A DNA stretch of 64,000 nt from positions 3,924,001 to 3,988,000 of the forward strand of contig NZ_QBTZ01000001.1 of assembly GCF_003058055.1 (NCBI RefSeq), read 5' to 3'. Numbering within the stretch: position 1 is the stretch's first letter; each line of letters begins with the position of its first letter. The translations under genes were made by a program, and so were the position numbers. The notes under the pieces are model-generated. The model did not search any database. It saw only the letters and a list, made by a program, of their open reading frames with translations, and was not told the origin of the DNA. This stretch comes from Acidovorax sp. 107 (GTDB lineage Bacteria; Pseudomonadota; Gammaproteobacteria; Burkholderiales; Burkholderiaceae_C). This document shows, one piece after another, positions 1 to 64,000 of this stretch.

Positions 1-273
1 TTGATTATTGAATGGCGGCAAATGTTCAGCGTTGTGTAGTCGTGTCTTTGGCTTAGGCAAACTACAGCGATACCCCGCGTGTCGCCCACGTTTATAACGT
101 GCCCAGGGCTGTGCAGGGTGCGCTAGAGATTCTGGTGGAATCGCGTGGTTCACCAAATTCGAGAGTTGCAGTAGTTTCCTCGCCAGAGCGGTGATGGCGC
201 CACCCCCTCAGGGATTCTTCAAGATGTTCCAGATCCAAGCGCCTGCTCCGCAATGCTGCGGAGAGGGCAAGCC
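1..273. other. Non-coding left edge, nothing recognised
   Basis: This stretch lies downstream of the minus-strand glycosyltransferase gene. I see no convincing ORF, hairpin with a T tract, or RNA gene in it. Its base composition is somewhat more AT-rich than the genes beside it, as expected for an intergenic region. Confidence 0.5.
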
Positions 274-3200
274 CTACTTCTGCAGCCAATTCTTGACTCT
301 GCGCTGCCAATGCGCAGGGATGCGACGGGCCGCAGTGCGCAGCAGAGGGAGCGAACGCAGGTAAGCGAGTGCGTTCAGTGCCTCTGAGCGAGCGGATGCG
401 CCCTTGGGCGCCAGGTAGGGGGCCAGCGATACAGCTGCCATGGGTGGCTGAGCGTCTGCCGTAGCCGACACGCCCTGCAGGTAGTCGTTCTGGTACGTCC
501 AGGGCGTCGGGGTACCTGATGTGGGGGGAGCGGGAGGGGTTTCGGGTGGCACCGCGGCAACGAAATGCTCGGCGCGCAAGGTGGTGAAAAAGTGCACCCA
601 TTGCTTTCCATCCTGGTCCCACGGGCATACCCAGCTCCAGGGTCTGCCGGCCACACGCTCTGCAAATGCACCAATGTCTGGAACGGCCACCGGCAAGCCC
701 GCCTGCAACGCGCTGCTGAGCGTGTAGCTGTAGGTCTCGGGCCAGAGGGCGGGAAACCACACGACGTCAGGCTGCAGCCAAGCCAGCAGGCCCGGCAGGT
801 CTTCCTCCTGATAGGCTCCATGCACGGTAAGCCGCGCGCGGGGCTGGGTTTGCAGGTGGCGGTAGCCGTAACCGAGCAGGTGGAACTCTACGGGGGCTCC
901 CGCTCGGGATGCCTCTATGGCCGCCGCCTCGAGCACGTCCGCGCCCTTGATGGCACTGAGCGCCCCGAGAACCACCACTTTGAGGCGTGCGTCTGAGGCC
1001 AGCGGCTTGACGTGCGGCTCGGGTGCTCCGGGGCTGCCGGGCGCGGCCATGTCGGTATGGGGAATGGCCCGCACGCGTGCACCGGGGGCAAAACCTGTCA
1101 TGCGTCGTGCAGTGTCGATGCTCGGGGCGATCACGAGGCGAGCGCTCGTCAGAAAGTGGCGGTTGCGATGGCGCCAATCAGACACCGTGCCGGTACCCAT
1201 GGGGGCGGGGTCTTGAGGGGCGCAACATGCACACTGCCCGGGGGCGGGTTCACCGGCAAAGCGGTTGTCGCTGCCCGTCATGGAAATGTGGGCGCAATAA
1301 CTGTAGAAATCGTGCGCAGTGAAGTCGTAGTCCACCCCCAACTGTGCAGGCAGGTCCAGAACCAGCGGATCATGGCCGACGAGGTGGTGGTAGTGGATGT
1401 GTCGTACCCCCAGGCTTTTCAGTACCACTATGAGGTCGGTGAATTGGTCGGAGAGCCGGAAGACGAGCTCAAAGCCCTCCTCCTTGCCGGCCAGCTCCAG
1501 GCGCACGCACTGGTCCGGTGCGGGCGTCAGCGTGAGGAAGATGGCCTGGGCCCCCAGGTGTTGGGCCAGTTCGCGCACATGGCGCAGCGTGCCGCCTGCG
1601 CGGTCATGCAACACGGCCAGCACAGTGGGCAGTTGAGCGCGCTGAATGCGAGCCACGTCCAACGCGAGCCGATAAGGCTGCGCAGGGTCTGCTTGCACAA
1701 ACGCCATGACATCGCGCTCGTAGCGGGGGTGCAGGCGTCGCAAAGTTTCCATGGCCGCGCGCTCGCGCGGGCTCTTGCTGTCCCCAAAGCTCACGCCACC
1801 GGTATGCAGCACAAAGGTGTCCAGCAGATGGAGATTGCGCCAACCCGACTCGGCGGCGCGTTGGCAAAAATCGTTTTCTTCGCCGTAGCCTTTCCCAAAG
1901 TTCTCCGTATCAAACAGGCCGACCTGCTGCAGGCAGTCACGGCGGATATACATGCAAAACCCCACACCGGTCGGTACGTCCACCGCGGCGCCAGGATTGG
2001 TTTGTGCGCACAGTGCGTCCAGTCGCGCTGTGTCGTATCCCGTGGGCAAAGCGTTGTCCTTGCAAAAACGGGGGTAGCTGCAAATGGTGGCGTTGTTGGA
2101 GAACGGCGTGACCGATCCGACCTTCTGGTCGCTGTAGGCGGCGCGGCGAATGCGGTCGAGCCAGTCATTGGCCACCTCGGTATCGCTGTTGAGCAGCAGC
2201 ACGTCGTGGCTGCTGTTCAGCGCCATGCCGCGGTTCACGGTGCCGACAAAGCCCAGGTTCTCCGCGTTCTCGAGCAGCGTGATGCGACTGTCCTGGCGTG
2301 CGCGCTCGCGCAGCCAGTCGGTGACTTCGGGTTCCGGACTTGCATCGTTGATGACGATCAGACGCCAGGGCGTTTCGCACTGGCTTGCCAGTGCGGAGTT
2401 GATACACAGTTGCGTGTCTGCCAGACCCCGGTATACGGGCACGATGACGTCCACCGGGTGGGGTGGCGGCGCCAGGGGCACGGGGGCTGGCTGGGCGGGC
2501 TGCACGGTCGCCGGGCTGCGGCCCAGCAGTCGATCAATGCGCATCTTGGCGTGCACCAGGGGGCGGGTGGCTCTGAACACGGTGGAGTTTTCTATGGTCT
2601 TGAGGTGGTCGGCGAGCGCCTGGTAGTCCTTGTCTAGACGCGTGGCTTCTTGTTGCCACATGGCGCGTTGCTGTGCAAGTGCCTTGTTGCTTTCTTCGAG
2701 GAGGCTGGCTCTGCCTCCCACCACCTGTAGTTGGCTTTGCTGCTGGTCTATGCGGCTTTGCGCATCGCGGGCGTTGCTCTCCAGTTGGTCGATGCGGTCA
2801 CCGAGAGGCTTGACGGTGTTGGACAGCGCCAGATAGTCGGCAGACATGGGCCAGCCCAGTTCAATATCCAGTCTTGAGCCTGAAGGGCTGGCGGCCGCAA
2901 GCACCTCGGCGGGGATAGGGAGCTCCAGCCAGGGGTCGGTACCCGTGAGCAGCAGCAGACTGGCGCCGGACGCCGGGGGCATGGGGGCTTGCCAGGCAAT
3001 CTGGCTGTGGGGGGTGGATGCCAGCAAGGTGCGACTGGCCGTGTTGGCCGACCACTGCCACAGTGCATCGCCCCGGTCGCTGCGCAGGGTGATGCTGTAC
3101 AGGTGCAAGAAGCCGGCGCGGTCTGCGGGATCGAAGCGGAGCCGGGTGACGGGGGCACTGGCTGCAGGTATTTGAAAGCTTACCGTTTGGTGCTCAGAGC

Positions 3201-4023
3201 CGATGGCGCCGGTGGCACTGAGTTTGTCGTCTTCCGCATAGCCTCCATGCCGACCCATATAGAGCTGTGCCGTAAAGAGCGCCTGCGCCGTGCCGAGGTC
3301 AGTGGGTGCGTGCACCGCGCTGGGCACGTAGGCCACCGGCCGTGCAATGCCAATGAACTGGTAGGTGAGGGCGTCGGGGATGCCCAGCAGGTAGCGGGCA
3401 ACGGGAGGGGGGAGCCGGTCGAATGCCGCCTGAAATTCCGAGTCTGGCAATTGCCGGGTGATGGTGTCGACCGCATCGAGGTCCCAGCGCTGCTCGGACA
3501 GGAACCTCACGAGCGATCGACGTGTGAAGAATCGCAGGTGGGTGTTATCGAGCAGACCTTCCTCGCGGTAGCGGAACTCTCCTTCGAGCAACTCAGCCAA
3601 AAGCCCGGAGTACGCGGCATTGGGCACTGAAATCAGCAGCCGGCCGTCGGCTGCGAGTAGCTCTCGGCACACCTGCAAAACGGATTCTGGGCGCTTCAAA
3701 TGCTCCAGGACATCCGCACATACGATGTAGTCGTACTGGTTGGTCCCGAACATGCGGAGCAGATCGGCTGTTTCCAGGTCCGCTACTTCGACCTGCCGGT
3801 AGTGGGGCTGGGCGTGCACCGCTTCTGCCTGGCTCAGGGTGACACCGTCCGTCGTGCAATCGCGGGTCTCTTTCAGATACTGTCCCAGGGCGCCGCTGCC
3901 ACACCCCAGGTCCAGCACGCTAGCGCCGCGATTGATCAGGCTGGCAAGGACCGACAGAGAAGTGCGTTCTCCTTCTGCAATGGAGCGCAAATACACGTGC
4001 AGGTCGTCAATAGAATTCGTCAT
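274..4023 (-). CDS. Methyltransferase-glycosyltransferase fusion (surface glycan synthesis)
   Basis: A 1249-residue multidomain protein. The N-terminus (about residues 25-200) is a class I SAM methyltransferase with the SAM loop VLDLGCGSGALG and a VCADVLEHL segment. A Gln-rich, probably coiled-coil linker follows (about 420-500). Next is a family 2 glycosyltransferase (about 520-760) with DVIVPVYRG at its start and a later GYGEENDFCQRA acidic motif. The C-terminal third looks like a GT4/GT-B glycosyltransferase (VVLGALSAIKGADVLEAA, then PALWPETYSYTLSSALQAG). Such fusions typically build O-antigen or other cell-surface polysaccharides. I chose the ATG at 4023 because the methyltransferase begins there; an upstream ATG adds only 18 unrelated residues. 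It is divergent from the next glycosyltransferase gene across 63 bp. The exact sugar is unknown. Confidence 0.85.
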   Translation of the reverse strand: MTNSIDDLHVYLRSIAEGERTSLSVLASLINRGASVLDLGCGSGALGQYLKETRDCTTDGVTLSQAEAVHAQPHYRQVEVADLETADLLRMFGTNQYDYIVCADVLEHLKRPESVLQVCRELLAADGRLLISVPNAAYSGLLAELLEGEFRYREEGLLDNTHLRFFTRRSLVRFLSEQRWDLDAVDTITRQLPDSEFQAAFDRLPPPVARYLLGIPDALTYQFIGIARPVAYVPSAVHAPTDLGTAQALFTAQLYMGRHGGYAEDDKLSATGAIGSEHQTVSFQIPAASAPVTRLRFDPADRAGFLHLYSITLRSDRGDALWQWSANTASRTLLASTPHSQIAWQAPMPPASGASLLLLTGTDPWLELPIPAEVLAAASPSGSRLDIELGWPMSADYLALSNTVKPLGDRIDQLESNARDAQSRIDQQQSQLQVVGGRASLLEESNKALAQQRAMWQQEATRLDKDYQALADHLKTIENSTVFRATRPLVHAKMRIDRLLGRSPATVQPAQPAPVPLAPPPHPVDVIVPVYRGLADTQLCINSALASQCETPWRLIVINDASPEPEVTDWLRERARQDSRITLLENAENLGFVGTVNRGMALNSSHDVLLLNSDTEVANDWLDRIRRAAYSDQKVGSVTPFSNNATICSYPRFCKDNALPTGYDTARLDALCAQTNPGAAVDVPTGVGFCMYIRRDCLQQVGLFDTENFGKGYGEENDFCQRAAESGWRNLHLLDTFVLHTGGVSFGDSKSPRERAAMETLRRLHPRYERDVMAFVQADPAQPYRLALDVARIQRAQLPTVLAVLHDRAGGTLRHVRELAQHLGAQAIFLTLTPAPDQCVRLELAGKEEGFELVFRLSDQFTDLIVVLKSLGVRHIHYHHLVGHDPLVLDLPAQLGVDYDFTAHDFYSYCAHISMTGSDNRFAGEPAPGQCACCAPQDPAPMGTGTVSDWRHRNRHFLTSARLVIAPSIDTARRMTGFAPGARVRAIPHTDMAAPGSPGAPEPHVKPLASDARLKVVVLGALSAIKGADVLEAAAIEASRAGAPVEFHLLGYGYRHLQTQPRARLTVHGAYQEEDLPGLLAWLQPDVVWFPALWPETYSYTLSSALQAGLPVAVPDIGAFAERVAGRPWSWVCPWDQDGKQWVHFFTTLRAEHFVAAVPPETPPAPPTSGTPTPWTYQNDYLQGVSATADAQPPMAAVSLAPYLAPKGASARSEALNALAYLRSLPLLRTAARRIPAHWQRRVKNWLQK

Positions 4024-4086
4024 CCGGCGATTATGACGGGCCAGATCCGGCGCCTTTGTGTGCCGCGCAGGGGACAATACGGGCCA

Positions 4087-4878
4087 ATGTCAGTCATTCA
4101 GCCTTTGTTTCAGCCTGGTTTGGTGGTCTCCGTGGTTAGTCATGGGCACGGTGACATGGTGCAGGCGCTGCTGCTGCAGCTGGCCCATGTTTCCTCTACG
4201 TCGGTATCTCGCGTGGTGCTGACCCAGAACCTGCCAGAGCCGGAGCCTGTTCCCCCCGCCAGTGGCTGGCCATTTGAGTTGTTACGGGTAGTCAATGTGG
4301 TTCCCCTCGGGTTTGGCACCAATCACAACCGCGCGCTAGCCCATGCCACCGAGGCGTTTGTGTGTGTTCTCAACCCCGATGTGGCGTTGGTGGGCAATAG
4401 CGACCCTTTCAAGGCGCTGATTTCTGCGTGTGGTGCGCCAAACATTGGTTGTGCCTATCCTGTCCAGATCGATCCAGCCGGCCGTGTGCAGGGGAGTGAG
4501 CGCGAAGTCCCTTCTCCCATGGCGCTTTTGCGCCGCAGACTTTTGGGCCGTCAGGAGATGCGGGTGGATTGGGTGAATGCTGCGTGTCTGGTCCTGCCAT
4601 CTGTGGTCTGGCATGCGTTGAACGGGTTTGATGAACGCTATTTCATGTACTGCGAGGATGTGGACCTTTGCCTGCGGCTGCGGTTGCGCGGCCTGCATCT
4701 GGCGAAGGCGCCGGTGCGGGTCATTCATGCGGGGCAGCGTGCCAGTTCGCGCAGCCTGAAACATTTGGGCTGGCACCTCCAGAGCCTTTGGCGGCTGTGG
4801 CGCTCACCGGTCTACACCCGGGCGCTACAGTTGCTAACCGCGCAGTCCGCTGACAACGGTACCATCGGCGCTCCATGA
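4087..4878 (+). CDS. Family 2 glycosyltransferase, rhamnosyltransferase-like
   Basis: A 263-residue GT-A glycosyltransferase. It opens with LVVSVVSHGHGDMV, carries CVLNPDVALVGN at the metal/nucleotide-sugar position, and has the family motif GFDERYFMYCEDVDLCLR in its second half. These features are typical of enzymes that add rhamnose or a related sugar to lipopolysaccharide or O-antigen. The ATG at 4087 gives a normal domain start; the open frame extends further upstream only through the divergent gene. Its stop overlaps the start of the next gene (ATGA), so the two are translationally coupled. Confidence 0.85.
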   Translation: MSVIQPLFQPGLVVSVVSHGHGDMVQALLLQLAHVSSTSVSRVVLTQNLPEPEPVPPASGWPFELLRVVNVVPLGFGTNHNRALAHATEAFVCVLNPDVALVGNSDPFKALISACGAPNIGCAYPVQIDPAGRVQGSEREVPSPMALLRRRLLGRQEMRVDWVNAACLVLPSVVWHALNGFDERYFMYCEDVDLCLRLRLRGLHLAKAPVRVIHAGQRASSRSLKHLGWHLQSLWRLWRSPVYTRALQLLTAQSADNGTIGAP

Positions 4879-5978
4879 TTTGGTTGTCTGTGGTTGGTTT
4901 TTTGGTGGCGGCGCTGGCTGCAGGGCTCATTGTGAGATGGGGGCGGAAGCATGCGGAGTTGTACGGCGACTCCATGCCCCAGCGATTTCACCTGGGGCAT
5001 GTTCCACGGTTGGGTGGTGCGGCTTTGTTAGTGGGTACGTCCATCGGATGGGCGTTGGGCGTGCTGCAGTCTGTCTACTGGGGCGACCCCGGCTCCCTCA
5101 GGCTTGATGTGTGGGTGGGCGCGTGGCTGGTCGCAGTGCTCCCCGCCGCGCTGGGCGGGATTGCAGAAGACCTTACCCAGCGCCTGTCGGTGCGCTACCG
5201 CCTCACTTTGACGGGAGCATCCGGCGCGTTGGCGGTGTGGCTTTTGGGTCTCAACCTGCCGCGCATGGGTTGGCCGTGGCTCGATGCCGTCCTGGTTGCG
5301 GCGCCTTGGCTGGGACTGGCCATTGTCGTCCTGGCAGTCGCAGGGCTGCCCCACGCCTTCAACATCATCGACGGCTACAACGGGTTGGCGGGGATGGTCG
5401 CCTTGATCGTGTGTCTGGCCCTGGCCCACGTGGCGTTGCAGGTCGGGGACCGTGCGCTGGCGGCGCTGCTGGTGTCCACCGCCGCGGCCACCGGAGGTTT
5501 TTTGGTCTGGAACTACCCGCGCGGCATGTTGTTTGCCGGCGATGGGGGCGCCTACGTGTGGGGCGTGGTGATAGCCATCGCCAGTATTTCGCTGGTGCAG
5601 CGCAATGCGGATGTTTCGCCCTGGTTCCCAATGCTGCTGCTGATCTACCCAGTCTGGGAGACAGTTTTTTCCATTTATCGCAAGGCGGTGCGAGGTGTTT
5701 CGCCCGGTGTGGCCGATGCGCTGCATTTCCACCAGCTCATCTACCGCCGCATCGTGCGTGGGGTGTTTCACGACGACGAGTCGCGCCGCGTGCTGATGCG
5801 CAACAACCGCACGTCGCCCTATCTGTGGGGCTTTACGTTGTTGACGGTGGTGCCTGCCGTACTGTTTTGGAACAACACGCCCCTGCTCATGGCGTTTTGT
5901 GGGCTGTTCGTGGTCAGCTATGTGATGGCTTACCTGGCCATCGTGCGGTTCAAAGTACCGAACTGGCTGCGCCACTGA
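4875..5978 (+). CDS. WecA/MraY-type glycosyl-1-phosphate transferase (GT4 membrane enzyme)
   Basis: A 367-residue integral membrane protein with about ten hydrophobic segments. It shows the family signatures FNIIDGYNGLAG (the NxxDGxxGL loop), FAGDGGAYVWG (substrate/metal Asp) and the cytoplasmic HFHQLIYRR histidine motif. The family transfers a sugar-1-phosphate from a UDP-sugar to undecaprenyl phosphate, starting O-antigen or capsule units. It overlaps the preceding glycosyltransferase by four bases, which supports a glycan role rather than the peptidoglycan enzyme MraY, normally in the dcw cluster. The sugar specificity cannot be read from the sequence. Confidence 0.85.
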   Translation: MIWLSVVGFLVAALAAGLIVRWGRKHAELYGDSMPQRFHLGHVPRLGGAALLVGTSIGWALGVLQSVYWGDPGSLRLDVWVGAWLVAVLPAALGGIAEDLTQRLSVRYRLTLTGASGALAVWLLGLNLPRMGWPWLDAVLVAAPWLGLAIVVLAVAGLPHAFNIIDGYNGLAGMVALIVCLALAHVALQVGDRALAALLVSTAAATGGFLVWNYPRGMLFAGDGGAYVWGVVIAIASISLVQRNADVSPWFPMLLLIYPVWETVFSIYRKAVRGVSPGVADALHFHQLIYRRIVRGVFHDDESRRVLMRNNRTSPYLWGFTLLTVVPAVLFWNNTPLLMAFCGLFVVSYVMAYLAIVRFKVPNWLRH

Positions 5979-6944
<966 letters not shown>

Positions 6945-6960
6945 CCCGCAAGAGGGCTCC

Positions 6961-7653
6961 ATGCGCCTGCTCTTGGTCGAAGACGATGTGATGGTGGCCA
7001 GCGGCATCAAGCTGGGGCTGACCGATGCAGGCTATGCAGTGGACTGGGTGGGCAGTGGCGAGCGGGCTGAGGAGGTCCTGCGCGCCGAGTCATTCGATGC
7101 GGCCATCATCGATATCGGGCTGCCCGCCATGGACGGCCTGGAGCTGACGCGCCGCCTGCGCCGCCCCGACATGGCAAGCCCGTCCATGCCCGTGCTGATC
7201 CTGACCGCGCGCGATGCCCTGCACGACCGGGTACAGGGGCTGGATCTGGGGGCGGACGATTACATGGTCAAGCCGTTTGAGCTGCCCGAGCTGCTGGCGC
7301 GCCTGCGGGCGCTGTTGCGCCGGTCACAGGCCGCGACCACGGCGGTGCTGAGTTTTGGCCCGCTGGAGCTGGACACCGCGGGGCGCCGGGCCAGCATGCG
7401 CACGCCGGCAGGTGAACAGGTCATCGAACTGGGGCCGCGCGAGTGGACGGTGCTCGAATACCTGCTCATCAACGCCCCCAAGCCCGCGAGCAAAGACAAG
7501 CTGCTTCAGGCGCTGACGGGCTGGGACAAGGAGATCACCCCCAACGCGGTAGAGGTCTATGTCTCGCGCCTGCGGGGCAAGCTGGAGCCCCATGGGGTGG
7601 CCCTGCGGTCGATCCGCGGCTTTGGCTACCGCCTCGAATTGCAGGCTACCTGA
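6961..7653 (+). CDS. OmpR/TctD-type response regulator
   Basis: A 230-residue regulator. The receiver domain (about 1-115) has the acidic pocket VEDD near residues 6-9, the phospho-acceptor Asp51 in AIIDIGLPAMDG, and the switch Lys102 in YMVKPF. The C-terminal winged helix (about 130-228) includes ELGPREWTVLEYLL and ends in SIRGFGYRLE, typical of OmpR DNA-binding domains. The sensor kinase gene follows after 33 bp, so they form one operon. The kinase has the 2CSK_N sensor domain of TctE-type proteins, suggesting control of carboxylate uptake, but the regulated genes are not visible here. Confidence 0.93.
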   Translation: MRLLLVEDDVMVASGIKLGLTDAGYAVDWVGSGERAEEVLRAESFDAAIIDIGLPAMDGLELTRRLRRPDMASPSMPVLILTARDALHDRVQGLDLGADDYMVKPFELPELLARLRALLRRSQAATTAVLSFGPLELDTAGRRASMRTPAGEQVIELGPREWTVLEYLLINAPKPASKDKLLQALTGWDKEITPNAVEVYVSRLRGKLEPHGVALRSIRGFGYRLELQAT

Positions 7654-7686
7654 GCGGAAACTCGCCCCTTTCTTCGCCGCCTCGCC

Positions 7687-9183
7687 ATGCTTTGGAAGAA
7701 GAACTCCTCCCGGCGGCCCGGCTTGCGCGCGATGACGTCGGATTTGCGCACCCGGCTCTTGCTGATGCTGGTGTTACCCCTGTGCGTGCTGGCGCTGGTG
7801 GGCGTGTGGCTGGACTACCGGTCGGCCGACGAGGCGGCCGGCCAGCACGACCAGCGGCTGGTGCGGCTGCTGCCCGCGCTGGCCGATTCGGTGCTGGCCC
7901 CCCCCATCCACGACAACGATCCACCCCTGCTGCTGCTGGCCCCCCCCATCGAAGATTTTTTGCGCCAGAACGCAGGCTTTGCTGCCTACAGCGTGCGGGA
8001 CACCTCGGGGCGCCTGCTGCTGGGCGAGGACTGGGTGCACAGCGGTGTACCCACCACCCAGGCCCCTGAGTTCCACAGTGTGGAGTTTGGCGGGGTGACC
8101 TACCGAGTGGCGGCGCAGCGCGGGCGCACGGGGGCGGGCGAACTGGTGGTGGCGCTCGCCGACGGGTCCGACCCGCGCCAGAAATGGGCGCAGCAACTGC
8201 TGCTGCGGGTGTTGCTGCCCAATCTGGTGCTGTTGATTGCGGCGGGCTTTGCGATCCACTGGGCGGTGCGGCAGGCCTTCAAGCCCCTGGTGGGGCTGGC
8301 CGAGGCGGTGGAGCGCCGCTCGCCACGCGACCTCAGCCCCATTGATGAAGCTGCATCGCCCGACGAGGTGCGCCCCCTGGTGCACTCGCTCAACCGCCTG
8401 TTTGCGCTGGTCAACGCGCAGGCGGAGGGGCAGCGCCGCTTTGTGGCCGACGCGGCGCACCAGCTGCGCACGCCGCTGGCAGGCTTGCAGGCCCAGGTCG
8501 AGGCCTGGGCCATGATGGCCAAGGCGGCGGCGCCTCCACGCACGTCTTTCCCGGATTTCGACCGAAAAATGCCGCTAGCGCATGAAGATCGTGCGCAGGG
8601 CGCTATTGTTTTGGGAGCTGATCAGATCGAGAAGCTGCGCAACGCCACGCGCCGCACTTCGCAGTTGGCGCACCAGTTGCTGGCGCTGTCCCGTGCGGAT
8701 GCCCGCAGCCTGGATGCGCAGCCGCCACAGCGGGTGGACCTCAAGGACCTGTGCGAATCGCTGCTGGAGACCTTTCTGGACGCAGCCACCGGCAAGGGCC
8801 TGGACCTGGGGCTGGATGTGCAGCCGGTCCATGTCACGGGGCACGGCTGGCTGCTGCGCGAGCTGCTGTCCAACCTGGTGGACAACGCCATCAAATACAC
8901 CCCGCCCGGTGGGGTGGTCACCATCCGCTGCGGGATGCGCCAGGGACGTGCGGGCCCGCCCCGGCCCTATGTGGCGGTGGAGGACGACGGCCCGGGCGTG
9001 CCCGAGGCCGAGCGCACCCGCGTGCTGCAAAGGTTCTACCGTGTGCCGGGCGCAGGTGGCGAGGGCACGGGCCTGGGCTTGGCTATTGCCGATGAGATTG
9101 CCCGCGTGCACCGCGCCACGCTGACGCTGGGCACGGGCCCCCAGGGGCGCGGGCTCTTGGTGACGGTGGTGTTTCCGCTGTAG
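7687..9183 (+). CDS. TctE-type sensor histidine kinase with repeat-derived insertion
   Basis: A 498-residue membrane histidine kinase, partner of the preceding regulator. Transmembrane segments lie at about residues 23-42 and 172-190, flanking a periplasmic 2CSK_N-type sensor. The H-box is FVADAAHQLRTPLAGL with phospho-acceptor His258. The N-box (LLSNLVDNAIKYTPPGG), G1 (VEDDGPGVPE) and G2 (GEGTGLGLAIADEI) are intact, so the ATPase domain looks functional. Residues about 292-312, in the dimerisation/phosphotransfer region after His258, are encoded by a copy of the dispersed palindromic repeat seen elsewhere in the window. It keeps the frame. A second ATG at 7732 is an alternative start. Confidence 0.92.
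   Translation: MLWKKNSSRRPGLRAMTSDLRTRLLLMLVLPLCVLALVGVWLDYRSADEAAGQHDQRLVRLLPALADSVLAPPIHDNDPPLLLLAPPIEDFLRQNAGFAAYSVRDTSGRLLLGEDWVHSGVPTTQAPEFHSVEFGGVTYRVAAQRGRTGAGELVVALADGSDPRQKWAQQLLLRVLLPNLVLLIAAGFAIHWAVRQAFKPLVGLAEAVERRSPRDLSPIDEAASPDEVRPLVHSLNRLFALVNAQAEGQRRFVADAAHQLRTPLAGLQAQVEAWAMMAKAAAPPRTSFPDFDRKMPLAHEDRAQGAIVLGADQIEKLRNATRRTSQLAHQLLALSRADARSLDAQPPQRVDLKDLCESLLETFLDAATGKGLDLGLDVQPVHVTGHGWLLRELLSNLVDNAIKYTPPGGVVTIRCGMRQGRAGPPRPYVAVEDDGPGVPEAERTRVLQRFYRVPGAGGEGTGLGLAIADEIARVHRATLTLGTGPQGRGLLVTVVFPL
8564..8620. repeat. Dispersed palindromic repeat, copy inside the histidine kinase gene
   Basis: The segment contains AAAAATGCCGCTAGCGC and, about 25 bases on, GGGCGCTATTGTTTTGG. These match the two ends of the repeat family found at 20371, 28179, 45265, 50029, 56314 and 57426. 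It lies in frame within the kinase ORF and introduces no stop. Boundaries are estimated by eye. Confidence 0.6.
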
Positions 9184-9389
9184 CGCGCCCCGCAAGCCGT
9201 CCCACCAGGCCGGTCTGGTGCCTGTGCGAGAATCATTTCCACACACGATTGACTTGTGCAAACAGGTGGCGGCGAAGCCCCCGCTGACTGGTCCAAGACG
9301 TGACATCGTGATTCATGCCCTGCCGTGACCAGACCATGCCCGGTGGCATGTGCACCGGAAGCAGGGCCCCATCGGAGCCCCTGTCCTGC

Positions 9390-10052
9390 ATGTCTGAAAT
9401 CTCGCCCCTGCCCGAGCCTGCCAGTACCGCTGAAGCGGGTGATGTTGCGGCTGCCCGCAAGCGGCCCAAGCCCGGAGAGCGGCGCATTCAGATCCTTCAG
9501 GCCTTGGCTGCCATGTTGGAGCAGCCGGGGGCCGAGCGCATTACCACCGCCGCGCTGGCCGCGCGCCTGTCGGTCAGCGAGGCGGCGCTGTACCGCCACT
9601 TCGCCAGCAAGGCGCAGATGTTCGAGGGGCTGATCGATTTCATCGAGCAATCGGTGTTCACACTGGTGCAGCAGATAACTGGGCGCGACGTGCCCGACCC
9701 CGCGAAGCCTGCCGATGCAGGCGCCCGCCAGGCCGCGCGCATCGTGGCCCTGGTGCTGCAGTTTGGCGAACGCAACCCGGGCATGGTGCGGGTGATGGTG
9801 GGCGACGCGCTGGTGTTCGAGCACGAACGCCTGCAGCAGCGCATGAACCAGTTTTTTGACCGCATCGAATCCACCCTGCGCCAGTGCCTGCGCGCGAGCA
9901 CGGCCGCATCGAGCACGCCCACGGTCGATGCCCAGGTGGCAGCCAGCGTGCTGACGGCCTTTGTGGTCGGGCGGCTGCAGGGCTATGCCCGCTCGGGGTT
10001 CCGGCGCCTGCCCACCGAGCACCTGGAAGCCAGCCTGGCGTTGATGTTGTAG
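9390..10052 (+). CDS. slmA: SlmA-like nucleoid occlusion factor (TetR fold)
   Basis: A 220-residue TetR-type protein. The helix-turn-helix region reads TTAALAARLSVSEAALYRHF, followed by ASKAQMFEGLIDFIEQSVF. This is characteristic of SlmA, which binds DNA sites over the chromosome and blocks FtsZ ring assembly there. The N-terminal 30 residues are low-complexity Pro/Ala/Glu and likely disordered. I start at the ATG at 9390 (MSEISPLPEP); an upstream ATG at 9315 is possible but adds residues unlike the family. Placement near argB matches what I recall of related genomes. Assignment as SlmA rather than another TetR repressor is by motif resemblance. Confidence 0.8.
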   Translation: MSEISPLPEPASTAEAGDVAAARKRPKPGERRIQILQALAAMLEQPGAERITTAALAARLSVSEAALYRHFASKAQMFEGLIDFIEQSVFTLVQQITGRDVPDPAKPADAGARQAARIVALVLQFGERNPGMVRVMVGDALVFEHERLQQRMNQFFDRIESTLRQCLRASTAASSTPTVDAQVAASVLTAFVVGRLQGYARSGFRRLPTEHLEASLALML

Positions 10053-10173
10053 CGCCCGCGCCGTTGAGGCTGCGCATTCCGTAAGAGGTGGCGCGGCTGC
10101 AACGGGTGGTTTGGGTGGGTCTCCCTATTTTTTTCGGGGGCTTGGGGGCTGCGGGGAATTTGCTGCAGAATAG

Positions 10174-10187
10174 AACGAACGTTCGTT
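10174..10187. promoter_or_regulatory. Palindromic TetR-type operator AACGAACGTTCGTT
   Basis: A perfect 14-bp palindrome ends eight bases before the ATG of the TetR gene at 10195. TetR repressors commonly bind such sites in front of their own genes, so this is probably the autoregulatory operator of the beta-oxidation operon. A related sequence lies upstream of the binding-protein gene at 38617-38630. Confidence 0.75.
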
Positions 10188-10194
10188 TTTATTC

Positions 10195-10929
10195 ATGCCC
10201 ATGTCATCCACCCCCGAATCCCGCCAGGTCACCCGCATCCCGCGCGCTCGCAGCGGTACCGGCCGCGCCCTGCAAAAAGGCCAGCAGACCAAGGCGGCGA
10301 TCGTCGAGGCGGCGCTGGGCCTGGCCACGCACATCGGGCTGGAGGGCCTGTCCATCGGGGCGCTGGCCGACGTCACAGGCATGAGCAAGTCGGGCGTATT
10401 CGCCCACTTTGGCTCCCGTGAAGAGCTGCAGATCTCCGTCATCCGCGAATACCACACCCGCTTCGAGCAGGAAGTGTTCTACCCCGCCATGTCGGCCCCG
10501 CGCGGCGTCGGCCGCCTGTCTGCGCTGTTCGACAACTGGATGAAGCGCACCTCCATCGAAATCGACTCGGGCTGCATCTATATCAGCGGTGCGGTCGAGT
10601 TCGACGACCGCACCGGGCCCGTGCGCGACGCGCTGGCCAGTTCGGTGCTGACCTGGCACGCCGCCATGCGCCGCGCCATCGAGCAGTGCAAGGAGCTGGG
10701 CGAGCTGCGTGCCGACACCAAGGAAGAGCAGATGCTCTTCGAGATCCACGGTCTCATCCTGGCGCTGCACTACGAGGCGCGGTTCCTGCAGACCCCGGGC
10801 TCCATCGACCGTGCCGTCATGGGCTTTCACAACATCCTGGCGCGCTACAGCGCGCCCGCATCGGCCGCCAAGGCACCCACCGTGGCGCGCCGCAAAGTTT
10901 CCAACCAAACCACCCCATCCAAGGAGTAA
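10195..10929 (+). CDS. TetR/AcrR repressor of the first beta-oxidation operon
   Basis: A 244-residue regulator with an N-terminal HTH (ALADVTGMSKSGVFAHFGSR) and a larger ligand-binding domain beginning near residue 85. It is the first gene of a co-directional run of fatty-acid genes reaching 20349, and the acyl-CoA dehydrogenase starts four bases after its stop. By analogy with FadR/PsrA/FadP-type TetR regulators it probably responds to acyl-CoA, but that is inference. The operator palindrome sits where a ribosome binding site would be expected, so little leader remains. ATGs at 10195 and 10201 are equally plausible starts. Confidence 0.88.
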   Translation: MPMSSTPESRQVTRIPRARSGTGRALQKGQQTKAAIVEAALGLATHIGLEGLSIGALADVTGMSKSGVFAHFGSREELQISVIREYHTRFEQEVFYPAMSAPRGVGRLSALFDNWMKRTSIEIDSGCIYISGAVEFDDRTGPVRDALASSVLTWHAAMRRAIEQCKELGELRADTKEEQMLFEIHGLILALHYEARFLQTPGSIDRAVMGFHNILARYSAPASAAKAPTVARRKVSNQTTPSKE

Positions 10930-10933
10930 ACCC

Positions 10934-12730
10934 ATGCCTAGCTATACGCCGCCCCTGCGCGACATGCAATTCGTCATGCACGAAGTGCTCAAGGTCAGCG
11001 ATGAATTCAAGGCAATGCCGCCCCATGCCGAGGTGGATGTGGACACGATCAATGCCGTGCTCGAAGAAGCCGGCAAATTCGCTGCCGAGGTGACCTTCCC
11101 ATTGAACATCAGCGGCGACACCGAAGGCTGCGTGCTGGACAAGACGACGCACGAAGTGAAGCCCCCGTCGGGCTTCAAGGACGCCTACGCCAAGTACGTC
11201 GAAGGCGGATGGGCGGCGCTGTCGTGCGACCCCGCTTACGGTGGCCAGGGCCTGCCCTTCGTGCTGAATCAGTGCCTGTACGAAATGATGAACTCGGCCA
11301 ACCAGGCCTGGACCATGTACCCCGGCCTGTCGCACGGCGCGTATGAAGCCCTGCACGCCCACGGCACCGAAGAACAAAAGAAGATCTACCTGCCCAAGCT
11401 GACCAGCGGCGAGTGGACCGGCACCATGTGCCTGACCGAACCCCATTGCGGCACCGACCTGGGCCTCCTGCGCACCAAGGCCGAACCCCAAGCCGACGGC
11501 ACCTACAAGATCACCGGCAACAAGATCTTCATCAGCGCCGGCGAGCACGACATGACCGCCAACATCGTGCACCTGGTGCTGGCCCGCCTGCCCGATGCGC
11601 CCAAGGGCAGCAAGGGCATCAGCCTGTTCGTCGTGCCCAAGTTCAACGTGAAGGCTGATGGCAGCCTGGGCGAGCGCAACCCGATCTTCTGTACGGGCCT
11701 GGAGCACAAGATGGGCATCCACGGCAACGCCACCGCGCAGATCGCCATCGACGGCGCCATCGGCACCATGGTGGGCCAGCCCAACAAGGGCCTGGCCGCC
11801 ATGTTCGTGATGATGAACGCCGCCCGCCTGGGCGTGGGCAACCAGTCGCTGGGCCTGACCGAAGTGGCTTACCAGAACGCCCTGGCCTACGCCAAGGACC
11901 GCATCCAGATGCGCAGCCTGTCGGGCACCAAGGCCAAGGACAAGGACGCCGACCCCATCATCGTGCACCCCGATGTGCGCAAGATGCTGCTCACGGCCAA
12001 GGCGTACGCCGAGGGCGGCCGCGCGCTGCAGATCTTCTGCACGCTGCTGCTGGACAAAGTGCACAGCCACCCCGACGAAAAGGTGCGTGCCGAATCCGAA
12101 GAGATGGTGGCGCTGCTCACCCCCATCGTGAAGGCCTTCATCACCGACAACGGCCACATTTCCACCAACGCCTGCATGCAGGTCTTCGGCGGCCACGGCT
12201 TCATCAAGGAATGGGGCATGGAGCAGTACGTGCGCGACAACCGCATCAACATGATCTATGAAGGCACCAACACCATCCAGTCGCTGGACCTGCTGGGCCG
12301 CAAGATCCTGGGCAACAACGGCGCCACGCTGAAAAAGCTGGGCAAGCTGATCGGCAAGCTGGTGGAAGAAGAAGGCGTGAACGAGAAGATGGCCGAGTTC
12401 ATCAACCCCATCGCGATGCTGGGCGACCAGATGACCAAGTTCACCACCGAGATCGGTTTCAAGGGCATGCAGAACCCCGACGAAGTGGGCGCCGCTGCCG
12501 TGGACTACCTGCGCGTGGCTGGCCACCTGGTGTTCGGCTACCTGTTTGCCCGCATGGCCCAGGTGGCCCTGCGCGAGATCGCGGCTGGCAACACCGACCC
12601 GTTCTACGGCGCCAAGCTGCAGACCGCACGTTTCTACTTCGCCAAGCTGTTCCCCGAAACGGCGACGCTGATGCGCACGGCCCGCGCCGGCAGCAAGGTG
12701 CTGATGGACACCGACCTGGCCCTGGCCTGA
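10934..12730 (+). CDS. Acyl-CoA dehydrogenase, long form (about 600 aa)
   Basis: A 598-residue flavoenzyme that introduces the 2,3-double bond into acyl-CoA, the first step of beta-oxidation. The FAD/substrate region includes MCLTEPHCGTDLGLL and NKIFISAGEHD. The C-terminal part has QVFGGHGFIKEWGMEQYVRD and MIYEGTNTIQSLDL. The length and the extra C-terminal domain (about residues 460-598) match the long acyl-CoA dehydrogenases usually encoded next to FadN-type enzymes and thiolases, as here. The ATG at 10934 follows an AAGGAGTAAACCC ribosome binding site that overlaps the end of the TetR gene. Confidence 0.95.
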   Translation: MPSYTPPLRDMQFVMHEVLKVSDEFKAMPPHAEVDVDTINAVLEEAGKFAAEVTFPLNISGDTEGCVLDKTTHEVKPPSGFKDAYAKYVEGGWAALSCDPAYGGQGLPFVLNQCLYEMMNSANQAWTMYPGLSHGAYEALHAHGTEEQKKIYLPKLTSGEWTGTMCLTEPHCGTDLGLLRTKAEPQADGTYKITGNKIFISAGEHDMTANIVHLVLARLPDAPKGSKGISLFVVPKFNVKADGSLGERNPIFCTGLEHKMGIHGNATAQIAIDGAIGTMVGQPNKGLAAMFVMMNAARLGVGNQSLGLTEVAYQNALAYAKDRIQMRSLSGTKAKDKDADPIIVHPDVRKMLLTAKAYAEGGRALQIFCTLLLDKVHSHPDEKVRAESEEMVALLTPIVKAFITDNGHISTNACMQVFGGHGFIKEWGMEQYVRDNRINMIYEGTNTIQSLDLLGRKILGNNGATLKKLGKLIGKLVEEEGVNEKMAEFINPIAMLGDQMTKFTTEIGFKGMQNPDEVGAAAVDYLRVAGHLVFGYLFARMAQVALREIAAGNTDPFYGAKLQTARFYFAKLFPETATLMRTARAGSKVLMDTDLALA

Positions 12731-12754
12731 TCGGTGCCGGATGCAGATTTCAAG

Positions 12755-12815
12755 CCTTCTGGCCCGGGAGTGCACATGTTCAAAGCGGTAGTGGCTATTG
12801 TTTTGGTAGCGGGTG
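12755..12815. repeat. Possible degenerate copy of the dispersed repeat over a start codon
   Basis: The bases CAAAGCGGTAGTGGCTATTG followed by TTTTGGTAGC resemble the right half of the repeat family (compare GCGCTGGCAGCTATTGTTTT at 20397-20416). The left half is poorly conserved. It spans the start codon and most of the signal peptide of the DUF2147 gene. The match may be coincidental. Confidence 0.35.
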
Positions 12816-13213
12816 CGCTGCCCGTCTGGGCGCAGATGACACCCGAAGGCCTGTGGCGCAACATCGACGACAAGACCGGCGAAGCCAAGGCCGAGATCCG
12901 CATCCGTGACACCGGCAGCGGCGTGCTGAACGGGGCGCTGGAAAAGCGTCTGTCCAAGGACGCCAAGCCCAATGATGTCTGCGAGGAGTGCTCCGACGAC
13001 CGCAAGGGCAAGCCCTTGGTGGGCTTGGAGATCATCCGCGGCGCCAAGAAGGCCGATGACAAGGAAGTGTGGGAGGGCGGCAAGATCCTCGACCCCGAGA
13101 ACGGCCGCAACTACACCCTGCGCATGACCCCCATCGAAGGCGGCAAGAAGCTCGAAGTGCGCGGCTCGATCGGCCCGTTCGGCCGCACGCAAACCTGGAT
13201 CCGCATCCAGTAA
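12776..13213 (+). CDS. DUF2147 secreted protein
   Basis: A 145-residue protein with a signal peptide of about 20 residues ending ALPVWAQ, then a mature domain beginning MTPEGLWRNIDDKTGEAKAE. The domain matches the DUF2147 pattern, a small beta-barrel-like periplasmic family of unknown function. Cys residues in a DVCEECSDD segment could bind metal or form a disulphide. I start at the ATG at 12776 because it places the signal peptide at the N-terminus. It lies between the acyl-CoA dehydrogenase and FadN-type genes and is probably co-transcribed; a link to fatty-acid use is only contextual. Confidence 0.82.
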   Translation: MFKAVVAIVLVAGALPVWAQMTPEGLWRNIDDKTGEAKAEIRIRDTGSGVLNGALEKRLSKDAKPNDVCEECSDDRKGKPLVGLEIIRGAKKADDKEVWEGGKILDPENGRNYTLRMTPIEGGKKLEVRGSIGPFGRTQTWIRIQ

Positions 13214-13280
13214 ACCCCATTCCCGTGGCCTTGCGCGCCCCCTGCGGTGTTGCGCAACGCCCCAACCAGGAACCCAACCC

Positions 13281-15683
13281 ATGTCCCGATTCCAAGTGAA
13301 AAAAGTCGCCGTGCTCGGCGCAGGCGTGATGGGCGCGCAGATCGCCGCCCACCTCGTCAACGTGAAGGTGCCCGTGGTGCTGTTCGACCTTCCCGCCAAA
13401 GAAGGCCCGAAGAACGGCATCGTCACCAAGGCCGTCGAAGGCCTGAAGAAGCTCAAGCCCTCGCCCCTGGGCGTGGCCGACGACGCAGCGCTGATCCAGC
13501 AGGCCAACTACGAAGAGCACATGCACCTGCTCAAGGAATGCGACCTCGTGATCGAGGCCATTGCCGAGCGCATGGACTGGAAGCTCGATCTGTACACGAA
13601 GATCGCGCCCCACGTGGCCAAGCACGCCATCCTGGCGTCCAACACCTCGGGCCTGTCGATCACCAAGCTCTCCGAAGTGCTGCCCGAGAGCATCAAGCCG
13701 CGCTTTTGCGGGATCCACTTCTTCAACCCACCGCGCTACATGACGCTGGTGGAGCTGATCAACACCCCCACCACCCAGCCTGAAGTGCTCGACCAGCTCG
13801 AAGCCTTCGTCACCAGCGGCCTGGGCAAGGGCGTGGTGCGCGCGCACGACACGCCCAACTTCGTGGCCAACCGCGTCGGCATCGCCGGCATGCTGGCCAC
13901 CATGAAAGAGGTCGAGAACTTCGGCCTGACCTACGACGTGGTGGACGACCTCACCGGCAAGAAGCTCGGTCGTGCATCCAGCGGCACCTTCCGCACCGCC
14001 GACGTGGTGGGCCTGGACACCATGGCCCACGTGATCAAGACGCTGCAGTGCAACCTGAGCATCGAGACTGACCCCTTTTACGAAAGCTTTGGCACGCCCG
14101 CCGTGCTGAAAAAGCTGCTGGAACTGGGCAACCTGGGCCAGAAGGCCAAGGCAGGTTTCTTCAAGAAGGTTGGCCGTGATGTGATGCGCTTCGAGCTGGA
14201 GAGCGAAGAGTACGTGCCCGCCGGCCAGAAGGCCGACGAGGTGTACGCGCGCATGCTCAAGAAGCCCGCCGCCGAACGCCTGCGCCTGCTGCGCAACGCC
14301 GAAGGCGCGCCCGGCCAGTTCCTGTGGGCCATTCTGCGCAACAGCTTCCACTACGCCGCCGTGCACCTGGGCACCATCGCCGATAACGCGCGCGACGTGG
14401 ACCAGGCCATGCGCTGGGGCTTCGGCATGAAGCAAGGCCCCTTCGAGCTGTGGCAAGAAGCAGGCTGGCTCGAAGTCGCCAAGATGATTCAGGAAGACAT
14501 CGACGCCGGCAAAGCCCTGTGCAAGGCACCGCTGCCCGAGTGGGTGTTCAAGGGGCCCGTTGCCGAAGCCGGTGGCGTGCACACCGCGCAAGGCTCGTGG
14601 AGCGCTTCGCAGAACAAGTTTGTGCCCCGTCGCCAGCTGCCCGTGTACCAGCGCCAGATCTTCCCCGAGGCTCTGTTGGGCGAATCCAACCTGCCCGACT
14701 GGCGCACCGCTGGTACGACCATTGCTGAATCGAAAGCCCTGCGCACCTGGACGCTGGATGGCCAAGTGATCATCGCCAGCATCAAGAACAAGATGCACGC
14801 CATCAGCCCCGAAGTGATGGAGGGCCTGATGGAAGCCTTGGAGCTGGCCGAGTCTGAATACCAGGGCATGGTCATCTGGTCCGGTGACGCGCCTTTCAGC
14901 GTGGGCGCTGACCTGGAAGCCACGATGCCCGCCTTCATGGTCGGCGGCGCCGATGCGGTGGAAAGCATCGAGCAAGAGCTGCAGAACCTGATGCTGCGCA
15001 TCCGCTACGCGCAGGTGCCCGTCGTCGCTGCCATTCACGGCATGGCGCTGGGCGGTGGCTGCGAGCTGGCCGTGTATTCGGCCAAGCGCGTGGCGCACAT
15101 AGAAAGCTACATCGGCCTGGTGGAGGTGGGTGTGGGCCTGGTGCCCGGCGCTGGCGGCCTGACCTACATCGCCCGCCGCGCGGCCGAGAACATGGCGGCA
15201 TCTACCGGCAAGGACATCCTGCCCTTCCTGACCGAAGGCTTCACCGCTGCTGCCATGGCCAAGGTGGGCACCAGCGCGCTCGAATCGCGCAAGCTGGGCT
15301 ACCTGCTGGAGTCCGACGTCATCGTTCCGCACAAGGACGAGTTGCTGTTCGTGGCCATCAACGAAGCCAAGTCCATGGCTGCCAGTGGCTGGCGTGCACC
15401 GCACAAGCGCCTGTTCCCCGTGGCGGGCCGCAGTGGCCTGGCCACCATCAAGGCGCAGCTGGTGAACATGCGCGACGGCGGCTTCATCAGCGCCTATGAC
15501 TTCAAGGTCAGCACCATGATCGCCGAGGTGGTCTGCGGCGGTAACGTGGATGCCGGTGCCCTGGTGAGCGAGGAATACCTGCTCACGCTGGAGCGCAAGG
15601 TGTTCTGCCACCTGATTGCACAGCCCAAGACGCACGAGCGCATCCTGGGCATGCTGTCCACCGGCAAGCCGGTCCGGAATTGA
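13281..15683 (+). CDS. FadN-type 3-hydroxyacyl-CoA dehydrogenase/enoyl-CoA hydratase
   Basis: An 800-residue bifunctional beta-oxidation enzyme. The N-terminal half is the NAD-dependent dehydrogenase: KKVAVLGAGVMGAQIAAHL binds NAD, then ASNTSGLSI and GIHFFNPPRYMTLVELI. The C-terminal part (about residues 480-700) is an enoyl-CoA hydratase/crotonase domain with FSVGADLEA and HGMALGGGCELAVYSA. The dehydrogenase-then-hydratase order is that of FadN, the reverse of FadB/FadJ. It hydrates trans-2-enoyl-CoA and oxidises the resulting 3-hydroxyacyl-CoA. The thiolase for the last step is encoded 0.7 kb downstream. The ATG follows AACCAGGAACCCAACCC. Confidence 0.95.
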   Translation: MSRFQVKKVAVLGAGVMGAQIAAHLVNVKVPVVLFDLPAKEGPKNGIVTKAVEGLKKLKPSPLGVADDAALIQQANYEEHMHLLKECDLVIEAIAERMDWKLDLYTKIAPHVAKHAILASNTSGLSITKLSEVLPESIKPRFCGIHFFNPPRYMTLVELINTPTTQPEVLDQLEAFVTSGLGKGVVRAHDTPNFVANRVGIAGMLATMKEVENFGLTYDVVDDLTGKKLGRASSGTFRTADVVGLDTMAHVIKTLQCNLSIETDPFYESFGTPAVLKKLLELGNLGQKAKAGFFKKVGRDVMRFELESEEYVPAGQKADEVYARMLKKPAAERLRLLRNAEGAPGQFLWAILRNSFHYAAVHLGTIADNARDVDQAMRWGFGMKQGPFELWQEAGWLEVAKMIQEDIDAGKALCKAPLPEWVFKGPVAEAGGVHTAQGSWSASQNKFVPRRQLPVYQRQIFPEALLGESNLPDWRTAGTTIAESKALRTWTLDGQVIIASIKNKMHAISPEVMEGLMEALELAESEYQGMVIWSGDAPFSVGADLEATMPAFMVGGADAVESIEQELQNLMLRIRYAQVPVVAAIHGMALGGGCELAVYSAKRVAHIESYIGLVEVGVGLVPGAGGLTYIARRAAENMAASTGKDILPFLTEGFTAAAMAKVGTSALESRKLGYLLESDVIVPHKDELLFVAINEAKSMAASGWRAPHKRLFPVAGRSGLATIKAQLVNMRDGGFISAYDFKVSTMIAEVVCGGNVDAGALVSEEYLLTLERKVFCHLIAQPKTHERILGMLSTGKPVRN

Positions 15684-15689
15684 TGATGC

Positions 15690-15790
15690 ACCCCCTGAGT
15701 CGCTTCGCGCCTTCCCCCTCTCCTGCGGGAGGGGGACGCACCCGGTGGCCTGGCAAAGCCAGTTCCACGGGTGCACTGGCCTGTGCTGTG
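15690..15790. repeat. Short intergenic repeat-like segment with hairpin
   Basis: The gap between the FadN-type and thioesterase genes holds a C-rich/G-rich hairpin at 15714-15735 (CCCCCTC... paired with ...GAGGGGG). Its style, CCCCTGAGTCGC followed by a C-rich/G-rich stem, resembles a short dispersed segment I recall from Acidovorax intergenic regions. It may reduce read-through, but there is no T tract. Confidence 0.4.
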
Positions 15791-15837
15791 CCTGTGTTAT
15801 TCGCACTGGGTAGCGGGCTGCGTGCTGGAGTTTGGGC

Positions 15838-16350
15838 ATGACCGAATTGCACGCCCCCAACAAACTCCAGCGCTCGCTGATGCGCCTGGACGAGGCACCC
15901 GCCTTCATGCGCGGCTTCGTGCAGAACATCATCCTGCGCCGGGCCGTGCCTTTCACCGGCACGGCCGGGGTGAAGTTCGTATCGCTCACGCCCGAGCGTG
16001 TCGAGGTGCACCTGGCCAACAACCACCGCGTGCAAAACCACATCGGTGGCGTGCACGCCTCGGCCATGAACCTGCTGGCCGAAACGGCCACCGGCATGGT
16101 GGTGGGCATGAACGTGCGCGATGACTGCCTGCCGCTGGCCAAGGAGCTGAGCATGGCGTTCAAGAAGCGCGCCACGGGTGGCCTCAAGGCCGTGGCCACG
16201 CTCACCGCTGAGCAGCGCGCCGCCATGTTGGCCAGCGACAGGGGCGAGGTGCAGGTGCAAGTCACTGTGACCGACGAAGCCGGTGTAGAGCCGGTCGAAT
16301 GTGTATTTACGTGGGCCTGGGTTCCTTCCAGCCGCCCCCCCAAGAATTGA
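15838..16350 (+). CDS. Hotdog-fold thioesterase, DUF4442/YiiD type
   Basis: A 170-residue single hotdog-domain protein. The characteristic helix segment reads NHIGGVHASAMNLLAETATG, where H-x-x-A/S and nearby acidic residues form the thioesterase site. Proteins of this group hydrolyse acyl-CoA or act on related acyl thioesters. It lies between the FadN-type enzyme and the thiolase, suggesting release of free CoA or removal of dead-end acyl-CoA during beta-oxidation. The ATG at 15838 is preferred over the TTG two codons upstream. The next gene begins 15 bases after its stop. Confidence 0.8.
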   Translation: MTELHAPNKLQRSLMRLDEAPAFMRGFVQNIILRRAVPFTGTAGVKFVSLTPERVEVHLANNHRVQNHIGGVHASAMNLLAETATGMVVGMNVRDDCLPLAKELSMAFKKRATGGLKAVATLTAEQRAAMLASDRGEVQVQVTVTDEAGVEPVECVFTWAWVPSSRPPKN

Positions 16351-16365
16351 AGGAGTTTCATCACC

Positions 16366-17565
16366 ATGGCTCAAAAACAAGTCCAGGACGCCTACATCGT
16401 CGCCGCCACGCGCACGCCCATCGGGCGCTCGGGCCGCGGCTATTTCAAGAACACCCGCCCCGACGACCTGCTGGTCGCCGCCATCAAGAGCGCCATGCTG
16501 CAGGTGCCCACGCTGGACCCCAAGGCGATTGAAGACGCCATCATCGGCTGCTCGTTCCCCGAAGGCGAGCAGGGCATGAACATGGCCCGCATCGCTGTGG
16601 GCCTGGCGTTCGACCACCCCGTGGGCGGCGTGACGGTCAACCGCTTCTGCGCATCGGGCATCACCGCGCTGCAGATGGCCGCCGACCGCATCCGCGTGGG
16701 CGAGGCCGACGTGCTGATCGCCGGTGGCGCAGAATCCATGAGCCTGGTGCCCATGGGCGGCAACAAGCCCTCGTTCAACGCCGAGATCTTTGCGAAGGAC
16801 GAGAACGTGGGCATCGCCTACGGCATGGGCCTCACCGCAGAAAAGGTCGCCCAGCAGTGGAAGGTGAGCCGCGAAATGCAGGATGCGTTCGCTCTCGAAT
16901 CGCACCTGCGTGCCATCAAGGCCCAAAAGGCGGGTGAGTTCACCGACGAAATCACGCCCTTCGAGATCGTGGAGCGCTCGCCCAATCTGGCCACCGGCGA
17001 GGTGGTGGAAAAGCGTCGCACCGTGAGCCTGGACGAAGGCCCACGCCCCGACACGTCCCTGGAAGGCCTGGCCAAGCTCAAGCCCGTGTTTGCCGCGCGC
17101 GGCAGCGTCACAGCGGGCAACAGCTCGCAGACCAGCGACGGCGCGGGTGCGCTCATCGTCGCCAGCGAAAAGGCCGTGAAGCAGTTTGGCCTGACGCCCC
17201 TGGCGCGTTTTGTGAGCTACGCAGCGCGTGGCGTGCCGCCCGAAATCATGGGCATCGGCCCCATCGAGGCGATTCCTGCGGCGCTGCGTTATGCCGGTCT
17301 CAAGAGCGACGACATTGGCTGGTACGAGCTGAACGAAGCGTTTGCAGCGCAGTCTCTCGCCGTGATCAATACGCTGGGGCTGAACCCTGCGAACGTGAAC
17401 CCCATGGGCGGCGCGATTGCATTGGGGCATCCGCTGGGGGCGACCGGTGCGATCCGTGCGGCGACGGTGGTGCATGCGCTGCGTCGCCACAAGCTGAAGT
17501 ACGGCATGGTCACGATGTGCGTAGGAACAGGCCAAGGCGCCGCCGGCATCATCGAAGCGCTGTGA
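16366..17565 (+). CDS. Acetyl-CoA acyltransferase (thiolase)
   Basis: A 399-residue thiolase that cleaves 3-ketoacyl-CoA with CoA to acetyl-CoA and a shortened acyl-CoA. The nucleophilic Cys is in NRFCASGITALQMAA (about residue 90). NEAFAAQSLAVI precedes the GHPLGATGA histidine motif, and the second catalytic Cys is in CVGTGQGAAG near the C-terminus. It follows the FadN-type gene in the same operon, matching the usual fadN-fadA pairing. A ribosome binding site (AAGGAG) precedes the ATG. Everything needed for activity is present. Confidence 0.96.
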   Translation: MAQKQVQDAYIVAATRTPIGRSGRGYFKNTRPDDLLVAAIKSAMLQVPTLDPKAIEDAIIGCSFPEGEQGMNMARIAVGLAFDHPVGGVTVNRFCASGITALQMAADRIRVGEADVLIAGGAESMSLVPMGGNKPSFNAEIFAKDENVGIAYGMGLTAEKVAQQWKVSREMQDAFALESHLRAIKAQKAGEFTDEITPFEIVERSPNLATGEVVEKRRTVSLDEGPRPDTSLEGLAKLKPVFAARGSVTAGNSSQTSDGAGALIVASEKAVKQFGLTPLARFVSYAARGVPPEIMGIGPIEAIPAALRYAGLKSDDIGWYELNEAFAAQSLAVINTLGLNPANVNPMGGAIALGHPLGATGAIRAATVVHALRRHKLKYGMVTMCVGTGQGAAGIIEAL

Positions 17566-17584
17566 GTTAGCTGGCTACTGCGCG

Positions 17585-17690
17585 GGCCATCTGCGTCGTT
17601 GGGCGGTGCTCGGAATCCTCACGTACCGCAAGTACGTTCCGGTTCCTGCGCTCCGGCCGCCTAGCAGCTGATCCCGCTCGCTACGCCCTG
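17585..17690. repeat. Dispersed intergenic repeat with CGTAC/GTACG palindrome
   Basis: The gap after the thiolase contains GGAATCCTCACGTACCGCAA followed by GTACGTTCCGG, an imperfect palindrome centred on CGTAC-CGCAA-GTACG. I recall the style (GCGTCGTT...GGTGCTCGGAATCCTCACGTAC) as a common burkholderial intergenic repeat. No protein is encoded. Confidence 0.5.
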
Positions 17691-17783
17691 GAGGGTGGGG
17701 TGTGAAGGCAGGGGGCAATGCACTGCCTGTTTTTGTTTTCCATTCAAGCCGGCGCAGATCGGTTTCGAACCAAGGAGACAGAC

Positions 17784-18671
17784 ATGAACAAGCAAACCTT
17801 GCAGGTCAACGGGGCGGTGTCTTTGGCACTGCGTGTCTACGAACCCGAGGGCGCTCCGCGCGCCAGCGTCGTGATCGGCGGCGCGATGGGGGTGCGGCAG
17901 TCGTACTACGAGGCCTTTGCTCTGTGGATGGCGCAGCAGGGGTTCCGGGTCATCACGTTTGACTACCGGGGCCATGGCGATTCGCTGCAGGGCGCCATGC
18001 GCGATGTGAAGGCGGATCTGTTCGACTGGGCGGAGGACTACGAGGCCGTCATCTCCGCCGCCAAGGCTGTGCTGCCGTCGCAGCCGCTGTACCTGCTGGG
18101 GCACAGCCTGGGTGCGCAGCTGCCGGGGTTACTGAAAAAGCCCGAGCAGGTGGCAGGTTTGCTTAGCGTGGCCGCAGGCAGCGGCTACTGGCGTGACAAC
18201 GCGCCGCAGCTCAAGCGCATCGTTCCGTATTTCTGGTGGGTGCTGGTGCCATTGGCCACGCGGCTGTGCGGGTACTTTCCGGGGCGCACGCTCAAGAAGG
18301 TGGGTGACCTGCCGGCAGGCGTGATCCTGCAGTGGCGGCGCTGGTGCCTCGACCCTGCATACAGCGTGGGCGCCGAGGGGCCTGCGGTGGCGCAGAGCTA
18401 TGGTGCTGTGCGGTTCCCGGTGCTGGCGCTGTCCATGTCCGACGACGAGCTGATGACCTTGCGCGGCACGCACAACCTCGTCAACCTGTACGCCAACACC
18501 GAACGCCGCGTGGAGAGCATCACCCCGGCCGACCTGCAGGTGCGGCGCATCGGGCACTTTGGTTTCTTTCACGACCAGTTCCGCCAAAGCCTGTGGCCGC
18601 GCGCAGCGGCTGCGCTGGTTGCCCTGGGTGGTAGCGTTCCCCACGGCGAAGTCTCCGGTACGACGGCCTGA
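17784..18671 (+). CDS. Alpha/beta hydrolase
   Basis: A 295-residue alpha/beta-hydrolase. The nucleophile elbow is GHSLGAQ (Ser in YLLGHSLGAQLPG), preceded by the oxyanion region VVIGGAMGVRQSYYEAFA and the FDYRGHGDS strand. A late GHFGFFHD supplies the likely catalytic His. Esterase, lipase or thioesterase activity is plausible, and the position in a fatty-acid operon suggests hydrolysis of an ester or acyl substrate; the substrate is unknown. The ATG at 17784 has a clear CAAGGAG ribosome binding site, while the longer open frame upstream runs into repeat DNA. Confidence 0.85.
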   Translation: MNKQTLQVNGAVSLALRVYEPEGAPRASVVIGGAMGVRQSYYEAFALWMAQQGFRVITFDYRGHGDSLQGAMRDVKADLFDWAEDYEAVISAAKAVLPSQPLYLLGHSLGAQLPGLLKKPEQVAGLLSVAAGSGYWRDNAPQLKRIVPYFWWVLVPLATRLCGYFPGRTLKKVGDLPAGVILQWRRWCLDPAYSVGAEGPAVAQSYGAVRFPVLALSMSDDELMTLRGTHNLVNLYANTERRVESITPADLQVRRIGHFGFFHDQFRQSLWPRAAAALVALGGSVPHGEVSGTTA

Positions 18672-18698
18672 GCAGTCGTTTCGCGGCACACTCGCAGC

Positions 18699-19565
18699 AT
18701 GACTTCCTCTTCATCCACTTCTTCGTCTTCGTCCTCGGCCCGGCACCCGCTGGATGAAGCGCTGCAACTGACGGCCTCGTCCACTGCGACGGGTCAGTAC
18801 GAAGGGCAGACCCACCCCGGCTACTGGAACATGGTGGGCCCGTTTGGTGGCATCACCGCCGCCACGCTGCTGCAGGCTATCTTGCAGCACCCCGACCGTC
18901 TGGGCGATCCTCTGTCGCTCACGGTCAACTACGCTGGCGCACTGACAGCCGGAGCCTTCACCGTGCAGGCCACGCCCGTGCGCACCAACCGATCCACCCA
19001 GCACTGGACGCTGTCGATCCTGCAGGCCGGCGCCGATGGTGCGCAGGTGGTCACCACCACGGCCACCGCCGTCACCGCTGTGCGCCGCGAGACCTGGAGC
19101 GTGGGCGATGTGCCCATGCCGCAAGTGCCGCCCCCCGCAGAACAAAAGGCCATCATCGCGCCGCTGGGTGCTGTGGAGTGGCTCAACCGCTATGAGATGC
19201 GCCCCATTGCCGGATTCATCCCGCGCACGTGGGACGGCAGTGGCGACCACAGCCTGACGCAGCTGTGGATGCGCGACACACCACCCCGGCCGCTCGACTT
19301 TGTCGCGCTGTCTGCATTGGCCGATGTGTTCTTCCCCCGCGTGTGGCTGCGCCGTGCGCGCCAGGTGCCTGCGGGTACGGTGTCCATCACCGTGTACTTC
19401 CACGCCACGGTCGAGCAGCTGCAGGCCACGGGCACGGGCTTCCTGCTCGGCCAGGCACGCGGGCAGGAGTTCCGCAACGGTTTCTTCGACCAGACCGTGC
19501 AGCTTTGGAATGAAGCAGGCACCATGCTGGCCACCAGCCACCAGATCGTTTACTACAAGGAATAA
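18699..19565 (+). CDS. Acyl-CoA thioesterase, TesB-like double hotdog
   Basis: A 288-residue thioesterase-like protein. The N-terminal 17 residues are nearly all Ser/Thr and probably disordered. The first hotdog domain begins GYWNMVGPFGGITAATLLQA; the second holds PRPLDFVALSALADVFFPRV. This arrangement is that of TesB-like acyl-CoA thioesterases, which hydrolyse acyl-CoA to free acid and CoA. It lies between an alpha/beta hydrolase and an enoyl-CoA hydratase in the first beta-oxidation operon, seven bases ahead of the latter. Confidence 0.85.
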   Translation: MTSSSSTSSSSSSARHPLDEALQLTASSTATGQYEGQTHPGYWNMVGPFGGITAATLLQAILQHPDRLGDPLSLTVNYAGALTAGAFTVQATPVRTNRSTQHWTLSILQAGADGAQVVTTTATAVTAVRRETWSVGDVPMPQVPPPAEQKAIIAPLGAVEWLNRYEMRPIAGFIPRTWDGSGDHSLTQLWMRDTPPRPLDFVALSALADVFFPRVWLRRARQVPAGTVSITVYFHATVEQLQATGTGFLLGQARGQEFRNGFFDQTVQLWNEAGTMLATSHQIVYYKE

Positions 19566-19572
19566 CAGCACC

Positions 19573-20349
19573 ATGAGCACGACGACCCAAGACATCCTCG
19601 CCCACACCGAAGCCGGTGTGACCACCATCACGTTCAACCGCGTGGACAAGAAGAACTCGATCACGCGCGACATGTACGCTGCCATGGCCGACGCGCTCGA
19701 CGCCGCCAAGGCCGACGCCAGCGTGCGCGTGGTGGTGTTCCAGGGCGATGTGGCGATCTTCAGTGCGGGCAATGACATTGGCGACTTCTTGCAGCAGCCG
19801 CCTGCCACGCAGGACTCGCCCGTGTTCCGTTTTCTGCGCGGCATCGCCACCTTCCCCAAGCCCGTGATCGCGTCGGTGTGCGGCCCGGCCGTGGGCATCG
19901 GCACCACGATGCTGTTCCATTGCGATCTGGTCTATGCGGGCGACAACGCAGCGTTCTCCATGCCGTTCGTCAATCTGGGCCTGTGCCCCGAAGCGGCATC
20001 GAGTCTGCTCGTGCCGCAGATGCTGGGCTATCACCGCGCTGCCGAGGCGCTGCTGCTGGGCGAGCCCTTCATGGCCGAGGCGGCGTTGGAGGTGGGGCTG
20101 GTGAACCGTGTGGTGCCGCCGACTGAGTGCAATGGGGTGGCGCAGGCGCAGGCGAAGAAACTGGCGGCCAAACCGTTGTCGTCGCTCATCGAAACCAAGC
20201 GGTTGATGAAGGGTGGGCAGACGGCGAAGGTGTTGGAGGTGATGGCGGAAGAGGGCGAGAGCTTTGGGCGCATGTTGCGCGAGCCCGCGGCGCGGGAGGC
20301 TTTCTCGGCGTTCATGGAGAAGCGCAAGCCGGATTTCAGCGCAGTTTGA
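19573..20349 (+). CDS. Enoyl-CoA hydratase/isomerase
   Basis: A 258-residue crotonase-family protein. The first oxyanion-hole motif is AIFSAGNDIGDF and the second is CGPAVGIGTTMLFHCDLVYA. The usual Glu of the second motif region is not obvious, and the segment MPFVNLGLCPEAASSLL fits the isomerase-like (ECI/PaaG) subgroup, where one acidic residue suffices. It could hydrate or isomerise enoyl-CoA. It is the last gene of the operon that starts at 10195; a long non-coding repeat region follows. Confidence 0.88.
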   Translation: MSTTTQDILAHTEAGVTTITFNRVDKKNSITRDMYAAMADALDAAKADASVRVVVFQGDVAIFSAGNDIGDFLQQPPATQDSPVFRFLRGIATFPKPVIASVCGPAVGIGTTMLFHCDLVYAGDNAAFSMPFVNLGLCPEAASSLLVPQMLGYHRAAEALLLGEPFMAEAALEVGLVNRVVPPTECNGVAQAQAKKLAAKPLSSLIETKRLMKGGQTAKVLEVMAEEGESFGRMLREPAAREAFSAFMEKRKPDFSAV

Positions 20350-20370
20350 GTCACTGGTTTTGACGTCTTT

Positions 20371-20418
20371 TTGGCTGCGGGCGCTTATACAGAAAGCGCT
20401 GGCAGCTATTGTTTTTAG
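20371..20418. repeat. Dispersed palindromic repeat, copy after the hydratase gene
   Basis: The sequence GGGCGCTTATACAGAAAGCGC is followed by TGGCAGCTATTGTTTTTAG. The GCGCTT/AAGCGC arms and the GCTATTGTTTTT end define the repeat family seen at several other sites in this window. Confidence 0.7.
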
Positions 20419-20505
20419 AGTTCGTTCTCGCCCGATCCGTTTGGGTTGAGCCTGTCGAAGCCTGTCTTGGCGGTTGCTGCTGCATGCTCGTGTTGAGTGC
20501 GGGAG

Positions 20506-21177
20506 CCGGGAGTCGCCCCGGCGGGCGAGGTACTTTTCTTTGCTTCGCCAAAGAAAAGTACCCAAAAGAAAGGCGACCCCCAGTCTGCGACCCCTTCGCG
20601 ATGCGAAGGGGCAAACCTGCAGCGGGGCGGTTGCGGGGTGCGCCGTGGAACTCGCTTTGCGCTGTCGCGCGCCGCTCGGACAGCCACGGCGAGTCAGAGC
20701 ACGAAGCATGGGCGCTTCGACGCCCATGCTCACCCCGCAACCGCCCCGCCGCAGGCGCAGCCAGCAGGGGTGGGACCGCCGAACAGCCAACATCCATTCG
20801 GGCCATCGCTGCGCTCGGCCCAGCTTTCGCAGCGCGTGGCGCTTGCGCCCGCGAGACAGGGCCGAGCGCAGCGCAGCGAAGCAATGGCCCGTGTGGATGT
20901 CCGCTCCCCGGGTTCCCTTCTGGAGGCGCCTGGGGCGCGCAGGGCGCGGGGTGGCACGCGCGTCGGAGCGCGCGTGCTTCGTGAACTGACTTACCGCAGC
21001 TGTTTGAGCGGAGCGCCGCAGGCGCGCAGCGAGTTCTGCGGTGCACCCCGTGACCGAGCACCCCAGGTTGCCCCGTAGCGCAGCGAAGGGGTCTCAGGCA
21101 GTAGGGGCGCCCTTTCTTTGGTGACTTTCTTGTCGAGCAAGCGAAAGAAAGTTACTCGGATACCGGGCGACTCCCGG
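20506..21177. mobile_element. MITE-like, hierarchically palindromic element without transposase
   Basis: The element is bounded by perfect 13-bp terminal inverted repeats, CCGGGAGTCGCCC at 20506-20518 and GGGCGACTCCCGG at 21165-21177. Just inside each end is a hairpin of similar sequence: GTACTTTTCTTTG/CAAAGAAAAGTAC at 20530-20561 and ACTTTCTT/AAGAAAGT at 21124-21152. Inside are more hairpins: CCCCTTCGC/GCGAAGGGG (20591-20611), a stem of about 24 bp pairing 20616-20640 with 20731-20755, GCATGGGCG/CGCCCATGC (20706-20729), and an imperfect pairing of 20792-20820 with 20859-20897. No transposase gene is present. It could be a non-autonomous transposon or a structured RNA. Confidence 0.65.
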
Positions 21178-21302
21178 CCTCTGCCCTTCACTCAGGCACG
21201 CCATCAGCTTCCAAAAAAGTAGCGAGCCAAGCAAGACATATAAGCACCTCGCAGCAAACAGCACCCTTTGGTAGTCACGATCAGACAAGTTATTTATTTA
21301 TA

Positions 21303-21318
21303 CAAAGCACTTGCTTGC
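21303..21318. promoter_or_regulatory. Operator site A of the putative atu-like TetR regulon
   Basis: The core CAAAGCACTTGCTTGC lies 32 bases upstream of the TetR start codon. It is preceded by TTATTTATA and followed by TAAAAAT. Very similar sequences occur at 37316-37331 and 44306-44321. Its position suggests autoregulation. Confidence 0.65.
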
Positions 21319-21349
21319 TAAAAATAAACAGTTTTGCTATCGTGCCTGC

Positions 21350-22099
21350 ATGGATTCACCCGTGCCGCGCCCCAGCGCCATTGCCCCCGCTCCCAAGAAA
21401 CTTCCGGCCCGCCCCCGTAGCAAGGCCGCAGTGCCCGCCAGCGCCAACCCAGTCCCCGCAGAAACCCCATCGGAAGCAGCCGCCACACGTCGCCCCCGCG
21501 GTCGCCCCCGAAAAACTGCCGAAGAACTCGACGACGGCAACCGCCGCCGCAAGCTCATGGACGGCGCGGCTAAGCTGTTCCGCACCCAGGGCTTTGCAGC
21601 CACCAGCACGCGCGACATTGCAGCGGCCGCAGGCATGCACAGCGGCTCGCCCTTCTATCACTTCGAAAGCAAAAATGCGCTGCTCTACGCAGTGATGAGT
21701 GAGGGCATGACCATGGCCACGCAAAGCCAGCAACAGGCGCTGGATGCGTTGTCCGCCAAGGCCGCGCCGCGCGAGCAGTTGCACACACTCATTCGCCACC
21801 ACTTCGAAGTCCTGCTGGGCCCGCGCAGCAGCTTCATCCCGGTGATGCTGTACGAATGGCGCTCACTCACACCTGCGCAGCGCAAGGGCATTGCCCGCAT
21901 CAAGGACAGCTACGAGGCCACCTGGATGCCCGTGTTGGAAGCGCTGGCACAGCAGGGCGCGCTGCAGGCAGAGCCGGGTGTGGCGCGGCTGTTCATCTTC
22001 GGGGCGCTCAACTGGGCGGTGCAGTGGTTCTCTCCCAAAAAGGGCAAGTCGCTCGACGCGCTCACCGACGAGGCACTCGCCTTATTCATCCGTTCATAA
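21350..22099 (+). CDS. TetR regulator of the atu/liu-like operon
   Basis: A 249-residue TetR-family protein. The first 60 residues are Pro/Ala/Arg-rich with an AT-hook-like RRPRGRPRK segment. The HTH follows: TSTRDIAAAAGMHSGSPFYH with FESKNALLYAV. The ligand domain is at about 120-249. The ATG at 21350 is used because the upstream TTG at 21311 would overlap the operator. It heads an operon of seven further catabolic genes ending at 30840. By analogy with AtuR or LiuQ it probably represses until an acyl-CoA intermediate binds. The extra basic N-terminus is uncommon for TetR proteins and may add DNA contacts. Confidence 0.88.
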   Translation: MDSPVPRPSAIAPAPKKLPARPRSKAAVPASANPVPAETPSEAAATRRPRGRPRKTAEELDDGNRRRKLMDGAAKLFRTQGFAATSTRDIAAAAGMHSGSPFYHFESKNALLYAVMSEGMTMATQSQQQALDALSAKAAPREQLHTLIRHHFEVLLGPRSSFIPVMLYEWRSLTPAQRKGIARIKDSYEATWMPVLEALAQQGALQAEPGVARLFIFGALNWAVQWFSPKKGKSLDALTDEALALFIRS

Positions 22100-22123
22100 C
22101 CACCCCATCAAGGCAGAGTCACC

Positions 22124-23053
22124 ATGGCCCCCACAGCGCGTAACGCCTACCAGTCTGTGTTTGCTCCGGGCCTGTTCCAGGGGCAGGTGGTGGTGGTCAC
22201 CGGTGGCGGCTCCGGCATTGGCCGGTGCACGGCGCACGAGTTGGCGCACCTGGGCGCGCATGTGGTGCTGGTGGGGCGCAAGCCTGAAAAACTGCTGGCC
22301 GTGGCCGAAGAGATCACCGCCGATGGCGGCCGCGTGTCGTGCCAGGTGTGCGACATCCGATCTGAAGAAGGCGTGGTCGCGCTGGTGCAGCAGATCCTTG
22401 CTACGCAGGGCCGCATCGATGCGCTGGTCAACAACGCAGGAGGGCAGTTCATGGCACCGCTCGAATCCATCAGCGCCAAGGGCTGGGAGGCCGTGTTGCA
22501 CACCAACCTCACGGGCGGCTTTCTGATGGCGCGTGAGTGCTACCGGCAGTGGATGGCGCAGCAGGGCGGCTCCATCGTCAACATCGTGGCCGATATGTGG
22601 GGCTCCATGCCGGGCATGGGGCACAGCGGCGCGGCGCGCGCTGGCATGGTCAGCTTCACCGAAACCGCCGCGCTCGAATGGGCCCACAGCGGCGTGCGCG
22701 TGAATGCGGTTGCGCCGGGCTACATCGCGTCCAGCGGTATGGACAATTACCCGCCCGAGGCGGGCGACATGTTGCGCGCCATGCCGCGCACGGTGCCGCT
22801 CGGCCGCTTTGGCAACGAAGCCGAGGTGTCGGCGGCCATTGCCTTTTTGCTCAGCCCCGCAGCCAGCTTCATCAGCGGCACCACGCTGCGGGTGGACGGC
22901 GCCCGACCCCAGGTGCGCATGGGCTGGCCGCAGCGCCCGCCCCGTGCCACCGCCGCAGCACACCCGGCCGTGCGGCCGTTTGACGGCTTTCACCGTGCGC
23001 AGGTGCCGCGGGTGTTTGCACCTTCCCATCCCCCCAAGCCCGAGGCCGCATGA
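22124..23053 (+). CDS. SDR-family oxidoreductase, enoyl-CoA-reductase-like (AtuB-like)
   Basis: A 309-residue short-chain dehydrogenase/reductase. The cofactor loop VTGGGSGIG is at residues 25-33 and LVNNAGG near 101-107. The usual catalytic Tyr-x-x-x-Lys is replaced: the aligned segment reads GHSGAARAGM, with His167 in place of Tyr and no Lys four residues on. This HSGAARAG form is the one I recall from peroxisomal trans-2-enoyl-CoA reductases and related dienoyl-CoA reductases, so the substrate is more likely an enoyl-CoA than an alcohol. Genes called citronellol catabolism dehydrogenase (AtuB) occupy this place in atu clusters. About 40 Pro/Ala-rich residues extend the C-terminus. Confidence 0.82.
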   Translation: MAPTARNAYQSVFAPGLFQGQVVVVTGGGSGIGRCTAHELAHLGAHVVLVGRKPEKLLAVAEEITADGGRVSCQVCDIRSEEGVVALVQQILATQGRIDALVNNAGGQFMAPLESISAKGWEAVLHTNLTGGFLMARECYRQWMAQQGGSIVNIVADMWGSMPGMGHSGAARAGMVSFTETAALEWAHSGVRVNAVAPGYIASSGMDNYPPEAGDMLRAMPRTVPLGRFGNEAEVSAAIAFLLSPAASFISGTTLRVDGARPQVRMGWPQRPPRATAAAHPAVRPFDGFHRAQVPRVFAPSHPPKPEAA

Positions 23054-24663
23054 CTGCCGTCTTCACCTCCCGATTCAACCCAGGCAGCGCCGAGGCCACG
23101 CAGCGCCGCGCAGCGCTGCAGGCCCGCCTTCATGCTCTGCGCGCGCTGGAAGAGCGTGCCGCCGCCGCCTCGGCCCGGTCGCTCCCCCAGTTTGAAAAGC
23201 GCGGCCAGCTGCTGCCGCGCCAGCGCGTGGCGCTGCTGCTGGATGCCGGTGCGCCCTGGTTGCCGCTGTGCACGCTGGCGGGATACCTGCAGGACGTGAA
23301 AGACCCCGAGAAGTCCGTGCCCGGTGGCGGGATGGTTGCGGGCATTGGTTTTGTCAGCGGTGTGCGTTGCATGGTGGTGGCCAGCGACTCGGGCATCGAG
23401 GCCGGTGCCATCCAGCCCATGGGCCTGGAGAAGATCCTGCGGGTGCAGGAGATCGCGCTGCAAAACCGCTTGCCGTTCATCCATCTGGTGGAGAGTGCGG
23501 GCGCTAACCTCATGCGCTACCGGGTGGAGGGCTTCGTGCACGGCGGCACACTGTTCCGCAACCTCGCGCGGCTGTCGGCGGCGGGCATCCCGGTCATCAC
23601 CGTGCAGCACGGCTCTGGCACTGCAGGCGGCGCTTACATGCCTGGTTTGTCGGATGTGGTGATCATGGTGCAGGGCCGCTCGCGCGCCTTTCTGGCCGGG
23701 CCGCCGCTGCTCAAGGCCGCCACGGGTGAGATTGCGACGGAAGAAGAACTGGGTGGCGCCGAGATGCACACCGCCATCTCCGGCCTGGGCGAATACCTGG
23801 CGCAGGACGACCGCGAGGCGATTGGTCTGGCGCGCGATGTGGTGGCGCATCTGGGGTGGGGCGTAGCGCCGCGACCCAGCGCACCCAGCCCCACCTTGCC
23901 CGCAGACGACCTGCTGTCCCTGATGTCCGCCGACCTGCGCCAACCCGTGGACATGCGCGAGGTCATCGCGCGGCTGGTGGATGGATCGGATCTGCTGGAG
24001 TTCAAGGCCCGCTACGGTGCCGCCACCCTCTGCGCGCAAGGGCGCATCCAGGGCCATGCCGTCGGCTTCATCAGCAACAACGGCCCCATCGACGTGGCGG
24101 GCGCGAACAAGGCCACGCACTTCATCCAGTGGATGTGCCAGCTGGGCCACCCCATCATCTATCTGCAGAACACCACGGGCTACATGGTGGGCAAGGACAG
24201 CGAGCAGGGCGGCATGATCAAGCACGGCAGCAAGATGATCCAGGCGGTGACCAACGCCACCGTGCCGCAGATCACCATCCAGTGCGGCGCCAGTTTTGGC
24301 GCGGGCAACTATGGCATGTGCGGGCGGGGCTATGCGCCGCGCTTTCTGTTCAGCTGGCCGGGCGCCAAGACGGCCGTAATGGGCGGCGAGCAGGCAGCGC
24401 GCACCATGCAGATCGTGACCGAGGCAGCGCTGGCGCGCAAAGGCATCACCCCCGACCCGGCCGAGTCGCAAGCCCAGTTTGACAAGATCGTCGCCATGTT
24501 CGAGACCCAGGCCGATGCGCTCGTAACCAGCGGTCTGCTGCTGGACGACGGCGTGATCGACCCGCGCGACACGCGCGCCGTGTTGGCGTTTTGCCTTGAC
24601 ACCGTGGCCGAAGGCGCAGCGCGCACGCTCCGGCCCATGCAATTCGGGGTGGCGCGCATGTAG
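23050..24663 (+). CDS. Acyl-CoA carboxylase carboxyltransferase subunit, AtuC/LiuB type
   Basis: A 537-residue biotin-dependent carboxyltransferase (beta) subunit. The acyl-CoA binding half has LVESAGANLMRY and GSGTAGGAYMPGLSD; the biotin half has GANKATHFIQWM, NTTGYMVGKDSEQGG and GASFGAGNYGMCGRGY. Length and motifs fit methylcrotonyl-CoA or geranyl-CoA carboxylase. Where methylcrotonyl-CoA carboxylases have Phe in an EHFGRIF segment, this protein has Gly165 (VHGGTLF). As I recall, the Phe-to-Gly difference opens the pocket for the longer geranyl-CoA. Its start overlaps the SDR stop by four bases. The biotin-carrying subunit is encoded 2 kb downstream. Confidence 0.9.
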   Translation: MTAVFTSRFNPGSAEATQRRAALQARLHALRALEERAAAASARSLPQFEKRGQLLPRQRVALLLDAGAPWLPLCTLAGYLQDVKDPEKSVPGGGMVAGIGFVSGVRCMVVASDSGIEAGAIQPMGLEKILRVQEIALQNRLPFIHLVESAGANLMRYRVEGFVHGGTLFRNLARLSAAGIPVITVQHGSGTAGGAYMPGLSDVVIMVQGRSRAFLAGPPLLKAATGEIATEEELGGAEMHTAISGLGEYLAQDDREAIGLARDVVAHLGWGVAPRPSAPSPTLPADDLLSLMSADLRQPVDMREVIARLVDGSDLLEFKARYGAATLCAQGRIQGHAVGFISNNGPIDVAGANKATHFIQWMCQLGHPIIYLQNTTGYMVGKDSEQGGMIKHGSKMIQAVTNATVPQITIQCGASFGAGNYGMCGRGYAPRFLFSWPGAKTAVMGGEQAARTMQIVTEAALARKGITPDPAESQAQFDKIVAMFETQADALVTSGLLLDDGVIDPRDTRAVLAFCLDTVAEGAARTLRPMQFGVARM

Positions 24664-24718
24664 CTAGCGCATTACCCCGGCCCTCTCGCTCACAAAAACC
24701 ATCACGGAGACAAGCACC

Positions 24719-25897
24719 ATGCAGTTCACGCACGAGCACCGCGAGATCCAGAAGACCCTCAAGCGTTTTATCGACGAAGAGATCAACCCCCACGTGGATG
24801 AGTGGGAGGCGGCCGAGATCTTCCCCGCGCACGAGGTCTTCAAGAAGATGGGCAACCTGGGCCTTCTGGGCCTGTGCAAGCCCGAAGAGTATGGCGGGCA
24901 GGGGCTGGACTACTCGTACAGCCTGGCCATGGCTGAGACGCTGGGCCACATCCACTGTGGCGGCGTGCCTATGGCGATTGGCGTGCAGACCGACATGTGC
25001 ACGCCTGCGCTGGCGCGCTACGGCAGCGAAGAACTCAAACGCAACTTTCTCGCCCCTGCGATTACGGGCGACATGGTGGGCTGCATCGGCGTGAGCGAAC
25101 CGGCGGCGGGCAGCGACGTGTCAGGCATCAAAAGCGTGGCGCGCAAGGACGGCGACGACTACGTGATCACCGGCCAGAAGATGTGGATCACCAACAGCCT
25201 GCAGGCCGACTGGATGTGCATGCTGGTGAACACGGGTGAAGGCCCCGTGCACAAGAACAAAAGCCTGGTGATGGTGCCCATGCGCGATGGCCCGGGCGGC
25301 AAGCTCACCAAGGGCATCGAGGTGGCGCAGAAGATTCGCAAGATCGGCATGCACAGCAGCGACACCGGGTTGATTTACTTCGACGAAGTGCGGGTGCCAC
25401 AAAGCTACCGCATCGGTGCCGAAGGCCAGGGCTTCATCTACCAGATGCAGCAGTTCCAGGAAGAGCGCCTGTGGTGCGCCGCCAGCACGCTCGAATCGCT
25501 GAATCACTGCATCCAGTGGACCATCGACTATGCGCAGGAACGCAAGCTGTTTGGCAGCACGCTGGCCGACCAGCAGTGGGTGCAGTTCAAGCTGGCCGAG
25601 CTCAAGACCGAGGTCGAGGCCCTGCGCGCACTCACCTACCGCGCCTGTGACCTGTACGTGAACGGGCAGGACGTGCTGGAGCTGGCCAGCATGGCCAAGC
25701 TCAAGGCCGGCCGCCTGAACCGCGAGGTGCCCGACACCTGTCTGCAGTTCTGGGGCGGCATGGGTTTCACGCTGGAGAACAAGGTCTCCCGCATGTACCG
25801 CGACGGGCGGCTGGCGTCGATTGGTGGCGGGGCCGACGAAGTGATGCTGGGCATCCTCGCCAAGCTCATGGGCATTGCCAAGCGACCCGTCCACTGA
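24719..25897 (+). CDS. Acyl-CoA dehydrogenase, citronellyl-CoA dehydrogenase (AtuD)-like
   Basis: A 392-residue flavoenzyme of the acyl-CoA dehydrogenase family. It begins MQFTHEHREIQKTLKRFIDE, has GVSEPAAGSDVSGIKSVA and KMWITNSLQADW in the FAD/substrate region, and ends with FWGGMGFTLENKVSRMYRD and IGGGADEVML. It lies between the carboxyltransferase and hydratase genes, the position of atuD in Pseudomonas atu operons. There the enzyme oxidises citronellyl-CoA to geranyl-CoA, the substrate of the carboxylase. An isovaleryl-CoA dehydrogenase role (liu pathway) is the main alternative. A GGAGACAAGCACC ribosome binding site precedes the ATG. Confidence 0.88.
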   Translation: MQFTHEHREIQKTLKRFIDEEINPHVDEWEAAEIFPAHEVFKKMGNLGLLGLCKPEEYGGQGLDYSYSLAMAETLGHIHCGGVPMAIGVQTDMCTPALARYGSEELKRNFLAPAITGDMVGCIGVSEPAAGSDVSGIKSVARKDGDDYVITGQKMWITNSLQADWMCMLVNTGEGPVHKNKSLVMVPMRDGPGGKLTKGIEVAQKIRKIGMHSSDTGLIYFDEVRVPQSYRIGAEGQGFIYQMQQFQEERLWCAASTLESLNHCIQWTIDYAQERKLFGSTLADQQWVQFKLAELKTEVEALRALTYRACDLYVNGQDVLELASMAKLKAGRLNREVPDTCLQFWGGMGFTLENKVSRMYRDGRLASIGGGADEVMLGILAKLMGIAKRPVH

Positions 25898-25898
25898 C

Positions 25899-26708
25899 AT
25901 GGCTGATTCGCTGCTGATCGACCGCGCGCCGCTGGCCAGCGGCTGTGTGGAAACCTGGACGCTCAACGACCCGGCCAGCCGCAATGCGCTGTCCGAGGCG
26001 ATGGTTGACGGTTTGATGGCCACGTGTGAGCGAGCTGCGGCCGATACCGAGCTGCGCGGTGTGGTGTTGCGCGGTGCCGGTGGGCACTTCTGCGCGGGTG
26101 GCAGCCTGGGCGGTTTTGCCAAGACCATCGGCCAGCCCCTGGCTGCGGGCGAGGCTGACCCGCTAGTACCGCTGAACCGCCGCTTTGGCGCGCTGCTGCA
26201 GGCCCTGTGCGCGCTGCCGCAGTGGCTCATCGTGGCGGTGGAGGGCGCCGCGATGGGCGGCGGCTTCGGCCTGGTGTGCTGCGCCGATCAGGTGCTGGCC
26301 CACGCCAACGCGCAGTTCGCCACGCCCGAGGTCACGCTGGGCATCGTGCCCGCGCAGATTGCACCATTTGTCGTGAGGCGCCTCGGCCCTGCGGCGGCGC
26401 GGCGGTGTTTGCTGACGGGCGAGCGTTGGGATGCTGCGATTGCTCAACGTGCGGGGCTGGTGGATGAGGTGGTGGCTGGCGACATGGAGGCTGCTGTGCA
26501 AGCCGCCATCGCGCGCCATGCCGCCGCAGCGCCGCGGGCCGTGGCCGCCACCAAACGTTTGTTGCTGGCCCAGACTGATACGTCGTTGTCCGCGCTGCTG
26601 GATGAGGCGGCGATGGCTTTTGCGCAAGCGCTGCGCGGGTCCGAGGCTCCGCAAGGGCTGGCGGCGTTTGCTGCGCGCAAGGCACCGCCGTGGAGTGCGA
26701 AGCCATGA
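25899..26708 (+). CDS. Enoyl-CoA hydratase, AtuE/LiuC-like
   Basis: A 269-residue crotonase. The first oxyanion-hole segment is GGHFCAGGSLGGF and the second is EGAAMGGGFGLVCCADQVLA. The order carboxyltransferase, dehydrogenase, hydratase, biotin carboxylase is that of atuC-D-E-F, so this would be the isohexenylglutaconyl-CoA hydratase counterpart. I start at the ATG at 25899, one base after the dehydrogenase stop. Its own stop overlaps the ATG of the 38-codon leader ORF (ATGA at 26705-26708). Confidence 0.86.
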   Translation: MADSLLIDRAPLASGCVETWTLNDPASRNALSEAMVDGLMATCERAAADTELRGVVLRGAGGHFCAGGSLGGFAKTIGQPLAAGEADPLVPLNRRFGALLQALCALPQWLIVAVEGAAMGGGFGLVCCADQVLAHANAQFATPEVTLGIVPAQIAPFVVRRLGPAAARRCLLTGERWDAAIAQRAGLVDEVVAGDMEAAVQAAIARHAAAAPRAVAATKRLLLAQTDTSLSALLDEAAMAFAQALRGSEAPQGLAAFAARKAPPWSAKP

Positions 26709-26821
26709 AAAAGATACTGATCGCCAATCGGGCTGTGCATGCCGAAGGCATGGCGAAGCAAATTGCCCGCGCACGCGCAGCGTGCAGGCGGGCGATGGAG
26801 CCGCGAGGGCACAGCCTATGA
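26705..26821 (+). CDS. 38-codon ORF copying the start of the biotin carboxylase
   Basis: This ORF encodes MKKILIANRAVHAEGMAKQI and 18 further residues, then stops in TGA. Its first nine codons give the same peptide (MKKILIANR) as the biotin carboxylase that follows, with two silent differences within codons 4-5 (ATACTG against ATCCTC). It is linked by four-base ATGA overlaps to the hydratase upstream and the biotin carboxylase downstream. It is either a remnant of a partial duplication or a short coupling ORF. No family is known to me. Confidence 0.5.
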   Translation: MKKILIANRAVHAEGMAKQIARARAACRRAMEPRGHSL

Positions 26822-28752
26822 AAAAGATCCTCATCGCCAATCGCGGCGAAATCGCCCGCCGGGTGATTCACACCGCCCACCGCATGGGCATTGAAACGGT
26901 AGCCGTCTACTCCGACCCCGACGCCAACGCCTTGCATGTGCGCGAAGCCACCCAGGCCGTGGCCTTGGGCGGCGCCGCCAGCGCCGACACCTACCTGCGC
27001 ACCGACAAGCTGCTCGCCGCCGCCCGCGCCACCGGGGCCGATGCCGTGCACCCCGGCTATGGCTTCCTCAGCGAGAACGCCGACTTTGCTCAGGCTGTGT
27101 TGGATGCGGGCCTGACCTGGATCGGCCCGCCGCCCGCCGCCATCCGCTCGCTGGGCAGCAAGGCAGGTGCCAAGGCGCTGGCCCAGGCACACGGCGTGCC
27201 CTGCCTGCCCGGCTATGCGGGCGACGACCAGAGCGACGAGCGCTTTGCCGCCGAGGCCGCGCGCATTGGCACACCCCTCATGGTCAAGGCTGTGGCCGGT
27301 GGGGGAGGGCGCGGCATGCGGCTGGTCACCGACCTGGCGCAGTTGCCCGCTGCGCTGGCGAGTGCCAGGTCCGAGGCGCTGGCAGGCTTTGGCTGTGGCG
27401 ACCTGCTCATCGAACGCGCGCTGCTGCAGCCGCGCCATGTGGAGGTGCAAGTCTTTGCCGACGCCCACGGAGCGTGCATCCACCTGGGCGAGCGCGATTG
27501 CTCGGTGCAGCGCCGCCACCAGAAAATCATTGAAGAGGCACCCAGCCCAGCGGTGGATGCCGCATTGCGCGAACGCATGGGCGCCTGCGCCGTGGCGCTA
27601 GCCCAGGCGGCTGGCTACGTAGGCGCGGGCACGGTGGAGTTTCTGCTGGATGGTGAAGACTTCTACCTGATGGAGATGAACACCCGACTGCAGGTGGAGC
27701 ACCCGGTGACCGAAGCGCTCACGGGGCTGGACCTGGTGGAGTGGCAAATCCGCATGGCGCGCGGCGAGCCGCTGCCGCTCACGCAAGACCAGGTGCATCT
27801 GCAAGGCCACGCTATCGAGGTGCGCCTGTGCGCCGAAGACGCGCATTTCCGCCCCCACACCGGCCGCGTGCTGCAGTTCAGCGCGCCACCAGCCGCCGCG
27901 TTTGAACGGGCTGCGCCCGGCGCGCTGCGCTTTGACCATGCGCTGGAGGAGGGGGCAGAGGTCACGCCTCACTACGACGCCATGCTGGGCAAGCTCATCG
28001 TGCACGCCCCCACGCGGGCCGAGGCCATCGACGCCCTGGTGCGTGCGCTGCACAGCACCCGTGTGCTGGGCCTCCCCACCAACCGCGCGTTTCTGGCGGT
28101 CTGCTTGCAGCACCCCGTGTTTGCCAGCGGCCGGGCGCTGGTGCCGTTCCTGGCGGAGCATGCCCAGGAGTTGCAGCAATTGCTATCAAATAATGAGCTG
28201 TCAGCGCATATTAATTCAGCGCTATCGGCTATTTTTGCTTCCAATCTCGCGTCGGACCTGCCTTGTGCCCTGGCCAGGCCCCTGCGGCTGCGGCACCAGG
28301 GCGAGGTGCACTCCATCGCCGTGCGCGAGTTGGGCGGTGGGCGGCTGCTGGTGGAGCAGGCCGGGGCAGAACCTGTGACTTTGCAACTGCCCCAGCGCGG
28401 CGTGCACTGCGTGGCGGTGGGCCCCCGGCGCTGGCATTGGCAAACCGGCGGCGTGGATGGCTGGGTGGAGGACGCATCGTTGGAGCCCGCCACACAAGCT
28501 GGTGCCACTGGCGGCGCATCCGAGCTGCGCGCCCCCTTCAACGGCAAGGTGGTCGCATTGCCCGTGGCCGCAGGCCAGGCGCTGGCGGCGGGCGACACGG
28601 TGGTGGTCATCGAATCCATGAAGCTCGAACACAGCCTGTCCAGCCCCGCAGCCGCCACGGTGGCTGAGCTGCTGGTGGCCCCCGGCCAGCAGGTATCGCC
28701 CGGCCAGGTGCTGGCTCGCTTTGCACCCGCCACGCAAGGAGTGCCCGCATGA
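26818..28752 (+). CDS. Biotin carboxylase/carrier subunit of acyl-CoA carboxylase (AtuF/LiuD type)
   Basis: A 644-residue alpha subunit. The biotin carboxylase part (1-450) has MKKILIANRGEIARRVI, the ATP-grasp glycine loop GGGGRGMRLV, ERDCSVQRRHQKIIEEAPS and MEMNTRLQVEHPVTE. The C-terminal biotinyl domain has Lys602 in VIESMKLEH, a variant of the usual EAMKM that still holds the Met-Lys target. It carboxylates its own biotin with ATP and bicarbonate and passes CO2 to the partner carboxyltransferase. Residues about 454-475, in the linker after the carboxylase domain, are encoded by an in-frame copy of the dispersed palindromic repeat. The start at 26818 gives the canonical N-terminus. Confidence 0.93.
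   Translation: MKKILIANRGEIARRVIHTAHRMGIETVAVYSDPDANALHVREATQAVALGGAASADTYLRTDKLLAAARATGADAVHPGYGFLSENADFAQAVLDAGLTWIGPPPAAIRSLGSKAGAKALAQAHGVPCLPGYAGDDQSDERFAAEAARIGTPLMVKAVAGGGGRGMRLVTDLAQLPAALASARSEALAGFGCGDLLIERALLQPRHVEVQVFADAHGACIHLGERDCSVQRRHQKIIEEAPSPAVDAALRERMGACAVALAQAAGYVGAGTVEFLLDGEDFYLMEMNTRLQVEHPVTEALTGLDLVEWQIRMARGEPLPLTQDQVHLQGHAIEVRLCAEDAHFRPHTGRVLQFSAPPAAAFERAAPGALRFDHALEEGAEVTPHYDAMLGKLIVHAPTRAEAIDALVRALHSTRVLGLPTNRAFLAVCLQHPVFASGRALVPFLAEHAQELQQLLSNNELSAHINSALSAIFASNLASDLPCALARPLRLRHQGEVHSIAVRELGGGRLLVEQAGAEPVTLQLPQRGVHCVAVGPRRWHWQTGGVDGWVEDASLEPATQAGATGGASELRAPFNGKVVALPVAAGQALAAGDTVVVIESMKLEHSLSSPAAATVAELLVAPGQQVSPGQVLARFAPATQGVPA
28179..28241. repeat. Dispersed palindromic repeat inside the biotin carboxylase gene
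   Basis: The segment runs from TTGCTATCAAATAATGAGCT through CAGCGC and TCAGCGCTATCGGCTATTTT. It has the GCTAT ends and paired AGCGC/GCGCT arms of the family and is strikingly AT-rich inside a GC-rich gene. It adds about 21 codons in frame with no stop. Confidence 0.75.
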
Positions 28753-29921
28753 CCGCCGGATCCGATGCAAGTGCTGTGAGCGACGAAGACCGAGCCGCCC
28801 TCGCCGACACCGTCACCCGCTTTGCCCGCGCCGAAATCGCACCGCATGTGGACGCGTGGGACGCAGCGGGCGAATTCCCCCGCAGCCTGTACCGCCGCGC
28901 GGCCGACCTGGGCCTGCTGGGCCTGGGCTACCCCGAGCATTACGGTGGCACGCCCGCCACCTACCAGCTGCGCCTGCCGCTGTGGCGCGCGCTCAGCCGC
29001 CATGGCGCCAGTGGCGGTGTGCTGGCCAGCCTGCTGTCGCACAACATCGGCCTGCCGCCCGTTCTGGCGCATGGCAGCGACGCCGTGCGTGCCGAGGTCA
29101 TCCCGCCCGTGCTGGCAGGTGAGCAGATTGCCGCGCTGGCGATCACCGAGCCCGGTGGCGGGTCCGACGTGGCGCAGCTCAGGACCACTGCACGGCGCGA
29201 GGGCGATGACTACATCGTGAACGGCGAAAAGGTGTTCATCACCTCCGGCATGCGCGCGGACTGGATCACCGTGGCGGTGAGGACCGTGGAGGCCGGAAGC
29301 AAGGGCAGCGCAGGCATCTCCATGCTGCTCATCCCCGGCCACAGCGCGGGCCTGTCGCGCAGCAAGCTCGACAAGATGGGTTGGCTCTGCTCCGACACGG
29401 CCCATCTGCGCTTTGACAATGTGCGCGTGCCTGCCCGCTACCTGCTGGGCGAAGAGGGTGCGGGCTTTCGCATCATCATGGCCAACTTCAACGGCGAGCG
29501 CTTTGGCCTCGCCGCGTCGGCCCTGGGCTTCGCCGAGGCCTGCTACGACGAGGCCCTGGCCTGGGCCCGCCAGCGCAAGACCTTTGGCGCCGCGCTGGTG
29601 GAGCACCAGGTCATCCGCCACAAGCTGGTGGACATGCAGATGCGCATCCAGTCCACCGCCGCGTGGTGCGAATCCGTGGCCGCGCAGGCCGACGCTGGGC
29701 GCACCGGACCCGATTGGGTGGCGCAGGTCTGCCTGCTCAAAAACCACGCCACCCAAACCATGCAGTTCTGCGCCGATCAGGCCGTGCAGATATTGGGCGG
29801 CATGGGCTACATGCGCGGCACCGTCAGCGAGCGCATCTACCGCGAGGTCAAGGTCATGATGATCGGCGGCGGTGCGGAAGAAATCATGAAAGACCTGGCT
29901 GCGCGTCAGCTAGGCATCTGA
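28749..29921 (+). CDS. Second acyl-CoA dehydrogenase of the atu-like operon
   Basis: A 390-residue acyl-CoA dehydrogenase with ALAITEPGGGSDVAQLRTTA, NGEKVFITSGMRADW and a C-terminal ILGGMGYMRGTVSERIYRE. It differs clearly from the dehydrogenase at 24719, so the operon has two enzymes, probably for different intermediates: for example the primary acyl-CoA and a product of later cycles. Its ATG overlaps the biotin carboxylase stop by four bases. I recall no second dehydrogenase in the standard atuA-H set. Confidence 0.9.
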   Translation: MTAGSDASAVSDEDRAALADTVTRFARAEIAPHVDAWDAAGEFPRSLYRRAADLGLLGLGYPEHYGGTPATYQLRLPLWRALSRHGASGGVLASLLSHNIGLPPVLAHGSDAVRAEVIPPVLAGEQIAALAITEPGGGSDVAQLRTTARREGDDYIVNGEKVFITSGMRADWITVAVRTVEAGSKGSAGISMLLIPGHSAGLSRSKLDKMGWLCSDTAHLRFDNVRVPARYLLGEEGAGFRIIMANFNGERFGLAASALGFAEACYDEALAWARQRKTFGAALVEHQVIRHKLVDMQMRIQSTAAWCESVAAQADAGRTGPDWVAQVCLLKNHATQTMQFCADQAVQILGGMGYMRGTVSERIYREVKVMMIGGGAEEIMKDLAARQLGI

Positions 29922-29943
29922 GGAATTGAAGGAGACAGGCCCC

Positions 29944-30840
29944 ATGCACAGCACCGACCACGGCAACAAAGCCATCATCACCTGCGCCATCACCGGCGTG
30001 CTGACCGACCCCGGCCAGCACCACGTGCCCGTCACGCCCGAGCAACTGGCCAAAGAAGCCCGCCGCGCCTACGACGCAGGCTCCGCCGTCGTCCACGTGC
30101 ACTTTCGCAACCAGGAGCCCGGCAAGGGCCACCTGCCCAGCTGGGACCCGCAGGTGGCGCGCGACTGCGTGCAAGCCATGCGCGAGGCCTGCCCGGGTTT
30201 GATCATCAACCAGACCACCGGCGTGGTCGGCCCCCACTACCAAGGCCCGCTCGACTGCCTGCGCGCCACCCGCCCCGAGATGGCCGCATGCAACGCCGGA
30301 TCGCTCAACTACCTGAAGGTGCGCAGCAACGGCACCTGGGCCTGGTCGCCCATGCTGTTCGACAACCAGCCCGCCAAGGTCAAGGACTTCATCGACGTGA
30401 TGCTGGAGACCGGCACGCTGCCCGAGTTCGAATGCTTTGACGTGGGCATCGTGCGCTGCGTGGAGATGTATGTGCAGACCGGCATGTACACCGAGCGCCT
30501 GCCCGAATACAACTTTGTGATGGGCGTCGAGTCCGGCATGCCTGCGGACCCGGACCTACTGCCCATCTTGCTCAAGCTGAAAATCAAAGACGCCCCCTGG
30601 CAAGCCACCGTCATCGGCCGCAGCGAGATCTGGCCCGTGCACCAGCGCGTGGCCGAGCTGGGCGGGCACCTGCGCACGGGACTGGAGGACACGTTCTATC
30701 TGCCGGACGGGACCAAGGCGGATTCGAATGGGCCGTTGATTGAGCAGCTCGCAAAGTACGCGCGCAATGCGGGGCGGGACGTGGCTTCGCCGCAGGAGGC
30801 GCGGGGGGTGTTGGGGTTAACGGGTGCGTGCACGGCGTAA
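29944..30840 (+). CDS. Beta-keto acid cleavage enzyme (BKACE, DUF849)
   Basis: A 298-residue TIM-barrel enzyme of the 3-keto-5-aminohexanoate cleavage family. The zinc ligands are the two His of VVHVHFR (about residue 47) and the Glu of RTGLEDTFY near residue 230. ITCAITG near the N-terminus is at the substrate-binding position, and NQTTGVVG follows. BKACE enzymes transfer the terminal unit of a beta-keto acid to acetyl-CoA, giving acetoacetate and a new acyl-CoA. The ATG at 29944 has a GAAGGAGACAGG ribosome binding site. As last gene of the carboxylase operon it may replace the HMG-CoA-lyase-type cleavage of the classic pathways; that is inference. Confidence 0.88.
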   Translation: MHSTDHGNKAIITCAITGVLTDPGQHHVPVTPEQLAKEARRAYDAGSAVVHVHFRNQEPGKGHLPSWDPQVARDCVQAMREACPGLIINQTTGVVGPHYQGPLDCLRATRPEMAACNAGSLNYLKVRSNGTWAWSPMLFDNQPAKVKDFIDVMLETGTLPEFECFDVGIVRCVEMYVQTGMYTERLPEYNFVMGVESGMPADPDLLPILLKLKIKDAPWQATVIGRSEIWPVHQRVAELGGHLRTGLEDTFYLPDGTKADSNGPLIEQLAKYARNAGRDVASPQEARGVLGLTGACTA

Positions 30841-30869
30841 CCGTGGCAGGTTGCTCGTTCAATCGAGTC

Positions 30870-30916
30870 GTGATCCTTGCAAATTGATCATACGATGATC
30901 AGTTTGCAAGGATCAC
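30870..30916. terminator. Long near-perfect palindrome between convergent genes
   Basis: Two 22-bp arms with one mismatch (a G-U pair in RNA) flank a 3-base loop, ACG. The left arm begins GTGATCCTTGCAAA and the right arm ends TTTGCAAGGATCAC. It follows the BKACE gene by 29 bases and faces the end of the minus-strand gene at 31018. A bidirectional terminator is plausible, but no T tract adjoins it, and its length is unusual for one. Confidence 0.6.
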
Positions 30917-31017
30917 GCATTGGGCCTTTTGTTTTGCGCGACGGCCCGTTTAGCGTACGACAGCGCAGCACGCCGACTCATGTCAAGTGCGCTACTGCAG
31001 CAGCGGTCTACGCTGCG

Positions 31018-32046
31018 CTAATCTGATTTGGAGCGCGTGATATTTGACGGCATGGGGGGGAACTTCAGCTGGAACCTTGCGTTATCGAGTCGGATGCTGC
31101 GCGGATAGGCATTTAGGTAGTACCGGCAGATAACCAAGGCAGCGCGATAAATGCTCATAACCATCGATAGAGATGGAGTTGAGATTTCCCCGTAGCGGTA
31201 GCCAATGGCATCCGCACCTGAAGGCATTGTTTCCAGAGCGACAGTGACGTCTTGTGGAGTTTGGTCAGCTGCTGCCAGCATTGCCAACTTTCGAACATCA
31301 TGTTTGTTCGGGACATCGACAGTTTGGGCTTGATGGAGGTAGCACTTCACGGCTTGTTCTGCGGCGAAGTTCGTATCCCATACAGCAGTGGAGAGATTGT
31401 GCCTTTCATTGCTCAAAATGTTCTGGGCGGCTCGTTCCAAATACTGCAATACCAGGCTTCCGTGGCGCATCGAAAGCGGATGGTCCTTTGAAATTGAGAG
31501 GACTCCAATCGAACAGCGCCGAATGTTTGCAACCGTCTCCGTAACCTCAGCAGAAATCTCCTTTGCCTGGGCCTCTGTCAACAGCGAAAGCGTTGGGGGT
31601 CGGACAAGCCAACTGAGTGGCTCCTCGTGAGGAAGGACGTCACTTGCAAACGTGAACCAGCGGGTATTGTCTTCTGCCAAGGGCGAGAAAAAAGATAGCG
31701 GTATTTCTAGCGCCGTAGGCGTGTTTCGAATCAATAGAGCTGCCGTATGTGTTTTCTTTGGTTGCGCGCTTATCGCATCACCATAGAGGCGCTCGTACCA
31801 TTCGATTACGAGCGACAGCAGCACTCCAAACCATCCCTTCACCAAAAATCCATCGGTGGACTCTCCGTCTACGCTCACTATGCAACGCTCTACGACGAAA
31901 GACGCGGCTCGCATGGGGCGCTGTGACAGTGGTGTACCTTGAGTTGCGAGGAACTCGTCAATCCCGGGTAGCAAATCGGCGAGAAATTCATCAAGGCTGT
32001 TGGGGGCGTCTCTTGGGTTTTGGTCTTCGGTCAGTCCTTCACCCAT
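31018..32046 (-). CDS. Unknown protein with C-terminal HEPN-like helical region
   Basis: A 342-residue protein I do not recognise. It is visibly less GC-rich than its neighbours, suggesting acquisition. No signal peptide or membrane segment is evident. The segment AAEQAVKCYLHQAQTVD followed by NKHDVRKLAML (about residues 230-265) resembles HEPN domains, helical proteins often tied to RNA cleavage, toxin systems or stress sensing. I see no clear R-x4-6-H RNase motif, so a nuclease function is not supported. The small ORF upstream overlaps its start by 16 bases. It sits between two converging catabolic operons, beside a long palindrome. Confidence 0.7.
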   Translation of the reverse strand: MGEGLTEDQNPRDAPNSLDEFLADLLPGIDEFLATQGTPLSQRPMRAASFVVERCIVSVDGESTDGFLVKGWFGVLLSLVIEWYERLYGDAISAQPKKTHTAALLIRNTPTALEIPLSFFSPLAEDNTRWFTFASDVLPHEEPLSWLVRPPTLSLLTEAQAKEISAEVTETVANIRRCSIGVLSISKDHPLSMRHGSLVLQYLERAAQNILSNERHNLSTAVWDTNFAAEQAVKCYLHQAQTVDVPNKHDVRKLAMLAAADQTPQDVTVALETMPSGADAIGYRYGEISTPSLSMVMSIYRAALVICRYYLNAYPRSIRLDNARFQLKFPPMPSNITRSKSD

Positions 32047-32186
32047 GCTTTTTGTGTCCTTTCCAATGTTTTAACGCGTTGTGAGACGGATGTAAGAAAT
32101 CCTAAAACTTCCCTGAGGCCGTCAGAAAACGGATGCTTGACAAGGTTGAGATCGATTGTGTCTAGGTAGTCGGATTCAAAGTGCAT
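32031..32186 (-). CDS. Possible small protein coupled to the HEPN-like gene
   Basis: A possible 51-residue protein starting MHFESDYLDTIDLNLVKHPF; a further upstream ATG at 32219 would make 62 residues. It shares the AT-richer composition of the next gene and its 3' end overlaps that gene's start by 16 bases, as in many small-protein/large-protein pairs. Both candidate starts lie inside the 3' end of the FadJ-type gene. No family is recognised, and it may be a chance ORF. Confidence 0.35.
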   Translation of the reverse strand: MHFESDYLDTIDLNLVKHPFSDGLREVLGFLTSVSQRVKTLERTQKAWVKD

Positions 32187-34365
32187 TCTGTTCAAAGTAC
32201 GCAGGTTGAAATTCTTCAATGCTCTCGCGCACCCTCGTTTCTGTCACGAAACCAGCGCCATACCTTCTCGCTAACTCATCAGCACGCTGAAGGAATGTCT
32301 CGATCCCCGTCCCATATATGAACTGCATCGCCCCCCCAGTCCACGCCGGAAACCCAATCCCAAAAATCGACCCGATGTTCGCGTCATGCACGCTGGTCAG
32401 CACGCCCTCGGCCAGGCAGCGCGCGGTCTCGATGGCCTGGCGGTAGAGCAGGCGGTCCTGGATCTCCTGGACGCTCCATTCCACGCCGGGTTTCTCGAAC
32501 AAGCCCTTCAACTCCGGCCACAGGTGCTTCTTCGCGCCTGCGGGGTAGTCGTAAAAGCCGCCGCCGCCCGCGCGGCCGGGGCGCTTCAGTTCCTTGACCA
32601 TGCGCTCCACCAGCAGCTCGCCGGGCGTGGCGGTGTAGGTCTTGCCTTCGGCGGCGAAGTCGGCACGGGTCTGGTCCAGCACATGCACGCTCAGGGTCAG
32701 TGCGGTTTCGTCCAGCACAGCCAGCGGGCCCACAGGCAGGCCGGCCTGCATAGCGGCGTTTTCAATCGCGGCGGCGGGGATGCCTTCGCCCAGCATGGCG
32801 GCGCCTTCCATCACGAAGGTGCCGAAGGTGCGGCTGGTGTAGAAGCCGCGTGAGTCGTTGACCACGATGGGCACCTTGCCCAGCGCCTGAACGTAGTCGA
32901 AGGCGCGGGCCACGGTTTCGTTATCCGTCTGTTTGCCGCGGATGATCTCCACCAGCTTCATCTTGTCCACGGGGCTGAAGAAGTGGATGCCGACAAACTT
33001 CTCGGGCTTGCTGCTGGCGGTGGCCAGGCCGCTGATGGGCAGGGTGGAGGTGTTGCTGGCAAAGAAGCCGCCGGGTGCCAATTGCGGCTCGGCCTCGCGC
33101 GTGACCTGGGCTTTGAGGTCGCGGCTTTCGAACACGGCTTCGATGATGAGGTCGCAGCCCGCCAGGTCGGCCGCGCTGGCGGTGGGCGTGATGCGGGCCA
33201 GCAGCGCCTGCTGCGCTTCGGCGGTCATGCGGCCCTTGTCCACGCGGGCCTGGGTGAGCTTGGCGCTGTAGGCCTTGCCGGCCTCGGCCTTTTCCGTGCT
33301 CACGTCCTTGAGCACGGTGGCAATGCCCCGGCTGGCCTGGGCCCAGGCGATGCCCGCGCCCATCATGCCCGCGCCCAGGATGCCGACCTTTTGTGGCTTG
33401 TAGCGTGGGGCCGAGCCCGGGCGCGATTTGCCGCTCTTGATCGCGTTCATGTCGAAGAAGAACGTGTTGATCATGTTGCGCGCCACGGGGCCGGTCATCA
33501 GGCGGGCGAGGTAGCGGCTTTCGATGCGCAGGGCGGTGTCAAAGTCCACCATCGCGCCTTCGACCATGGCGGCCAGCGCGGCCTCGGGCGCGGGGTAGCG
33601 GCCGCGCGTGGTCTTCTTGAGCATGGCGGGTGCGACGGTGAGGGCGCCTGCGATCTTGGGGTTGGCGGGCGCGCCACCGGGCATCTTGTAGTTCTTGTCG
33701 TCCCACGGCTGCACCGCGTGCGGGTGGCTGGCGATGTGGGCCAGCGCGGCGGGCAGCAGTTGCTCGCGCGTGGCGACCAGCTCGTGCACCAGTTGCAGCT
33801 CCAGTGCTTCGGCGGGGTTGAAGAGCTTGCCTTCCAAGATGTAGGGCTGCGCGCCCATCAGGCCCAGCAGGCGCGTCATCTTGGTCACGCCAGTGGCACC
33901 GGGCATCAGGCCCAGCGTGACCTCGGGCAGGCCGAACTGGATCTTGGGGTCGGCCACGGCGATACGGTAGTGGGCGACCAGGGCCACCTCCCATCCGCCA
34001 CCCAGCGCCGCGCCGTTGAGGCAGGCCACCACGGGGATGCCCAGGGTTTCGAGCGTGCGGAAGTGCTTTTTCATGCGCTCGATCTCGCCAAACGCGTTGG
34101 GTGCATCGGCGGGTGTGAGGCGCATGGTGGCCTTGAGGTCGGCGCCCGCAAAGAAGCTGGTCTTGGCGGATGCCAGCACGATGCCTTTGAGCGCAGCGCC
34201 CAGGCGTTCGCGGTCGCCCAGCACCTGGGCCGTGACCTCGCCCAGCTCTTGCTGCCACTGGCGGCACATGGTGTTGACGGGGGAGTTGCTTTCGTCAAAG
34301 GTGATGACGGCAACTTCGCCGTCGGTGCCCTGGGCGGGGATGAGTTCGTAGCGGATGGTTTGCAT
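32176..34365 (-). CDS. FadB/FadJ-type enoyl-CoA hydratase/3-hydroxyacyl-CoA dehydrogenase
   Basis: A 729-residue bifunctional enzyme with the hydratase first: FFAGADLKATMRL and NGAALGGGWEVALVAHYRIA near residues 80-130. The NAD-binding dehydrogenase follows: KVGILGAGMMGAGIAWAQA, then ASNTSTLPISGLA and GIHFFSPVDKMKLVEIIRG. This is the FadB/FadJ order, opposite to the FadN-type enzyme at 13281. I start at the ATG at 34365 (MQTIRYELIPAQ), with GGAGACAACA just upstream; the frame runs further without homology. It lies 23 bases downstream of the thiolase, forming the usual two-gene multienzyme unit. Confidence 0.95.
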   Translation of the reverse strand: MQTIRYELIPAQGTDGEVAVITFDESNSPVNTMCRQWQQELGEVTAQVLGDRERLGAALKGIVLASAKTSFFAGADLKATMRLTPADAPNAFGEIERMKKHFRTLETLGIPVVACLNGAALGGGWEVALVAHYRIAVADPKIQFGLPEVTLGLMPGATGVTKMTRLLGLMGAQPYILEGKLFNPAEALELQLVHELVATREQLLPAALAHIASHPHAVQPWDDKNYKMPGGAPANPKIAGALTVAPAMLKKTTRGRYPAPEAALAAMVEGAMVDFDTALRIESRYLARLMTGPVARNMINTFFFDMNAIKSGKSRPGSAPRYKPQKVGILGAGMMGAGIAWAQASRGIATVLKDVSTEKAEAGKAYSAKLTQARVDKGRMTAEAQQALLARITPTASAADLAGCDLIIEAVFESRDLKAQVTREAEPQLAPGGFFASNTSTLPISGLATASSKPEKFVGIHFFSPVDKMKLVEIIRGKQTDNETVARAFDYVQALGKVPIVVNDSRGFYTSRTFGTFVMEGAAMLGEGIPAAAIENAAMQAGLPVGPLAVLDETALTLSVHVLDQTRADFAAEGKTYTATPGELLVERMVKELKRPGRAGGGGFYDYPAGAKKHLWPELKGLFEKPGVEWSVQEIQDRLLYRQAIETARCLAEGVLTSVHDANIGSIFGIGFPAWTGGAMQFIYGTGIETFLQRADELARRYGAGFVTETRVRESIEEFQPAYFEQNAL

Positions 34366-34388
34366 GTTGTTGTCTCCTTCCCAGTCAA

Positions 34389-35594
<1,206 letters not shown>

Positions 35595-35740
35595 GAATGG
35601 TCTCCGGTGGTTTCTCTAAACTTCAAACAGGTATCGTGATGAGGCAGCTGGGCTGGCCCACGCCGCTACAAGGTGCTTTCTGACGCGGGTGCAGTGGTTT
35701 TTGCACTATCTTTCGGCGGTTGCTATCTACATTTCTGGCT

Positions 35741-36043
35741 ATGGAACGAAATACATCCCCTGCATTGCAGCGCATCGCGCGCAGCGCCATCGAATACGAC
35801 GACACGCGCGACGGGTTTGCGCTGGAGCACCATGTGGTTCTCGCCGCATCCAGCGCGCTGGCGGTGGCGGCCTTCATGGCGCCCAGCCGCAGCTCGGCGG
35901 CCATACGCGGCATTGGCGCAGGCTTGCTGCTGATGCGCGCGCTGAGCGGCAGCCAGGGTGTGCGCTCCTGGCTGAATGTGACCGATCGCCGCCCCGGTGC
36001 ACCCCTCAGTCCTGAGGAAGCGCGCGCCGCCTGGTATCTGTAA
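35741..36043 (+). CDS. Small hypothetical protein with hydrophobic segment
   Basis: A 100-residue protein of unknown function starting MERNTSPALQRIARSAIEYD. Residues about 30-70 are hydrophobic (VVLAASSALAVAAFMA, then a GIGAGLLLMRAL stretch), consistent with one or two membrane segments. The C-terminus is LSPEEARAAWYL. It is alone on the plus strand between two minus-strand genes. No ribosome binding site is strong, and an opposite-strand ORF covers the same region; composition favours the plus frame. Confidence 0.5.
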   Translation: MERNTSPALQRIARSAIEYDDTRDGFALEHHVVLAASSALAVAAFMAPSRSSAAIRGIGAGLLLMRALSGSQGVRSWLNVTDRRPGAPLSPEEARAAWYL

Positions 36044-36127
36044 CGGCATTCGGCGCCCACTGGCACGTTGTGAAGGGCGTTGTGCTGGGCGTCGTGCACT
36101 GCGTGGCTCATGGCGCGGTGCATGCGG

Positions 36128-37291
36128 CTATTTGCCCAAGCCCATGGCACGCGCGATCACCTCTTTCATGATCTCGTTGGTGCCGCCGTAAATGCGCTGC
36201 ACGCGGGCGTCGGCATAGGCGCGGGTGATAGGGTATTCCCACATGTAGCCGTATCCGCCGAACAGCTGTACGCATTCGTCCATGACCTTGCACTGCAGGT
36301 CGGTCGTCCAGTACTTGGCCATGCTGGCCGTCTCGGTGTCGAGCTGGTCGCGCGCGATCAACTCACAGCATTTGTCCACAAACACGCGGGCCACCTGCAC
36401 CTGCGTTTGCAGCTCGGCCAGGGTGTGGCGGGTGTTCTGGAACGACGCCACGCTCTGGCCAAACACCTTGCGCTGCTTGACGTAGTCCAGCGTCCAGTCG
36501 ATGGCAGCCTGGGCTGCGGCCACGGCGGTGATGGCGATCTGCAGGCGCTCCCAGGGCAGCTGCTCCATCAGGCAGATAAAGCCGCGCCCTTCCATGGCGG
36601 GGCCGCCCAGCAGATTCTCGGCGGGCACCTTCACGTCGTTGAAGAACAGTTCGGACGTGTCTTGCGCTTTCATGCCCATCTTCTTGAGGCGCTGGCCTTT
36701 TTCAAAGCCCGGCATGCCGCGTTCCACCAGCAACAGGCTGGTGCCCTTGGCGCCCGCAGCCGGGTCGGTCTTGGCGACGACGATCACCAGGTCGGCATGC
36801 CAGCCGTTGGTGATGAAGGTCTTGCTGCCGTTCAGCACATAGTGGCTGCCGTCGGCGCTCTTGATGGCGGTGGTCTTGATGCCTTGCAGGTCGCTGCCTG
36901 CGGCGGGCTCGCTCATGGCAATGGCGCCCACCATGGCGCCGCTGGCCATCTGGGGCAGGTACTTTTGTTTTTGCGCCTCAGTGCCGTAGTGCAGGATGTA
37001 CGGCGCCACGATCTCGCTGTGCAGGCCAAAGCCGATGCCCGTGGTGCCGGCGCGCGCGAGCTCTTCCATCTGCGCTACCGAGTACAGCTTGTCGGCTCCG
37101 GCGCCGCCGTATTCCTCGGGCAGGCTCATGCACAGAAAGCCATGAGCGCCCGCCTGGCTCCACACCTCGCGCGCCACGTAGCCCTGGTCTTCCCAGTCGG
37201 CGTGGAGGGGGGTCACCTCTTTGTCGATGAAGCGGCGGAAGCTGTCGGCAAAGGCCAGGTGGTCGGGCTGGAAGAGGGTGCGTTCGATCAT
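36128..37291 (-). CDS. Acyl-CoA dehydrogenase
   Basis: A 387-residue flavoenzyme beginning MIERTLFQPDHLAFADSFRR. It has IAMSEPAAGSDLQGIKTTA and SKTFITNGWHADLVIV in the FAD-binding region, and the C-terminal FGGYGYMWEYPITRAYAD with RIYGGTNEIMKEVIA. The gene stands alone, with an operator-like site 25 bases ahead of its start that matches the motif at 21303 and 44306. It is therefore likely to belong to the regulon of the TetR protein at 21350. Medium- or long-chain acyl-CoA is a reasonable substrate guess. Confidence 0.93.
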   Translation of the reverse strand: MIERTLFQPDHLAFADSFRRFIDKEVTPLHADWEDQGYVAREVWSQAGAHGFLCMSLPEEYGGAGADKLYSVAQMEELARAGTTGIGFGLHSEIVAPYILHYGTEAQKQKYLPQMASGAMVGAIAMSEPAAGSDLQGIKTTAIKSADGSHYVLNGSKTFITNGWHADLVIVVAKTDPAAGAKGTSLLLVERGMPGFEKGQRLKKMGMKAQDTSELFFNDVKVPAENLLGGPAMEGRGFICLMEQLPWERLQIAITAVAAAQAAIDWTLDYVKQRKVFGQSVASFQNTRHTLAELQTQVQVARVFVDKCCELIARDQLDTETASMAKYWTTDLQCKVMDECVQLFGGYGYMWEYPITRAYADARVQRIYGGTNEIMKEVIARAMGLGK

Positions 37292-37315
37292 GGTGGGGCA
37301 ACCAGGTTATTTATG

Positions 37316-37331
37316 CAAAGTTACTGCTTGG
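37316..37331. promoter_or_regulatory. Operator site C of the putative atu-like TetR regulon
   Basis: The core CAAAGTTACTGCTTGG is preceded by TTATTTATG and followed by TTAAATT, matching sites at 21303 and 44306 at most positions. It lies 25 bases upstream of the acyl-CoA dehydrogenase start, well placed for repression of that gene. Confidence 0.6.
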
Positions 37332-37376
37332 TTAAATTCTGCCACCGACTGGGCCCGGATGCACCCCCTGAAACGC

Positions 37377-37398
37377 AAAAGCCGCCCGAAGGCGGCTT
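37377..37398 (-). terminator. Rho-independent terminator of the binding-protein gene
   Basis: Read on the minus strand, an AAGCCGCC/GGCGGCTT stem with a TTCG tetraloop runs into TTTT. It starts about 21 bases after the stop of the substrate-binding-protein gene. Confidence 0.85.
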
Positions 37399-37418
37399 GA
37401 CGGAGGAGGTTCACGCGC

Positions 37419-38585
37419 TCATGGCTTGACGTAGTCGGAGACCACCTTCCACTTGCCATCGGTGATCTGCGACAGGCGCGAGAGGTCGCTGCCCAGGCGC
37501 TTTTGCGGGCCAAAGGTGCCCTCGGCGCTGCCGAACATGTCCGGCGGGATCACCATGGTGTCCATGGCCTTGATGAAGCTGTCGGTGCTCAGGTTGGGGC
37601 CTGCCTTCTGGGCCGCCTTGATGAAGGCATCGACCGCGTTGTAGCCGTAGACCGAGAAGACGGTGGGGTCTTCATTGAACTTGGTCTTGTACTTGTTGGC
37701 CCAGAAGCGGATGGGCTGGCTGGCCTCGTCCAGGTACGGGTGTTGCACGGTCATGGTGGCGTAGAGGCCGTCCATCGGCTTGCCACCCAGCTTGTGGATG
37801 AGGTCGGTGTAGGCGGCGCTGGAGCCGAGGAAGGTGGGGTTAAAGCCCGTCTTGCGCGCCTCGCCAATGGTGCCGATGGTCTCGCGAATGATGGTGCCCA
37901 GGATCACGAAGTCGCATTCGGACGATTTCATCTTGGCGACTTGTGACGAGAAGTCGGTGGCGCCGCGCTTGTATGAAGTTTTCTCGGTGAACTCCATGCC
38001 CATGGACTTGAGCGCTGCCTCGCCGCCGCGCATCACTTCCAGACCAAACTCATCGTCCTGGTAAATGGTGCAGACCTTCTTGGCGCCTTTTTCCTTGATG
38101 AGCTTGGGCGCGGCCAGGCGGATCTGGTCGTAGTACGTGGCGGCAAACGAATACTTGAGCTTGTGGAAGGGTTCGTACATTTCCCGTGCAGCGGTGACGG
38201 GGAAGAAGTTGATCACGTTCTTGCTGAACTGCACGGGCATGGCGGCCAGGTTCTGCGCCGTGCCGATGTGCGCAATCATCATGAAGATCTTGTCCTGGTT
38301 CACGAGCTTTTGCGCAGCCAGCACGGCTTTCTTGGGGTCGTAGCCCGAGTCTTCCACCTTCAGGTCCAGCTTGCGGCCATTCACGCCGCCTTGCTCGTTG
38401 GCCTCGTCCACGCGCAGCATCATGCCCAGCCGCACCTGCTTGCCAAACCCCGCCAGCGGGCCCGACAGATCCTGGATGGAGCCCAGCGTGATGGTGTCCT
38501 TGCTCACGCCCTGGCTGGGCTGCGCCTGGGCGGAGGCACCGGCCATGGCCACGAGGGCCAGCGCGGCGATGTGATGAAACTTCAT
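37419..38585 (-). CDS. Substrate-binding protein of a Liv-type (HAAT) ABC importer
   Basis: A 388-residue periplasmic protein with a signal peptide of about 22 residues ending ASAQAQ. The mature protein starts SQGVSKDTITLGSIQDLSGP, typical of the Leu/Ile/Val-binding-protein family, and keeps the type I fold features (for example MIAHIGTAQNLAAMPVQF). I start at the ATG at 38585 to place the signal peptide correctly. The membrane and ATPase genes lie upstream in the same direction, separated by an acyl-CoA synthetase. The neighbours suggest a hydrophobic carboxylic acid ligand rather than an amino acid. Confidence 0.92.
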   Translation of the reverse strand: MKFHHIAALALVAMAGASAQAQPSQGVSKDTITLGSIQDLSGPLAGFGKQVRLGMMLRVDEANEQGGVNGRKLDLKVEDSGYDPKKAVLAAQKLVNQDKIFMMIAHIGTAQNLAAMPVQFSKNVINFFPVTAAREMYEPFHKLKYSFAATYYDQIRLAAPKLIKEKGAKKVCTIYQDDEFGLEVMRGGEAALKSMGMEFTEKTSYKRGATDFSSQVAKMKSSECDFVILGTIIRETIGTIGEARKTGFNPTFLGSSAAYTDLIHKLGGKPMDGLYATMTVQHPYLDEASQPIRFWANKYKTKFNEDPTVFSVYGYNAVDAFIKAAQKAGPNLSTDSFIKAMDTMVIPPDMFGSAEGTFGPQKRLGSDLSRLSQITDGKWKVVSDYVKP

Positions 38586-38616
38586 GGCACGTCTCCTTCG
38601 GTTGGATCGAAACAAA

Positions 38617-38630
38617 AACGATCGCTCGTT
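38617..38630. promoter_or_regulatory. Operator-like site AACGATCGCTCGTT before the binding-protein gene
   Basis: The arms AACGA and TCGTT match those of the perfect palindrome at 10174-10187 with a different centre. The site lies 32 bases upstream of the binding-protein start, so the TetR protein encoded at 10195 may also control this gene. Confidence 0.5.
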
Positions 38631-38709
38631 ATAGAACGATGCCCCGGGTGGGGCACCAGCACTTTCCCTATCCTGATGGGCGTGGCCTGTGGTTGCTTGC
38701 CGTGCGGGC

Positions 38710-40566
38710 CTACCGGTACATGGCCTCGATCTGGGGCGCGTACTTCTGCTGCACCAGCTTGCGCTTGAGCTTCATGGTGGGCGTCAGCTCTTCATCCTCG
38801 GCCGTGAGTTGGGTGTCGAGCAGGAAGAACTTCTTGATCTGCTCCACCCGGGCGAACTTGGTGTTGACGCGGTCGATCTCGCCCTGGATCAGCTCCTGCA
38901 CCTCGCGCGTGCGGGTCAGGCTGGCGTAGTTGGAGAAGGGCACATCGTTGTCCTGCGCGTACTTTTCCACGTTCTCCTGGTCGATCATGATGATCACCGT
39001 GAGGTAGGGCAGCTTGTCGCCAATGACCACCGCATCGGTGATGTAGGGGCTGAACTTGAGTTCGTTTTCCAGTTCGCTGGGCGTGATGTTCTTGCCGCCG
39101 GCCGTGATGATGATGTCCTTCATGCGGTCGGTGATGCGCAGGTAGCCGTCCGCATCGATCAGGCCCACATCGCCCGTGTGCAGCCAGCCGTCGGGGTCGA
39201 TGGTTTCGGCCGTCTTCTCGGGCTGGTTGAGGTAACCCTTGAACACATTGGGACCGCGCACCAGGATCTCGCCGGTGGCGGGGTCGATGCGCACCTCGTT
39301 GTAGCTGGCTGCTGGGCCGATGGAGCCAGGTTTGATGCGGGTGGCGGGCACACCCGTGGAGGCGCCACAGGTCTCAGTCATGCCCCACACCTCCAGCATG
39401 GGCACGCCCAGGGCCAGGTACCACTTCACCAGCTCGGGCGAGATGGGGGCTGCCCCCGTGACGAGGAAGCGGGCGCGGTGGATGCCGATGAGCTTGCGCA
39501 CATTGTTCAGCGCCAGAAAGCGCGCGAGCATGAACTGCGCCTTCAGCAGGCCACCCACCGGCTGGCCCGCCAGCACGCGGTCTGCAATGCGCGTGCCCAC
39601 GCCAATCGACCAGGCATAAGCCGCCTGCTGCAGCCGCGTGGATTCCTTCAGGGCAATCATCACACCCGAATAGAACTTCTCCCACACGCGCGGCACGGCG
39701 GTGAACACGGTGGGCGCGATCTCGCGCACGTTTTCGGGCACGGTGTCGGGGTTCTCCACAAAGTTCAGGCGCGCACCGGTGTAGAGCGAGAAGTATTCGC
39801 CGCCCATGCGCTCGGCGATGTGGCACAGCGGCAGAAAGCACATGGTCTCGTCCGCCTCGCTGCGCGAGATGAGCGTGTTGTAGCCACGCACGGTGTAGGT
39901 CAGTGCGCCGTGTGTGTGCATGGCGCCCTTGGGCTTGCCGGTGGTGCCCGAGGTGTAAACGAGGATGGCCAAGTCTTCGGGGCGGCAGGCCTTGACGCGC
40001 TGCATTAGCGCGTCGGGGTGTTGTGTATTCCACGCGCGGCCCAGCTCGCGCAGGGCCGCAAGGCTCAGCACATCGGGGTCGTTCAGGCTGCGCAGGCCTT
40101 CCATGTCGAACACCACCACCTTGCGCAGCAGGGGCAGGTTGTTGCGCACTTCCAGCGCCTTGTCGAGCTGCTCGTCGTCTTCCACAAACAGCACGGTGGC
40201 GCGCGAGTCTTCACACAGGTAGTGCACCTGCGCCGCCGCATCGGTGGGGTAGATGCCGTTGGCCACGCCGCCGCAGCTCAGCACGGCCAAGTCGGCGAGC
40301 ACCCATTCGATGTTGGTGTTGGACAGGATGGATGCGCATTCGCCCGGCGCAAACCCCAGCGACATCAGGCCGCCTGCAATCTCGCGCACGGCCTCGGCGG
40401 TCTGGTCCCAGGTCCAGCTCTTCCAGATGCCCAGCTCCTTCTGGCGCATCCACACGCGCGGGCCGCGCTCGGCCACGGCGTTCCAGAACATGGCGGCGAT
40501 GGTGTCGCCTGCCAGCACGTCGGTGCCGGCAGGTTGGATGTGATCGAGGTCCCAGAGATTGCTCAT
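38710..40566 (-). CDS. Long-chain acyl-CoA synthetase (AMP-forming)
   Basis: A 618-residue adenylate-forming ligase that couples a carboxylic acid to CoA with ATP. The P-loop-like motif is ILVYTSGTTGKPKGAMHTH. The A5-A8 region includes VWGMTETCGAS and GWLHTGDVGLIDADGYLRI with DRMKDIIITAGGKNI. It belongs to the long FAA1/FadD15-like subgroup. The ATG at 40566 has GTGAGGACAAC upstream. It lies seven bases after the last ATPase gene of the importer, in the same operon, which strongly suggests activation of the imported acid. Confidence 0.94.
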   Translation of the reverse strand: MSNLWDLDHIQPAGTDVLAGDTIAAMFWNAVAERGPRVWMRQKELGIWKSWTWDQTAEAVREIAGGLMSLGFAPGECASILSNTNIEWVLADLAVLSCGGVANGIYPTDAAAQVHYLCEDSRATVLFVEDDEQLDKALEVRNNLPLLRKVVVFDMEGLRSLNDPDVLSLAALRELGRAWNTQHPDALMQRVKACRPEDLAILVYTSGTTGKPKGAMHTHGALTYTVRGYNTLISRSEADETMCFLPLCHIAERMGGEYFSLYTGARLNFVENPDTVPENVREIAPTVFTAVPRVWEKFYSGVMIALKESTRLQQAAYAWSIGVGTRIADRVLAGQPVGGLLKAQFMLARFLALNNVRKLIGIHRARFLVTGAAPISPELVKWYLALGVPMLEVWGMTETCGASTGVPATRIKPGSIGPAASYNEVRIDPATGEILVRGPNVFKGYLNQPEKTAETIDPDGWLHTGDVGLIDADGYLRITDRMKDIIITAGGKNITPSELENELKFSPYITDAVVIGDKLPYLTVIIMIDQENVEKYAQDNDVPFSNYASLTRTREVQELIQGEIDRVNTKFARVEQIKKFFLLDTQLTAEDEELTPTMKLKRKLVQQKYAPQIEAMYR

Positions 40567-40573
40567 GTTGTCC

Positions 40574-41395
40574 TCACCGCCATGTCTTCTTCTTTTTCCA
40601 CCGCCGCTCACCCCGCACGCCCTCGTCCTTCATGCCGAGGTAGAACTCCTTGATGTCGTCCTTCTCGCGCAGGCGCTCGCAGCTGTCTTCCATCACGATG
40701 CGGCCGTTCTCCAGCACGTAGCCGTAGTCCGATGCGTTGAGCGCCATATTGGCGTTCTGTTCCACCAGCAGGATCGTGGTGCCGCGCTCACGGTTGATGC
40801 GCACCACGATCTCGAAGATTTCCTTGGTGAGCTTCGGGCTCAGGCCCAGGCTGGGCTCGTCCAGCAGGATCAGATCAGGGCTGGCCATGAGCGCGCGCGA
40901 GATCGCCAGCATCTGCTGCTGGCCGCCCGAGAGCAGGCCCGCGTCCTGTGCGGCGCGCTCCTTCAGGATGGGGAAGTAGCCGTACACGGTTTCAATGTCG
41001 CGCGCCACTGCGTCCTTGTCGGCGCGTGTGTAGGCGCCCATGAGCAGGTTGTCGCGCACCGAGAGCAGTGCAAATACTTCGCGCCCCTCGGGCACATGCA
41101 TCAGTCCTCGGCGCACGATGGCGGCTGGGTCGTTGGCGGTGATGTCGGCGCCCTGGAACTCGATGGAGCCCTTGCGCGGGTCGATGATGCCGCTGATCGT
41201 CTTCAGGATGGTGGTCTTGCCTGCGCCGTTGCTGCCCAGCACGGCGGCGATTTCGCCGCGCCGCACCTGCAGGCTCACGCCCCGGATGGCCTTGATGGGG
41301 CCGTAGGCACTTTCCACGTTCTGCAGGCGCAGCAGCGGCTGGTCGGCGGCACTGGCCACCGGGCTGGTGGCGGGGGCGGACAGCACGGCGCTCAT
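40574..41395 (-). CDS. livF: LivF-type ABC transporter ATPase
   Basis: A 273-residue ABC ATPase. Walker A is GSNGAGKTT, the signature is LLSGGQQQMLAISRAL, and Walker B is LILLDEPSLGL. The family length and MHVPEGREVF segment match LivF proteins, one of the two ATPases of Liv/HAAT importers. About 20 extra N-terminal residues precede the domain, and a Lys/Trp-rich tail ends the protein. It overlaps the LivG-type gene by four bases. The substrate is probably an organic acid, given the adjoining acyl-CoA synthetase. Confidence 0.95.
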   Translation of the reverse strand: MSAVLSAPATSPVASAADQPLLRLQNVESAYGPIKAIRGVSLQVRRGEIAAVLGSNGAGKTTILKTISGIIDPRKGSIEFQGADITANDPAAIVRRGLMHVPEGREVFALLSVRDNLLMGAYTRADKDAVARDIETVYGYFPILKERAAQDAGLLSGGQQQMLAISRALMASPDLILLDEPSLGLSPKLTKEIFEIVVRINRERGTTILLVEQNANMALNASDYGYVLENGRIVMEDSCERLREKDDIKEFYLGMKDEGVRGERRWKKKKTWR

Positions 41396-42240
41396 GTGCG
41401 GGCTCCCATGCTGGAACCCGCAGGTCGGCGCAGGTTGCTCACGTCGTCGATGGTGCCCAGGTACGCCTCCACCACTCCGGGATGCGTCTGTACCTCGCGC
41501 GGCGTGCCCGTTGCCACCACCTCGCCCTGGTTCATGGCCAGCACGCGGTCGGACACCTTGGAGACCAGCGACATGTCGTGTTCCACCATCAGCACCGTGA
41601 TGCTCAGCTCATGCTGAATGTCCTGGATCCAGAAGGCCATGTCATCGGTCTCCTCCACATTCAGGCCCGACGAGGGCTCGTCGAGCAGCAGCAACTTGGG
41701 CTCGGTGCACAGGGCGCGGGCCAGCTCCACCACCTTGCGCACGCCGTAGGGCAGGCCGGCCACCATGGTGTCGCGGTAGTGCTGCAAGTCGAGAAAGTCG
41801 ATGATTTGCTCGGCCTTTTCGCGCGCCAGGATCTCGCCTTCACGCACCTTGCGCGTGAAGAACATCTCGGCCCACAGGCTGCTGTGCTGCCGCGTATGGC
41901 GGCCGATCAGCAGGTTGTGCAGCACGCTCGCGTGCTCGAAGAGTTCGATGTTCTGGAAGGTGCGCGCAATGCCCAGGCCCGCCACCTTGTGTGGCGGCTG
42001 GTCGGTGAGTGGCAGCATGGCGCCGCCGGGGCCCGCATAGGCAATGGTGCCGGTGGTGGGCGTGTAGATGCGGCTGATGAGGTTGAACACCGTGGTCTTG
42101 CCCGCGCCATTGGGCCCGATGAGGGTGAACACCTCGCCGCGCCGCACGTCAAAGCTCACGTTGTTAACCGCCAGCACGCCGCCAAAGCGCACGCTGAGGT
42201 TCTGGGCCGAAAGCAGGACTTCGTTGGTCATCGCTGTCAT
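41392..42240 (-). CDS. livG: LivG-type ABC transporter ATPase
   Basis: A 282-residue ABC ATPase with Walker A GPNGAGKTTVFN, a LivG-typical GIARTFQNIELF segment, and Walker B LLLLDEPSSGL. The C-terminal VLAMNQGEVVATGTPREVQ is standard for LivG. The signature motif is degenerate (YGVRKVVELARAL rather than LSGGQ), which is common in some LivG relatives. It overlaps the permease gene upstream and the LivF gene downstream by four bases each. Confidence 0.95.
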   Translation of the reverse strand: MTAMTNEVLLSAQNLSVRFGGVLAVNNVSFDVRRGEVFTLIGPNGAGKTTVFNLISRIYTPTTGTIAYAGPGGAMLPLTDQPPHKVAGLGIARTFQNIELFEHASVLHNLLIGRHTRQHSSLWAEMFFTRKVREGEILAREKAEQIIDFLDLQHYRDTMVAGLPYGVRKVVELARALCTEPKLLLLDEPSSGLNVEETDDMAFWIQDIQHELSITVLMVEHDMSLVSKVSDRVLAMNQGEVVATGTPREVQTHPGVVEAYLGTIDDVSNLRRPAGSSMGART

Positions 42241-43313
42241 TTCAACCTGTCGGATTTTTGAAAGGACTTCTGCCGCTTGAACAGGCCCTTGCGGTAGAAC
42301 GGGAACATCTGCAGCCAGGTGCGCACCTTGAGCCAGCGGCCGTACAAGCCCATGGGCTCGAACAGCACAAACGCAATCAGAACGACGCCGTACACCACCG
42401 CCTGCAGGCCAGGCGACTGGCCGATGGAGTCTGGCAACCAGTCCTTGCCCAGGGAGATGAGCTGCGGCATGGCGATCAGGAAGATCGCGCCCAGGAAGGC
42501 GCCGTGCACTGAGCCCAGCCCGCCGATCACGATCATCAGCAGCAGGTCGATGGACTGCAGGATGTTGAACTGATCGGGTGAGATGAACTGCAGCTTGTGC
42601 GCGTACAACGCCCCGCCGATGCCTGCGAGCGCGGCTGATATGGAGAACGACAGCGTTTTGTAGCGCGCGAGGTGGATACCCATGCTCTGTGCCGAAATCT
42701 CTGAATCACGGATAGCGACAAACGCGCGGCCCGTGGGCGAGCGCAGCAGGTTCAGGATGGCGAGGGTGCTGACCACTGCAATCACCAGGCACAAGAAGTA
42801 GAACGACTCGGTGGATTCGAACGAATAGCCCCCAATCTGCGGCGGCACCAGGTGCTTGCCGGAGTTGCCGCCCGTGACCGACTCCCAGCGCGCAAACACC
42901 TCTTCCACAATGAAGCCGAACGAAAGCGTGGCCATGCCCAGGTAGATGCCCTTCACGCGCAGCGCGGGCAGGCCCACCACCACGCCCACAGCGGCAGACA
43001 GCCCCGCTGCGCAGGCCAGCGACAGCGCAAACGGCCAGCCCATGCCCGTGAGCACGGCCTGTGTATACGCCCCCACGCCGAGGAATGCAGCGTGCCCCAG
43101 CGAGAACAAGCCGGTGAAGCCCGCCAGCAGCATCAGTCCCAGGCCCACGATGGCGTAGATGAGCACAAAGGTGAGCTGAGCCAGCCAGTATTCGGGCGCC
43201 ACCCAGGGTGCGGCGACGAGGGCCAGGCACAGCAGGCTGTACCAGAACACATGTCCGCCATGCTTGGCGAGGCGGATGTCTTGCGCGTACGAGGTCTTGA
43301 AGATGAAACGCAT
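42237..43313 (-). CDS. livM: LivM-type ABC transporter permease
   Basis: A 358-residue membrane protein with eight to ten hydrophobic helices. LMLLAGFTGLFSLGHAAFLG is the typical LivM segment, and RDSEISAQSMGIHLARYK is the cytoplasmic loop that contacts the ATPase. It pairs with the LivH-type permease nine bases upstream. The C-terminus carries a Lys/Arg-rich tail after the last helix. Confidence 0.94.
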   Translation of the reverse strand: MRFIFKTSYAQDIRLAKHGGHVFWYSLLCLALVAAPWVAPEYWLAQLTFVLIYAIVGLGLMLLAGFTGLFSLGHAAFLGVGAYTQAVLTGMGWPFALSLACAAGLSAAVGVVVGLPALRVKGIYLGMATLSFGFIVEEVFARWESVTGGNSGKHLVPPQIGGYSFESTESFYFLCLVIAVVSTLAILNLLRSPTGRAFVAIRDSEISAQSMGIHLARYKTLSFSISAALAGIGGALYAHKLQFISPDQFNILQSIDLLLMIVIGGLGSVHGAFLGAIFLIAMPQLISLGKDWLPDSIGQSPGLQAVVYGVVLIAFVLFEPMGLYGRWLKVRTWLQMFPFYRKGLFKRQKSFQKSDRLK

Positions 43314-43322
43314 GTTTGTCCT

Positions 43323-44198
43323 TCAGACCTTCTTCCGTAGCTTTTCGCCGAATAGCCCGTTGGGTTTGACCATCAGCATGATCAGCACCACGATGTACGC
43401 GGCCGTGTCCTTGAACCCATCGGGCAGGTAGAAGCCCGAGAGCGATTCGACGATGCCGATCACCAGTCCGCCGACGATGGCGCCGGGCAGGCTGCCAAAG
43501 CCGCCCACCACGGCGGCCGGGAAGGCCTTGAGGCCGATCAGCCCCATGTTGGCGTGCACGAAGGTGATGGGCGCCAGCAGCAGGCCCGCCACCGCCGCCA
43601 CCGCAGCGGCCAGGCCCCAGGCCAGGCCGTTGAGCCGCTGCACCGGAATGCCCATGTAATAGGCGGCCAGCTGGTTCTGCGACGACGCCTGCATGGCAAT
43701 GCCCAGCTTGCTGTAGCGGAACATGGCGAACAGCAGCACGCACAGCACGCCCGTGGCGCCAATCACCACCAGCTGCTCGGCGTTGAGCACCAGCGCACCG
43801 AGGCGAAACGACAGGTCCTTGTAGGGCACGGGCAGCGTGTGCGTCTCGGTGCCGATGTTGGGGATCATGGTCACCAGCCCGCGCAGCACGTAGCCGATGC
43901 CGATGGTGAGCATGACGATGGAAAACGCGGGCTGGCCCAGGATGGGGCGGATCACGGCGCGCTCCAGTACCACGCCGAAGCAGCCCATGGCCAGGATGCT
44001 GGCGAGCACCGCCACCCAGAAGGGAAAGCCCAGCACCGTCATCAGTGCCAGCCCGCAGAAGGCGCCGAGCATCATGAGTTCGCCCTGGGCAAAGCTCACG
44101 GTCTCCGTGGCCTTGTAGATGAGCACGAACCCCAGCGCGATCAGGCCGTAGATGCACCCCTGGGAGACACCGCTGATCAACAGTTGCACAAATTGCAC
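43323..44198 (-). CDS. livH: LivH-type ABC transporter permease, GTG start
   Basis: A 291-residue membrane protein of the LivH family, with SGVSQGCIYGLIALGFVLIY at the N-terminus and GLKAFPAAVVGGFGSLPGAI toward the C-terminus. No suitable ATG lies near the conserved start; a GTG at 44198 follows GGAGAGCCA at the right distance, so I use it. It is the first gene of the operon livH-livM-livG-livF-acyl-CoA synthetase. A TetR-type operator lies 108 bases upstream, in the divergent region shared with the hydratase at 44478. Confidence 0.92.
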   Translation of the reverse strand: MQFVQLLISGVSQGCIYGLIALGFVLIYKATETVSFAQGELMMLGAFCGLALMTVLGFPFWVAVLASILAMGCFGVVLERAVIRPILGQPAFSIVMLTIGIGYVLRGLVTMIPNIGTETHTLPVPYKDLSFRLGALVLNAEQLVVIGATGVLCVLLFAMFRYSKLGIAMQASSQNQLAAYYMGIPVQRLNGLAWGLAAAVAAVAGLLLAPITFVHANMGLIGLKAFPAAVVGGFGSLPGAIVGGLVIGIVESLSGFYLPDGFKDTAAYIVVLIMLMVKPNGLFGEKLRKKV

Positions 44199-44305
44199 AC
44201 TGGCTCTCCAGATTGAGACCTGAGCCGGTGGGCGCAAAGCGTGTGGTGACTGGCAGCACGCACTTTGTGAAACCCTGTGGGCACAAGACCTGCAGAATAT
44301 TTTTA

Positions 44306-44321
44306 CAAAGCGATTGCTTTG
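44306..44321. promoter_or_regulatory. Operator site B of the putative atu-like TetR regulon
   Basis: CAAAGCGATTGCTTTG is an almost perfect inverted repeat (arms CAAAGC/GCTTTG). On the minus strand its flank reads TTATTTATG, as at sites A and C. It lies between the divergent LivH-type permease and the enoyl-CoA hydratase at 44478 and could control either or both. Confidence 0.65.
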
Positions 44322-44477
44322 CATAAATAATGGTGCACGTGCCCGGCGCAGACCGCACTCGGGGCTAACCCTGATGAGCGACTGCCGGTCGGCAGCGGCG
44401 CATATTGACGCAGTGCGTGGTGGGGCGCAATAAGGGTTGCGTCCTATCCACCCGGATTCAGCGCACGAGGAGAACCC

Positions 44478-45275
44478 ATGTCCATACAGGTAGAGACCCA
44501 GGGGCGTGTCACGCTGGTGACATTGCACCGCCACGATGTGCGCAACGCGGTGGATGCCGCCACAGCGCAGGCCTTGCACGCTGCGTTCGTCGCGTTCGAC
44601 CAGGATGACAACGCGGACGTGGCTGTATTCCACGGCGCGGGCGGGCATTTTTGTGCGGGGTGGGACCTGCAGTCGGGCGCGCGCCTGCAGGCGCAGGGCG
44701 TGTCGCCCGAGGCTTTGGCCGAGGGGTTGGATTTTTCGCCGGGCGAGGCCCAGCCTCTTGGTCCCATGGGCCCCAGCCGCTTGCAACTATCCAAGCCCGT
44801 GATCGCCGCCATTGAGGGCGCTGCCGTGGCTGGCGGCATGGAGCTGGCGTTGTGGTGCGACCTGCGCGTGATGGCTGAGGACGCCTACATGGGCGTGTTC
44901 TGCCGCCGGTTTGGAGTGCCGCTCATCGACGGCGGCACGGTGCGCCTGCCGCGCCTCATCGGGCTGTCGCACGCGCTGGACCTGATCCTGACGGGGCGCA
45001 AGGTGGAATCGGCCGAGGCCCTGCGCCTCGGGCTGTGCAACCGCGTGGTGCCTTGCGGGCAGGCGCTGGAGGCAGCACTGGTGCTGGCCCGCCAGCTGGC
45101 TGCCTTTCCGCAGGCCACCCTGCGCGCTGACCGCGCCAGTGCGCTCGCGGCAGAGGGGCTGCCCTTGCAGCAGGCTTTGTTGCAGGAGTGGACGGGCGGC
45201 CGCGAATGCCTGGCAGAGGCCTTGCGTGGCGCCGTGCGTTTCAGCGCGGGGCAAGGGCGCCATGGCCATTTTTAG
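44478..45275 (+). CDS. Enoyl-CoA hydratase/isomerase
   Basis: A 265-residue crotonase. The oxyanion-hole motifs are GGHFCAGWDLQSG and EGAAVAGGMELALWCDLRV, and the segment FCRRFGVPLIDGGTVRLPRL is typical of the Glu-containing active-site region. A GAGGAGAACCC ribosome binding site precedes the ATG. It diverges from the importer operon and ends inside a copy of the dispersed repeat, which supplies its last codons (GCCATTTTTAG). A separate thioesterase gene follows after about 100 bases. Confidence 0.88.
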   Translation: MSIQVETQGRVTLVTLHRHDVRNAVDAATAQALHAAFVAFDQDDNADVAVFHGAGGHFCAGWDLQSGARLQAQGVSPEALAEGLDFSPGEAQPLGPMGPSRLQLSKPVIAAIEGAAVAGGMELALWCDLRVMAEDAYMGVFCRRFGVPLIDGGTVRLPRLIGLSHALDLILTGRKVESAEALRLGLCNRVVPCGQALEAALVLARQLAAFPQATLRADRASALAAEGLPLQQALLQEWTGGRECLAEALRGAVRFSAGQGRHGHF

Positions 45276-45334
45276 GTCAAAATGCCTGAAGGCGCCGGTG
45301 TATCAAGCACTGATAGCTATAAAAACAGGAGTCA
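45265..45334. repeat. Dispersed palindromic repeat between hydratase and thioesterase
   Basis: The stretch contains GGCCATTTTTAGGTCAAAATG at its left and TATCAAGCACTGATAGCTAT with AAAAACAGGAG at its right. The right end matches the family (GCTAT plus an A/T run). It overlaps the last codons of the upstream gene. Confidence 0.6.
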
Positions 45335-45380
45335 TCGGCCGGGCGGGCGCAGTGCCCCGCAGGATCGTACGCCGCACACC

Positions 45381-45866
45381 ATGAGCAAAACCATCCCCTC
45401 ACAGCCACAGGCCTTTGAGCCCGAGTTCATTGCCGGGCTCAAGTCCATCTTTGAAGAAAAAATTGTGTTCAATCAGGTGCTGGGCCTGAAGATCACGTCC
45501 CTGGCGCCCGATGGCGTGGCGGGCCGCATCGACATGAAGCCCGACCTGGTGGGCCACTACGCCTACAACCGCATCCATGGGGGTGTGATCAGCGCGGGGC
45601 TCGACGCCATGGGCGGCCTGGCGGTGATGGCCGCGATCGGCGCCAAGCACCTGGACGAGCTGCCCGAGCAGCGCCTGCACCGCTTTGCCAAGCTGGGCAC
45701 CATCGACCTGCGCATCGACTACCTGCGCCCGGGCATTGGCAGCCACTTCGAGCTGCGCGCGCAGGTGCTGCGGCTGGGCTCCCGGGTCGCCACGACACGC
45801 ATGGAGTTTCTCGGGCCGGATGGTCAGATCATGTCGGCGGGGGCCGCTGCGTACATCGTGTCTTGA
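45381..45866 (+). CDS. PaaI-type hotdog thioesterase
   Basis: A 161-residue thioesterase with the hotdog signature NRIHGGVISAGLDAMGGLAV. The His-Gly-Gly motif and the downstream helix residues match PaaI-like acyl-CoA thioesterases. The N-terminal 20 residues (MSKTIPSQPQAFEPEFIAGL) lead into the domain. I start at the ATG at 45381 because the longer frame upstream is repeat sequence. A role in releasing acyl-CoA intermediates is suggested by the hydratase just upstream. Confidence 0.85.
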   Translation: MSKTIPSQPQAFEPEFIAGLKSIFEEKIVFNQVLGLKITSLAPDGVAGRIDMKPDLVGHYAYNRIHGGVISAGLDAMGGLAVMAAIGAKHLDELPEQRLHRFAKLGTIDLRIDYLRPGIGSHFELRAQVLRLGSRVATTRMEFLGPDGQIMSAGAAAYIVS

Positions 45867-46020
45867 GGCGTGCGCCGCAGGATGTAACGGCGGGATGTGT
45901 GATCCCGCAAGCCCTGCAAGCGCATGCAACCATCGAACCGTTTGGTTACCGTTCTTGCGTAACGAAGGCATCTTTCACAGGGCGCGAAACCTACGATGAC
46001 TCTCTTTTCAAGGAGATCTG

Positions 46021-46578
46021 ATGGCCGTGCAAAACCCCTTCTTTGGCAAGCGTGAACCCGAGTCGTTCCAACCCCGCAGCAGCACCAGTTCAGGCTCCGT
46101 ATTGGGGGGCTCTGCGACCAACAGCGTGGCTTCCGTGCAGCCGGTGCCTGCGGCGGCGGCCCCCAAATCGAGCAGTGCCGGCGACAGCTCGGGCAGCAAG
46201 CTCACGGTGGGGCCGAACATCAAGCTCAAGGGCGTAGAGATCACCGATTGCGACACCCTCGTGGTGGAAGGCACGGTCGAAGCCACCATGGATTCGCGCG
46301 TGATCCAGATCTCGGAGCACGGTGCCTTCAAGGGCTCGGCCGAAATCGACATTGCCGAGATCCACGGCGAATTCAACGGCTCTCTCACCGTGCGCCAGAA
46401 GCTCGTGATCTACAGCTCGGGCAAGGTCAACGGCAAGATCCGATACGGCAAGCTGGTGGTGGAAGAGGGCGGTCAGCTGGCCGGAGAGATCGAGGCCGGG
46501 TTCTCCGCGTCGTCGTCCAGCAGCACGCAGCGGGCCGCAGCGCCCTTGAGGGCTGAGCCGGCTGCGCTGGTCGCCTGA
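46021..46578 (+). CDS. Bactofilin (polymer-forming cytoskeletal protein)
   Basis: A 185-residue bactofilin. The central beta-helical domain (about residues 65-165) has repeating hydrophobic strands: VEITDCDTLVVEGTVEATM, then GSAEIDIAEIHGEFNGSLTV and GKLVVEEGGQLAGEI. Pro/Ser/Ala-rich tails flank it at both ends, as usual for the family. Bactofilins self-assemble into membrane-associated filaments that help set cell shape or polarity. A TTCAAGGAGATCTG ribosome binding site precedes the ATG, and a divergence from the fatty-acid genes begins here. Confidence 0.92.
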   Translation: MAVQNPFFGKREPESFQPRSSTSSGSVLGGSATNSVASVQPVPAAAAPKSSSAGDSSGSKLTVGPNIKLKGVEITDCDTLVVEGTVEATMDSRVIQISEHGAFKGSAEIDIAEIHGEFNGSLTVRQKLVIYSSGKVNGKIRYGKLVVEEGGQLAGEIEAGFSASSSSSTQRAAAPLRAEPAALVA

Positions 46579-46604
46579 GACGGTGTGACAAAACGCGCGC
46601 CGGA

Positions 46605-46645
46605 GGGCGCGCGGGCAGGCGCGGCCGGGCATTACCCGCGCGCCC
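46605..46645. terminator. GC-rich hairpin between convergent genes
   Basis: GGGCGCGCGGG (46605-46615) pairs perfectly with CCCGCGCGCCC (46635-46645). It lies between the bactofilin stop and the end of the minus-strand thioesterase gene, so it may end transcription from both sides. No strong T tract follows. Confidence 0.6.
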
Positions 46646-46655
46646 GCTCATTTGA

Positions 46656-47078
46656 TTACGCCGGCGCGTCGTGCTTGGGCACCGGGCGCGGCCTGCCCTG
46701 GTCGTCGATGGCCACGTAAGTCAGGCGCGCCTCCGTCACCTTGACATAGCGGCCCTGGTCGGCAAAACGCTCGGCATACACCTCCACCTCCACTGTGACC
46801 GAGGTGTTGCCCACCCGCGTGATGGCCGAGAAGAACGACAGAATGTCGCCCACGCGCACAGGCTGCTTGAAGATGAACTCATTGACCGCCACCGTGGCCA
46901 TGCGGCCCTGCATGTAGCGCGCTGGCAGCACGGAGCCCGCCAAGTCCACCTGCGCCATCACCCAGCCCCCAAAAATATCGCCGTTGCCATTGGTGTCCGC
47001 AGGCATGGGGATGACCTTGAGCACCAGTTCCTTGTCGTTGGGTAATGCGGCGGGTGGTGGGCTGAAAACGGCAGACAT
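46656..47078 (-). CDS. YciA-like acyl-CoA thioesterase
   Basis: A 140-residue hotdog protein. The YciA/acyl-CoA hydrolase signature is ADTNGNGDIFGGWVMAQVD, followed by KQPVRVGDILSFF. YciA enzymes hydrolyse a wide range of acyl-CoAs. The ATG at 47078 starts just before the conserved core; an upstream start would add 26 residues with no similarity. It is divergent from the ABC exporter gene across 128 bases. Confidence 0.88.
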   Translation of the reverse strand: MSAVFSPPPAALPNDKELVLKVIPMPADTNGNGDIFGGWVMAQVDLAGSVLPARYMQGRMATVAVNEFIFKQPVRVGDILSFFSAITRVGNTSVTVEVEVYAERFADQGRYVKVTEARLTYVAIDDQGRPRPVPKHDAPA

Positions 47079-47206
47079 GGGCACAATCTCGGTTGGGGCT
47101 GAGCCAATTCTTGGAGGAACCTGGGGTTTCACAAGCGGCTCGCCCGCAAAAACCACCTTGGCATCAGCCGGGTCGGTAAAAACAACAACAACCGGAATTG
47201 TCCCCC

Positions 47207-49051
47207 ATGCGCCACCACGGCGAAACCGCCCCTACTGCGCCCGGTGCCACCCCCCATGGCGCGGCCGCCAGCCCCGTGCCCGTCCAATCGGACTGGGCCA
47301 CCCTGCACCGGCTTCTGCCCTATCTGTGGCAATACAAATGGCGCGTGATTGCCGCCATCGTCTTCATGGTGGGCGCCAAGCTTGCCAATGTGGGCGTGCC
47401 CATCCTGCTCAAGACGCTGGTCGATGCCATGAGCCTGAAGCCGGGCGACCCTGCCGCGCTGCTGGTGGTGCCGGTGGGGCTTCTGGTGGCCTATGGCGCG
47501 CTGCGGCTGTCCACGTCGCTGTTCACCGAGCTGCGCGAACTGGTGTTCGCCAAGGCCACGCAGGGCGCGGCGCGCTCGATTGCGCTGCAGACCTTTGAGC
47601 ACCTGCACGCGCTGAGCCTGCGCTTTCACCTGGAGCGCCAGACCGGTGGCATGACGCGCGACATCGAGCGCGGGGTGCGCGGCATCGAGTCGCTGATTTC
47701 GTTCTCGCTGTTCAACGTGTTTGCCACGCTCATCGAAGTGATTTTGGTGTTGAGCGTGCTGGCCGTGAAGTTCGACGCGTGGTTTGCCTGGATCACACTC
47801 ACCGCGCTGGTGCTGTATATCGCCTACACCGTGCTGGTGACCGAGTGGCGCACCCAGTTCCGCCGTGAGGCCAACGAGTTCGACTCGGCGGCGCACTCCA
47901 AGGCCGTGGATTCGCTGCTCAACTACGAAACCGTCAAATACTTCAACAACGAAAGCTTCGAGGCGCGCCGCTACGACGAGAGCCTGGAGCGCCTGCGCCG
48001 CGCGCGGCTGAAGAGCCAGACCACGCTGTCCATGCTCAACACCGGCCAGCAGCTCATCATCGCCGTGGGCCTGGTGGCCATGCTCTGGCGCGCCACGCAG
48101 GGCGTGGTCGATGGGCGCATGACGCTGGGCGACCTGGTCATGGTCAACGCGTTCATGATCCAGCTGTACATACCGCTCAATTTTCTGGGTGTGATCTACC
48201 GCGAGATCAAGCAAAGCCTGACCGACCTGGACAAGATGTTCACGCTGATGGACAAGGAGCGCGAGGTGGCTGACGCCCCCGGCGCGCAGCCTCTGGCCGG
48301 GCTGGACCAGCCCACCGTGCGCTTTGAGGATGTGGTGTTTGCCTACGATCCCAAAGGCGGGCGCACCATCCTGCAAGGCATCAGTTTCGAGATTCCGGCA
48401 GGCAAGACGGTGGCGGTGGTCGGGCCCTCGGGCTCGGGCAAGAGCACACTGGCACGGCTGCTGTTCCGCTTCTACGACATCCAGCAGGGCCGCATCACCA
48501 TCGCGGGGCAGGAGATCCGCAGCGTGACGCAGGGCAGCGTGCGCCAGGCCATTGGCATCGTGCCGCAGGACACGGTGCTGTTCAACGACACCGTGGCCTA
48601 CAACATCGCCTATGGCCGCCCCGGCGCCAGCCAGGACGAGATCGAATCTGCCGCCCGCGCTGCGCGCATCCACGACTTCATCGCGAGCACCCCGAAGGGC
48701 TACGCCACCATGGTGGGCGAGCGGGGGCTCAAGCTCTCGGGCGGCGAAAAGCAGCGCGTGGCGATTGCGCGCACCTTGCTCAAGAACCCGCCCATCCTCA
48801 TCTTTGACGAGGCCACCAGCGCACTGGACTCCGCCAACGAGCGCGCCATCCAGGCCGAGCTGCAGGGCGTGGCGCAGAACAAGACCACGCTGGTGATTGC
48901 CCACCGCCTGTCCACGGTGGTGGATGCGCACGAGATCCTGGTCATGGACGCCGGCCGCATCATCGAGCGCGGGACGCACGCACAGTTGCTGGCCCTGGGG
49001 GGGCGCTACGCGAGCATGTGGTCCCTGCAGCAAAGCGATGCGGCCGCTTGA
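47207..49051 (+). CDS. ATM1/HMT1-type ABC exporter (fused membrane-ATPase)
   Basis: A 614-residue half-transporter. The membrane domain (about 30-330) starts [20 protein letters not shown] and includes [14 protein letters not shown], a segment diagnostic of the ATM1 group. The ATPase has Walker [10 protein letters not shown], signature [16 protein letters not shown], and Walker [13 protein letters not shown]. Bacterial ATM1-like exporters move glutathione conjugates or metal-glutathione complexes. The ATG at 47207 is favoured over an in-frame TTG nine bases upstream. It works as a homodimer. Confidence 0.92.
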
Positions 49052-49095
49052 GGCGTACCCTCATTTCTCTCTTTTTCTATCTCGATATTTGACCC

Positions 49096-50028
49096 ATGAA
49101 GCCTGTCCTCCTCGCCCTCATGTTCCTGTCTGAAGGGCACATCGCCCAAATGGCGCAGACCTTCGAGGTGATCTACGCCCCCGACGCCGCCCAGGCAGCA
49201 ACCGCTATTGCGCAGCACGGCAGCCGTGTGCGGGTGGTGCTCACCATCGGTGCCGTGGGCCTGAGCCCTGCGCAGATCGATACCTTGCCTGCGCTCACGC
49301 TCATCTGCGCGCTCGGCGCCGGTTACGAGAACGTGGCGGTGGACTACGCCAAGGCCCGTGGCATCGTGGTGGCTACGGGTGCTGGCACCAACGACGACTG
49401 CGTGGCCGACCACACCTGGGGCCTGCTGATCGCCGCGCAGCGCCGCATCCTGCCGCTGGACAAGGCCACGCGCGCAGGTGTGTGGCGCACGGCCCTGCCG
49501 CTGCCCCCCAACGTCTCGCACAAGCGCCTGGGCATCATCGGCCTGGGCACCATCGGCAAGAAGATTGCACAGCGCGCGCTGGGCTTCGAGATCGAGGTGG
49601 GCTATCACAACCGCAGCGCCCGCACCGATGTGCCTTACCGCTACTTTGCCGATGTGACGGCGCTGGCCGAGTGGGCGGACTTTCTCGTCGTCGCCACGCC
49701 CGGCGGCGCGGGCACCAGGCATCTGGTCAACGCTACGGTGCTCAACGCGCTGGGCCCGCGTGGCGTGGTGGTCAACATCGCACGCGGCAGCGTCATCGAC
49801 ACCGCCGCCCTGGCCGCCGCGCTGCGCGAAGGCCGCCTTGCCGCTGCGGGCCTGGATGTGTACGAGAGCGAACCCTTGCCCCCGGCCGAGCTGCTGGACC
49901 TGGACAACGTGGTGCTCACGCCGCACGTGGCAGGCTGGTCGCCCGAAGCAGTGCAGAACTCGGTGGACCGCTTCATGGAAAACGCCCGCCGCCACCTGGC
50001 GGGCGAGGCGCCCGTGACGCCGCTATGA
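49096..50028 (+). CDS. D-2-hydroxyacid dehydrogenase (glyoxylate/hydroxypyruvate reductase type)
   Basis: A 310-residue NAD(P)-dependent enzyme. The nucleotide-binding motif is LGIIGLGTIGKKIA (about residues 145-158). The catalytic Arg is in VVNIARGSVIDTAAL, the Glu lies in the YESEPLPPAELL region, and the His is in LTPHVAGWSPEAVQ. The family reduces 2-keto acids such as glyoxylate or hydroxypyruvate to D-hydroxy acids. A copy of the dispersed repeat follows its stop immediately. Confidence 0.9.
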   Translation: MKPVLLALMFLSEGHIAQMAQTFEVIYAPDAAQAATAIAQHGSRVRVVLTIGAVGLSPAQIDTLPALTLICALGAGYENVAVDYAKARGIVVATGAGTNDDCVADHTWGLLIAAQRRILPLDKATRAGVWRTALPLPPNVSHKRLGIIGLGTIGKKIAQRALGFEIEVGYHNRSARTDVPYRYFADVTALAEWADFLVVATPGGAGTRHLVNATVLNALGPRGVVVNIARGSVIDTAALAAALREGRLAAAGLDVYESEPLPPAELLDLDNVVLTPHVAGWSPEAVQNSVDRFMENARRHLAGEAPVTPL

Positions 50029-50094
50029 GCATAAAAATGCCCTGTAGCGCCAGTACTTCATGTGCTGAATGCTATGAAATGCATAGCAATTGCG
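50029..50094. repeat. Dispersed palindromic repeat after the hydroxyacid dehydrogenase
   Basis: It begins ATAAAAATGCCCTGTAGCGCC and continues through CATGTGCTGAATGCTATG. The AAAATGCCC start and GCTAT element match the family; the paired arms (AGCGC/GTGCT) are degenerate. It fills the gap before the MazG-like gene. Confidence 0.6.
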
Positions 50095-50128
50095 CTCCCC
50101 GAGGCGCTGGCAGTACCTGGGGTGTGGC

Positions 50129-50473
50129 ATGACGCTGGATCTGGCCGACCTCCAGCAGCGCCTGCGCGCCTTTGCCGCTGCGCGCGACTGGCAGCCGTAC
50201 CACACGCCCAAGAACCTGGCCATGGCGCTGATGGTGGAGGCGGCCGAGCTGCAGGAGCTGTTCCAGTGGCTCACGCCCGAGCAGTCGCAACACCTCACCG
50301 CCGACCCCACGCAGAAAGAGCGCGTGGGTGAGGAGATGGCCGATGTGCTGCTCTACCTGCTGCAACTGGCCGACCACACCGGTGTGGACCTGCGCGATGC
50401 GGTGGAGCGCAAGCTGGTGAAGAACGCCATCAAGCACCCGGCACCGCCCGCCGACCTGACTTCGGCAGATTGA
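50129..50473 (+). CDS. MazG-like nucleotide pyrophosphohydrolase
   Basis: A 114-residue all-helical pyrophosphohydrolase. The metal-binding signature is EAAELQELFQW near residue 35 and EEMADVLLYLLQ near residue 74, as in the RS21-C6/iMazG group that removes non-canonical or excess dNTPs such as dCTP analogues. The ATG at 50129 begins just ahead of the domain; a longer frame runs back into the repeat. It converges with the D-lactate dehydrogenase gene, leaving 23 bases between stops. Confidence 0.88.
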   Translation: MTLDLADLQQRLRAFAAARDWQPYHTPKNLAMALMVEAAELQELFQWLTPEQSQHLTADPTQKERVGEEMADVLLYLLQLADHTGVDLRDAVERKLVKNAIKHPAPPADLTSAD

Positions 50474-50496
50474 CCCCAGCCGGGCAGCGCCCGCAC

Positions 50497-52260
50497 TCAG
50501 GCGTTCTCTGAATACCCCTTGGGCCAGCCGCCGCTGGCGTGGTCGCACTCCTGCCAATCGCGACCGCGCGGGGTGTGGCCGATGCCGGGGTTGAAGGTGT
50601 TGGTCGGGTCCAGCGACTGGTAGAAGCCCGCCAGCGCAGGCTTGGCCACGTACAGGTGGCCTACGTTGTGCTCGGCGGGGTACTCGGCGCGGCGTTCGTC
50701 CAGCAGCTCCCACATGCGGTGCTCCATGGCCAGCGGGTCCACGCCCTTCTTCACGATGTAGTCCTGGTGGAACACATGGCAGAAGAAGTGACCGTAGTAC
50801 AGCTTGTGCACCACATCGCGCTCCACGTCCTGGGGCAGTTGTTCCACCCATGCGCGGTCGTTGCGGCGCAGGGCAATATCCAGCGCCACGATGTCTTCGA
50901 CCTCGCTGCGGTGCACCTCGCGGTAGCGGATGGCGGCGCCTGCAATCGCAAAGCGGTGCAGGAAGGCTTTGCGGCCTTCGTCGGCATCGCACTCAAACCA
51001 GCCGCCCTGGGTGCTGTGGGCAAAGTGCTCTGTCAGGAATGCCCGGGTGGCTTCTACCTGGTCGTTCGATACGCGCACCAGCAGGTGGTGTTCGTACAGG
51101 TCGCGCCACTGGCGCACGCGCCGGGGCAGGTGGCTGGGCAGCAGGCGGGTCACGGCCTGGATGGCGTGGTCCACAAAACCGCGCATGCCGATGCGTTCAA
51201 AGAAGCCATCGAACCGGCTTTTGAGCGCAAAGGCCGCAGGCACGCGGGCCGTGCCAAAGCGGTCGATGAGCAAAAAGGTGTCCTTGCCGTACTTCTCGCC
51301 AATGTCGAACGCGGTGCGGTGGATGTATTCACCGGCAATGGGCGGGCGTGGTAGCGCGGTGAGCAGGTGGCGGCGCACGGCGGTGAGGTCTTCGGGCGCG
51401 TTGCTGCCGATGTAGAACACCGTGCTGGGTTCTTTGGGGAAGGTGTCGAGACGCACGGCAAACAGGCACACCTTGCCCGCAGAGCCCGAGGCCTCGAACA
51501 GGCGGGACGGGTCGGCATTGAAGCGGGCGGGGCTGTCGGCGTCCACGGCGCGCACGTCCTGCGCATAGCGGGCGTCGGATGCGGCGCGCTCGGGCTCGTG
51601 GCGCACGTCGGCTTCAGAGTAGCTGCCGTTTTGCAGGCGGGTCAGGATGTCTTCGGGCGTCTGGCCCAGCTCGATGCCCAGGTGGTTCACCAGCTCCAGC
51701 GTGCCGTTGTCGCGCACCCGGGCATACAGCGCCAGCTCGGTATAGGCCGGGCCGCGTCGCACCAGCGCGCCGCCCGAGTTGTTGCAGATGCCGCCCAGCA
51801 CCGAGGCGCCGATGCACGACGAACCAATGACCGAGTGCGGCTCGCGGTTGAAGGGGATCAGTGTCTGTTCCAGCCGGTCGAGTGTGGCGCCGGGCAGGCA
51901 CACCACCTGCTCGCCGCCGCGCACCACCTGCACACCTGCAATGCGCAGCGTGTTGATGAGCACGATTTCGCGGTCGTACTGGTTGCCGTCAGGCGTGGAG
52001 CCACCGGTGAGGCCGGTGTTGGCCGCCTGCATGATGACGATGCGGTCGGCCGCCACGGCGGCCTGCAGCACCTTCCACTGCTCCAGCAGCGTGCCGGGGC
52101 GCACGACGGCCAGCACCGGGCCTTCGCCCGTGCGGTGGCCTTTGCGAAAGCGTCGGGTGGCCTGGTCGTCGGTCAGGACGTGGGCGGCGCCCACGGCGTC
52201 GCGCAGTTGCGCCAGCAGGGCCTCACGGGAGATGGGGGAGATGGGTGTGGCGGCGCTCAT
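50497..52260 (-). CDS. dld: Quinone-dependent D-lactate dehydrogenase
   Basis: A 587-residue FAD enzyme of the membrane-bound D-lactate dehydrogenase family, which passes electrons from D-lactate to the quinone pool and yields pyruvate. The FAD-binding segment is [19 protein letters not shown], preceded by [17 protein letters not shown]. The C-terminal third has the Dld-specific membrane-binding region and [17 protein letters not shown]. coli Dld is of similar length (571). It is the last gene of the lactate operon and overlaps the L-lactate dehydrogenase gene by four bases. Confidence 0.94.
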
Positions 52261-53396
52261 GCTTCGCGCACCAGCAAGTCAGCGGAGATGTCGGCCACCT
52301 TGGCCACGCTGGTCAGGGTCATGGCCACGCGCATTTCCTTTTCCAGCAGCTCCAGCAGGTGCTTGACGCCTGCCTCGCCGCCAGCCGCCAGCGCATAGAT
52401 GTAGGCGCGGCCGATCATGGCGCAGTCGGCGCCCAGCGCAATGGCGCGCACCACGTCCAGTCCGTTGCGGATGCCCGAGTCGGCCAGGATCTTGATCTGG
52501 CCCTTCACTGCGTCGGCAATGGCGGGCAGGGCGCGGGCCGACGACAGCACGCCGTCGAGCTGCCGGCCGCCATGGTTGGAGACGATGATGCCGTCCGCGC
52601 CAAAGCGCACGGCGTCCTTGGCGTCCTCGGGGTCGAGGATGCCCTTGATGACCATCGGGCCCTTCCAGAAGGCGCGGATCCACTCCAGGTCTTTCCACGA
52701 AATGGAGGGGTCGAAGTTGGCGCTCAGGTAGCCCATGTAGTCCTGCAGGCCCGTGGGGCTGCCCCGGTAGGCCGAGATGTTGCCCAGGTCGTGCGGGCGG
52801 CCCAGCAGCCCCACGTCCACGGCCCAGCGCGGGTGCGTCACGGCCTGCCAGTAGCGGCGCAACGGCGCATTGGGGCCGCTCATGCCCGAATGCGCGTCGC
52901 GGTAGCGGGCGCCGGGCACGGGCATGTCCACGGTGAACACCAGGGTGGTGCAGCCGGCGGCCTGCGCGCGTTCCAGCGCGTTCTGCATGAAGCCCCGGTC
53001 TTTCAGTACATACAGCTGGAACCACATGGGGCGCTTGATCTTTGGCGCCACTTCTTCAATGGGGCAGACCGACACGCTGGACATGGTGAACGGAATGCCA
53101 TGCGCATCGGCAGCGCGGGCGGCCTGCACTTCGCCGCGGCGGCGGTACATGCCGGTGAGGCCCACGGGCGACAGGGCCACGGGAATCGATAGCTTCTCGC
53201 CAAACAGCTCGATGCTGGTATCGAGACGGCTCATGTCCTTGAGCACGCGCTGGCGCAGCGCGACAGTGGCCAGGTCATCGACGTTGCGGCGCAGCGTCTG
53301 CTCGGCGTAGGCGCCGCCGTCGATGTAGTGGAACAGGAAGGGTGGGAGAAACTTTTGCGCCGCTGCGCGGTAGTCGGCGCTGGAGGAGATGATCAC
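52257..53396 (-). CDS. lldD: L-lactate dehydrogenase (FMN, quinone-dependent)
   Basis: A 379-residue FMN enzyme that oxidises L-lactate to pyruvate at the inner membrane. It starts [20 protein letters not shown], has [19 protein letters not shown] near residue 100, and the active-site [11 protein letters not shown] with the catalytic His. The length matches E. coli LldD (396) closely. It overlaps both neighbouring genes by four bases, giving tight coupling between regulator and enzyme. Confidence 0.97.
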
Positions 53397-54172
53397 GATG
53401 GCTCTCTTATGTCGGGGGCTAGATCAAGGGGCAGGCGCATGGAGCGTTCGCGCCGTGCGCGGTCTTCGTCCATGCGCTGGATGGTGGTGCGCACATGCTC
53501 CAGGTGTTCGCCAATGCATGCGCGCGCGCGCTGCGGGTCGCCGTCGAGGATGGCCTGCATCAGCGCCTGGTGCTGCGCCGTGAGCGCCTGCAGCGTGACG
53601 GGCGCACTCAGGCGGAACATGTCGTGCCGGTTGCGCTCCACGGTGGAGAGCACCACGGTGAACAGGCTGTGCATCACCTGCACCAGCACCAGGTTGTGCG
53701 AGGCTTCGGCAATGGCCAGGTGGAACTGTGCGTCGGCGCGTGCAGCCAGCTCGGCGTGGCCGCTTTGCTGGTGCTGCAGCATCACTTCAAAGCAGCGCTG
53801 GATGTGCTCTTTGTCCTGCGCGGTGGCGCGCTGCGCTGCCAGCCAGGCGGTACTGGTCTCCAGCGCGTGGCGCGTTTCCAGCACGTCGTAGCGGTAGTGG
53901 GGGTCGGATTCGATCAGGCCCGCTAGAGGCACCATGGCTTCTTGCAACCACTCCGCCGGTTTGTTCGACTGCTGCACATAGGTGCCATCGCCGCGCCGGG
54001 CCGAGAGCACGCCTTGGCTGGTGAGCTTCTGAATGGCTTCGCGCACCGAGGTGCGCGACACCCCCAACTCCTCGGCCAGTTGCCGTTCGGCGGGCAGCTT
54101 TTGTCCGGGCTGCAGTCCGCGTTCTTGCACGAGGGCAAGCAGTTTTTCGACAACGTGATCGGCCAGGCGCAT
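53393..54172 (-). CDS. lldR: GntR/FCD-family lactate regulator
   Basis: A 259-residue GntR-family regulator. The N-terminal winged helix is [20 protein letters not shown] with GDGTYVQ as the wing. The C-terminal FCD domain (about 90-230) has the metal-ligand helices, for example [15 protein letters not shown] and [16 protein letters not shown]. Position between permease and dehydrogenase is that of E. coli lldPRD. Two palindromes of FCD type lie ahead of lldP and are probably its operators. Confidence 0.95.
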
Positions 54173-54194
54173 GGGGGCTCTCAGATTCAGGGTT

Positions 54195-55871
54195 TCAATG
54201 ACCCGGAATCATCCACGTAAACACATAGGCCTGCAGCGTGCAGAGGATGCCGATGATGGCGGCGAACACCAGGCTGTGCTTGACGGTGAAGCGGAACAGG
54301 TCCGATTCCTTGCCCGCCAGGCCCACGGCGGCGCAGGCAATGGCGATGGACTGGGGCGAAATCATCTTGCCGGTGACGCCGCCGGTGGTGTTGGCCGCCA
54401 CGGTGAGCACTGGGGGCAAGCCCAACTGGGTGGCCGTGGTGGCCTGCAGCGCGCCAAACAAGGCGTTGGCCGAAGTGTCGGAGCCGGTGAGGAACACGCC
54501 GATCCAACCCAGGAAGGGCGAGAAGAACGTGAAGGCCTTGCCGGTGTGGGCCAGCGCCAGGGCCAGCGTGGCCGACAGGCCCGAGTAGTTGGCCACGAAC
54601 GCAAAGGCCAGCACCATGCCGATGGAGTAGATGGGGATGACCAGCTCGCGCACCGTCTCACCCAGCGTGACCACGGCCTTGGCGGGGGAGAAGCGGGCGA
54701 AGGCGATGCTCAGGATGGCGGCAATCAGGATGGCCGTGCCGGTGGCGGCCAGCCAGTTGAAGGTGTACACGGCGCCATAGGGCGTGGCCTGTGCGACCAC
54801 GGGCGGCATCTTGGCAACCAGCTTGTCCAGCATGGGCACGGGGATGTTGATGATGGTCGATGCCAGGGGACCGCCTGCGGCAAACAGCGCCTTGAAGGGC
54901 TTGATGCTCCAGATCGTGACCATGCCGGTCAGGATGATGAAGGGCGACCAGGCCTTGATGATGGCGCCTGCGGTGAGGGGCGCTGTGTTGGCGGCCACTG
55001 GCTTGGTCGCGGAGGCAGCCGTGCTGTCGCTGTCCTCAAAGCGGAAGATGCGCTTGGGCTGCCACACCTTGAGGAAGGCTGTCAGGGCAATCAGCGAGAC
55101 GATGGCCGAGGTGATGTCGGGCAGCTCGGGGCCAATGTAGTTGGCGGTCAGGAACTGCATCACGGCGAACGAGCCGCCGCCCACCAGCACGGCAGGCCAG
55201 GTCTCCTTCACGCCGCGCCAGCCGTCCATGATCGCCATGATCCAGAACAGCACCAGGATGGTCATGAAGGGCAACTGGCGCCCGGCCATCTGGCCGATCA
55301 GGAACGGATCGATGCCCGACACCTGCCCGGCCACGATGACTGGAATGCCCATCGCGCCAAAGGCCACGGGGGCGGTGTTGGCGATCAGGCACAGGCCCGC
55401 GGCGTACAGCGGCTTGAAGCCCAGGCCCACCAGCAGCGCAGCGGTGATGGCCACGGGGGCGCCGAAACCGGCCGCGCCTTCCAGGAAGGCGCCGAAGCAA
55501 AAGCCCACCAGGATGAGCTGCAGGCGCTGGTCGTGCGTGACCGAGAGGATGGAGCTGCGGATCACATCAAACTGCCCGGTCTTGACCGACAGCTTGTACA
55601 GAAACACGGCCGCCACAATGATCCAGGCGATGGGCCACAGGCCGTAGAAGAAGCCATACACGGCCGAGGCCAGTGCGGCGCTCACGGGCATCTTGTAGAA
55701 CAGCAGCGCCACGCCCAGTGCCAGCAGCACCGTCACGGTGCCCGCCTGGTAGCCCTTGAGTCGCAGCTTGGTCAGTGCCAGAAAGAAGAAAACGATGGGG
55801 ATGAGGGCTACGAGCGCGGACAGCCAGATGTTCCCGGCCGGGTCGTAGTTTTGTTGCCAGAGGGTTTGCAT
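54195..55871 (-). CDS. lldP: L-lactate permease
   Basis: A 558-residue membrane protein with about twelve transmembrane segments. It begins [20 protein letters not shown], typical of LldP/LctP permeases, and keeps [20 protein letters not shown] and [20 protein letters not shown], the family signatures. It imports lactate with protons. It is the first gene of the lactate operon. Confidence 0.97.
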
Positions 55872-56061
55872 AACGGTCAGTGAGGCATTGAAACGCAGCC
55901 AGGGACTAGGGGCCCATGGCTTTCTTCACCGCAGTGGATGCGCCGCCTTGGGGGCAGCGTTGTCTCCGGCCATTGGCCCTGCAGGTCGGGAGCCTGAGGG
56001 CTGGGTGGGCATGAAGACAGGCAGAGGCCGCTCGGTCTTCACTGGCAGACGATGGATTAAA

Positions 56062-56074
56062 TTGGTATGACCAA
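56062..56074. promoter_or_regulatory. lldR: LldR-like operator 1
   Basis: TTGGTATGACCAA is a palindrome with arms TTGGT/ACCAA and a three-base centre, matching the T-GT-N3-AC-A pattern of FCD-type GntR regulators. It is downstream of the likely lldP promoter. Confidence 0.75.
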
Positions 56075-56114
56075 AAATAGCCAATCCGTGCGAATTGGTT
56101 GTATTTTCAGTGTT

Positions 56115-56142
56115 CTATAGCGGTGATATTTATAGGGTAAAT
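56115..56142 (-). promoter_or_regulatory. Possible sigma-70 promoter of the lactate operon
   Basis: On the minus strand a TTTACC -35-like box (56142-56137) and a TATAGA -10-like box (56120-56115) are 16 bases apart. The site lies between the two LldR-like operators, as expected for a looped, repressed promoter. Confidence 0.5.
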
Positions 56143-56176
56143 ACTTAGTAGCGGCCATTTGCTTTGCATTTTGGTT

Positions 56177-56191
56177 ATTGGTCGTACCAAT
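56177..56191. promoter_or_regulatory. lldR: LldR-like operator 2
   Basis: ATTGGTCGTACCAAT is a perfect palindrome apart from its three-base centre. It lies about 116 bases (centre to centre) from operator 1 and upstream of the likely promoter. Confidence 0.75.
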
Positions 56192-56313
56192 AATGATGCG
56201 AAGGCACTCGAGTTAGGCGTGGGGCAACGACGTTGCCTCGGGTGACTCCCGGGTGGGATGACCAAGCTGGGGCTGTGGATGTCGAGCGCTGTGGCTGTGC
56301 ACTCGGTTTAGGC

Positions 56314-56371
56314 ATAAAAAAAGCTTCTAGCGCCTGATATACAAGCGCTAGAAGCTATGGTTTTAGGAGTG
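56314..56371. repeat. Dispersed palindromic repeat after the TRAP binding-protein gene
   Basis: This is the most regular copy: AGCTTCTAGCGC and GCGCTAGAAGCT form perfect 12-bp arms around an 11-base loop, followed by ATGGTTTTAGGAG. It doubles as a terminator. Confidence 0.8.
56315..56356 (-). terminator. Repeat-derived rho-independent terminator
   Basis: On the minus strand the 12-bp stem of the repeat copy is followed directly by a run of T residues, then ATGCC. It begins 21 bases after the stop of the TRAP substrate-binding-protein gene and should end that operon. Confidence 0.85.
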
Positions 56372-56376
56372 ATTTA

Positions 56377-57411
56377 TTACTTGCGTGCCGCAATCGCCTT
56401 TTCAGCCGCGGTCACCAGGTCGGCGCCGATCTGGCCCTTCCATTTGTCGTAGACGGGGCGGGTAGCCTTTACAAAGGCTTCGCGTTCGGCGGCTGACAGC
56501 TGCGTCACAGACACGCCGTTGGCGGCGATTTCCTTGAGCAGGGGCTTGTCGGCCTCCACCATGCCCTTGCGGGCGATGGCGATTTCTTCCTTGCCGGCGT
56601 CGATGGCGGCTTGCTTGACGATCTCGCGGTCGGCGGGCGTCCAGCTGTTCCAGATGTCCTTGTTCACCACGAACACCAGCGGGTCGTTCACGTAGCCCCA
56701 CATGGTGATGTGCTTCTGTGCCACGGTGTGCAGCTTGGCGGCCTGGTACACGGCGATGGGGTTCTCCTGGCCGTCCACGGCGCCGCTGGCAAACGCGGGC
56801 TGCGCGTCGGCCCAGCTCATCTGCGTGGGGTTGGCGCCCAGGGCGGTGAAGGTATCGAGGAACAGGGGCGAGCCCACCACACGGATCTTCAGGCCCTTGA
56901 GGTCAGCGGGGCTCTTGATGGCGAGCTTGGAGTTGGAGATTTCGCGGTAGCCGTTCTCGCCCCAGGCCAGGGGCATCACGCCCGCCTTGTCCAGGGTGGC
57001 GAAAATTTGCTTACCCACGTCGCCCTGCGTCACGGCGTCCACCGCGGCGTAGTTGGGGAACAGGAAGGGCAGCGAGAACAGGTTCAGGGCCTTGACCTGC
57101 GGCGACCAGTTGATGGTGGAGCCCACGGCCATGTCGATCACGCCCTGGCGCAGCGCGCTGAACTCGCGCGTCTGGTCGCCCTGGATCAGCGAGACGCCGG
57201 GGTACAGCTTGATGTTGATGCGGCCCTGGGTGCGCTCGCGCACTTTGTTAGCCCACAGCTCGCCGCCCTTGCCCCAGGGGAAGGCCGTGCCCAGCACCAG
57301 GGACATGCGGTATTCGCTCTTGTACGCGGTCTGGGCGATGGCGGCGGGGGCCGTGAAGGCCATGGCAGCGGCGGCGGCCACGGCAGAAGTGAGGAAGGTG
57401 CGCAGTTTCAT
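56377..57411 (-). CDS. dctP: TRAP transporter substrate-binding protein
   Basis: A 344-residue periplasmic protein with a signal peptide of about 26 residues ending APAAIAQ. It has the DctP features FPWGKGGELWANKVRERTQG and KSPADLKGLKIRVVGSPLFL, where the conserved Arg contacts a substrate carboxylate. It is the third gene of the TRAP operon, 80 bases after the large permease, with a repeat copy in the gap. The ligand is an organic acid of unknown identity. Confidence 0.93.
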   Translation of the reverse strand: MKLRTFLTSAVAAAAAMAFTAPAAIAQTAYKSEYRMSLVLGTAFPWGKGGELWANKVRERTQGRINIKLYPGVSLIQGDQTREFSALRQGVIDMAVGSTINWSPQVKALNLFSLPFLFPNYAAVDAVTQGDVGKQIFATLDKAGVMPLAWGENGYREISNSKLAIKSPADLKGLKIRVVGSPLFLDTFTALGANPTQMSWADAQPAFASGAVDGQENPIAVYQAAKLHTVAQKHITMWGYVNDPLVFVVNKDIWNSWTPADREIVKQAAIDAGKEEIAIARKGMVEADKPLLKEIAANGVSVTQLSAAEREAFVKATRPVYDKWKGQIGADLVTAAEKAIAARK

Positions 57412-57425
57412 TGTTTCAGTCTCCT

Positions 57426-57485
57426 TGCTATAAAAGATCCAGCTGCTAGCGCTTGTTGGTTATGCGCTAGCGGGCATTTCTACCA
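57426..57485. repeat. Dispersed palindromic repeat between TRAP genes
   Basis: The segment TGCTATAAAAGATCCAGCTG continues into CTAGCGC, then an 11-base loop and GCGCTAGCGGGCATTTC. It sits between the large permease and the binding-protein gene and may adjust expression of the latter. Confidence 0.7.
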
Positions 57486-57490
57486 ATATT

Positions 57491-58789
57491 TCAATAGCCC
57501 ATCTGGGCGGGCAGCCACAGCGCCAGTTGCGGGAAGGCGATCACCAGCACCATCACCAGGAACATGGCAAACAGCATCCAGCCCACCCAGCGCACGGTGG
57601 ACTCCATGCGCACACCGGCGATGCGGCACGACACCATGAGGTTCACGGCCAGCGGTGGGGTGAATTGGCCCAGGGCCACCTTCAGGGTCAGGATCACGCC
57701 AAACCACACCGGGTCCCAGTGGTAGTGGTTCATGATGGGCAGCAGCAGCGGCACAAAAATCAGGAAGATCGAAATGCCGTCGAGGAACATGCCCACGGTG
57801 ATCAGCAGCACGATGAGCAGCGCCAGCACACCGTATTCGCCCAGGCCCGAATTCACGATGGCGTTGGCGACCGGGTCGATCACGCCCAGCGTGGACAGCG
57901 AGTACGCAAAGATGCCCGCCAGCGAGACCACGATGAGGATCACGGCTGACAGCTCGCCCGATTCGCGCAGGATGGGGAACAGGTCGCGCACCTTGATCGT
58001 GCGGTGGATCACCATGCCCACGAACAGGCCGTAGAACACGGCCACCACGGCGGCCTCCGTCGGCGTGAACCAGCCCGCACGCATGCCGCCCAAAATCAGC
58101 ACCGGTGCGGCCAGGCCCCAGGTGGCCTCGCGCAGGCTCTTCCAGAACGGGGGGCGGGGCATGGTGGCTTCGAGCGCGCCCATCTTGTGTTTGCGCGCCA
58201 TCCACACGGCGGGCACGATGAGTGCCACGCCAGCCAGGACGCCGGGGATCATGCCGGCAGCAAACAACGCGGGCACCGAGGCACCGGGCACCAGCACCGA
58301 ATAGATGATGAAAGCGACGGATGGCGGGATCAGGATGTCGGTGGCGGCGGCTGCGCCCACCACGCTGGCAGAGAACGAGGGCGGGTAGCCCGCGCGCGAC
58401 ATGGCGGCGATCATCACGCCGCCCACAGCGGCTGCATTGGCCGGGCCCGAGCCCGAGATGCCGCCCAGAAACATGGCCACGGCAATGGCCACCAGCGGCA
58501 GCATGCCCGGGCCGCGCCCGACGATGGCCACGGCAAAGTTGACCAGGCGCAGCGCCACGCCCGAGCGATCAAAGATCGAGCCGACCAGCACAAACATCGG
58601 GATGGCCAGCAGCGGGTACTTGCCCAGGCCCGCATAGAAGTTTTGCGGCACGGCCAGCAAGCCAAACCACTGGCTGTCGGCATTGGCCAGCGCGATGGCG
58701 GCGGCGCCCGCCAGGCCCAGTGCGGCGCCAATCGGCACGCCGACAAACATCAGGCCCAGGAAGGCCACAAACAGGAGCGTCGCGATCAT
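57491..58789 (-). CDS. dctM: TRAP transporter large permease
   Basis: A 432-residue membrane protein with about twelve helices. It starts MIATLLFVAFLGLMFVGVPI, typical of DctM, and includes FLGGISGSGPANAAAVGGVM, PPSVAFIIYSVLVPGASVP and QFTPPLAVNLMVSCRIAGV. It forms the sodium-driven translocation channel with the small permease. Its start overlaps the small-permease stop by four bases. Confidence 0.95.
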   Translation of the reverse strand: MIATLLFVAFLGLMFVGVPIGAALGLAGAAAIALANADSQWFGLLAVPQNFYAGLGKYPLLAIPMFVLVGSIFDRSGVALRLVNFAVAIVGRGPGMLPLVAIAVAMFLGGISGSGPANAAAVGGVMIAAMSRAGYPPSFSASVVGAAAATDILIPPSVAFIIYSVLVPGASVPALFAAGMIPGVLAGVALIVPAVWMARKHKMGALEATMPRPPFWKSLREATWGLAAPVLILGGMRAGWFTPTEAAVVAVFYGLFVGMVIHRTIKVRDLFPILRESGELSAVILIVVSLAGIFAYSLSTLGVIDPVANAIVNSGLGEYGVLALLIVLLITVGMFLDGISIFLIFVPLLLPIMNHYHWDPVWFGVILTLKVALGQFTPPLAVNLMVSCRIAGVRMESTVRWVGWMLFAMFLVMVLVIAFPQLALWLPAQMGY

Positions 58790-59349
58790 GCTTGGGGCTC
58801 CTGTGAGCGAGCATCAGCGCCATCGACCTTGCTGCGGCTGCGGCGGATGAACAGGCCCACGGCACGCGCCGTGATGAGGGCCGAGAACACGGGTAGCCAG
58901 ACCGAGTACCACCACTGCGGCACGCCAATGCCGGGCGAGGTTTCGCCAAAGCGGTAGTCGTCCCACACCACCCGCACGCTCAGCACGGCAATCACGCCGA
59001 ACAGCAGGGCCACGGTGGCCGCGCCCAGCATGGCCAGGCGCTTGCTGCGCAGGGCAGAGCCGCCCTCGGCAAAGTATTCGATGCGGATGTGCTGGTCGCG
59101 CGCCACGGCGGCAGAGCCCGCGATGAGTGCCAGCGCGATCATCAGGAACACGGAGATTTCTTCGGTCCAGGCGAAAGACGAATTGGTGAAATAGCGCACC
59201 AGCACGTTGGCAAAGGTGATGAGTGCGAGGGCCGCCATGACGATGACGGTGAGCCAGTCTTCAAGGCGCAGCGAGCGGGGCTCGGCCTCGGGACTCGCAG
59301 CGCAGGGCAATGCGTCGTTCGCAGGCCCTTGGGGGGAGGAGGAGGACAT
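58786..59349 (-). CDS. dctQ: TRAP transporter small permease
   Basis: A 187-residue membrane protein with four hydrophobic segments. The DctQ pattern WLTVIVMAALALITFANVLV and FTNSSFAWTEEISVFLMIAL is clear, and the C-terminus carries a basic Arg/Lys-rich tail. The ATG at 59349 is preferred; a TTG at 59373 would add eight residues. It is the first gene of the TRAP operon, opposite the LysR gene. Confidence 0.9.
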   Translation of the reverse strand: MSSSSPQGPANDALPCAASPEAEPRSLRLEDWLTVIVMAALALITFANVLVRYFTNSSFAWTEEISVFLMIALALIAGSAAVARDQHIRIEYFAEGGSALRSKRLAMLGAATVALLFGVIAVLSVRVVWDDYRFGETSPGIGVPQWWYSVWLPVFSALITARAVGLFIRRSRSKVDGADARSQEPQA

Positions 59350-59567
59350 GGGGCAGGGGAAGGAGGAGAACAAACACGGGGGGCATGCAGGTCGCCCTGC
59401 CCGGCAGTGTTGTGCACCAGGGGCCTCGACGCGGAGCGCTGTAGGCGCTGCTTTCTATTATGCGATGTGTTGCTATGCATGCACACCATTGGTGCGCTGT
59501 GTCAGCACTGTGTAAACCCTCATGCCACCACGCTGCGCGCTTCAGGCGCCGCGCGGATAATGCGCCG

Positions 59568-60500
59568 ATGGAAACCAAGTGGCTTGAAGATTTCGTCAGT
59601 CTTGCGGAAACCCGCAGCTTCAGCCGGTCAGCGCAGCTGCGGCATGTGACCCAGCCTGCGTTCTCGCGGCGGATCCAGGCGCTCGAGGCCTGGGCAGGCA
59701 CCGACCTGGTGGACCGAAGCTCCTACCCCACGCGCCTCACCCCTGCCGGCAAGACGCTGTACGACCAAGCCCTGGAAATGCTCCAGTCGCTGCAGAACAC
59801 GCGCGCCATGCTGCGCGCGCACACCAGCGCGGGCAGGGACATGATCGAGTTCGCCGTGCCCCATACGCTGGCGTTCACGTTCTTCCCGGCCTGGGTGTCC
59901 AGCCTGCACGACAAGTTCGGCCCGTTCAAGAGCCGCCTGATTGCTTTGAACGTGCATGACGCGGTGATGCGCCTGGTCGAAGGCGGGTGCGACCTGCTGA
60001 TTGCCTACCACCACCCTTCGCAGCCTTTTCAGCTCGACGCCGACCGTTATGAAATGGTCAGCCTGGGGCAGGAAGTGCTGTCGCCCTACAGCAAGGCCGA
60101 CGCCGATGGCCAGCCCGTGCATCGCCTGCCGGGCCGCGCGGGGCAGCCGCTGCCCTACCTGGGTTACGCGCCCGGCGCTTACCTGGGGCGGGTGACCGAA
60201 CTCATCCTCAAGCAATCGCAAACGCCCATCCACCTGGAGCGGGTGTACGAGACCGACATGGCCGAAGGCCTCAAGGCCATGGCGCTGGAAGGGCATGGTG
60301 TGGCCTTCCTGCCCCACAGTGCCGTGAAGAAGGAACTGCGCTCGCGCCGCCTGGTCAGTGCCGCCCCCCCGGACACCGAGGGCCTGCAGATGACCATGGA
60401 TGTGCGCGCCTACCGCGAAAAGCCCAACGGCAAGGACACCCCCAAAGGCACGGCGCAGGCGCTGTGGAACTACCTGCAGGCCCAAGCGGCCTCATGCTAA
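59568..60500 (+). CDS. LysR-family regulator, HypT/YjiE-like
   Basis: A 310-residue LysR regulator. The HTH is FVSLAETRSFSRSAQLRHVT with QPAFSRRIQALE. The effector domain (about 90-300) has EFAVPHTLAFTFFPAWVSSL and DLLIAYHHPSQPFQLDADRY. The tyrosine/histidine-rich middle resembles HypT (YjiE) relatives, though its ligand here is unknown. It diverges from the TRAP operon and precedes the glutamate-type binding-protein genes, so it may control either. The ATG at 59568 starts the HTH with the usual short leader. Confidence 0.88.
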   Translation: METKWLEDFVSLAETRSFSRSAQLRHVTQPAFSRRIQALEAWAGTDLVDRSSYPTRLTPAGKTLYDQALEMLQSLQNTRAMLRAHTSAGRDMIEFAVPHTLAFTFFPAWVSSLHDKFGPFKSRLIALNVHDAVMRLVEGGCDLLIAYHHPSQPFQLDADRYEMVSLGQEVLSPYSKADADGQPVHRLPGRAGQPLPYLGYAPGAYLGRVTELILKQSQTPIHLERVYETDMAEGLKAMALEGHGVAFLPHSAVKKELRSRRLVSAAPPDTEGLQMTMDVRAYREKPNGKDTPKGTAQALWNYLQAQAASC

Positions 60501-60681
60501 GGGTAAATACGGACATAAACAGTTTGCATAGTTGTGCGCGCAAACGGCATTGGAATTTCACCGTAACGACACGTACAGTCTGCGCCATCGCCGGATCGGT
60601 GGACAGCAGCGTGTGCCTTGGCAGGGCCCCACGGTGGCACGAAGATTGCAAACCCGGTTCATTCCTTCACAGAGGCATCGT

Positions 60682-61578
60682 ATGAAAGTTCAGCATTGGG
60701 GATTGGCCTGGGGCCTCGCAGCACTGTGCTGCGCGGCCGGTGCGTCTGCGCAGGCCAGCGTGCTGGAGCGCGTGGCTGGCGGCGGCAAGCTGGTCATCGC
60801 CTACCGTGAATCCTCGGTGCCTTTCTCGTACATCGACAGCCAGTCGGGCAAGCCCGTGGGCTATGCGCTGGACCTGTGTCTGCGCATGGCCGAACTGGTG
60901 CGCAAGAAGACTGGCAAGAAGGACATGGAGGTCGAGCTGGTGCCTGTCACACCGGCCAACCGCATCGCCGTGATCGAGCAGGGCAAGGCCGACATGGAGT
61001 GCGGCTCCACCACCAACAATGCCGAGCGGCGCCAGAAGGTGGCCTTCACCATTCCCCATTTCATCACCGGCGCGCGGCTGCTGGTCAAATCCGCCAGCAA
61101 CATCGACCGCGTGGAAGACCTCAACGGCAAAAAGCTGGTGTCCACCAAAGGCACGACGCCGCTGAAGGCGGCCGACCAGGCCAATCGCGAGCGCCTGATG
61201 GGCATCACCATCGTCGAGGCGCCAGACCATGCCAAGGCGGTCGAGATGGTCGAAAAAGGCGAGGCCGACGCGTTTGTCATGGACGACGTGCTTCTGTATG
61301 GCCTGGCCGCAGGGCGGCCCGACCCCAAGGCACTCAAGGTGGTGGGCCGCTTCATGACCACTGAGCCGCTGGCCATCATGCTGTCCAAGAATGACCCCGA
61401 GTTCAAAAAGCTGGTGGACGAGGAAATGCGCCGCCTGATCACCAGCCGCGAGATTTACCCGATCTACGACAAGTGGTTCAACAAGCCCATCCCGCCCAAC
61501 AACACCGTGCTGAACCTCCCGGTCAGTTACTTGTTGCGCGACTTCTGGAAATACCCTACCGACCAGGTTCCGTTCTGA
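60682..61578 (+). CDS. gltI: Glutamate/aspartate-type ABC substrate-binding protein, first copy
   Basis: A 298-residue periplasmic binding protein with a signal peptide of about 25 residues ending ASAQ. The motif DMECGSTTNNAERRQ and DAFVMDDVLLYGL match the GltI family, and TPLKAADQANRERL lies in the second lobe. It is one of two tandem GltI-like genes; this copy diverges more from the typical protein. The ATG at 60682 places the signal peptide at the N-terminus. Confidence 0.9.
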   Translation: MKVQHWGLAWGLAALCCAAGASAQASVLERVAGGGKLVIAYRESSVPFSYIDSQSGKPVGYALDLCLRMAELVRKKTGKKDMEVELVPVTPANRIAVIEQGKADMECGSTTNNAERRQKVAFTIPHFITGARLLVKSASNIDRVEDLNGKKLVSTKGTTPLKAADQANRERLMGITIVEAPDHAKAVEMVEKGEADAFVMDDVLLYGLAAGRPDPKALKVVGRFMTTEPLAIMLSKNDPEFKKLVDEEMRRLITSREIYPIYDKWFNKPIPPNNTVLNLPVSYLLRDFWKYPTDQVPF

Positions 61579-61694
61579 CTAATATCCCTGGTCGCGTGTT
61601 ACCCCTTTTTGGAGTGCGGTCCTGACGGGTTACCCCCCGCAGGCGCCTGTCTCTAAAATCCCCCCCTTTTCGTTTTCAACACAAGGAGATCCCT

Positions 61695-62594
61695 ATGAAG
61701 AAGCATCTGCTCGCGGTTGCCGTGACCGCCTTGGCTGCAGGCACCGTATTTGCCCAAGCCAATGACACTTTGGCCAAGATCAAGGCCTCCGGCAGCGTGA
61801 CGCTGGGCGTGCGTGAGTCTTCGGGTCTTTCGTACACGCTGGGCAACGGCAAGTACGTTGGTTTTCACACCGAAATGGGCGAGATCGTCCTGCATGACAT
61901 CCAGAAGCAACTGGGCCTGTCCAAGCTGGACATCAAGTACCAGCCCGTGACCTCGCAAAACCGCATCCCCCTGGTGACCAACGGTACCGTGGACCTGGAG
62001 TGCGGCTCCACCACCAACAACGCCGCCCGCCAGAAGGACGTGGCTTTTGCCGTGACCACCTACGTGGAAGAAGTGCGCACCGTGGTGAAGGCCAATTCGG
62101 GCATCACCTCGATCAAGGACCTGAACGGCAAGACCGTGGCGACCACCACCGGCACAACCTCGGTGCAGACCCTGCGCAAGCACGAACGCGCTGGCGGCAT
62201 CGACTTCAAGGAAGTGTTTGGCAAGGACCACGCTGACAGCTTCCTGATGCTGGAAACGGGCCGTGCCGACGCCTTCGTGATGGACGGTTCCATCCTGGCT
62301 GCCAACGTTTCCAAGTCCAAGAACCCCGCCGACTACAAGATCGTGGGCGAAGTGCTGTCGGTGGAACCCATCGCTTGCATGCTGCGCAAGGACGACGCTG
62401 CGTTCAAGAAGGCCGTGGATGACTCCATCAAGCGCCAGATCGCCGACGGTTCGCTGGCCAAGCTGTACGACAAGTGGTTCATGCAGCCCGTGCCACCGAC
62501 CAACACCAAGATCGGCCTGCCGATGTCGGACGCTACCAAGGCTGCGTGGGCCTCGCCTAACGACAAGCCGATGGAAGACTACGCCAAGAAGTAA
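61695..62594 (+). CDS. gltI: Glutamate/aspartate-type ABC substrate-binding protein, second copy
   Basis: A 299-residue binding protein with a signal peptide of about 21 residues ending AGTVFAQ. It shows the GltI hallmarks DLECGSTTNNAARQKDVAFA and ATTTGTTSVQTLRKHERA, and DAFVMDGSILAAN. An AAGGAGATCCC ribosome binding site precedes the ATG. It is followed by a terminator and then the gltJ and gltK permeases, the usual order for this importer. This copy is closer to the E. coli-type protein than the first. Confidence 0.95.
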   Translation: MKKHLLAVAVTALAAGTVFAQANDTLAKIKASGSVTLGVRESSGLSYTLGNGKYVGFHTEMGEIVLHDIQKQLGLSKLDIKYQPVTSQNRIPLVTNGTVDLECGSTTNNAARQKDVAFAVTTYVEEVRTVVKANSGITSIKDLNGKTVATTTGTTSVQTLRKHERAGGIDFKEVFGKDHADSFLMLETGRADAFVMDGSILAANVSKSKNPADYKIVGEVLSVEPIACMLRKDDAAFKKAVDDSIKRQIADGSLAKLYDKWFMQPVPPTNTKIGLPMSDATKAAWASPNDKPMEDYAKK

Positions 62595-62610
62595 TCTTTG
62601 CAACGCTTGT

Positions 62611-62646
62611 GCCCCTTCGGCCAACCGGTTTGAAGGGGCTTTTTTG
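62611..62646 (+). terminator. Terminator between gltI and gltJ
   Basis: GCCCCTTC (62611-62618) pairs with GAAGGGGC (62632-62639) and is followed by seven T residues. It lies 17 bases after the gltI stop and probably keeps binding-protein expression higher than that of the permeases. Confidence 0.9.
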
Positions 62647-62702
62647 TTGGGTCGGCCAAGGGTGGCGCCCAACGCATAACCAGAAATTAAAGGGGTGCTC
62701 CT

Positions 62703-63461
62703 ATGAGTTGGGATTGGCAGGTGTTCTGCCAGGACACCATGGACCGGGAAGTGGTACAGGGCTGCTTTGGCAAGGGCGGCGATATCACCTACCTGGACTG
62801 GATGCTGTCGGCCTGGGGCTGGACGGTGTCCGTTTCGCTGCTGGCCTTGCTGCTGGCGCTTGTGCTGGGTTCATTCATCGGTACGCTGCGCACCTTGCAG
62901 GATCGCCCGATGATCGTCCGACTGGGCAATGCCTGGGTCGAGCTGTTTCGCAATATTCCGCTGCTGGTGCAGATCTTCCTGTGGTACCACGTGCTGCCCA
63001 GCCTGTTCCCGGTGCTGCGGGGCGTGCCCGGTTTTGCGCTGGTGGTGCTGGCGCTGGGCTTCTTCACCTCGGCACGGATTGCCGAGCAGGTGCGCTCGGG
63101 CATCCAGGCCCTGCCACGCGGCCAGCGTTATGCCGGTCTGGCCATGGGCTTCACCACGTTCCAGACCTACCGCTATGTGCTGCTGCCCATGGCGTTTCGC
63201 ATCATCATCCCGCCGCTGACCAGCGAGACGATGAACATCTTCAAGAATTCGTCCGTGGCGTTTGCGGTGTCGGTGGCCGAACTCACCATGTTCGCCATGC
63301 AGGCGCAGGAAGAGACCTCGCGCGGTATCGAGGTCTATCTGGCAGTGACCACGCTGTACATCATCTCGGCGTTTGCGATCAACCGCATCATGGCCTTCAT
63401 TGAAAAGCGCGCACGCATCCCGGGCATGGTCGTGAGTGGCGCGGCCGGAGGGGGGCATTGA
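62703..63461 (+). CDS. gltJ: Glutamate/aspartate ABC transporter permease, GltJ
   Basis: A 252-residue permease with the His/Glu/Gln-type ABC fold. The N-terminal 30 residues (MSWDWQVFCQDTMDREVVQG) form the periplasmic leader seen in GltJ proteins. The EAA-like loop reads EQVRSGIQALPRGQRYAGLA, where it contacts the ATPase. It pairs with GltK, whose ATG lies one base after its stop. Confidence 0.94.
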   Translation: MSWDWQVFCQDTMDREVVQGCFGKGGDITYLDWMLSAWGWTVSVSLLALLLALVLGSFIGTLRTLQDRPMIVRLGNAWVELFRNIPLLVQIFLWYHVLPSLFPVLRGVPGFALVVLALGFFTSARIAEQVRSGIQALPRGQRYAGLAMGFTTFQTYRYVLLPMAFRIIIPPLTSETMNIFKNSSVAFAVSVAELTMFAMQAQEETSRGIEVYLAVTTLYIISAFAINRIMAFIEKRARIPGMVVSGAAGGGH

Positions 63462-63462
63462 T

Positions 63463-64000
63463 ATGAATCTCGATTTCTCCTTCTACAACTGGGACCTGAT
63501 CTCCAACTTCGTGCTCAAGGGGCTGTACTTCAGCCTGATCCTCACGCTGGTGGCCACCATTGGGGGCGTGCTGTTCGGCACCGTGCTGGCGCTGATGCGC
63601 CTGTCGGGCAAGAAGTGGCTCGATGTGCCCGCCACCATCTACGTCAACGGCATGCGCTCCATTCCGCTGGTGATGGTGATCCTGTGGTTCTTCCTGCTGG
63701 TGCCGGCCATCATTGGCCGCCCCATTGGCGCGGAAGTGTCGGCGGTCGTCACCTTCATCGCCTTTGAGGCGGCGTACTTCAGCGAAATCATGCGCGCCGG
63801 TATCCAGTCCATCCCGCGCGGGCAGGTGTATGCCGGTCAGGCGCTGGGCATGACGTACAGCCAGAACATGAAGCTCGTGGTGCTGCCCCAGGCGTTCCGC
63901 AACATGCTGCCCGTGCTGCTCACGCAGACCATCATCCTGTTCCAGGACACGTCGCTGGTGTATGCCATCGGTGCCTACGACATGCTCAAGGGCTTTGAAG
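63463..64000 (+). CDS. gltK: Glutamate/aspartate ABC transporter permease, GltK (cut by window end)
   Basis: The first 179 codons of a permease that runs beyond the right edge. It starts MNLDFSFYNWDLISNFVLKG and has YVNGMRSIPLVMVILWFFLL and the EAA loop EIMRAGIQSIPRGQVYAGQA. It overlaps the end of gltJ closely and should be followed by the ATPase gene gltL outside the window. No frameshift is seen in the visible part. Confidence 0.94.
   Translation, partial: MNLDFSFYNWDLISNFVLKGLYFSLILTLVATIGGVLFGTVLALMRLSGKKWLDVPATIYVNGMRSIPLVMVILWFFLLVPAIIGRPIGAEVSAVVTFIAFEAAYFSEIMRAGIQSIPRGQVYAGQALGMTYSQNMKLVVLPQAFRNMLPVLLTQTIILFQDTSLVYAIGAYDMLKGFE

Follow-up and report, generated by a model that had tools for sequence, protein, structure and literature searches.

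AtuR is the repressor of the Pseudomonas atu cluster (Forster-Fromme and Jendrossek 2010, as cited in the available parts of PMC9973270 and PMC4847356). Its operator is given as two 13-bp repeats, AGCAAGCGCTTGG and CCAAGCGCTTGCT, which lie 40 bp apart, and by our reading of that text the halves of each repeat abut. A similar regulator, RdmA of Pseudomonas nitroreducens, is described in the accessible text of PMC9973270 as an AtuR-like TetR repressor that acts on both an atuA-H-like cluster and separate dig genes, with operator repeats identical to those of AtuR and a fatty-acid signal, DSF, as its proposed inducer; that text mentions no importer operon. According to the available portions of PMC5343134, two further TetR-family regulators are FadP, predicted in Comamonadaceae for fatty-acid degradation, and LiuQ, predicted for branched-chain amino acids in betaproteobacteria.

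Here we analysed a 64,000-nucleotide stretch of the Acidovorax sp. 107 genome (hereafter the window), which likely holds an autorepressing, acyl-CoA-sensing, AtuR-like regulon for the import and catabolism of branched acids. The locus shares with the AtuR system, as far as the latter is set out in the available sources, a TetR type of repressor, a geranyl-CoA carboxylase operon and a MAAGC half-site core, and one operator arm each at site 1 (AGCAAGC) and site 2 (CCAAGC) is identical to the AtuR arms. However, each promoter region here carries one 34-bp site with a 4-bp centre and A/T arms, rather than two 13-bp repeats with abutting halves upstream of atuA. Moreover, the TetR gene heads the operon, atuA is absent from it and a Liv-type importer has been added.

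Table 1. Features of the proposed regulon, with positions in the window
Feature	Positions	Strand	Remarks
Operator 1	21294..21327	+	TTATTTATACAAAGCACTTGCTTGCTAAAAATAA; ends 22 bp before TetR start codon; matrix 61.3 bits
TetR-family regulator	21350..22099	+	First gene of carboxylase operon; TetR_N + TetR_C_24
Short-chain dehydrogenase/reductase (SDR)	22124..23053	+	
Acyl-CoA carboxylase beta (carboxyltransferase)	23050..24663	+	Geranyl-CoA-carboxylase type by sequence
Acyl-CoA dehydrogenase 1	24719..25897	+	
Enoyl-CoA hydratase (crotonase)	25899..26708	+	
Carboxylase alpha (biotin carboxylase + BCCP)	26818..28752	+	
Acyl-CoA dehydrogenase 2	28749..29921	+	
BKACE, beta-keto acid cleavage enzyme family	29944..30840	+	PF05853, 275.7 bits; four NCBIfam matches below cut-offs
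Acyl-CoA dehydrogenase 3, LCAD-like	36128..37291	-	Mitochondrial LCAD 8w0t, 425 bits
Operator 2	37307..37340	-	Weakest site; ends 15 bp before dehydrogenase 3 start codon; matrix 34.2 bits
Terminator-like hairpin	37379..37398	-	Between importer operon and operator 2; consensus match
Periplasmic binding protein, Liv/HAAT type	37419..38615	-	
AMP-forming acyl-CoA synthetase	38710..40611	-	
LivF-type ATPase	40574..41395	-	
LivG-type ATPase	41392..42240	-	
LivM-type permease	42237..43313	-	
LivH-type permease	43323..44198	-	Start codon assigned by eye
Operator 3	44297..44330	.	Divergent gap LivH / ECH2; matrix 57.5 bits
Enoyl-CoA hydratase 2 (ECH2)	44478..45275	+	Divergent from LivH
Hotdog thioesterase	45282..45866	+	

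The operators, listed in Table 1 at their corrected positions, are 34-bp pseudo-palindromes whose half-sites are built around MAAGC-N4-GCTTK with A/T-rich arms outside. The original prediction had placed CAAAG at 21303, 37316 and 44306, exactly where it begins, and had correctly named the genes downstream (TetR at 21350; the acyl-CoA dehydrogenase, start 37291, minus strand; LivH, start ~44198, minus strand). Its spacing, CAAAG-N6-GCTT, is N5 in all three sites. The motif is common to the three as claimed, but not in one orientation, since at site 3 TTATTTAT is on the minus strand and the plus strand reads ATATTTTTA. Site 3 carries the inner core, TRCAAAGC-N4-GCTTTGYA, without mismatch, and site 1 departs from it at 2 positions and site 2 at 3; a search of the window for this core found 4 against a shuffle mean of 0.92, the fourth, at 2045 with 3 mismatches, looking like a chance match. 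The prediction of three promoters with one motif stands, but the number of candidate units is four: site 3 occupies a divergent gap and also fronts the hydratase 2/thioesterase pair, which is therefore a likely fourth unit.

The motif is specific to these places. With up to 3 mismatches allowed, TTATTTATRCAAAG-N5-GCTT matched the window 5 times, at 3 places of which two register on both strands; shuffled sequence gave a mean of 0.01. The prediction was to be abandoned if the motif turned up randomly over the genome, and it withstood this check: in the whole genome (5.11 Mb), exact matches were confined to the three sites. Three other places matched with 2, 3 and 3 mismatches and scored at most 6.9 bits with the matrix described below, while a reversed control gave none. 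A symmetric consensus, WTTTWTRSMAAGC-N4-GCTTKSYAWAAAW, composed after our own sites had been seen, returned only the three sites in the genome at up to 3 mismatches (control 0). As a genome scan the bare core palindrome was discarded, with 89 places at up to 3 mismatches against 19 in the control; the specificity resides in the A/T arms. A scoring matrix was built from 15 sites in TetR promoters, using no record with Acidovorax in its title; these sites had themselves been located with the window-derived pattern. Of the loci from other genera, L050, L053, L054, L056, L058 and L062 had no site scoring 20 and were left out, as was L052, with none in its TetR promoter. Below the three sites, the next non-overlapping position in the window reached -5.1 bits, and the top score on 80 simulated windows (5.1 Mb) was 8.2 bits, the background here being first-order sequence derived from the window and not a real genome. 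The three sites are real and not the product of chance.

Within the genus, the site precedes TetR in 19/19 loci, LivH in 20/20 and dehydrogenase 3 in 19/20; G200 lacks site 2, and its TetR site, at 20 of 30, is weak as well. Mean identity to the Acidovorax sp. 107 genome is 0.96 at the LivH site (19 loci) versus ~0.2-0.8 in the surrounding gap, and 0.89 at the dehydrogenase 3 site (20 loci) versus ~0.6-0.8. Of 24 genus genomes, an identical set of 20 contains LivH, dehydrogenase 3 (at least 84% identity) and carboxylase beta, and the remaining 4 lack all three; two of these 4 have a completeness of just 75% and 82%. In all 24 genomes carboxylase, importer and dehydrogenase occur or are missing as a set, and TetR agrees in 23; it was found in 19, and in the twentieth, G216, the contig ends inside carboxylase beta. 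This conservation owes much to shared descent.

We retrieved 51 named TetR loci and scored 46, having dropped L033 (no upstream DNA), L071 (a fragment) and L072-L074 (distant); 39 of these 46 have a site scoring at least 20 of 30, as do 26 of 30 family TetR loci. The other seven named loci are those left out of matrix training, among which L050, L052 and L056 retain a MAAGC-N4-GCTTGCT core and L053, L054, L058 and L062 do not. No carboxylase beta was seen in the fetched stretches of these seven, and therefore the regulator can exist without the carboxylase operon. Among 200 family genomes, the motif was present in 25 of 46 TetR-positive genomes (by our own cut, E ~1e-60 or better, of the 60 matched) versus 5 of 154 others (Fisher p ~1e-14). 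The 5 also fall outside the 60, and 21 of the 46 have no match at up to 2 mismatches. One of the 25, G112, has its motif near none of the queried genes (L088), yet at 39 bits. In other genera the site occupies the dehydrogenase-3/thiolase gap (L078, L084, L095, L096) or the thiolase/TetR gap (L077), or lies by the thiolase (L091, L101) or before LivH (L080, L081, L092). The importer is near the TetR operon in L048, L052, L063 and L067, ECH2 also adjoins LivH in L052, L075 and L076, and thioesterase relatives in other genera lie inside the TetR operon or at its end (L046, L059, L060, L061, L063, L064, L065, L070).

Thiolase and FadB-like genes at 32176-35594 may belong to the dehydrogenase 3 transcript. 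Two observations weigh against this: a small ORF on the plus strand (35741-36043) lies in the intervening 534-bp gap, and no operator site beyond the three was found in the window. In its favour, the site faces thiolase in other genera. The hairpin in Table 1 is one of 8 terminator-like consensus matches in the region, fewer than the mean of 11.6 in shuffled sequence.

By sequence, the carboxylase is of the geranyl-CoA type. Among solved structures, the best match to its beta subunit was geranyl-CoA carboxylase (GCC) beta 5ikl (579.5 bits), with MCC beta 3u9r at 457.9. In the accessible text of PMC4673880, GCC beta is distinguished by a Gly in place of the Phe of MCC and by lacking a 3-residue insertion before it. 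In alignments read by eye, Gly165 occupies the column of Gly in GCC and of Phe in MCC, the position being fixed via that insertion since the chain numbering differs from that of the paper; relative to GCC there is one extra residue here and three in MCC.

The regulator itself has the domains (PF00440, 50.9 bits; PF17932, 69.6 bits) and the helical model of the TetR/AcrR family. Structures that resemble the model in fold include AibR with isovaleryl-CoA (PDB 5k7h, 5k7z), KstR2 and Bacillus subtilis FadR with stearoyl-CoA (3whc); AibR and FadR were solved with acyl-CoA effectors but belong to other organisms and are only 26% and 23-24% identical. The comparison also brought up regulators other than acyl-CoA sensors: PfiT is the top match, and the c-di-AMP regulator DarR is present as well. 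One operator, common to the targets, lies in the regulator's own promoter, as expected at the sequence level of autoregulation. From this position, and from the co-occurrence of TetR with the motif, we infer that the TetR of 21350 binds the three sites. A plasmid search with TetR returned 5 records, all below 60% identity. Two loci served as context only: L220 is a Marinobacter plasmid TetR (37%) and L221 is Achromobacter pA82, with carboxylase and AtuA genes. The Acidovorax avenae tetR of PMC4204640 is, from the part of that paper available, a different, pqi-linked gene and was rejected.

Is the regulator simply FadP, or LiuQ, of the RegPrecise/Kazakov reconstructions, and the regulon a known betaproteobacterial one for fatty acids or branched chains? 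Its targets are acyl-CoA enzymes, and FadP is likewise a TetR regulator of acyl-CoA genes in Burkholderiales, but we regard this as unlikely. FadP has 194 sites across 25 genomes, or ~8 in each on average (PMC5343134, available text), against three here, and controls 12 operons with 27 genes in R. solanacearum (PMC12543098, likewise); these descriptions and site counts, rather than protein or motif, are what set it apart. Moreover, strong TetR matches, by our cut, occur in 46/200 family genomes. In a search limited to close relatives, the named ones were of Comamonadaceae genera, as we take those genus names to be, or MAGs with wider labels.

It is also improbable that the regulator is AtuR itself, with a plain acyclic-terpene regulon moved to Comamonadaceae. 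The genes run SDR, carboxylase beta, dehydrogenase, hydratase, carboxylase alpha, an order that matches atuB-F by the gene names in the available text of PMC4847356, and the arm identities at sites 1 and 2 fit; however, atuA is missing from the operon, the half-sites are 4 bp apart and not abutting, and contig C2 (190 kb) has a paralogous cluster that includes AtuA and TetRs of its own. Beside another TetR, that cluster holds counterparts of dehydrogenase 3, thiolase and FadB and both carboxylase subunits, a grouping that favours the AtuR-like regulon proposed here. Its divergent gap contains an AtuR-like 13-mer, CCAAACGCTTGTT (L197:6715, 2 mismatches), which is only suggestive because matches with 1 or 2 mismatches turn up at other places in these stretches and also in the window. 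The genome encodes two paralogs of TetR (53% and 39% identity), which raises the very unlikely alternative that the sites are operators of another regulator, for instance a TetR paralog on C2, that also controls the TetR operon. Against this, the motif tracks TetR promoters across genera, and 57 of the 60 positive family genomes have a single TetR match at that cut-off; therefore, most have no paralog to bind the motif. That the common sequence is only an A/T-rich core promoter is most improbable: operator 3 does embed a promoter-like TTTACA-18-AATAAT pointing to ECH2 (10/12 match; one of 3 in the region, shuffle mean 2.4), but the inner half-sites are conserved, the spacing is fixed, the motif is unique in 5.1 Mb and no promoter-like match was found at sites 1 and 2.

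The preferred reading, an AtuR-like regulon, draws on computed results: the sites, their uniqueness in the genome, their conservation and joint inheritance, and the type of carboxylase. What we infer is binding and repression by TetR, the nature of the inducer, and a substrate that is bulky and beta-methyl-branched (isoprenoid-like). The TetR at 21350 would be an autoregulating AtuR-type repressor whose dimers, without substrate, would sit on the 34-bp operators at 21294, 37307 and 44297, covering the promoter regions of its own carboxylase operon, of dehydrogenase 3, and of the divergent importer/acyl-CoA-synthetase and hydratase/thioesterase units. The acid would enter via the Liv-type ABC importer and be activated to its CoA ester, which, or a close product of which, would free the operators of repressor. 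The enzymes would then dehydrogenate the ester, carboxylate its gamma-methyl branch by the geranyl-CoA-type carboxylase and hydrate it.

Enzymes of the AtuA/HMG-CoA-lyase type split the carboxylated, hydrated product in Atu and Liu pathways. One regulated pathway had been predicted. A genome-specific, conserved motif is supported, as is the joint inheritance of the regulator with the carboxylase operon, the importer and the dehydrogenase; closure of the pathway by cleavage is not supported, the operon's own cleavage enzyme being a BKACE (PF05853) and not of that type. No lyase for the carboxylated product was found behind the three sites. The genome has two AtuA-family genes away from the operon (C2:149075 and C1:1195448), and the highest matrix scores in their surroundings are -4.6 and -9.5 bits (L196, L198).

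In summary, this is probably a regulatory circuit of a fairly familiar kind with acid uptake and breakdown as its role. More tentatively, it may be an undescribed Comamonadaceae regulon in which an AtuR-like repressor has gone from abutting to 4-bp-spaced half-sites and governs everything needed to take up and degrade a bulky, beta-methyl-branched acid, with a Liv-type importer and its own CoA ligase recruited and the operator spacing insulating it from the AtuA-bearing C2 cluster. For a carboxylase cluster found repeatedly in Acidovorax and its relatives, the analysis provides a precise candidate operator and a regulon of four candidate units. It also ties an importer of the Liv type, which annotation usually labels an amino-acid transporter, to the probable catabolism of branched acids. 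AtuR-like half-sites occur here in a different spacing, and this could explain how cross-talk between paralogous regulators is avoided in one cell.

The three-site arrangement is real, and its support is stronger than the original prediction could know. CAAAG does start at 21303, 37316 and 44306, before the TetR gene (21350..22099, plus strand), acyl-CoA dehydrogenase 3 (ACAD3) and LivH respectively. The spacing from CAAAG to GCTT is 5 rather than 6, and at site 3 TTATTTAT lies on the minus strand. Moreover, the common unit is longer than had been noted and forms a pseudo-palindrome.

Predicted operators, gene units and hairpin of the proposed regulon (window coordinates)
Feature	Sequence or genes	Position	Remark
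Site 1	TTATTTATACAAAGCACTTGCTTGCTAAAAATAA	21294-21327	
Site 2	TTATTTATGCAAAGTTACTGCTTGGTTAAATTCT	37307-37340	
Site 3	ATATTTTTACAAAGCGATTGCTTTGCATAAATAA	44297-44330	
Unit 1	TetR, SDR, carboxylase beta, ACAD1, hydratase, carboxylase alpha, ACAD2, BKACE		
Unit 2	ACAD3, LCAD-like		
Unit 3	LivH, M, G, F, acyl-CoA synthetase, binding protein		
Terminator-like hairpin		37379-37398	After unit 3
Unit 4	ECH2, thioesterase		Divergent from LivH across site 3

The motif does not recur at random across the genome. Over 5,111,855 bases, TTATTTATRCAAAG-N5-GCTT matched without mismatch at the three sites only, its reversed control matched nowhere, and the symmetric consensus with up to three mismatches likewise returned these sites alone; the bare core is without specificity as a genome scan pattern. 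A symmetrised weight matrix was built from 15 sites 5′ of TetR orthologs, all taken from records without Acidovorax in the title; it is not wholly independent, because these sites were originally picked with a window-derived pattern. With this matrix the sites score 61.3, 57.5 and 34.2 bits, against -5.1 bits for the top non-overlapping window position and a maximum of 8.2 bits over 80 first-order simulated windows (5.1 Mb). Three further genome places, each with 2 or 3 mismatches, score -0.4, 6.9 and -2.2 bits.

Counting a site as present at a score of at least 20 of 30, we found it before TetR in 19/19 genus loci, before LivH in 20/20 (scores 26-29) and before dehydrogenase 3 in 19/20 (scores 21-24; the exception is genome G200), and the sites are more conserved than their flanks. 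Across the family, 26 of 30 TetR loci reach the cut, and the other four (L113, L117, L121, L133) score 26.8-36.3 bits by matrix. Among 200 family genomes the motif (up to two mismatches) occurs in 25/46 that carry TetR vs 5/154 others, and in these five the matches adjoin none of the queried genes. The same is true of a 39-bit site in one TetR-positive genome (L088, G112:C59:5711-5733), which may mark an additional target or be an A/T-rich match arising by chance. The site is present in 39 of the 46 named TetR loci scored; none of the seven below the cut has carboxylase beta in the fetched stretch. Three of these (L050, L052, L056) retain MAAGC-N4-GCTTGCT. TetR orthologs of L053, L054, L058 and L062, with carboxylase beta not nearby, have a different palindrome upstream (CAAGCAAACGATTGCTT), possibly an altered operator.

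The genes themselves are inherited together. Carboxylase beta, LivH and dehydrogenase 3 (at least 84% identity) are shared by the same 20 of 24 genus genomes. The remaining four lack all three genes, and two of those genomes are incomplete (75% and 82%). TetR is found in 19; in the twentieth (G216) the contig stops within carboxylase beta. In G200, ~2.4 Mb separates LivH and dehydrogenase 3 from TetR, and the LivH site is nonetheless kept. In L048 and L052 the importer and TetR are less than 6 kb apart and the LivH gap holds a site; in L063 and L067 a binding-protein relative lies 3′ of the TetR operon. From sequence, a regulatory link between TetR and the units at these predicted operators is very likely.

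The three units of the original prediction stand, and a fourth, ECH2 with a thioesterase, was absent from its list. In other genera, eight named loci have a relative of this thioesterase inside the TetR operon or at its end, which supports the membership of the thioesterase here. TTTACA-18-AATAAT, embedded in site 3, is directed at ECH2, and such matches are no commoner here than in shuffles. Neither thiolase nor FadB has its own site in the window; in other genera sites also occur in the ACAD3/thiolase gap, beside thiolase or in the thiolase/TetR gap. A small ORF of ~100 aa (35741-36043, plus strand) lies between ACAD3 and thiolase. At 26705-26817 the biotin-carboxylase gene start (ATGAAAAAGAT..ATCGCCAATCG) is repeated 113 bp upstream, the copies separated by an 87-bp GC-rich element that is single-copy in the genome. 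L028 and L030 carry one such duplication unit each, L044 two, L026 none and L025 a different insert; in further Acidovorax loci the ECH-to-BC gap reaches 421 bp. The carboxylase beta-ACAD1 gap, 55 bp here, is ~1.2 kb in 16 of 35 loci measured, and the only one checked (L025:13317-14526) holds a gene, missing from the window, with weak HEAT/DNA-alkylation-repair-like matches.

Compared with solved structures, carboxylase beta is closest to geranyl-CoA carboxylase (579.5 bits vs 457.9 for the methylcrotonyl type, MCC). In the alignments it has Gly where MCC has Phe, described as a mark of geranyl-CoA carboxylase (PMC4673880). Together these predict a pocket that accepts a bulky acyl-CoA carrying a beta-methyl group and alpha-beta unsaturation. 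After hydration, an AtuA-type lyase is expected. Cleavage had been predicted to close the regulated pathway; such a lyase was not located at the three sites, and AtuA-family genes lie at C1:1195448 and C2:149075. A paralogous carboxylase/beta-oxidation cluster lies on the 190-kb second contig (G000:C2:146619-164700; L196, L197) and includes AtuA as well as two TetR genes. Here ACAD3′, thiolase′, FadB′, carboxylase beta′ and alpha′ are consecutive beside a TetR and provide natural evidence for joint action of these enzyme classes. The ACAD3′/TetR gap contains an AtuR-like 13-mer with 2 mismatches.

The TetR structure model (mean pLDDT 77.5, with values under 50 for the first 49 residues) matched PfiT best in a fold search, followed by AibR with isovaleryl-CoA, PfmR, BkaR, DarR (a c-di-AMP binder), KstR2 and FadR with stearoyl-CoA. 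An acyl-CoA would be the natural candidate effector.

A literature search thin on subscription journals yielded no publication recognisable by title and abstract as describing this regulon. The main risk to novelty, going by published descriptions, is FadP: it is predicted in Comamonadaceae (PMC5343134) but reported to control 12 operons in Ralstonia solanacearum (PMC12543098). AtuR is described as binding AGCAAGCGCTTGG / CCAAGCGCTTGCT (PMC9973270); its operator shares the MAAGC core with the half-sites here, and one arm each of sites 1 and 2 is identical to AtuR arms, whereas here the half-sites are separated by 4 bp. For the AtuR relative RdmA, the same source describes how a single repressor acts both on an atu-like cluster and on other genes. 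This kind of circuit is therefore already known; the one described here is a new member, set apart by its operator spacing and by the presence of an importer.
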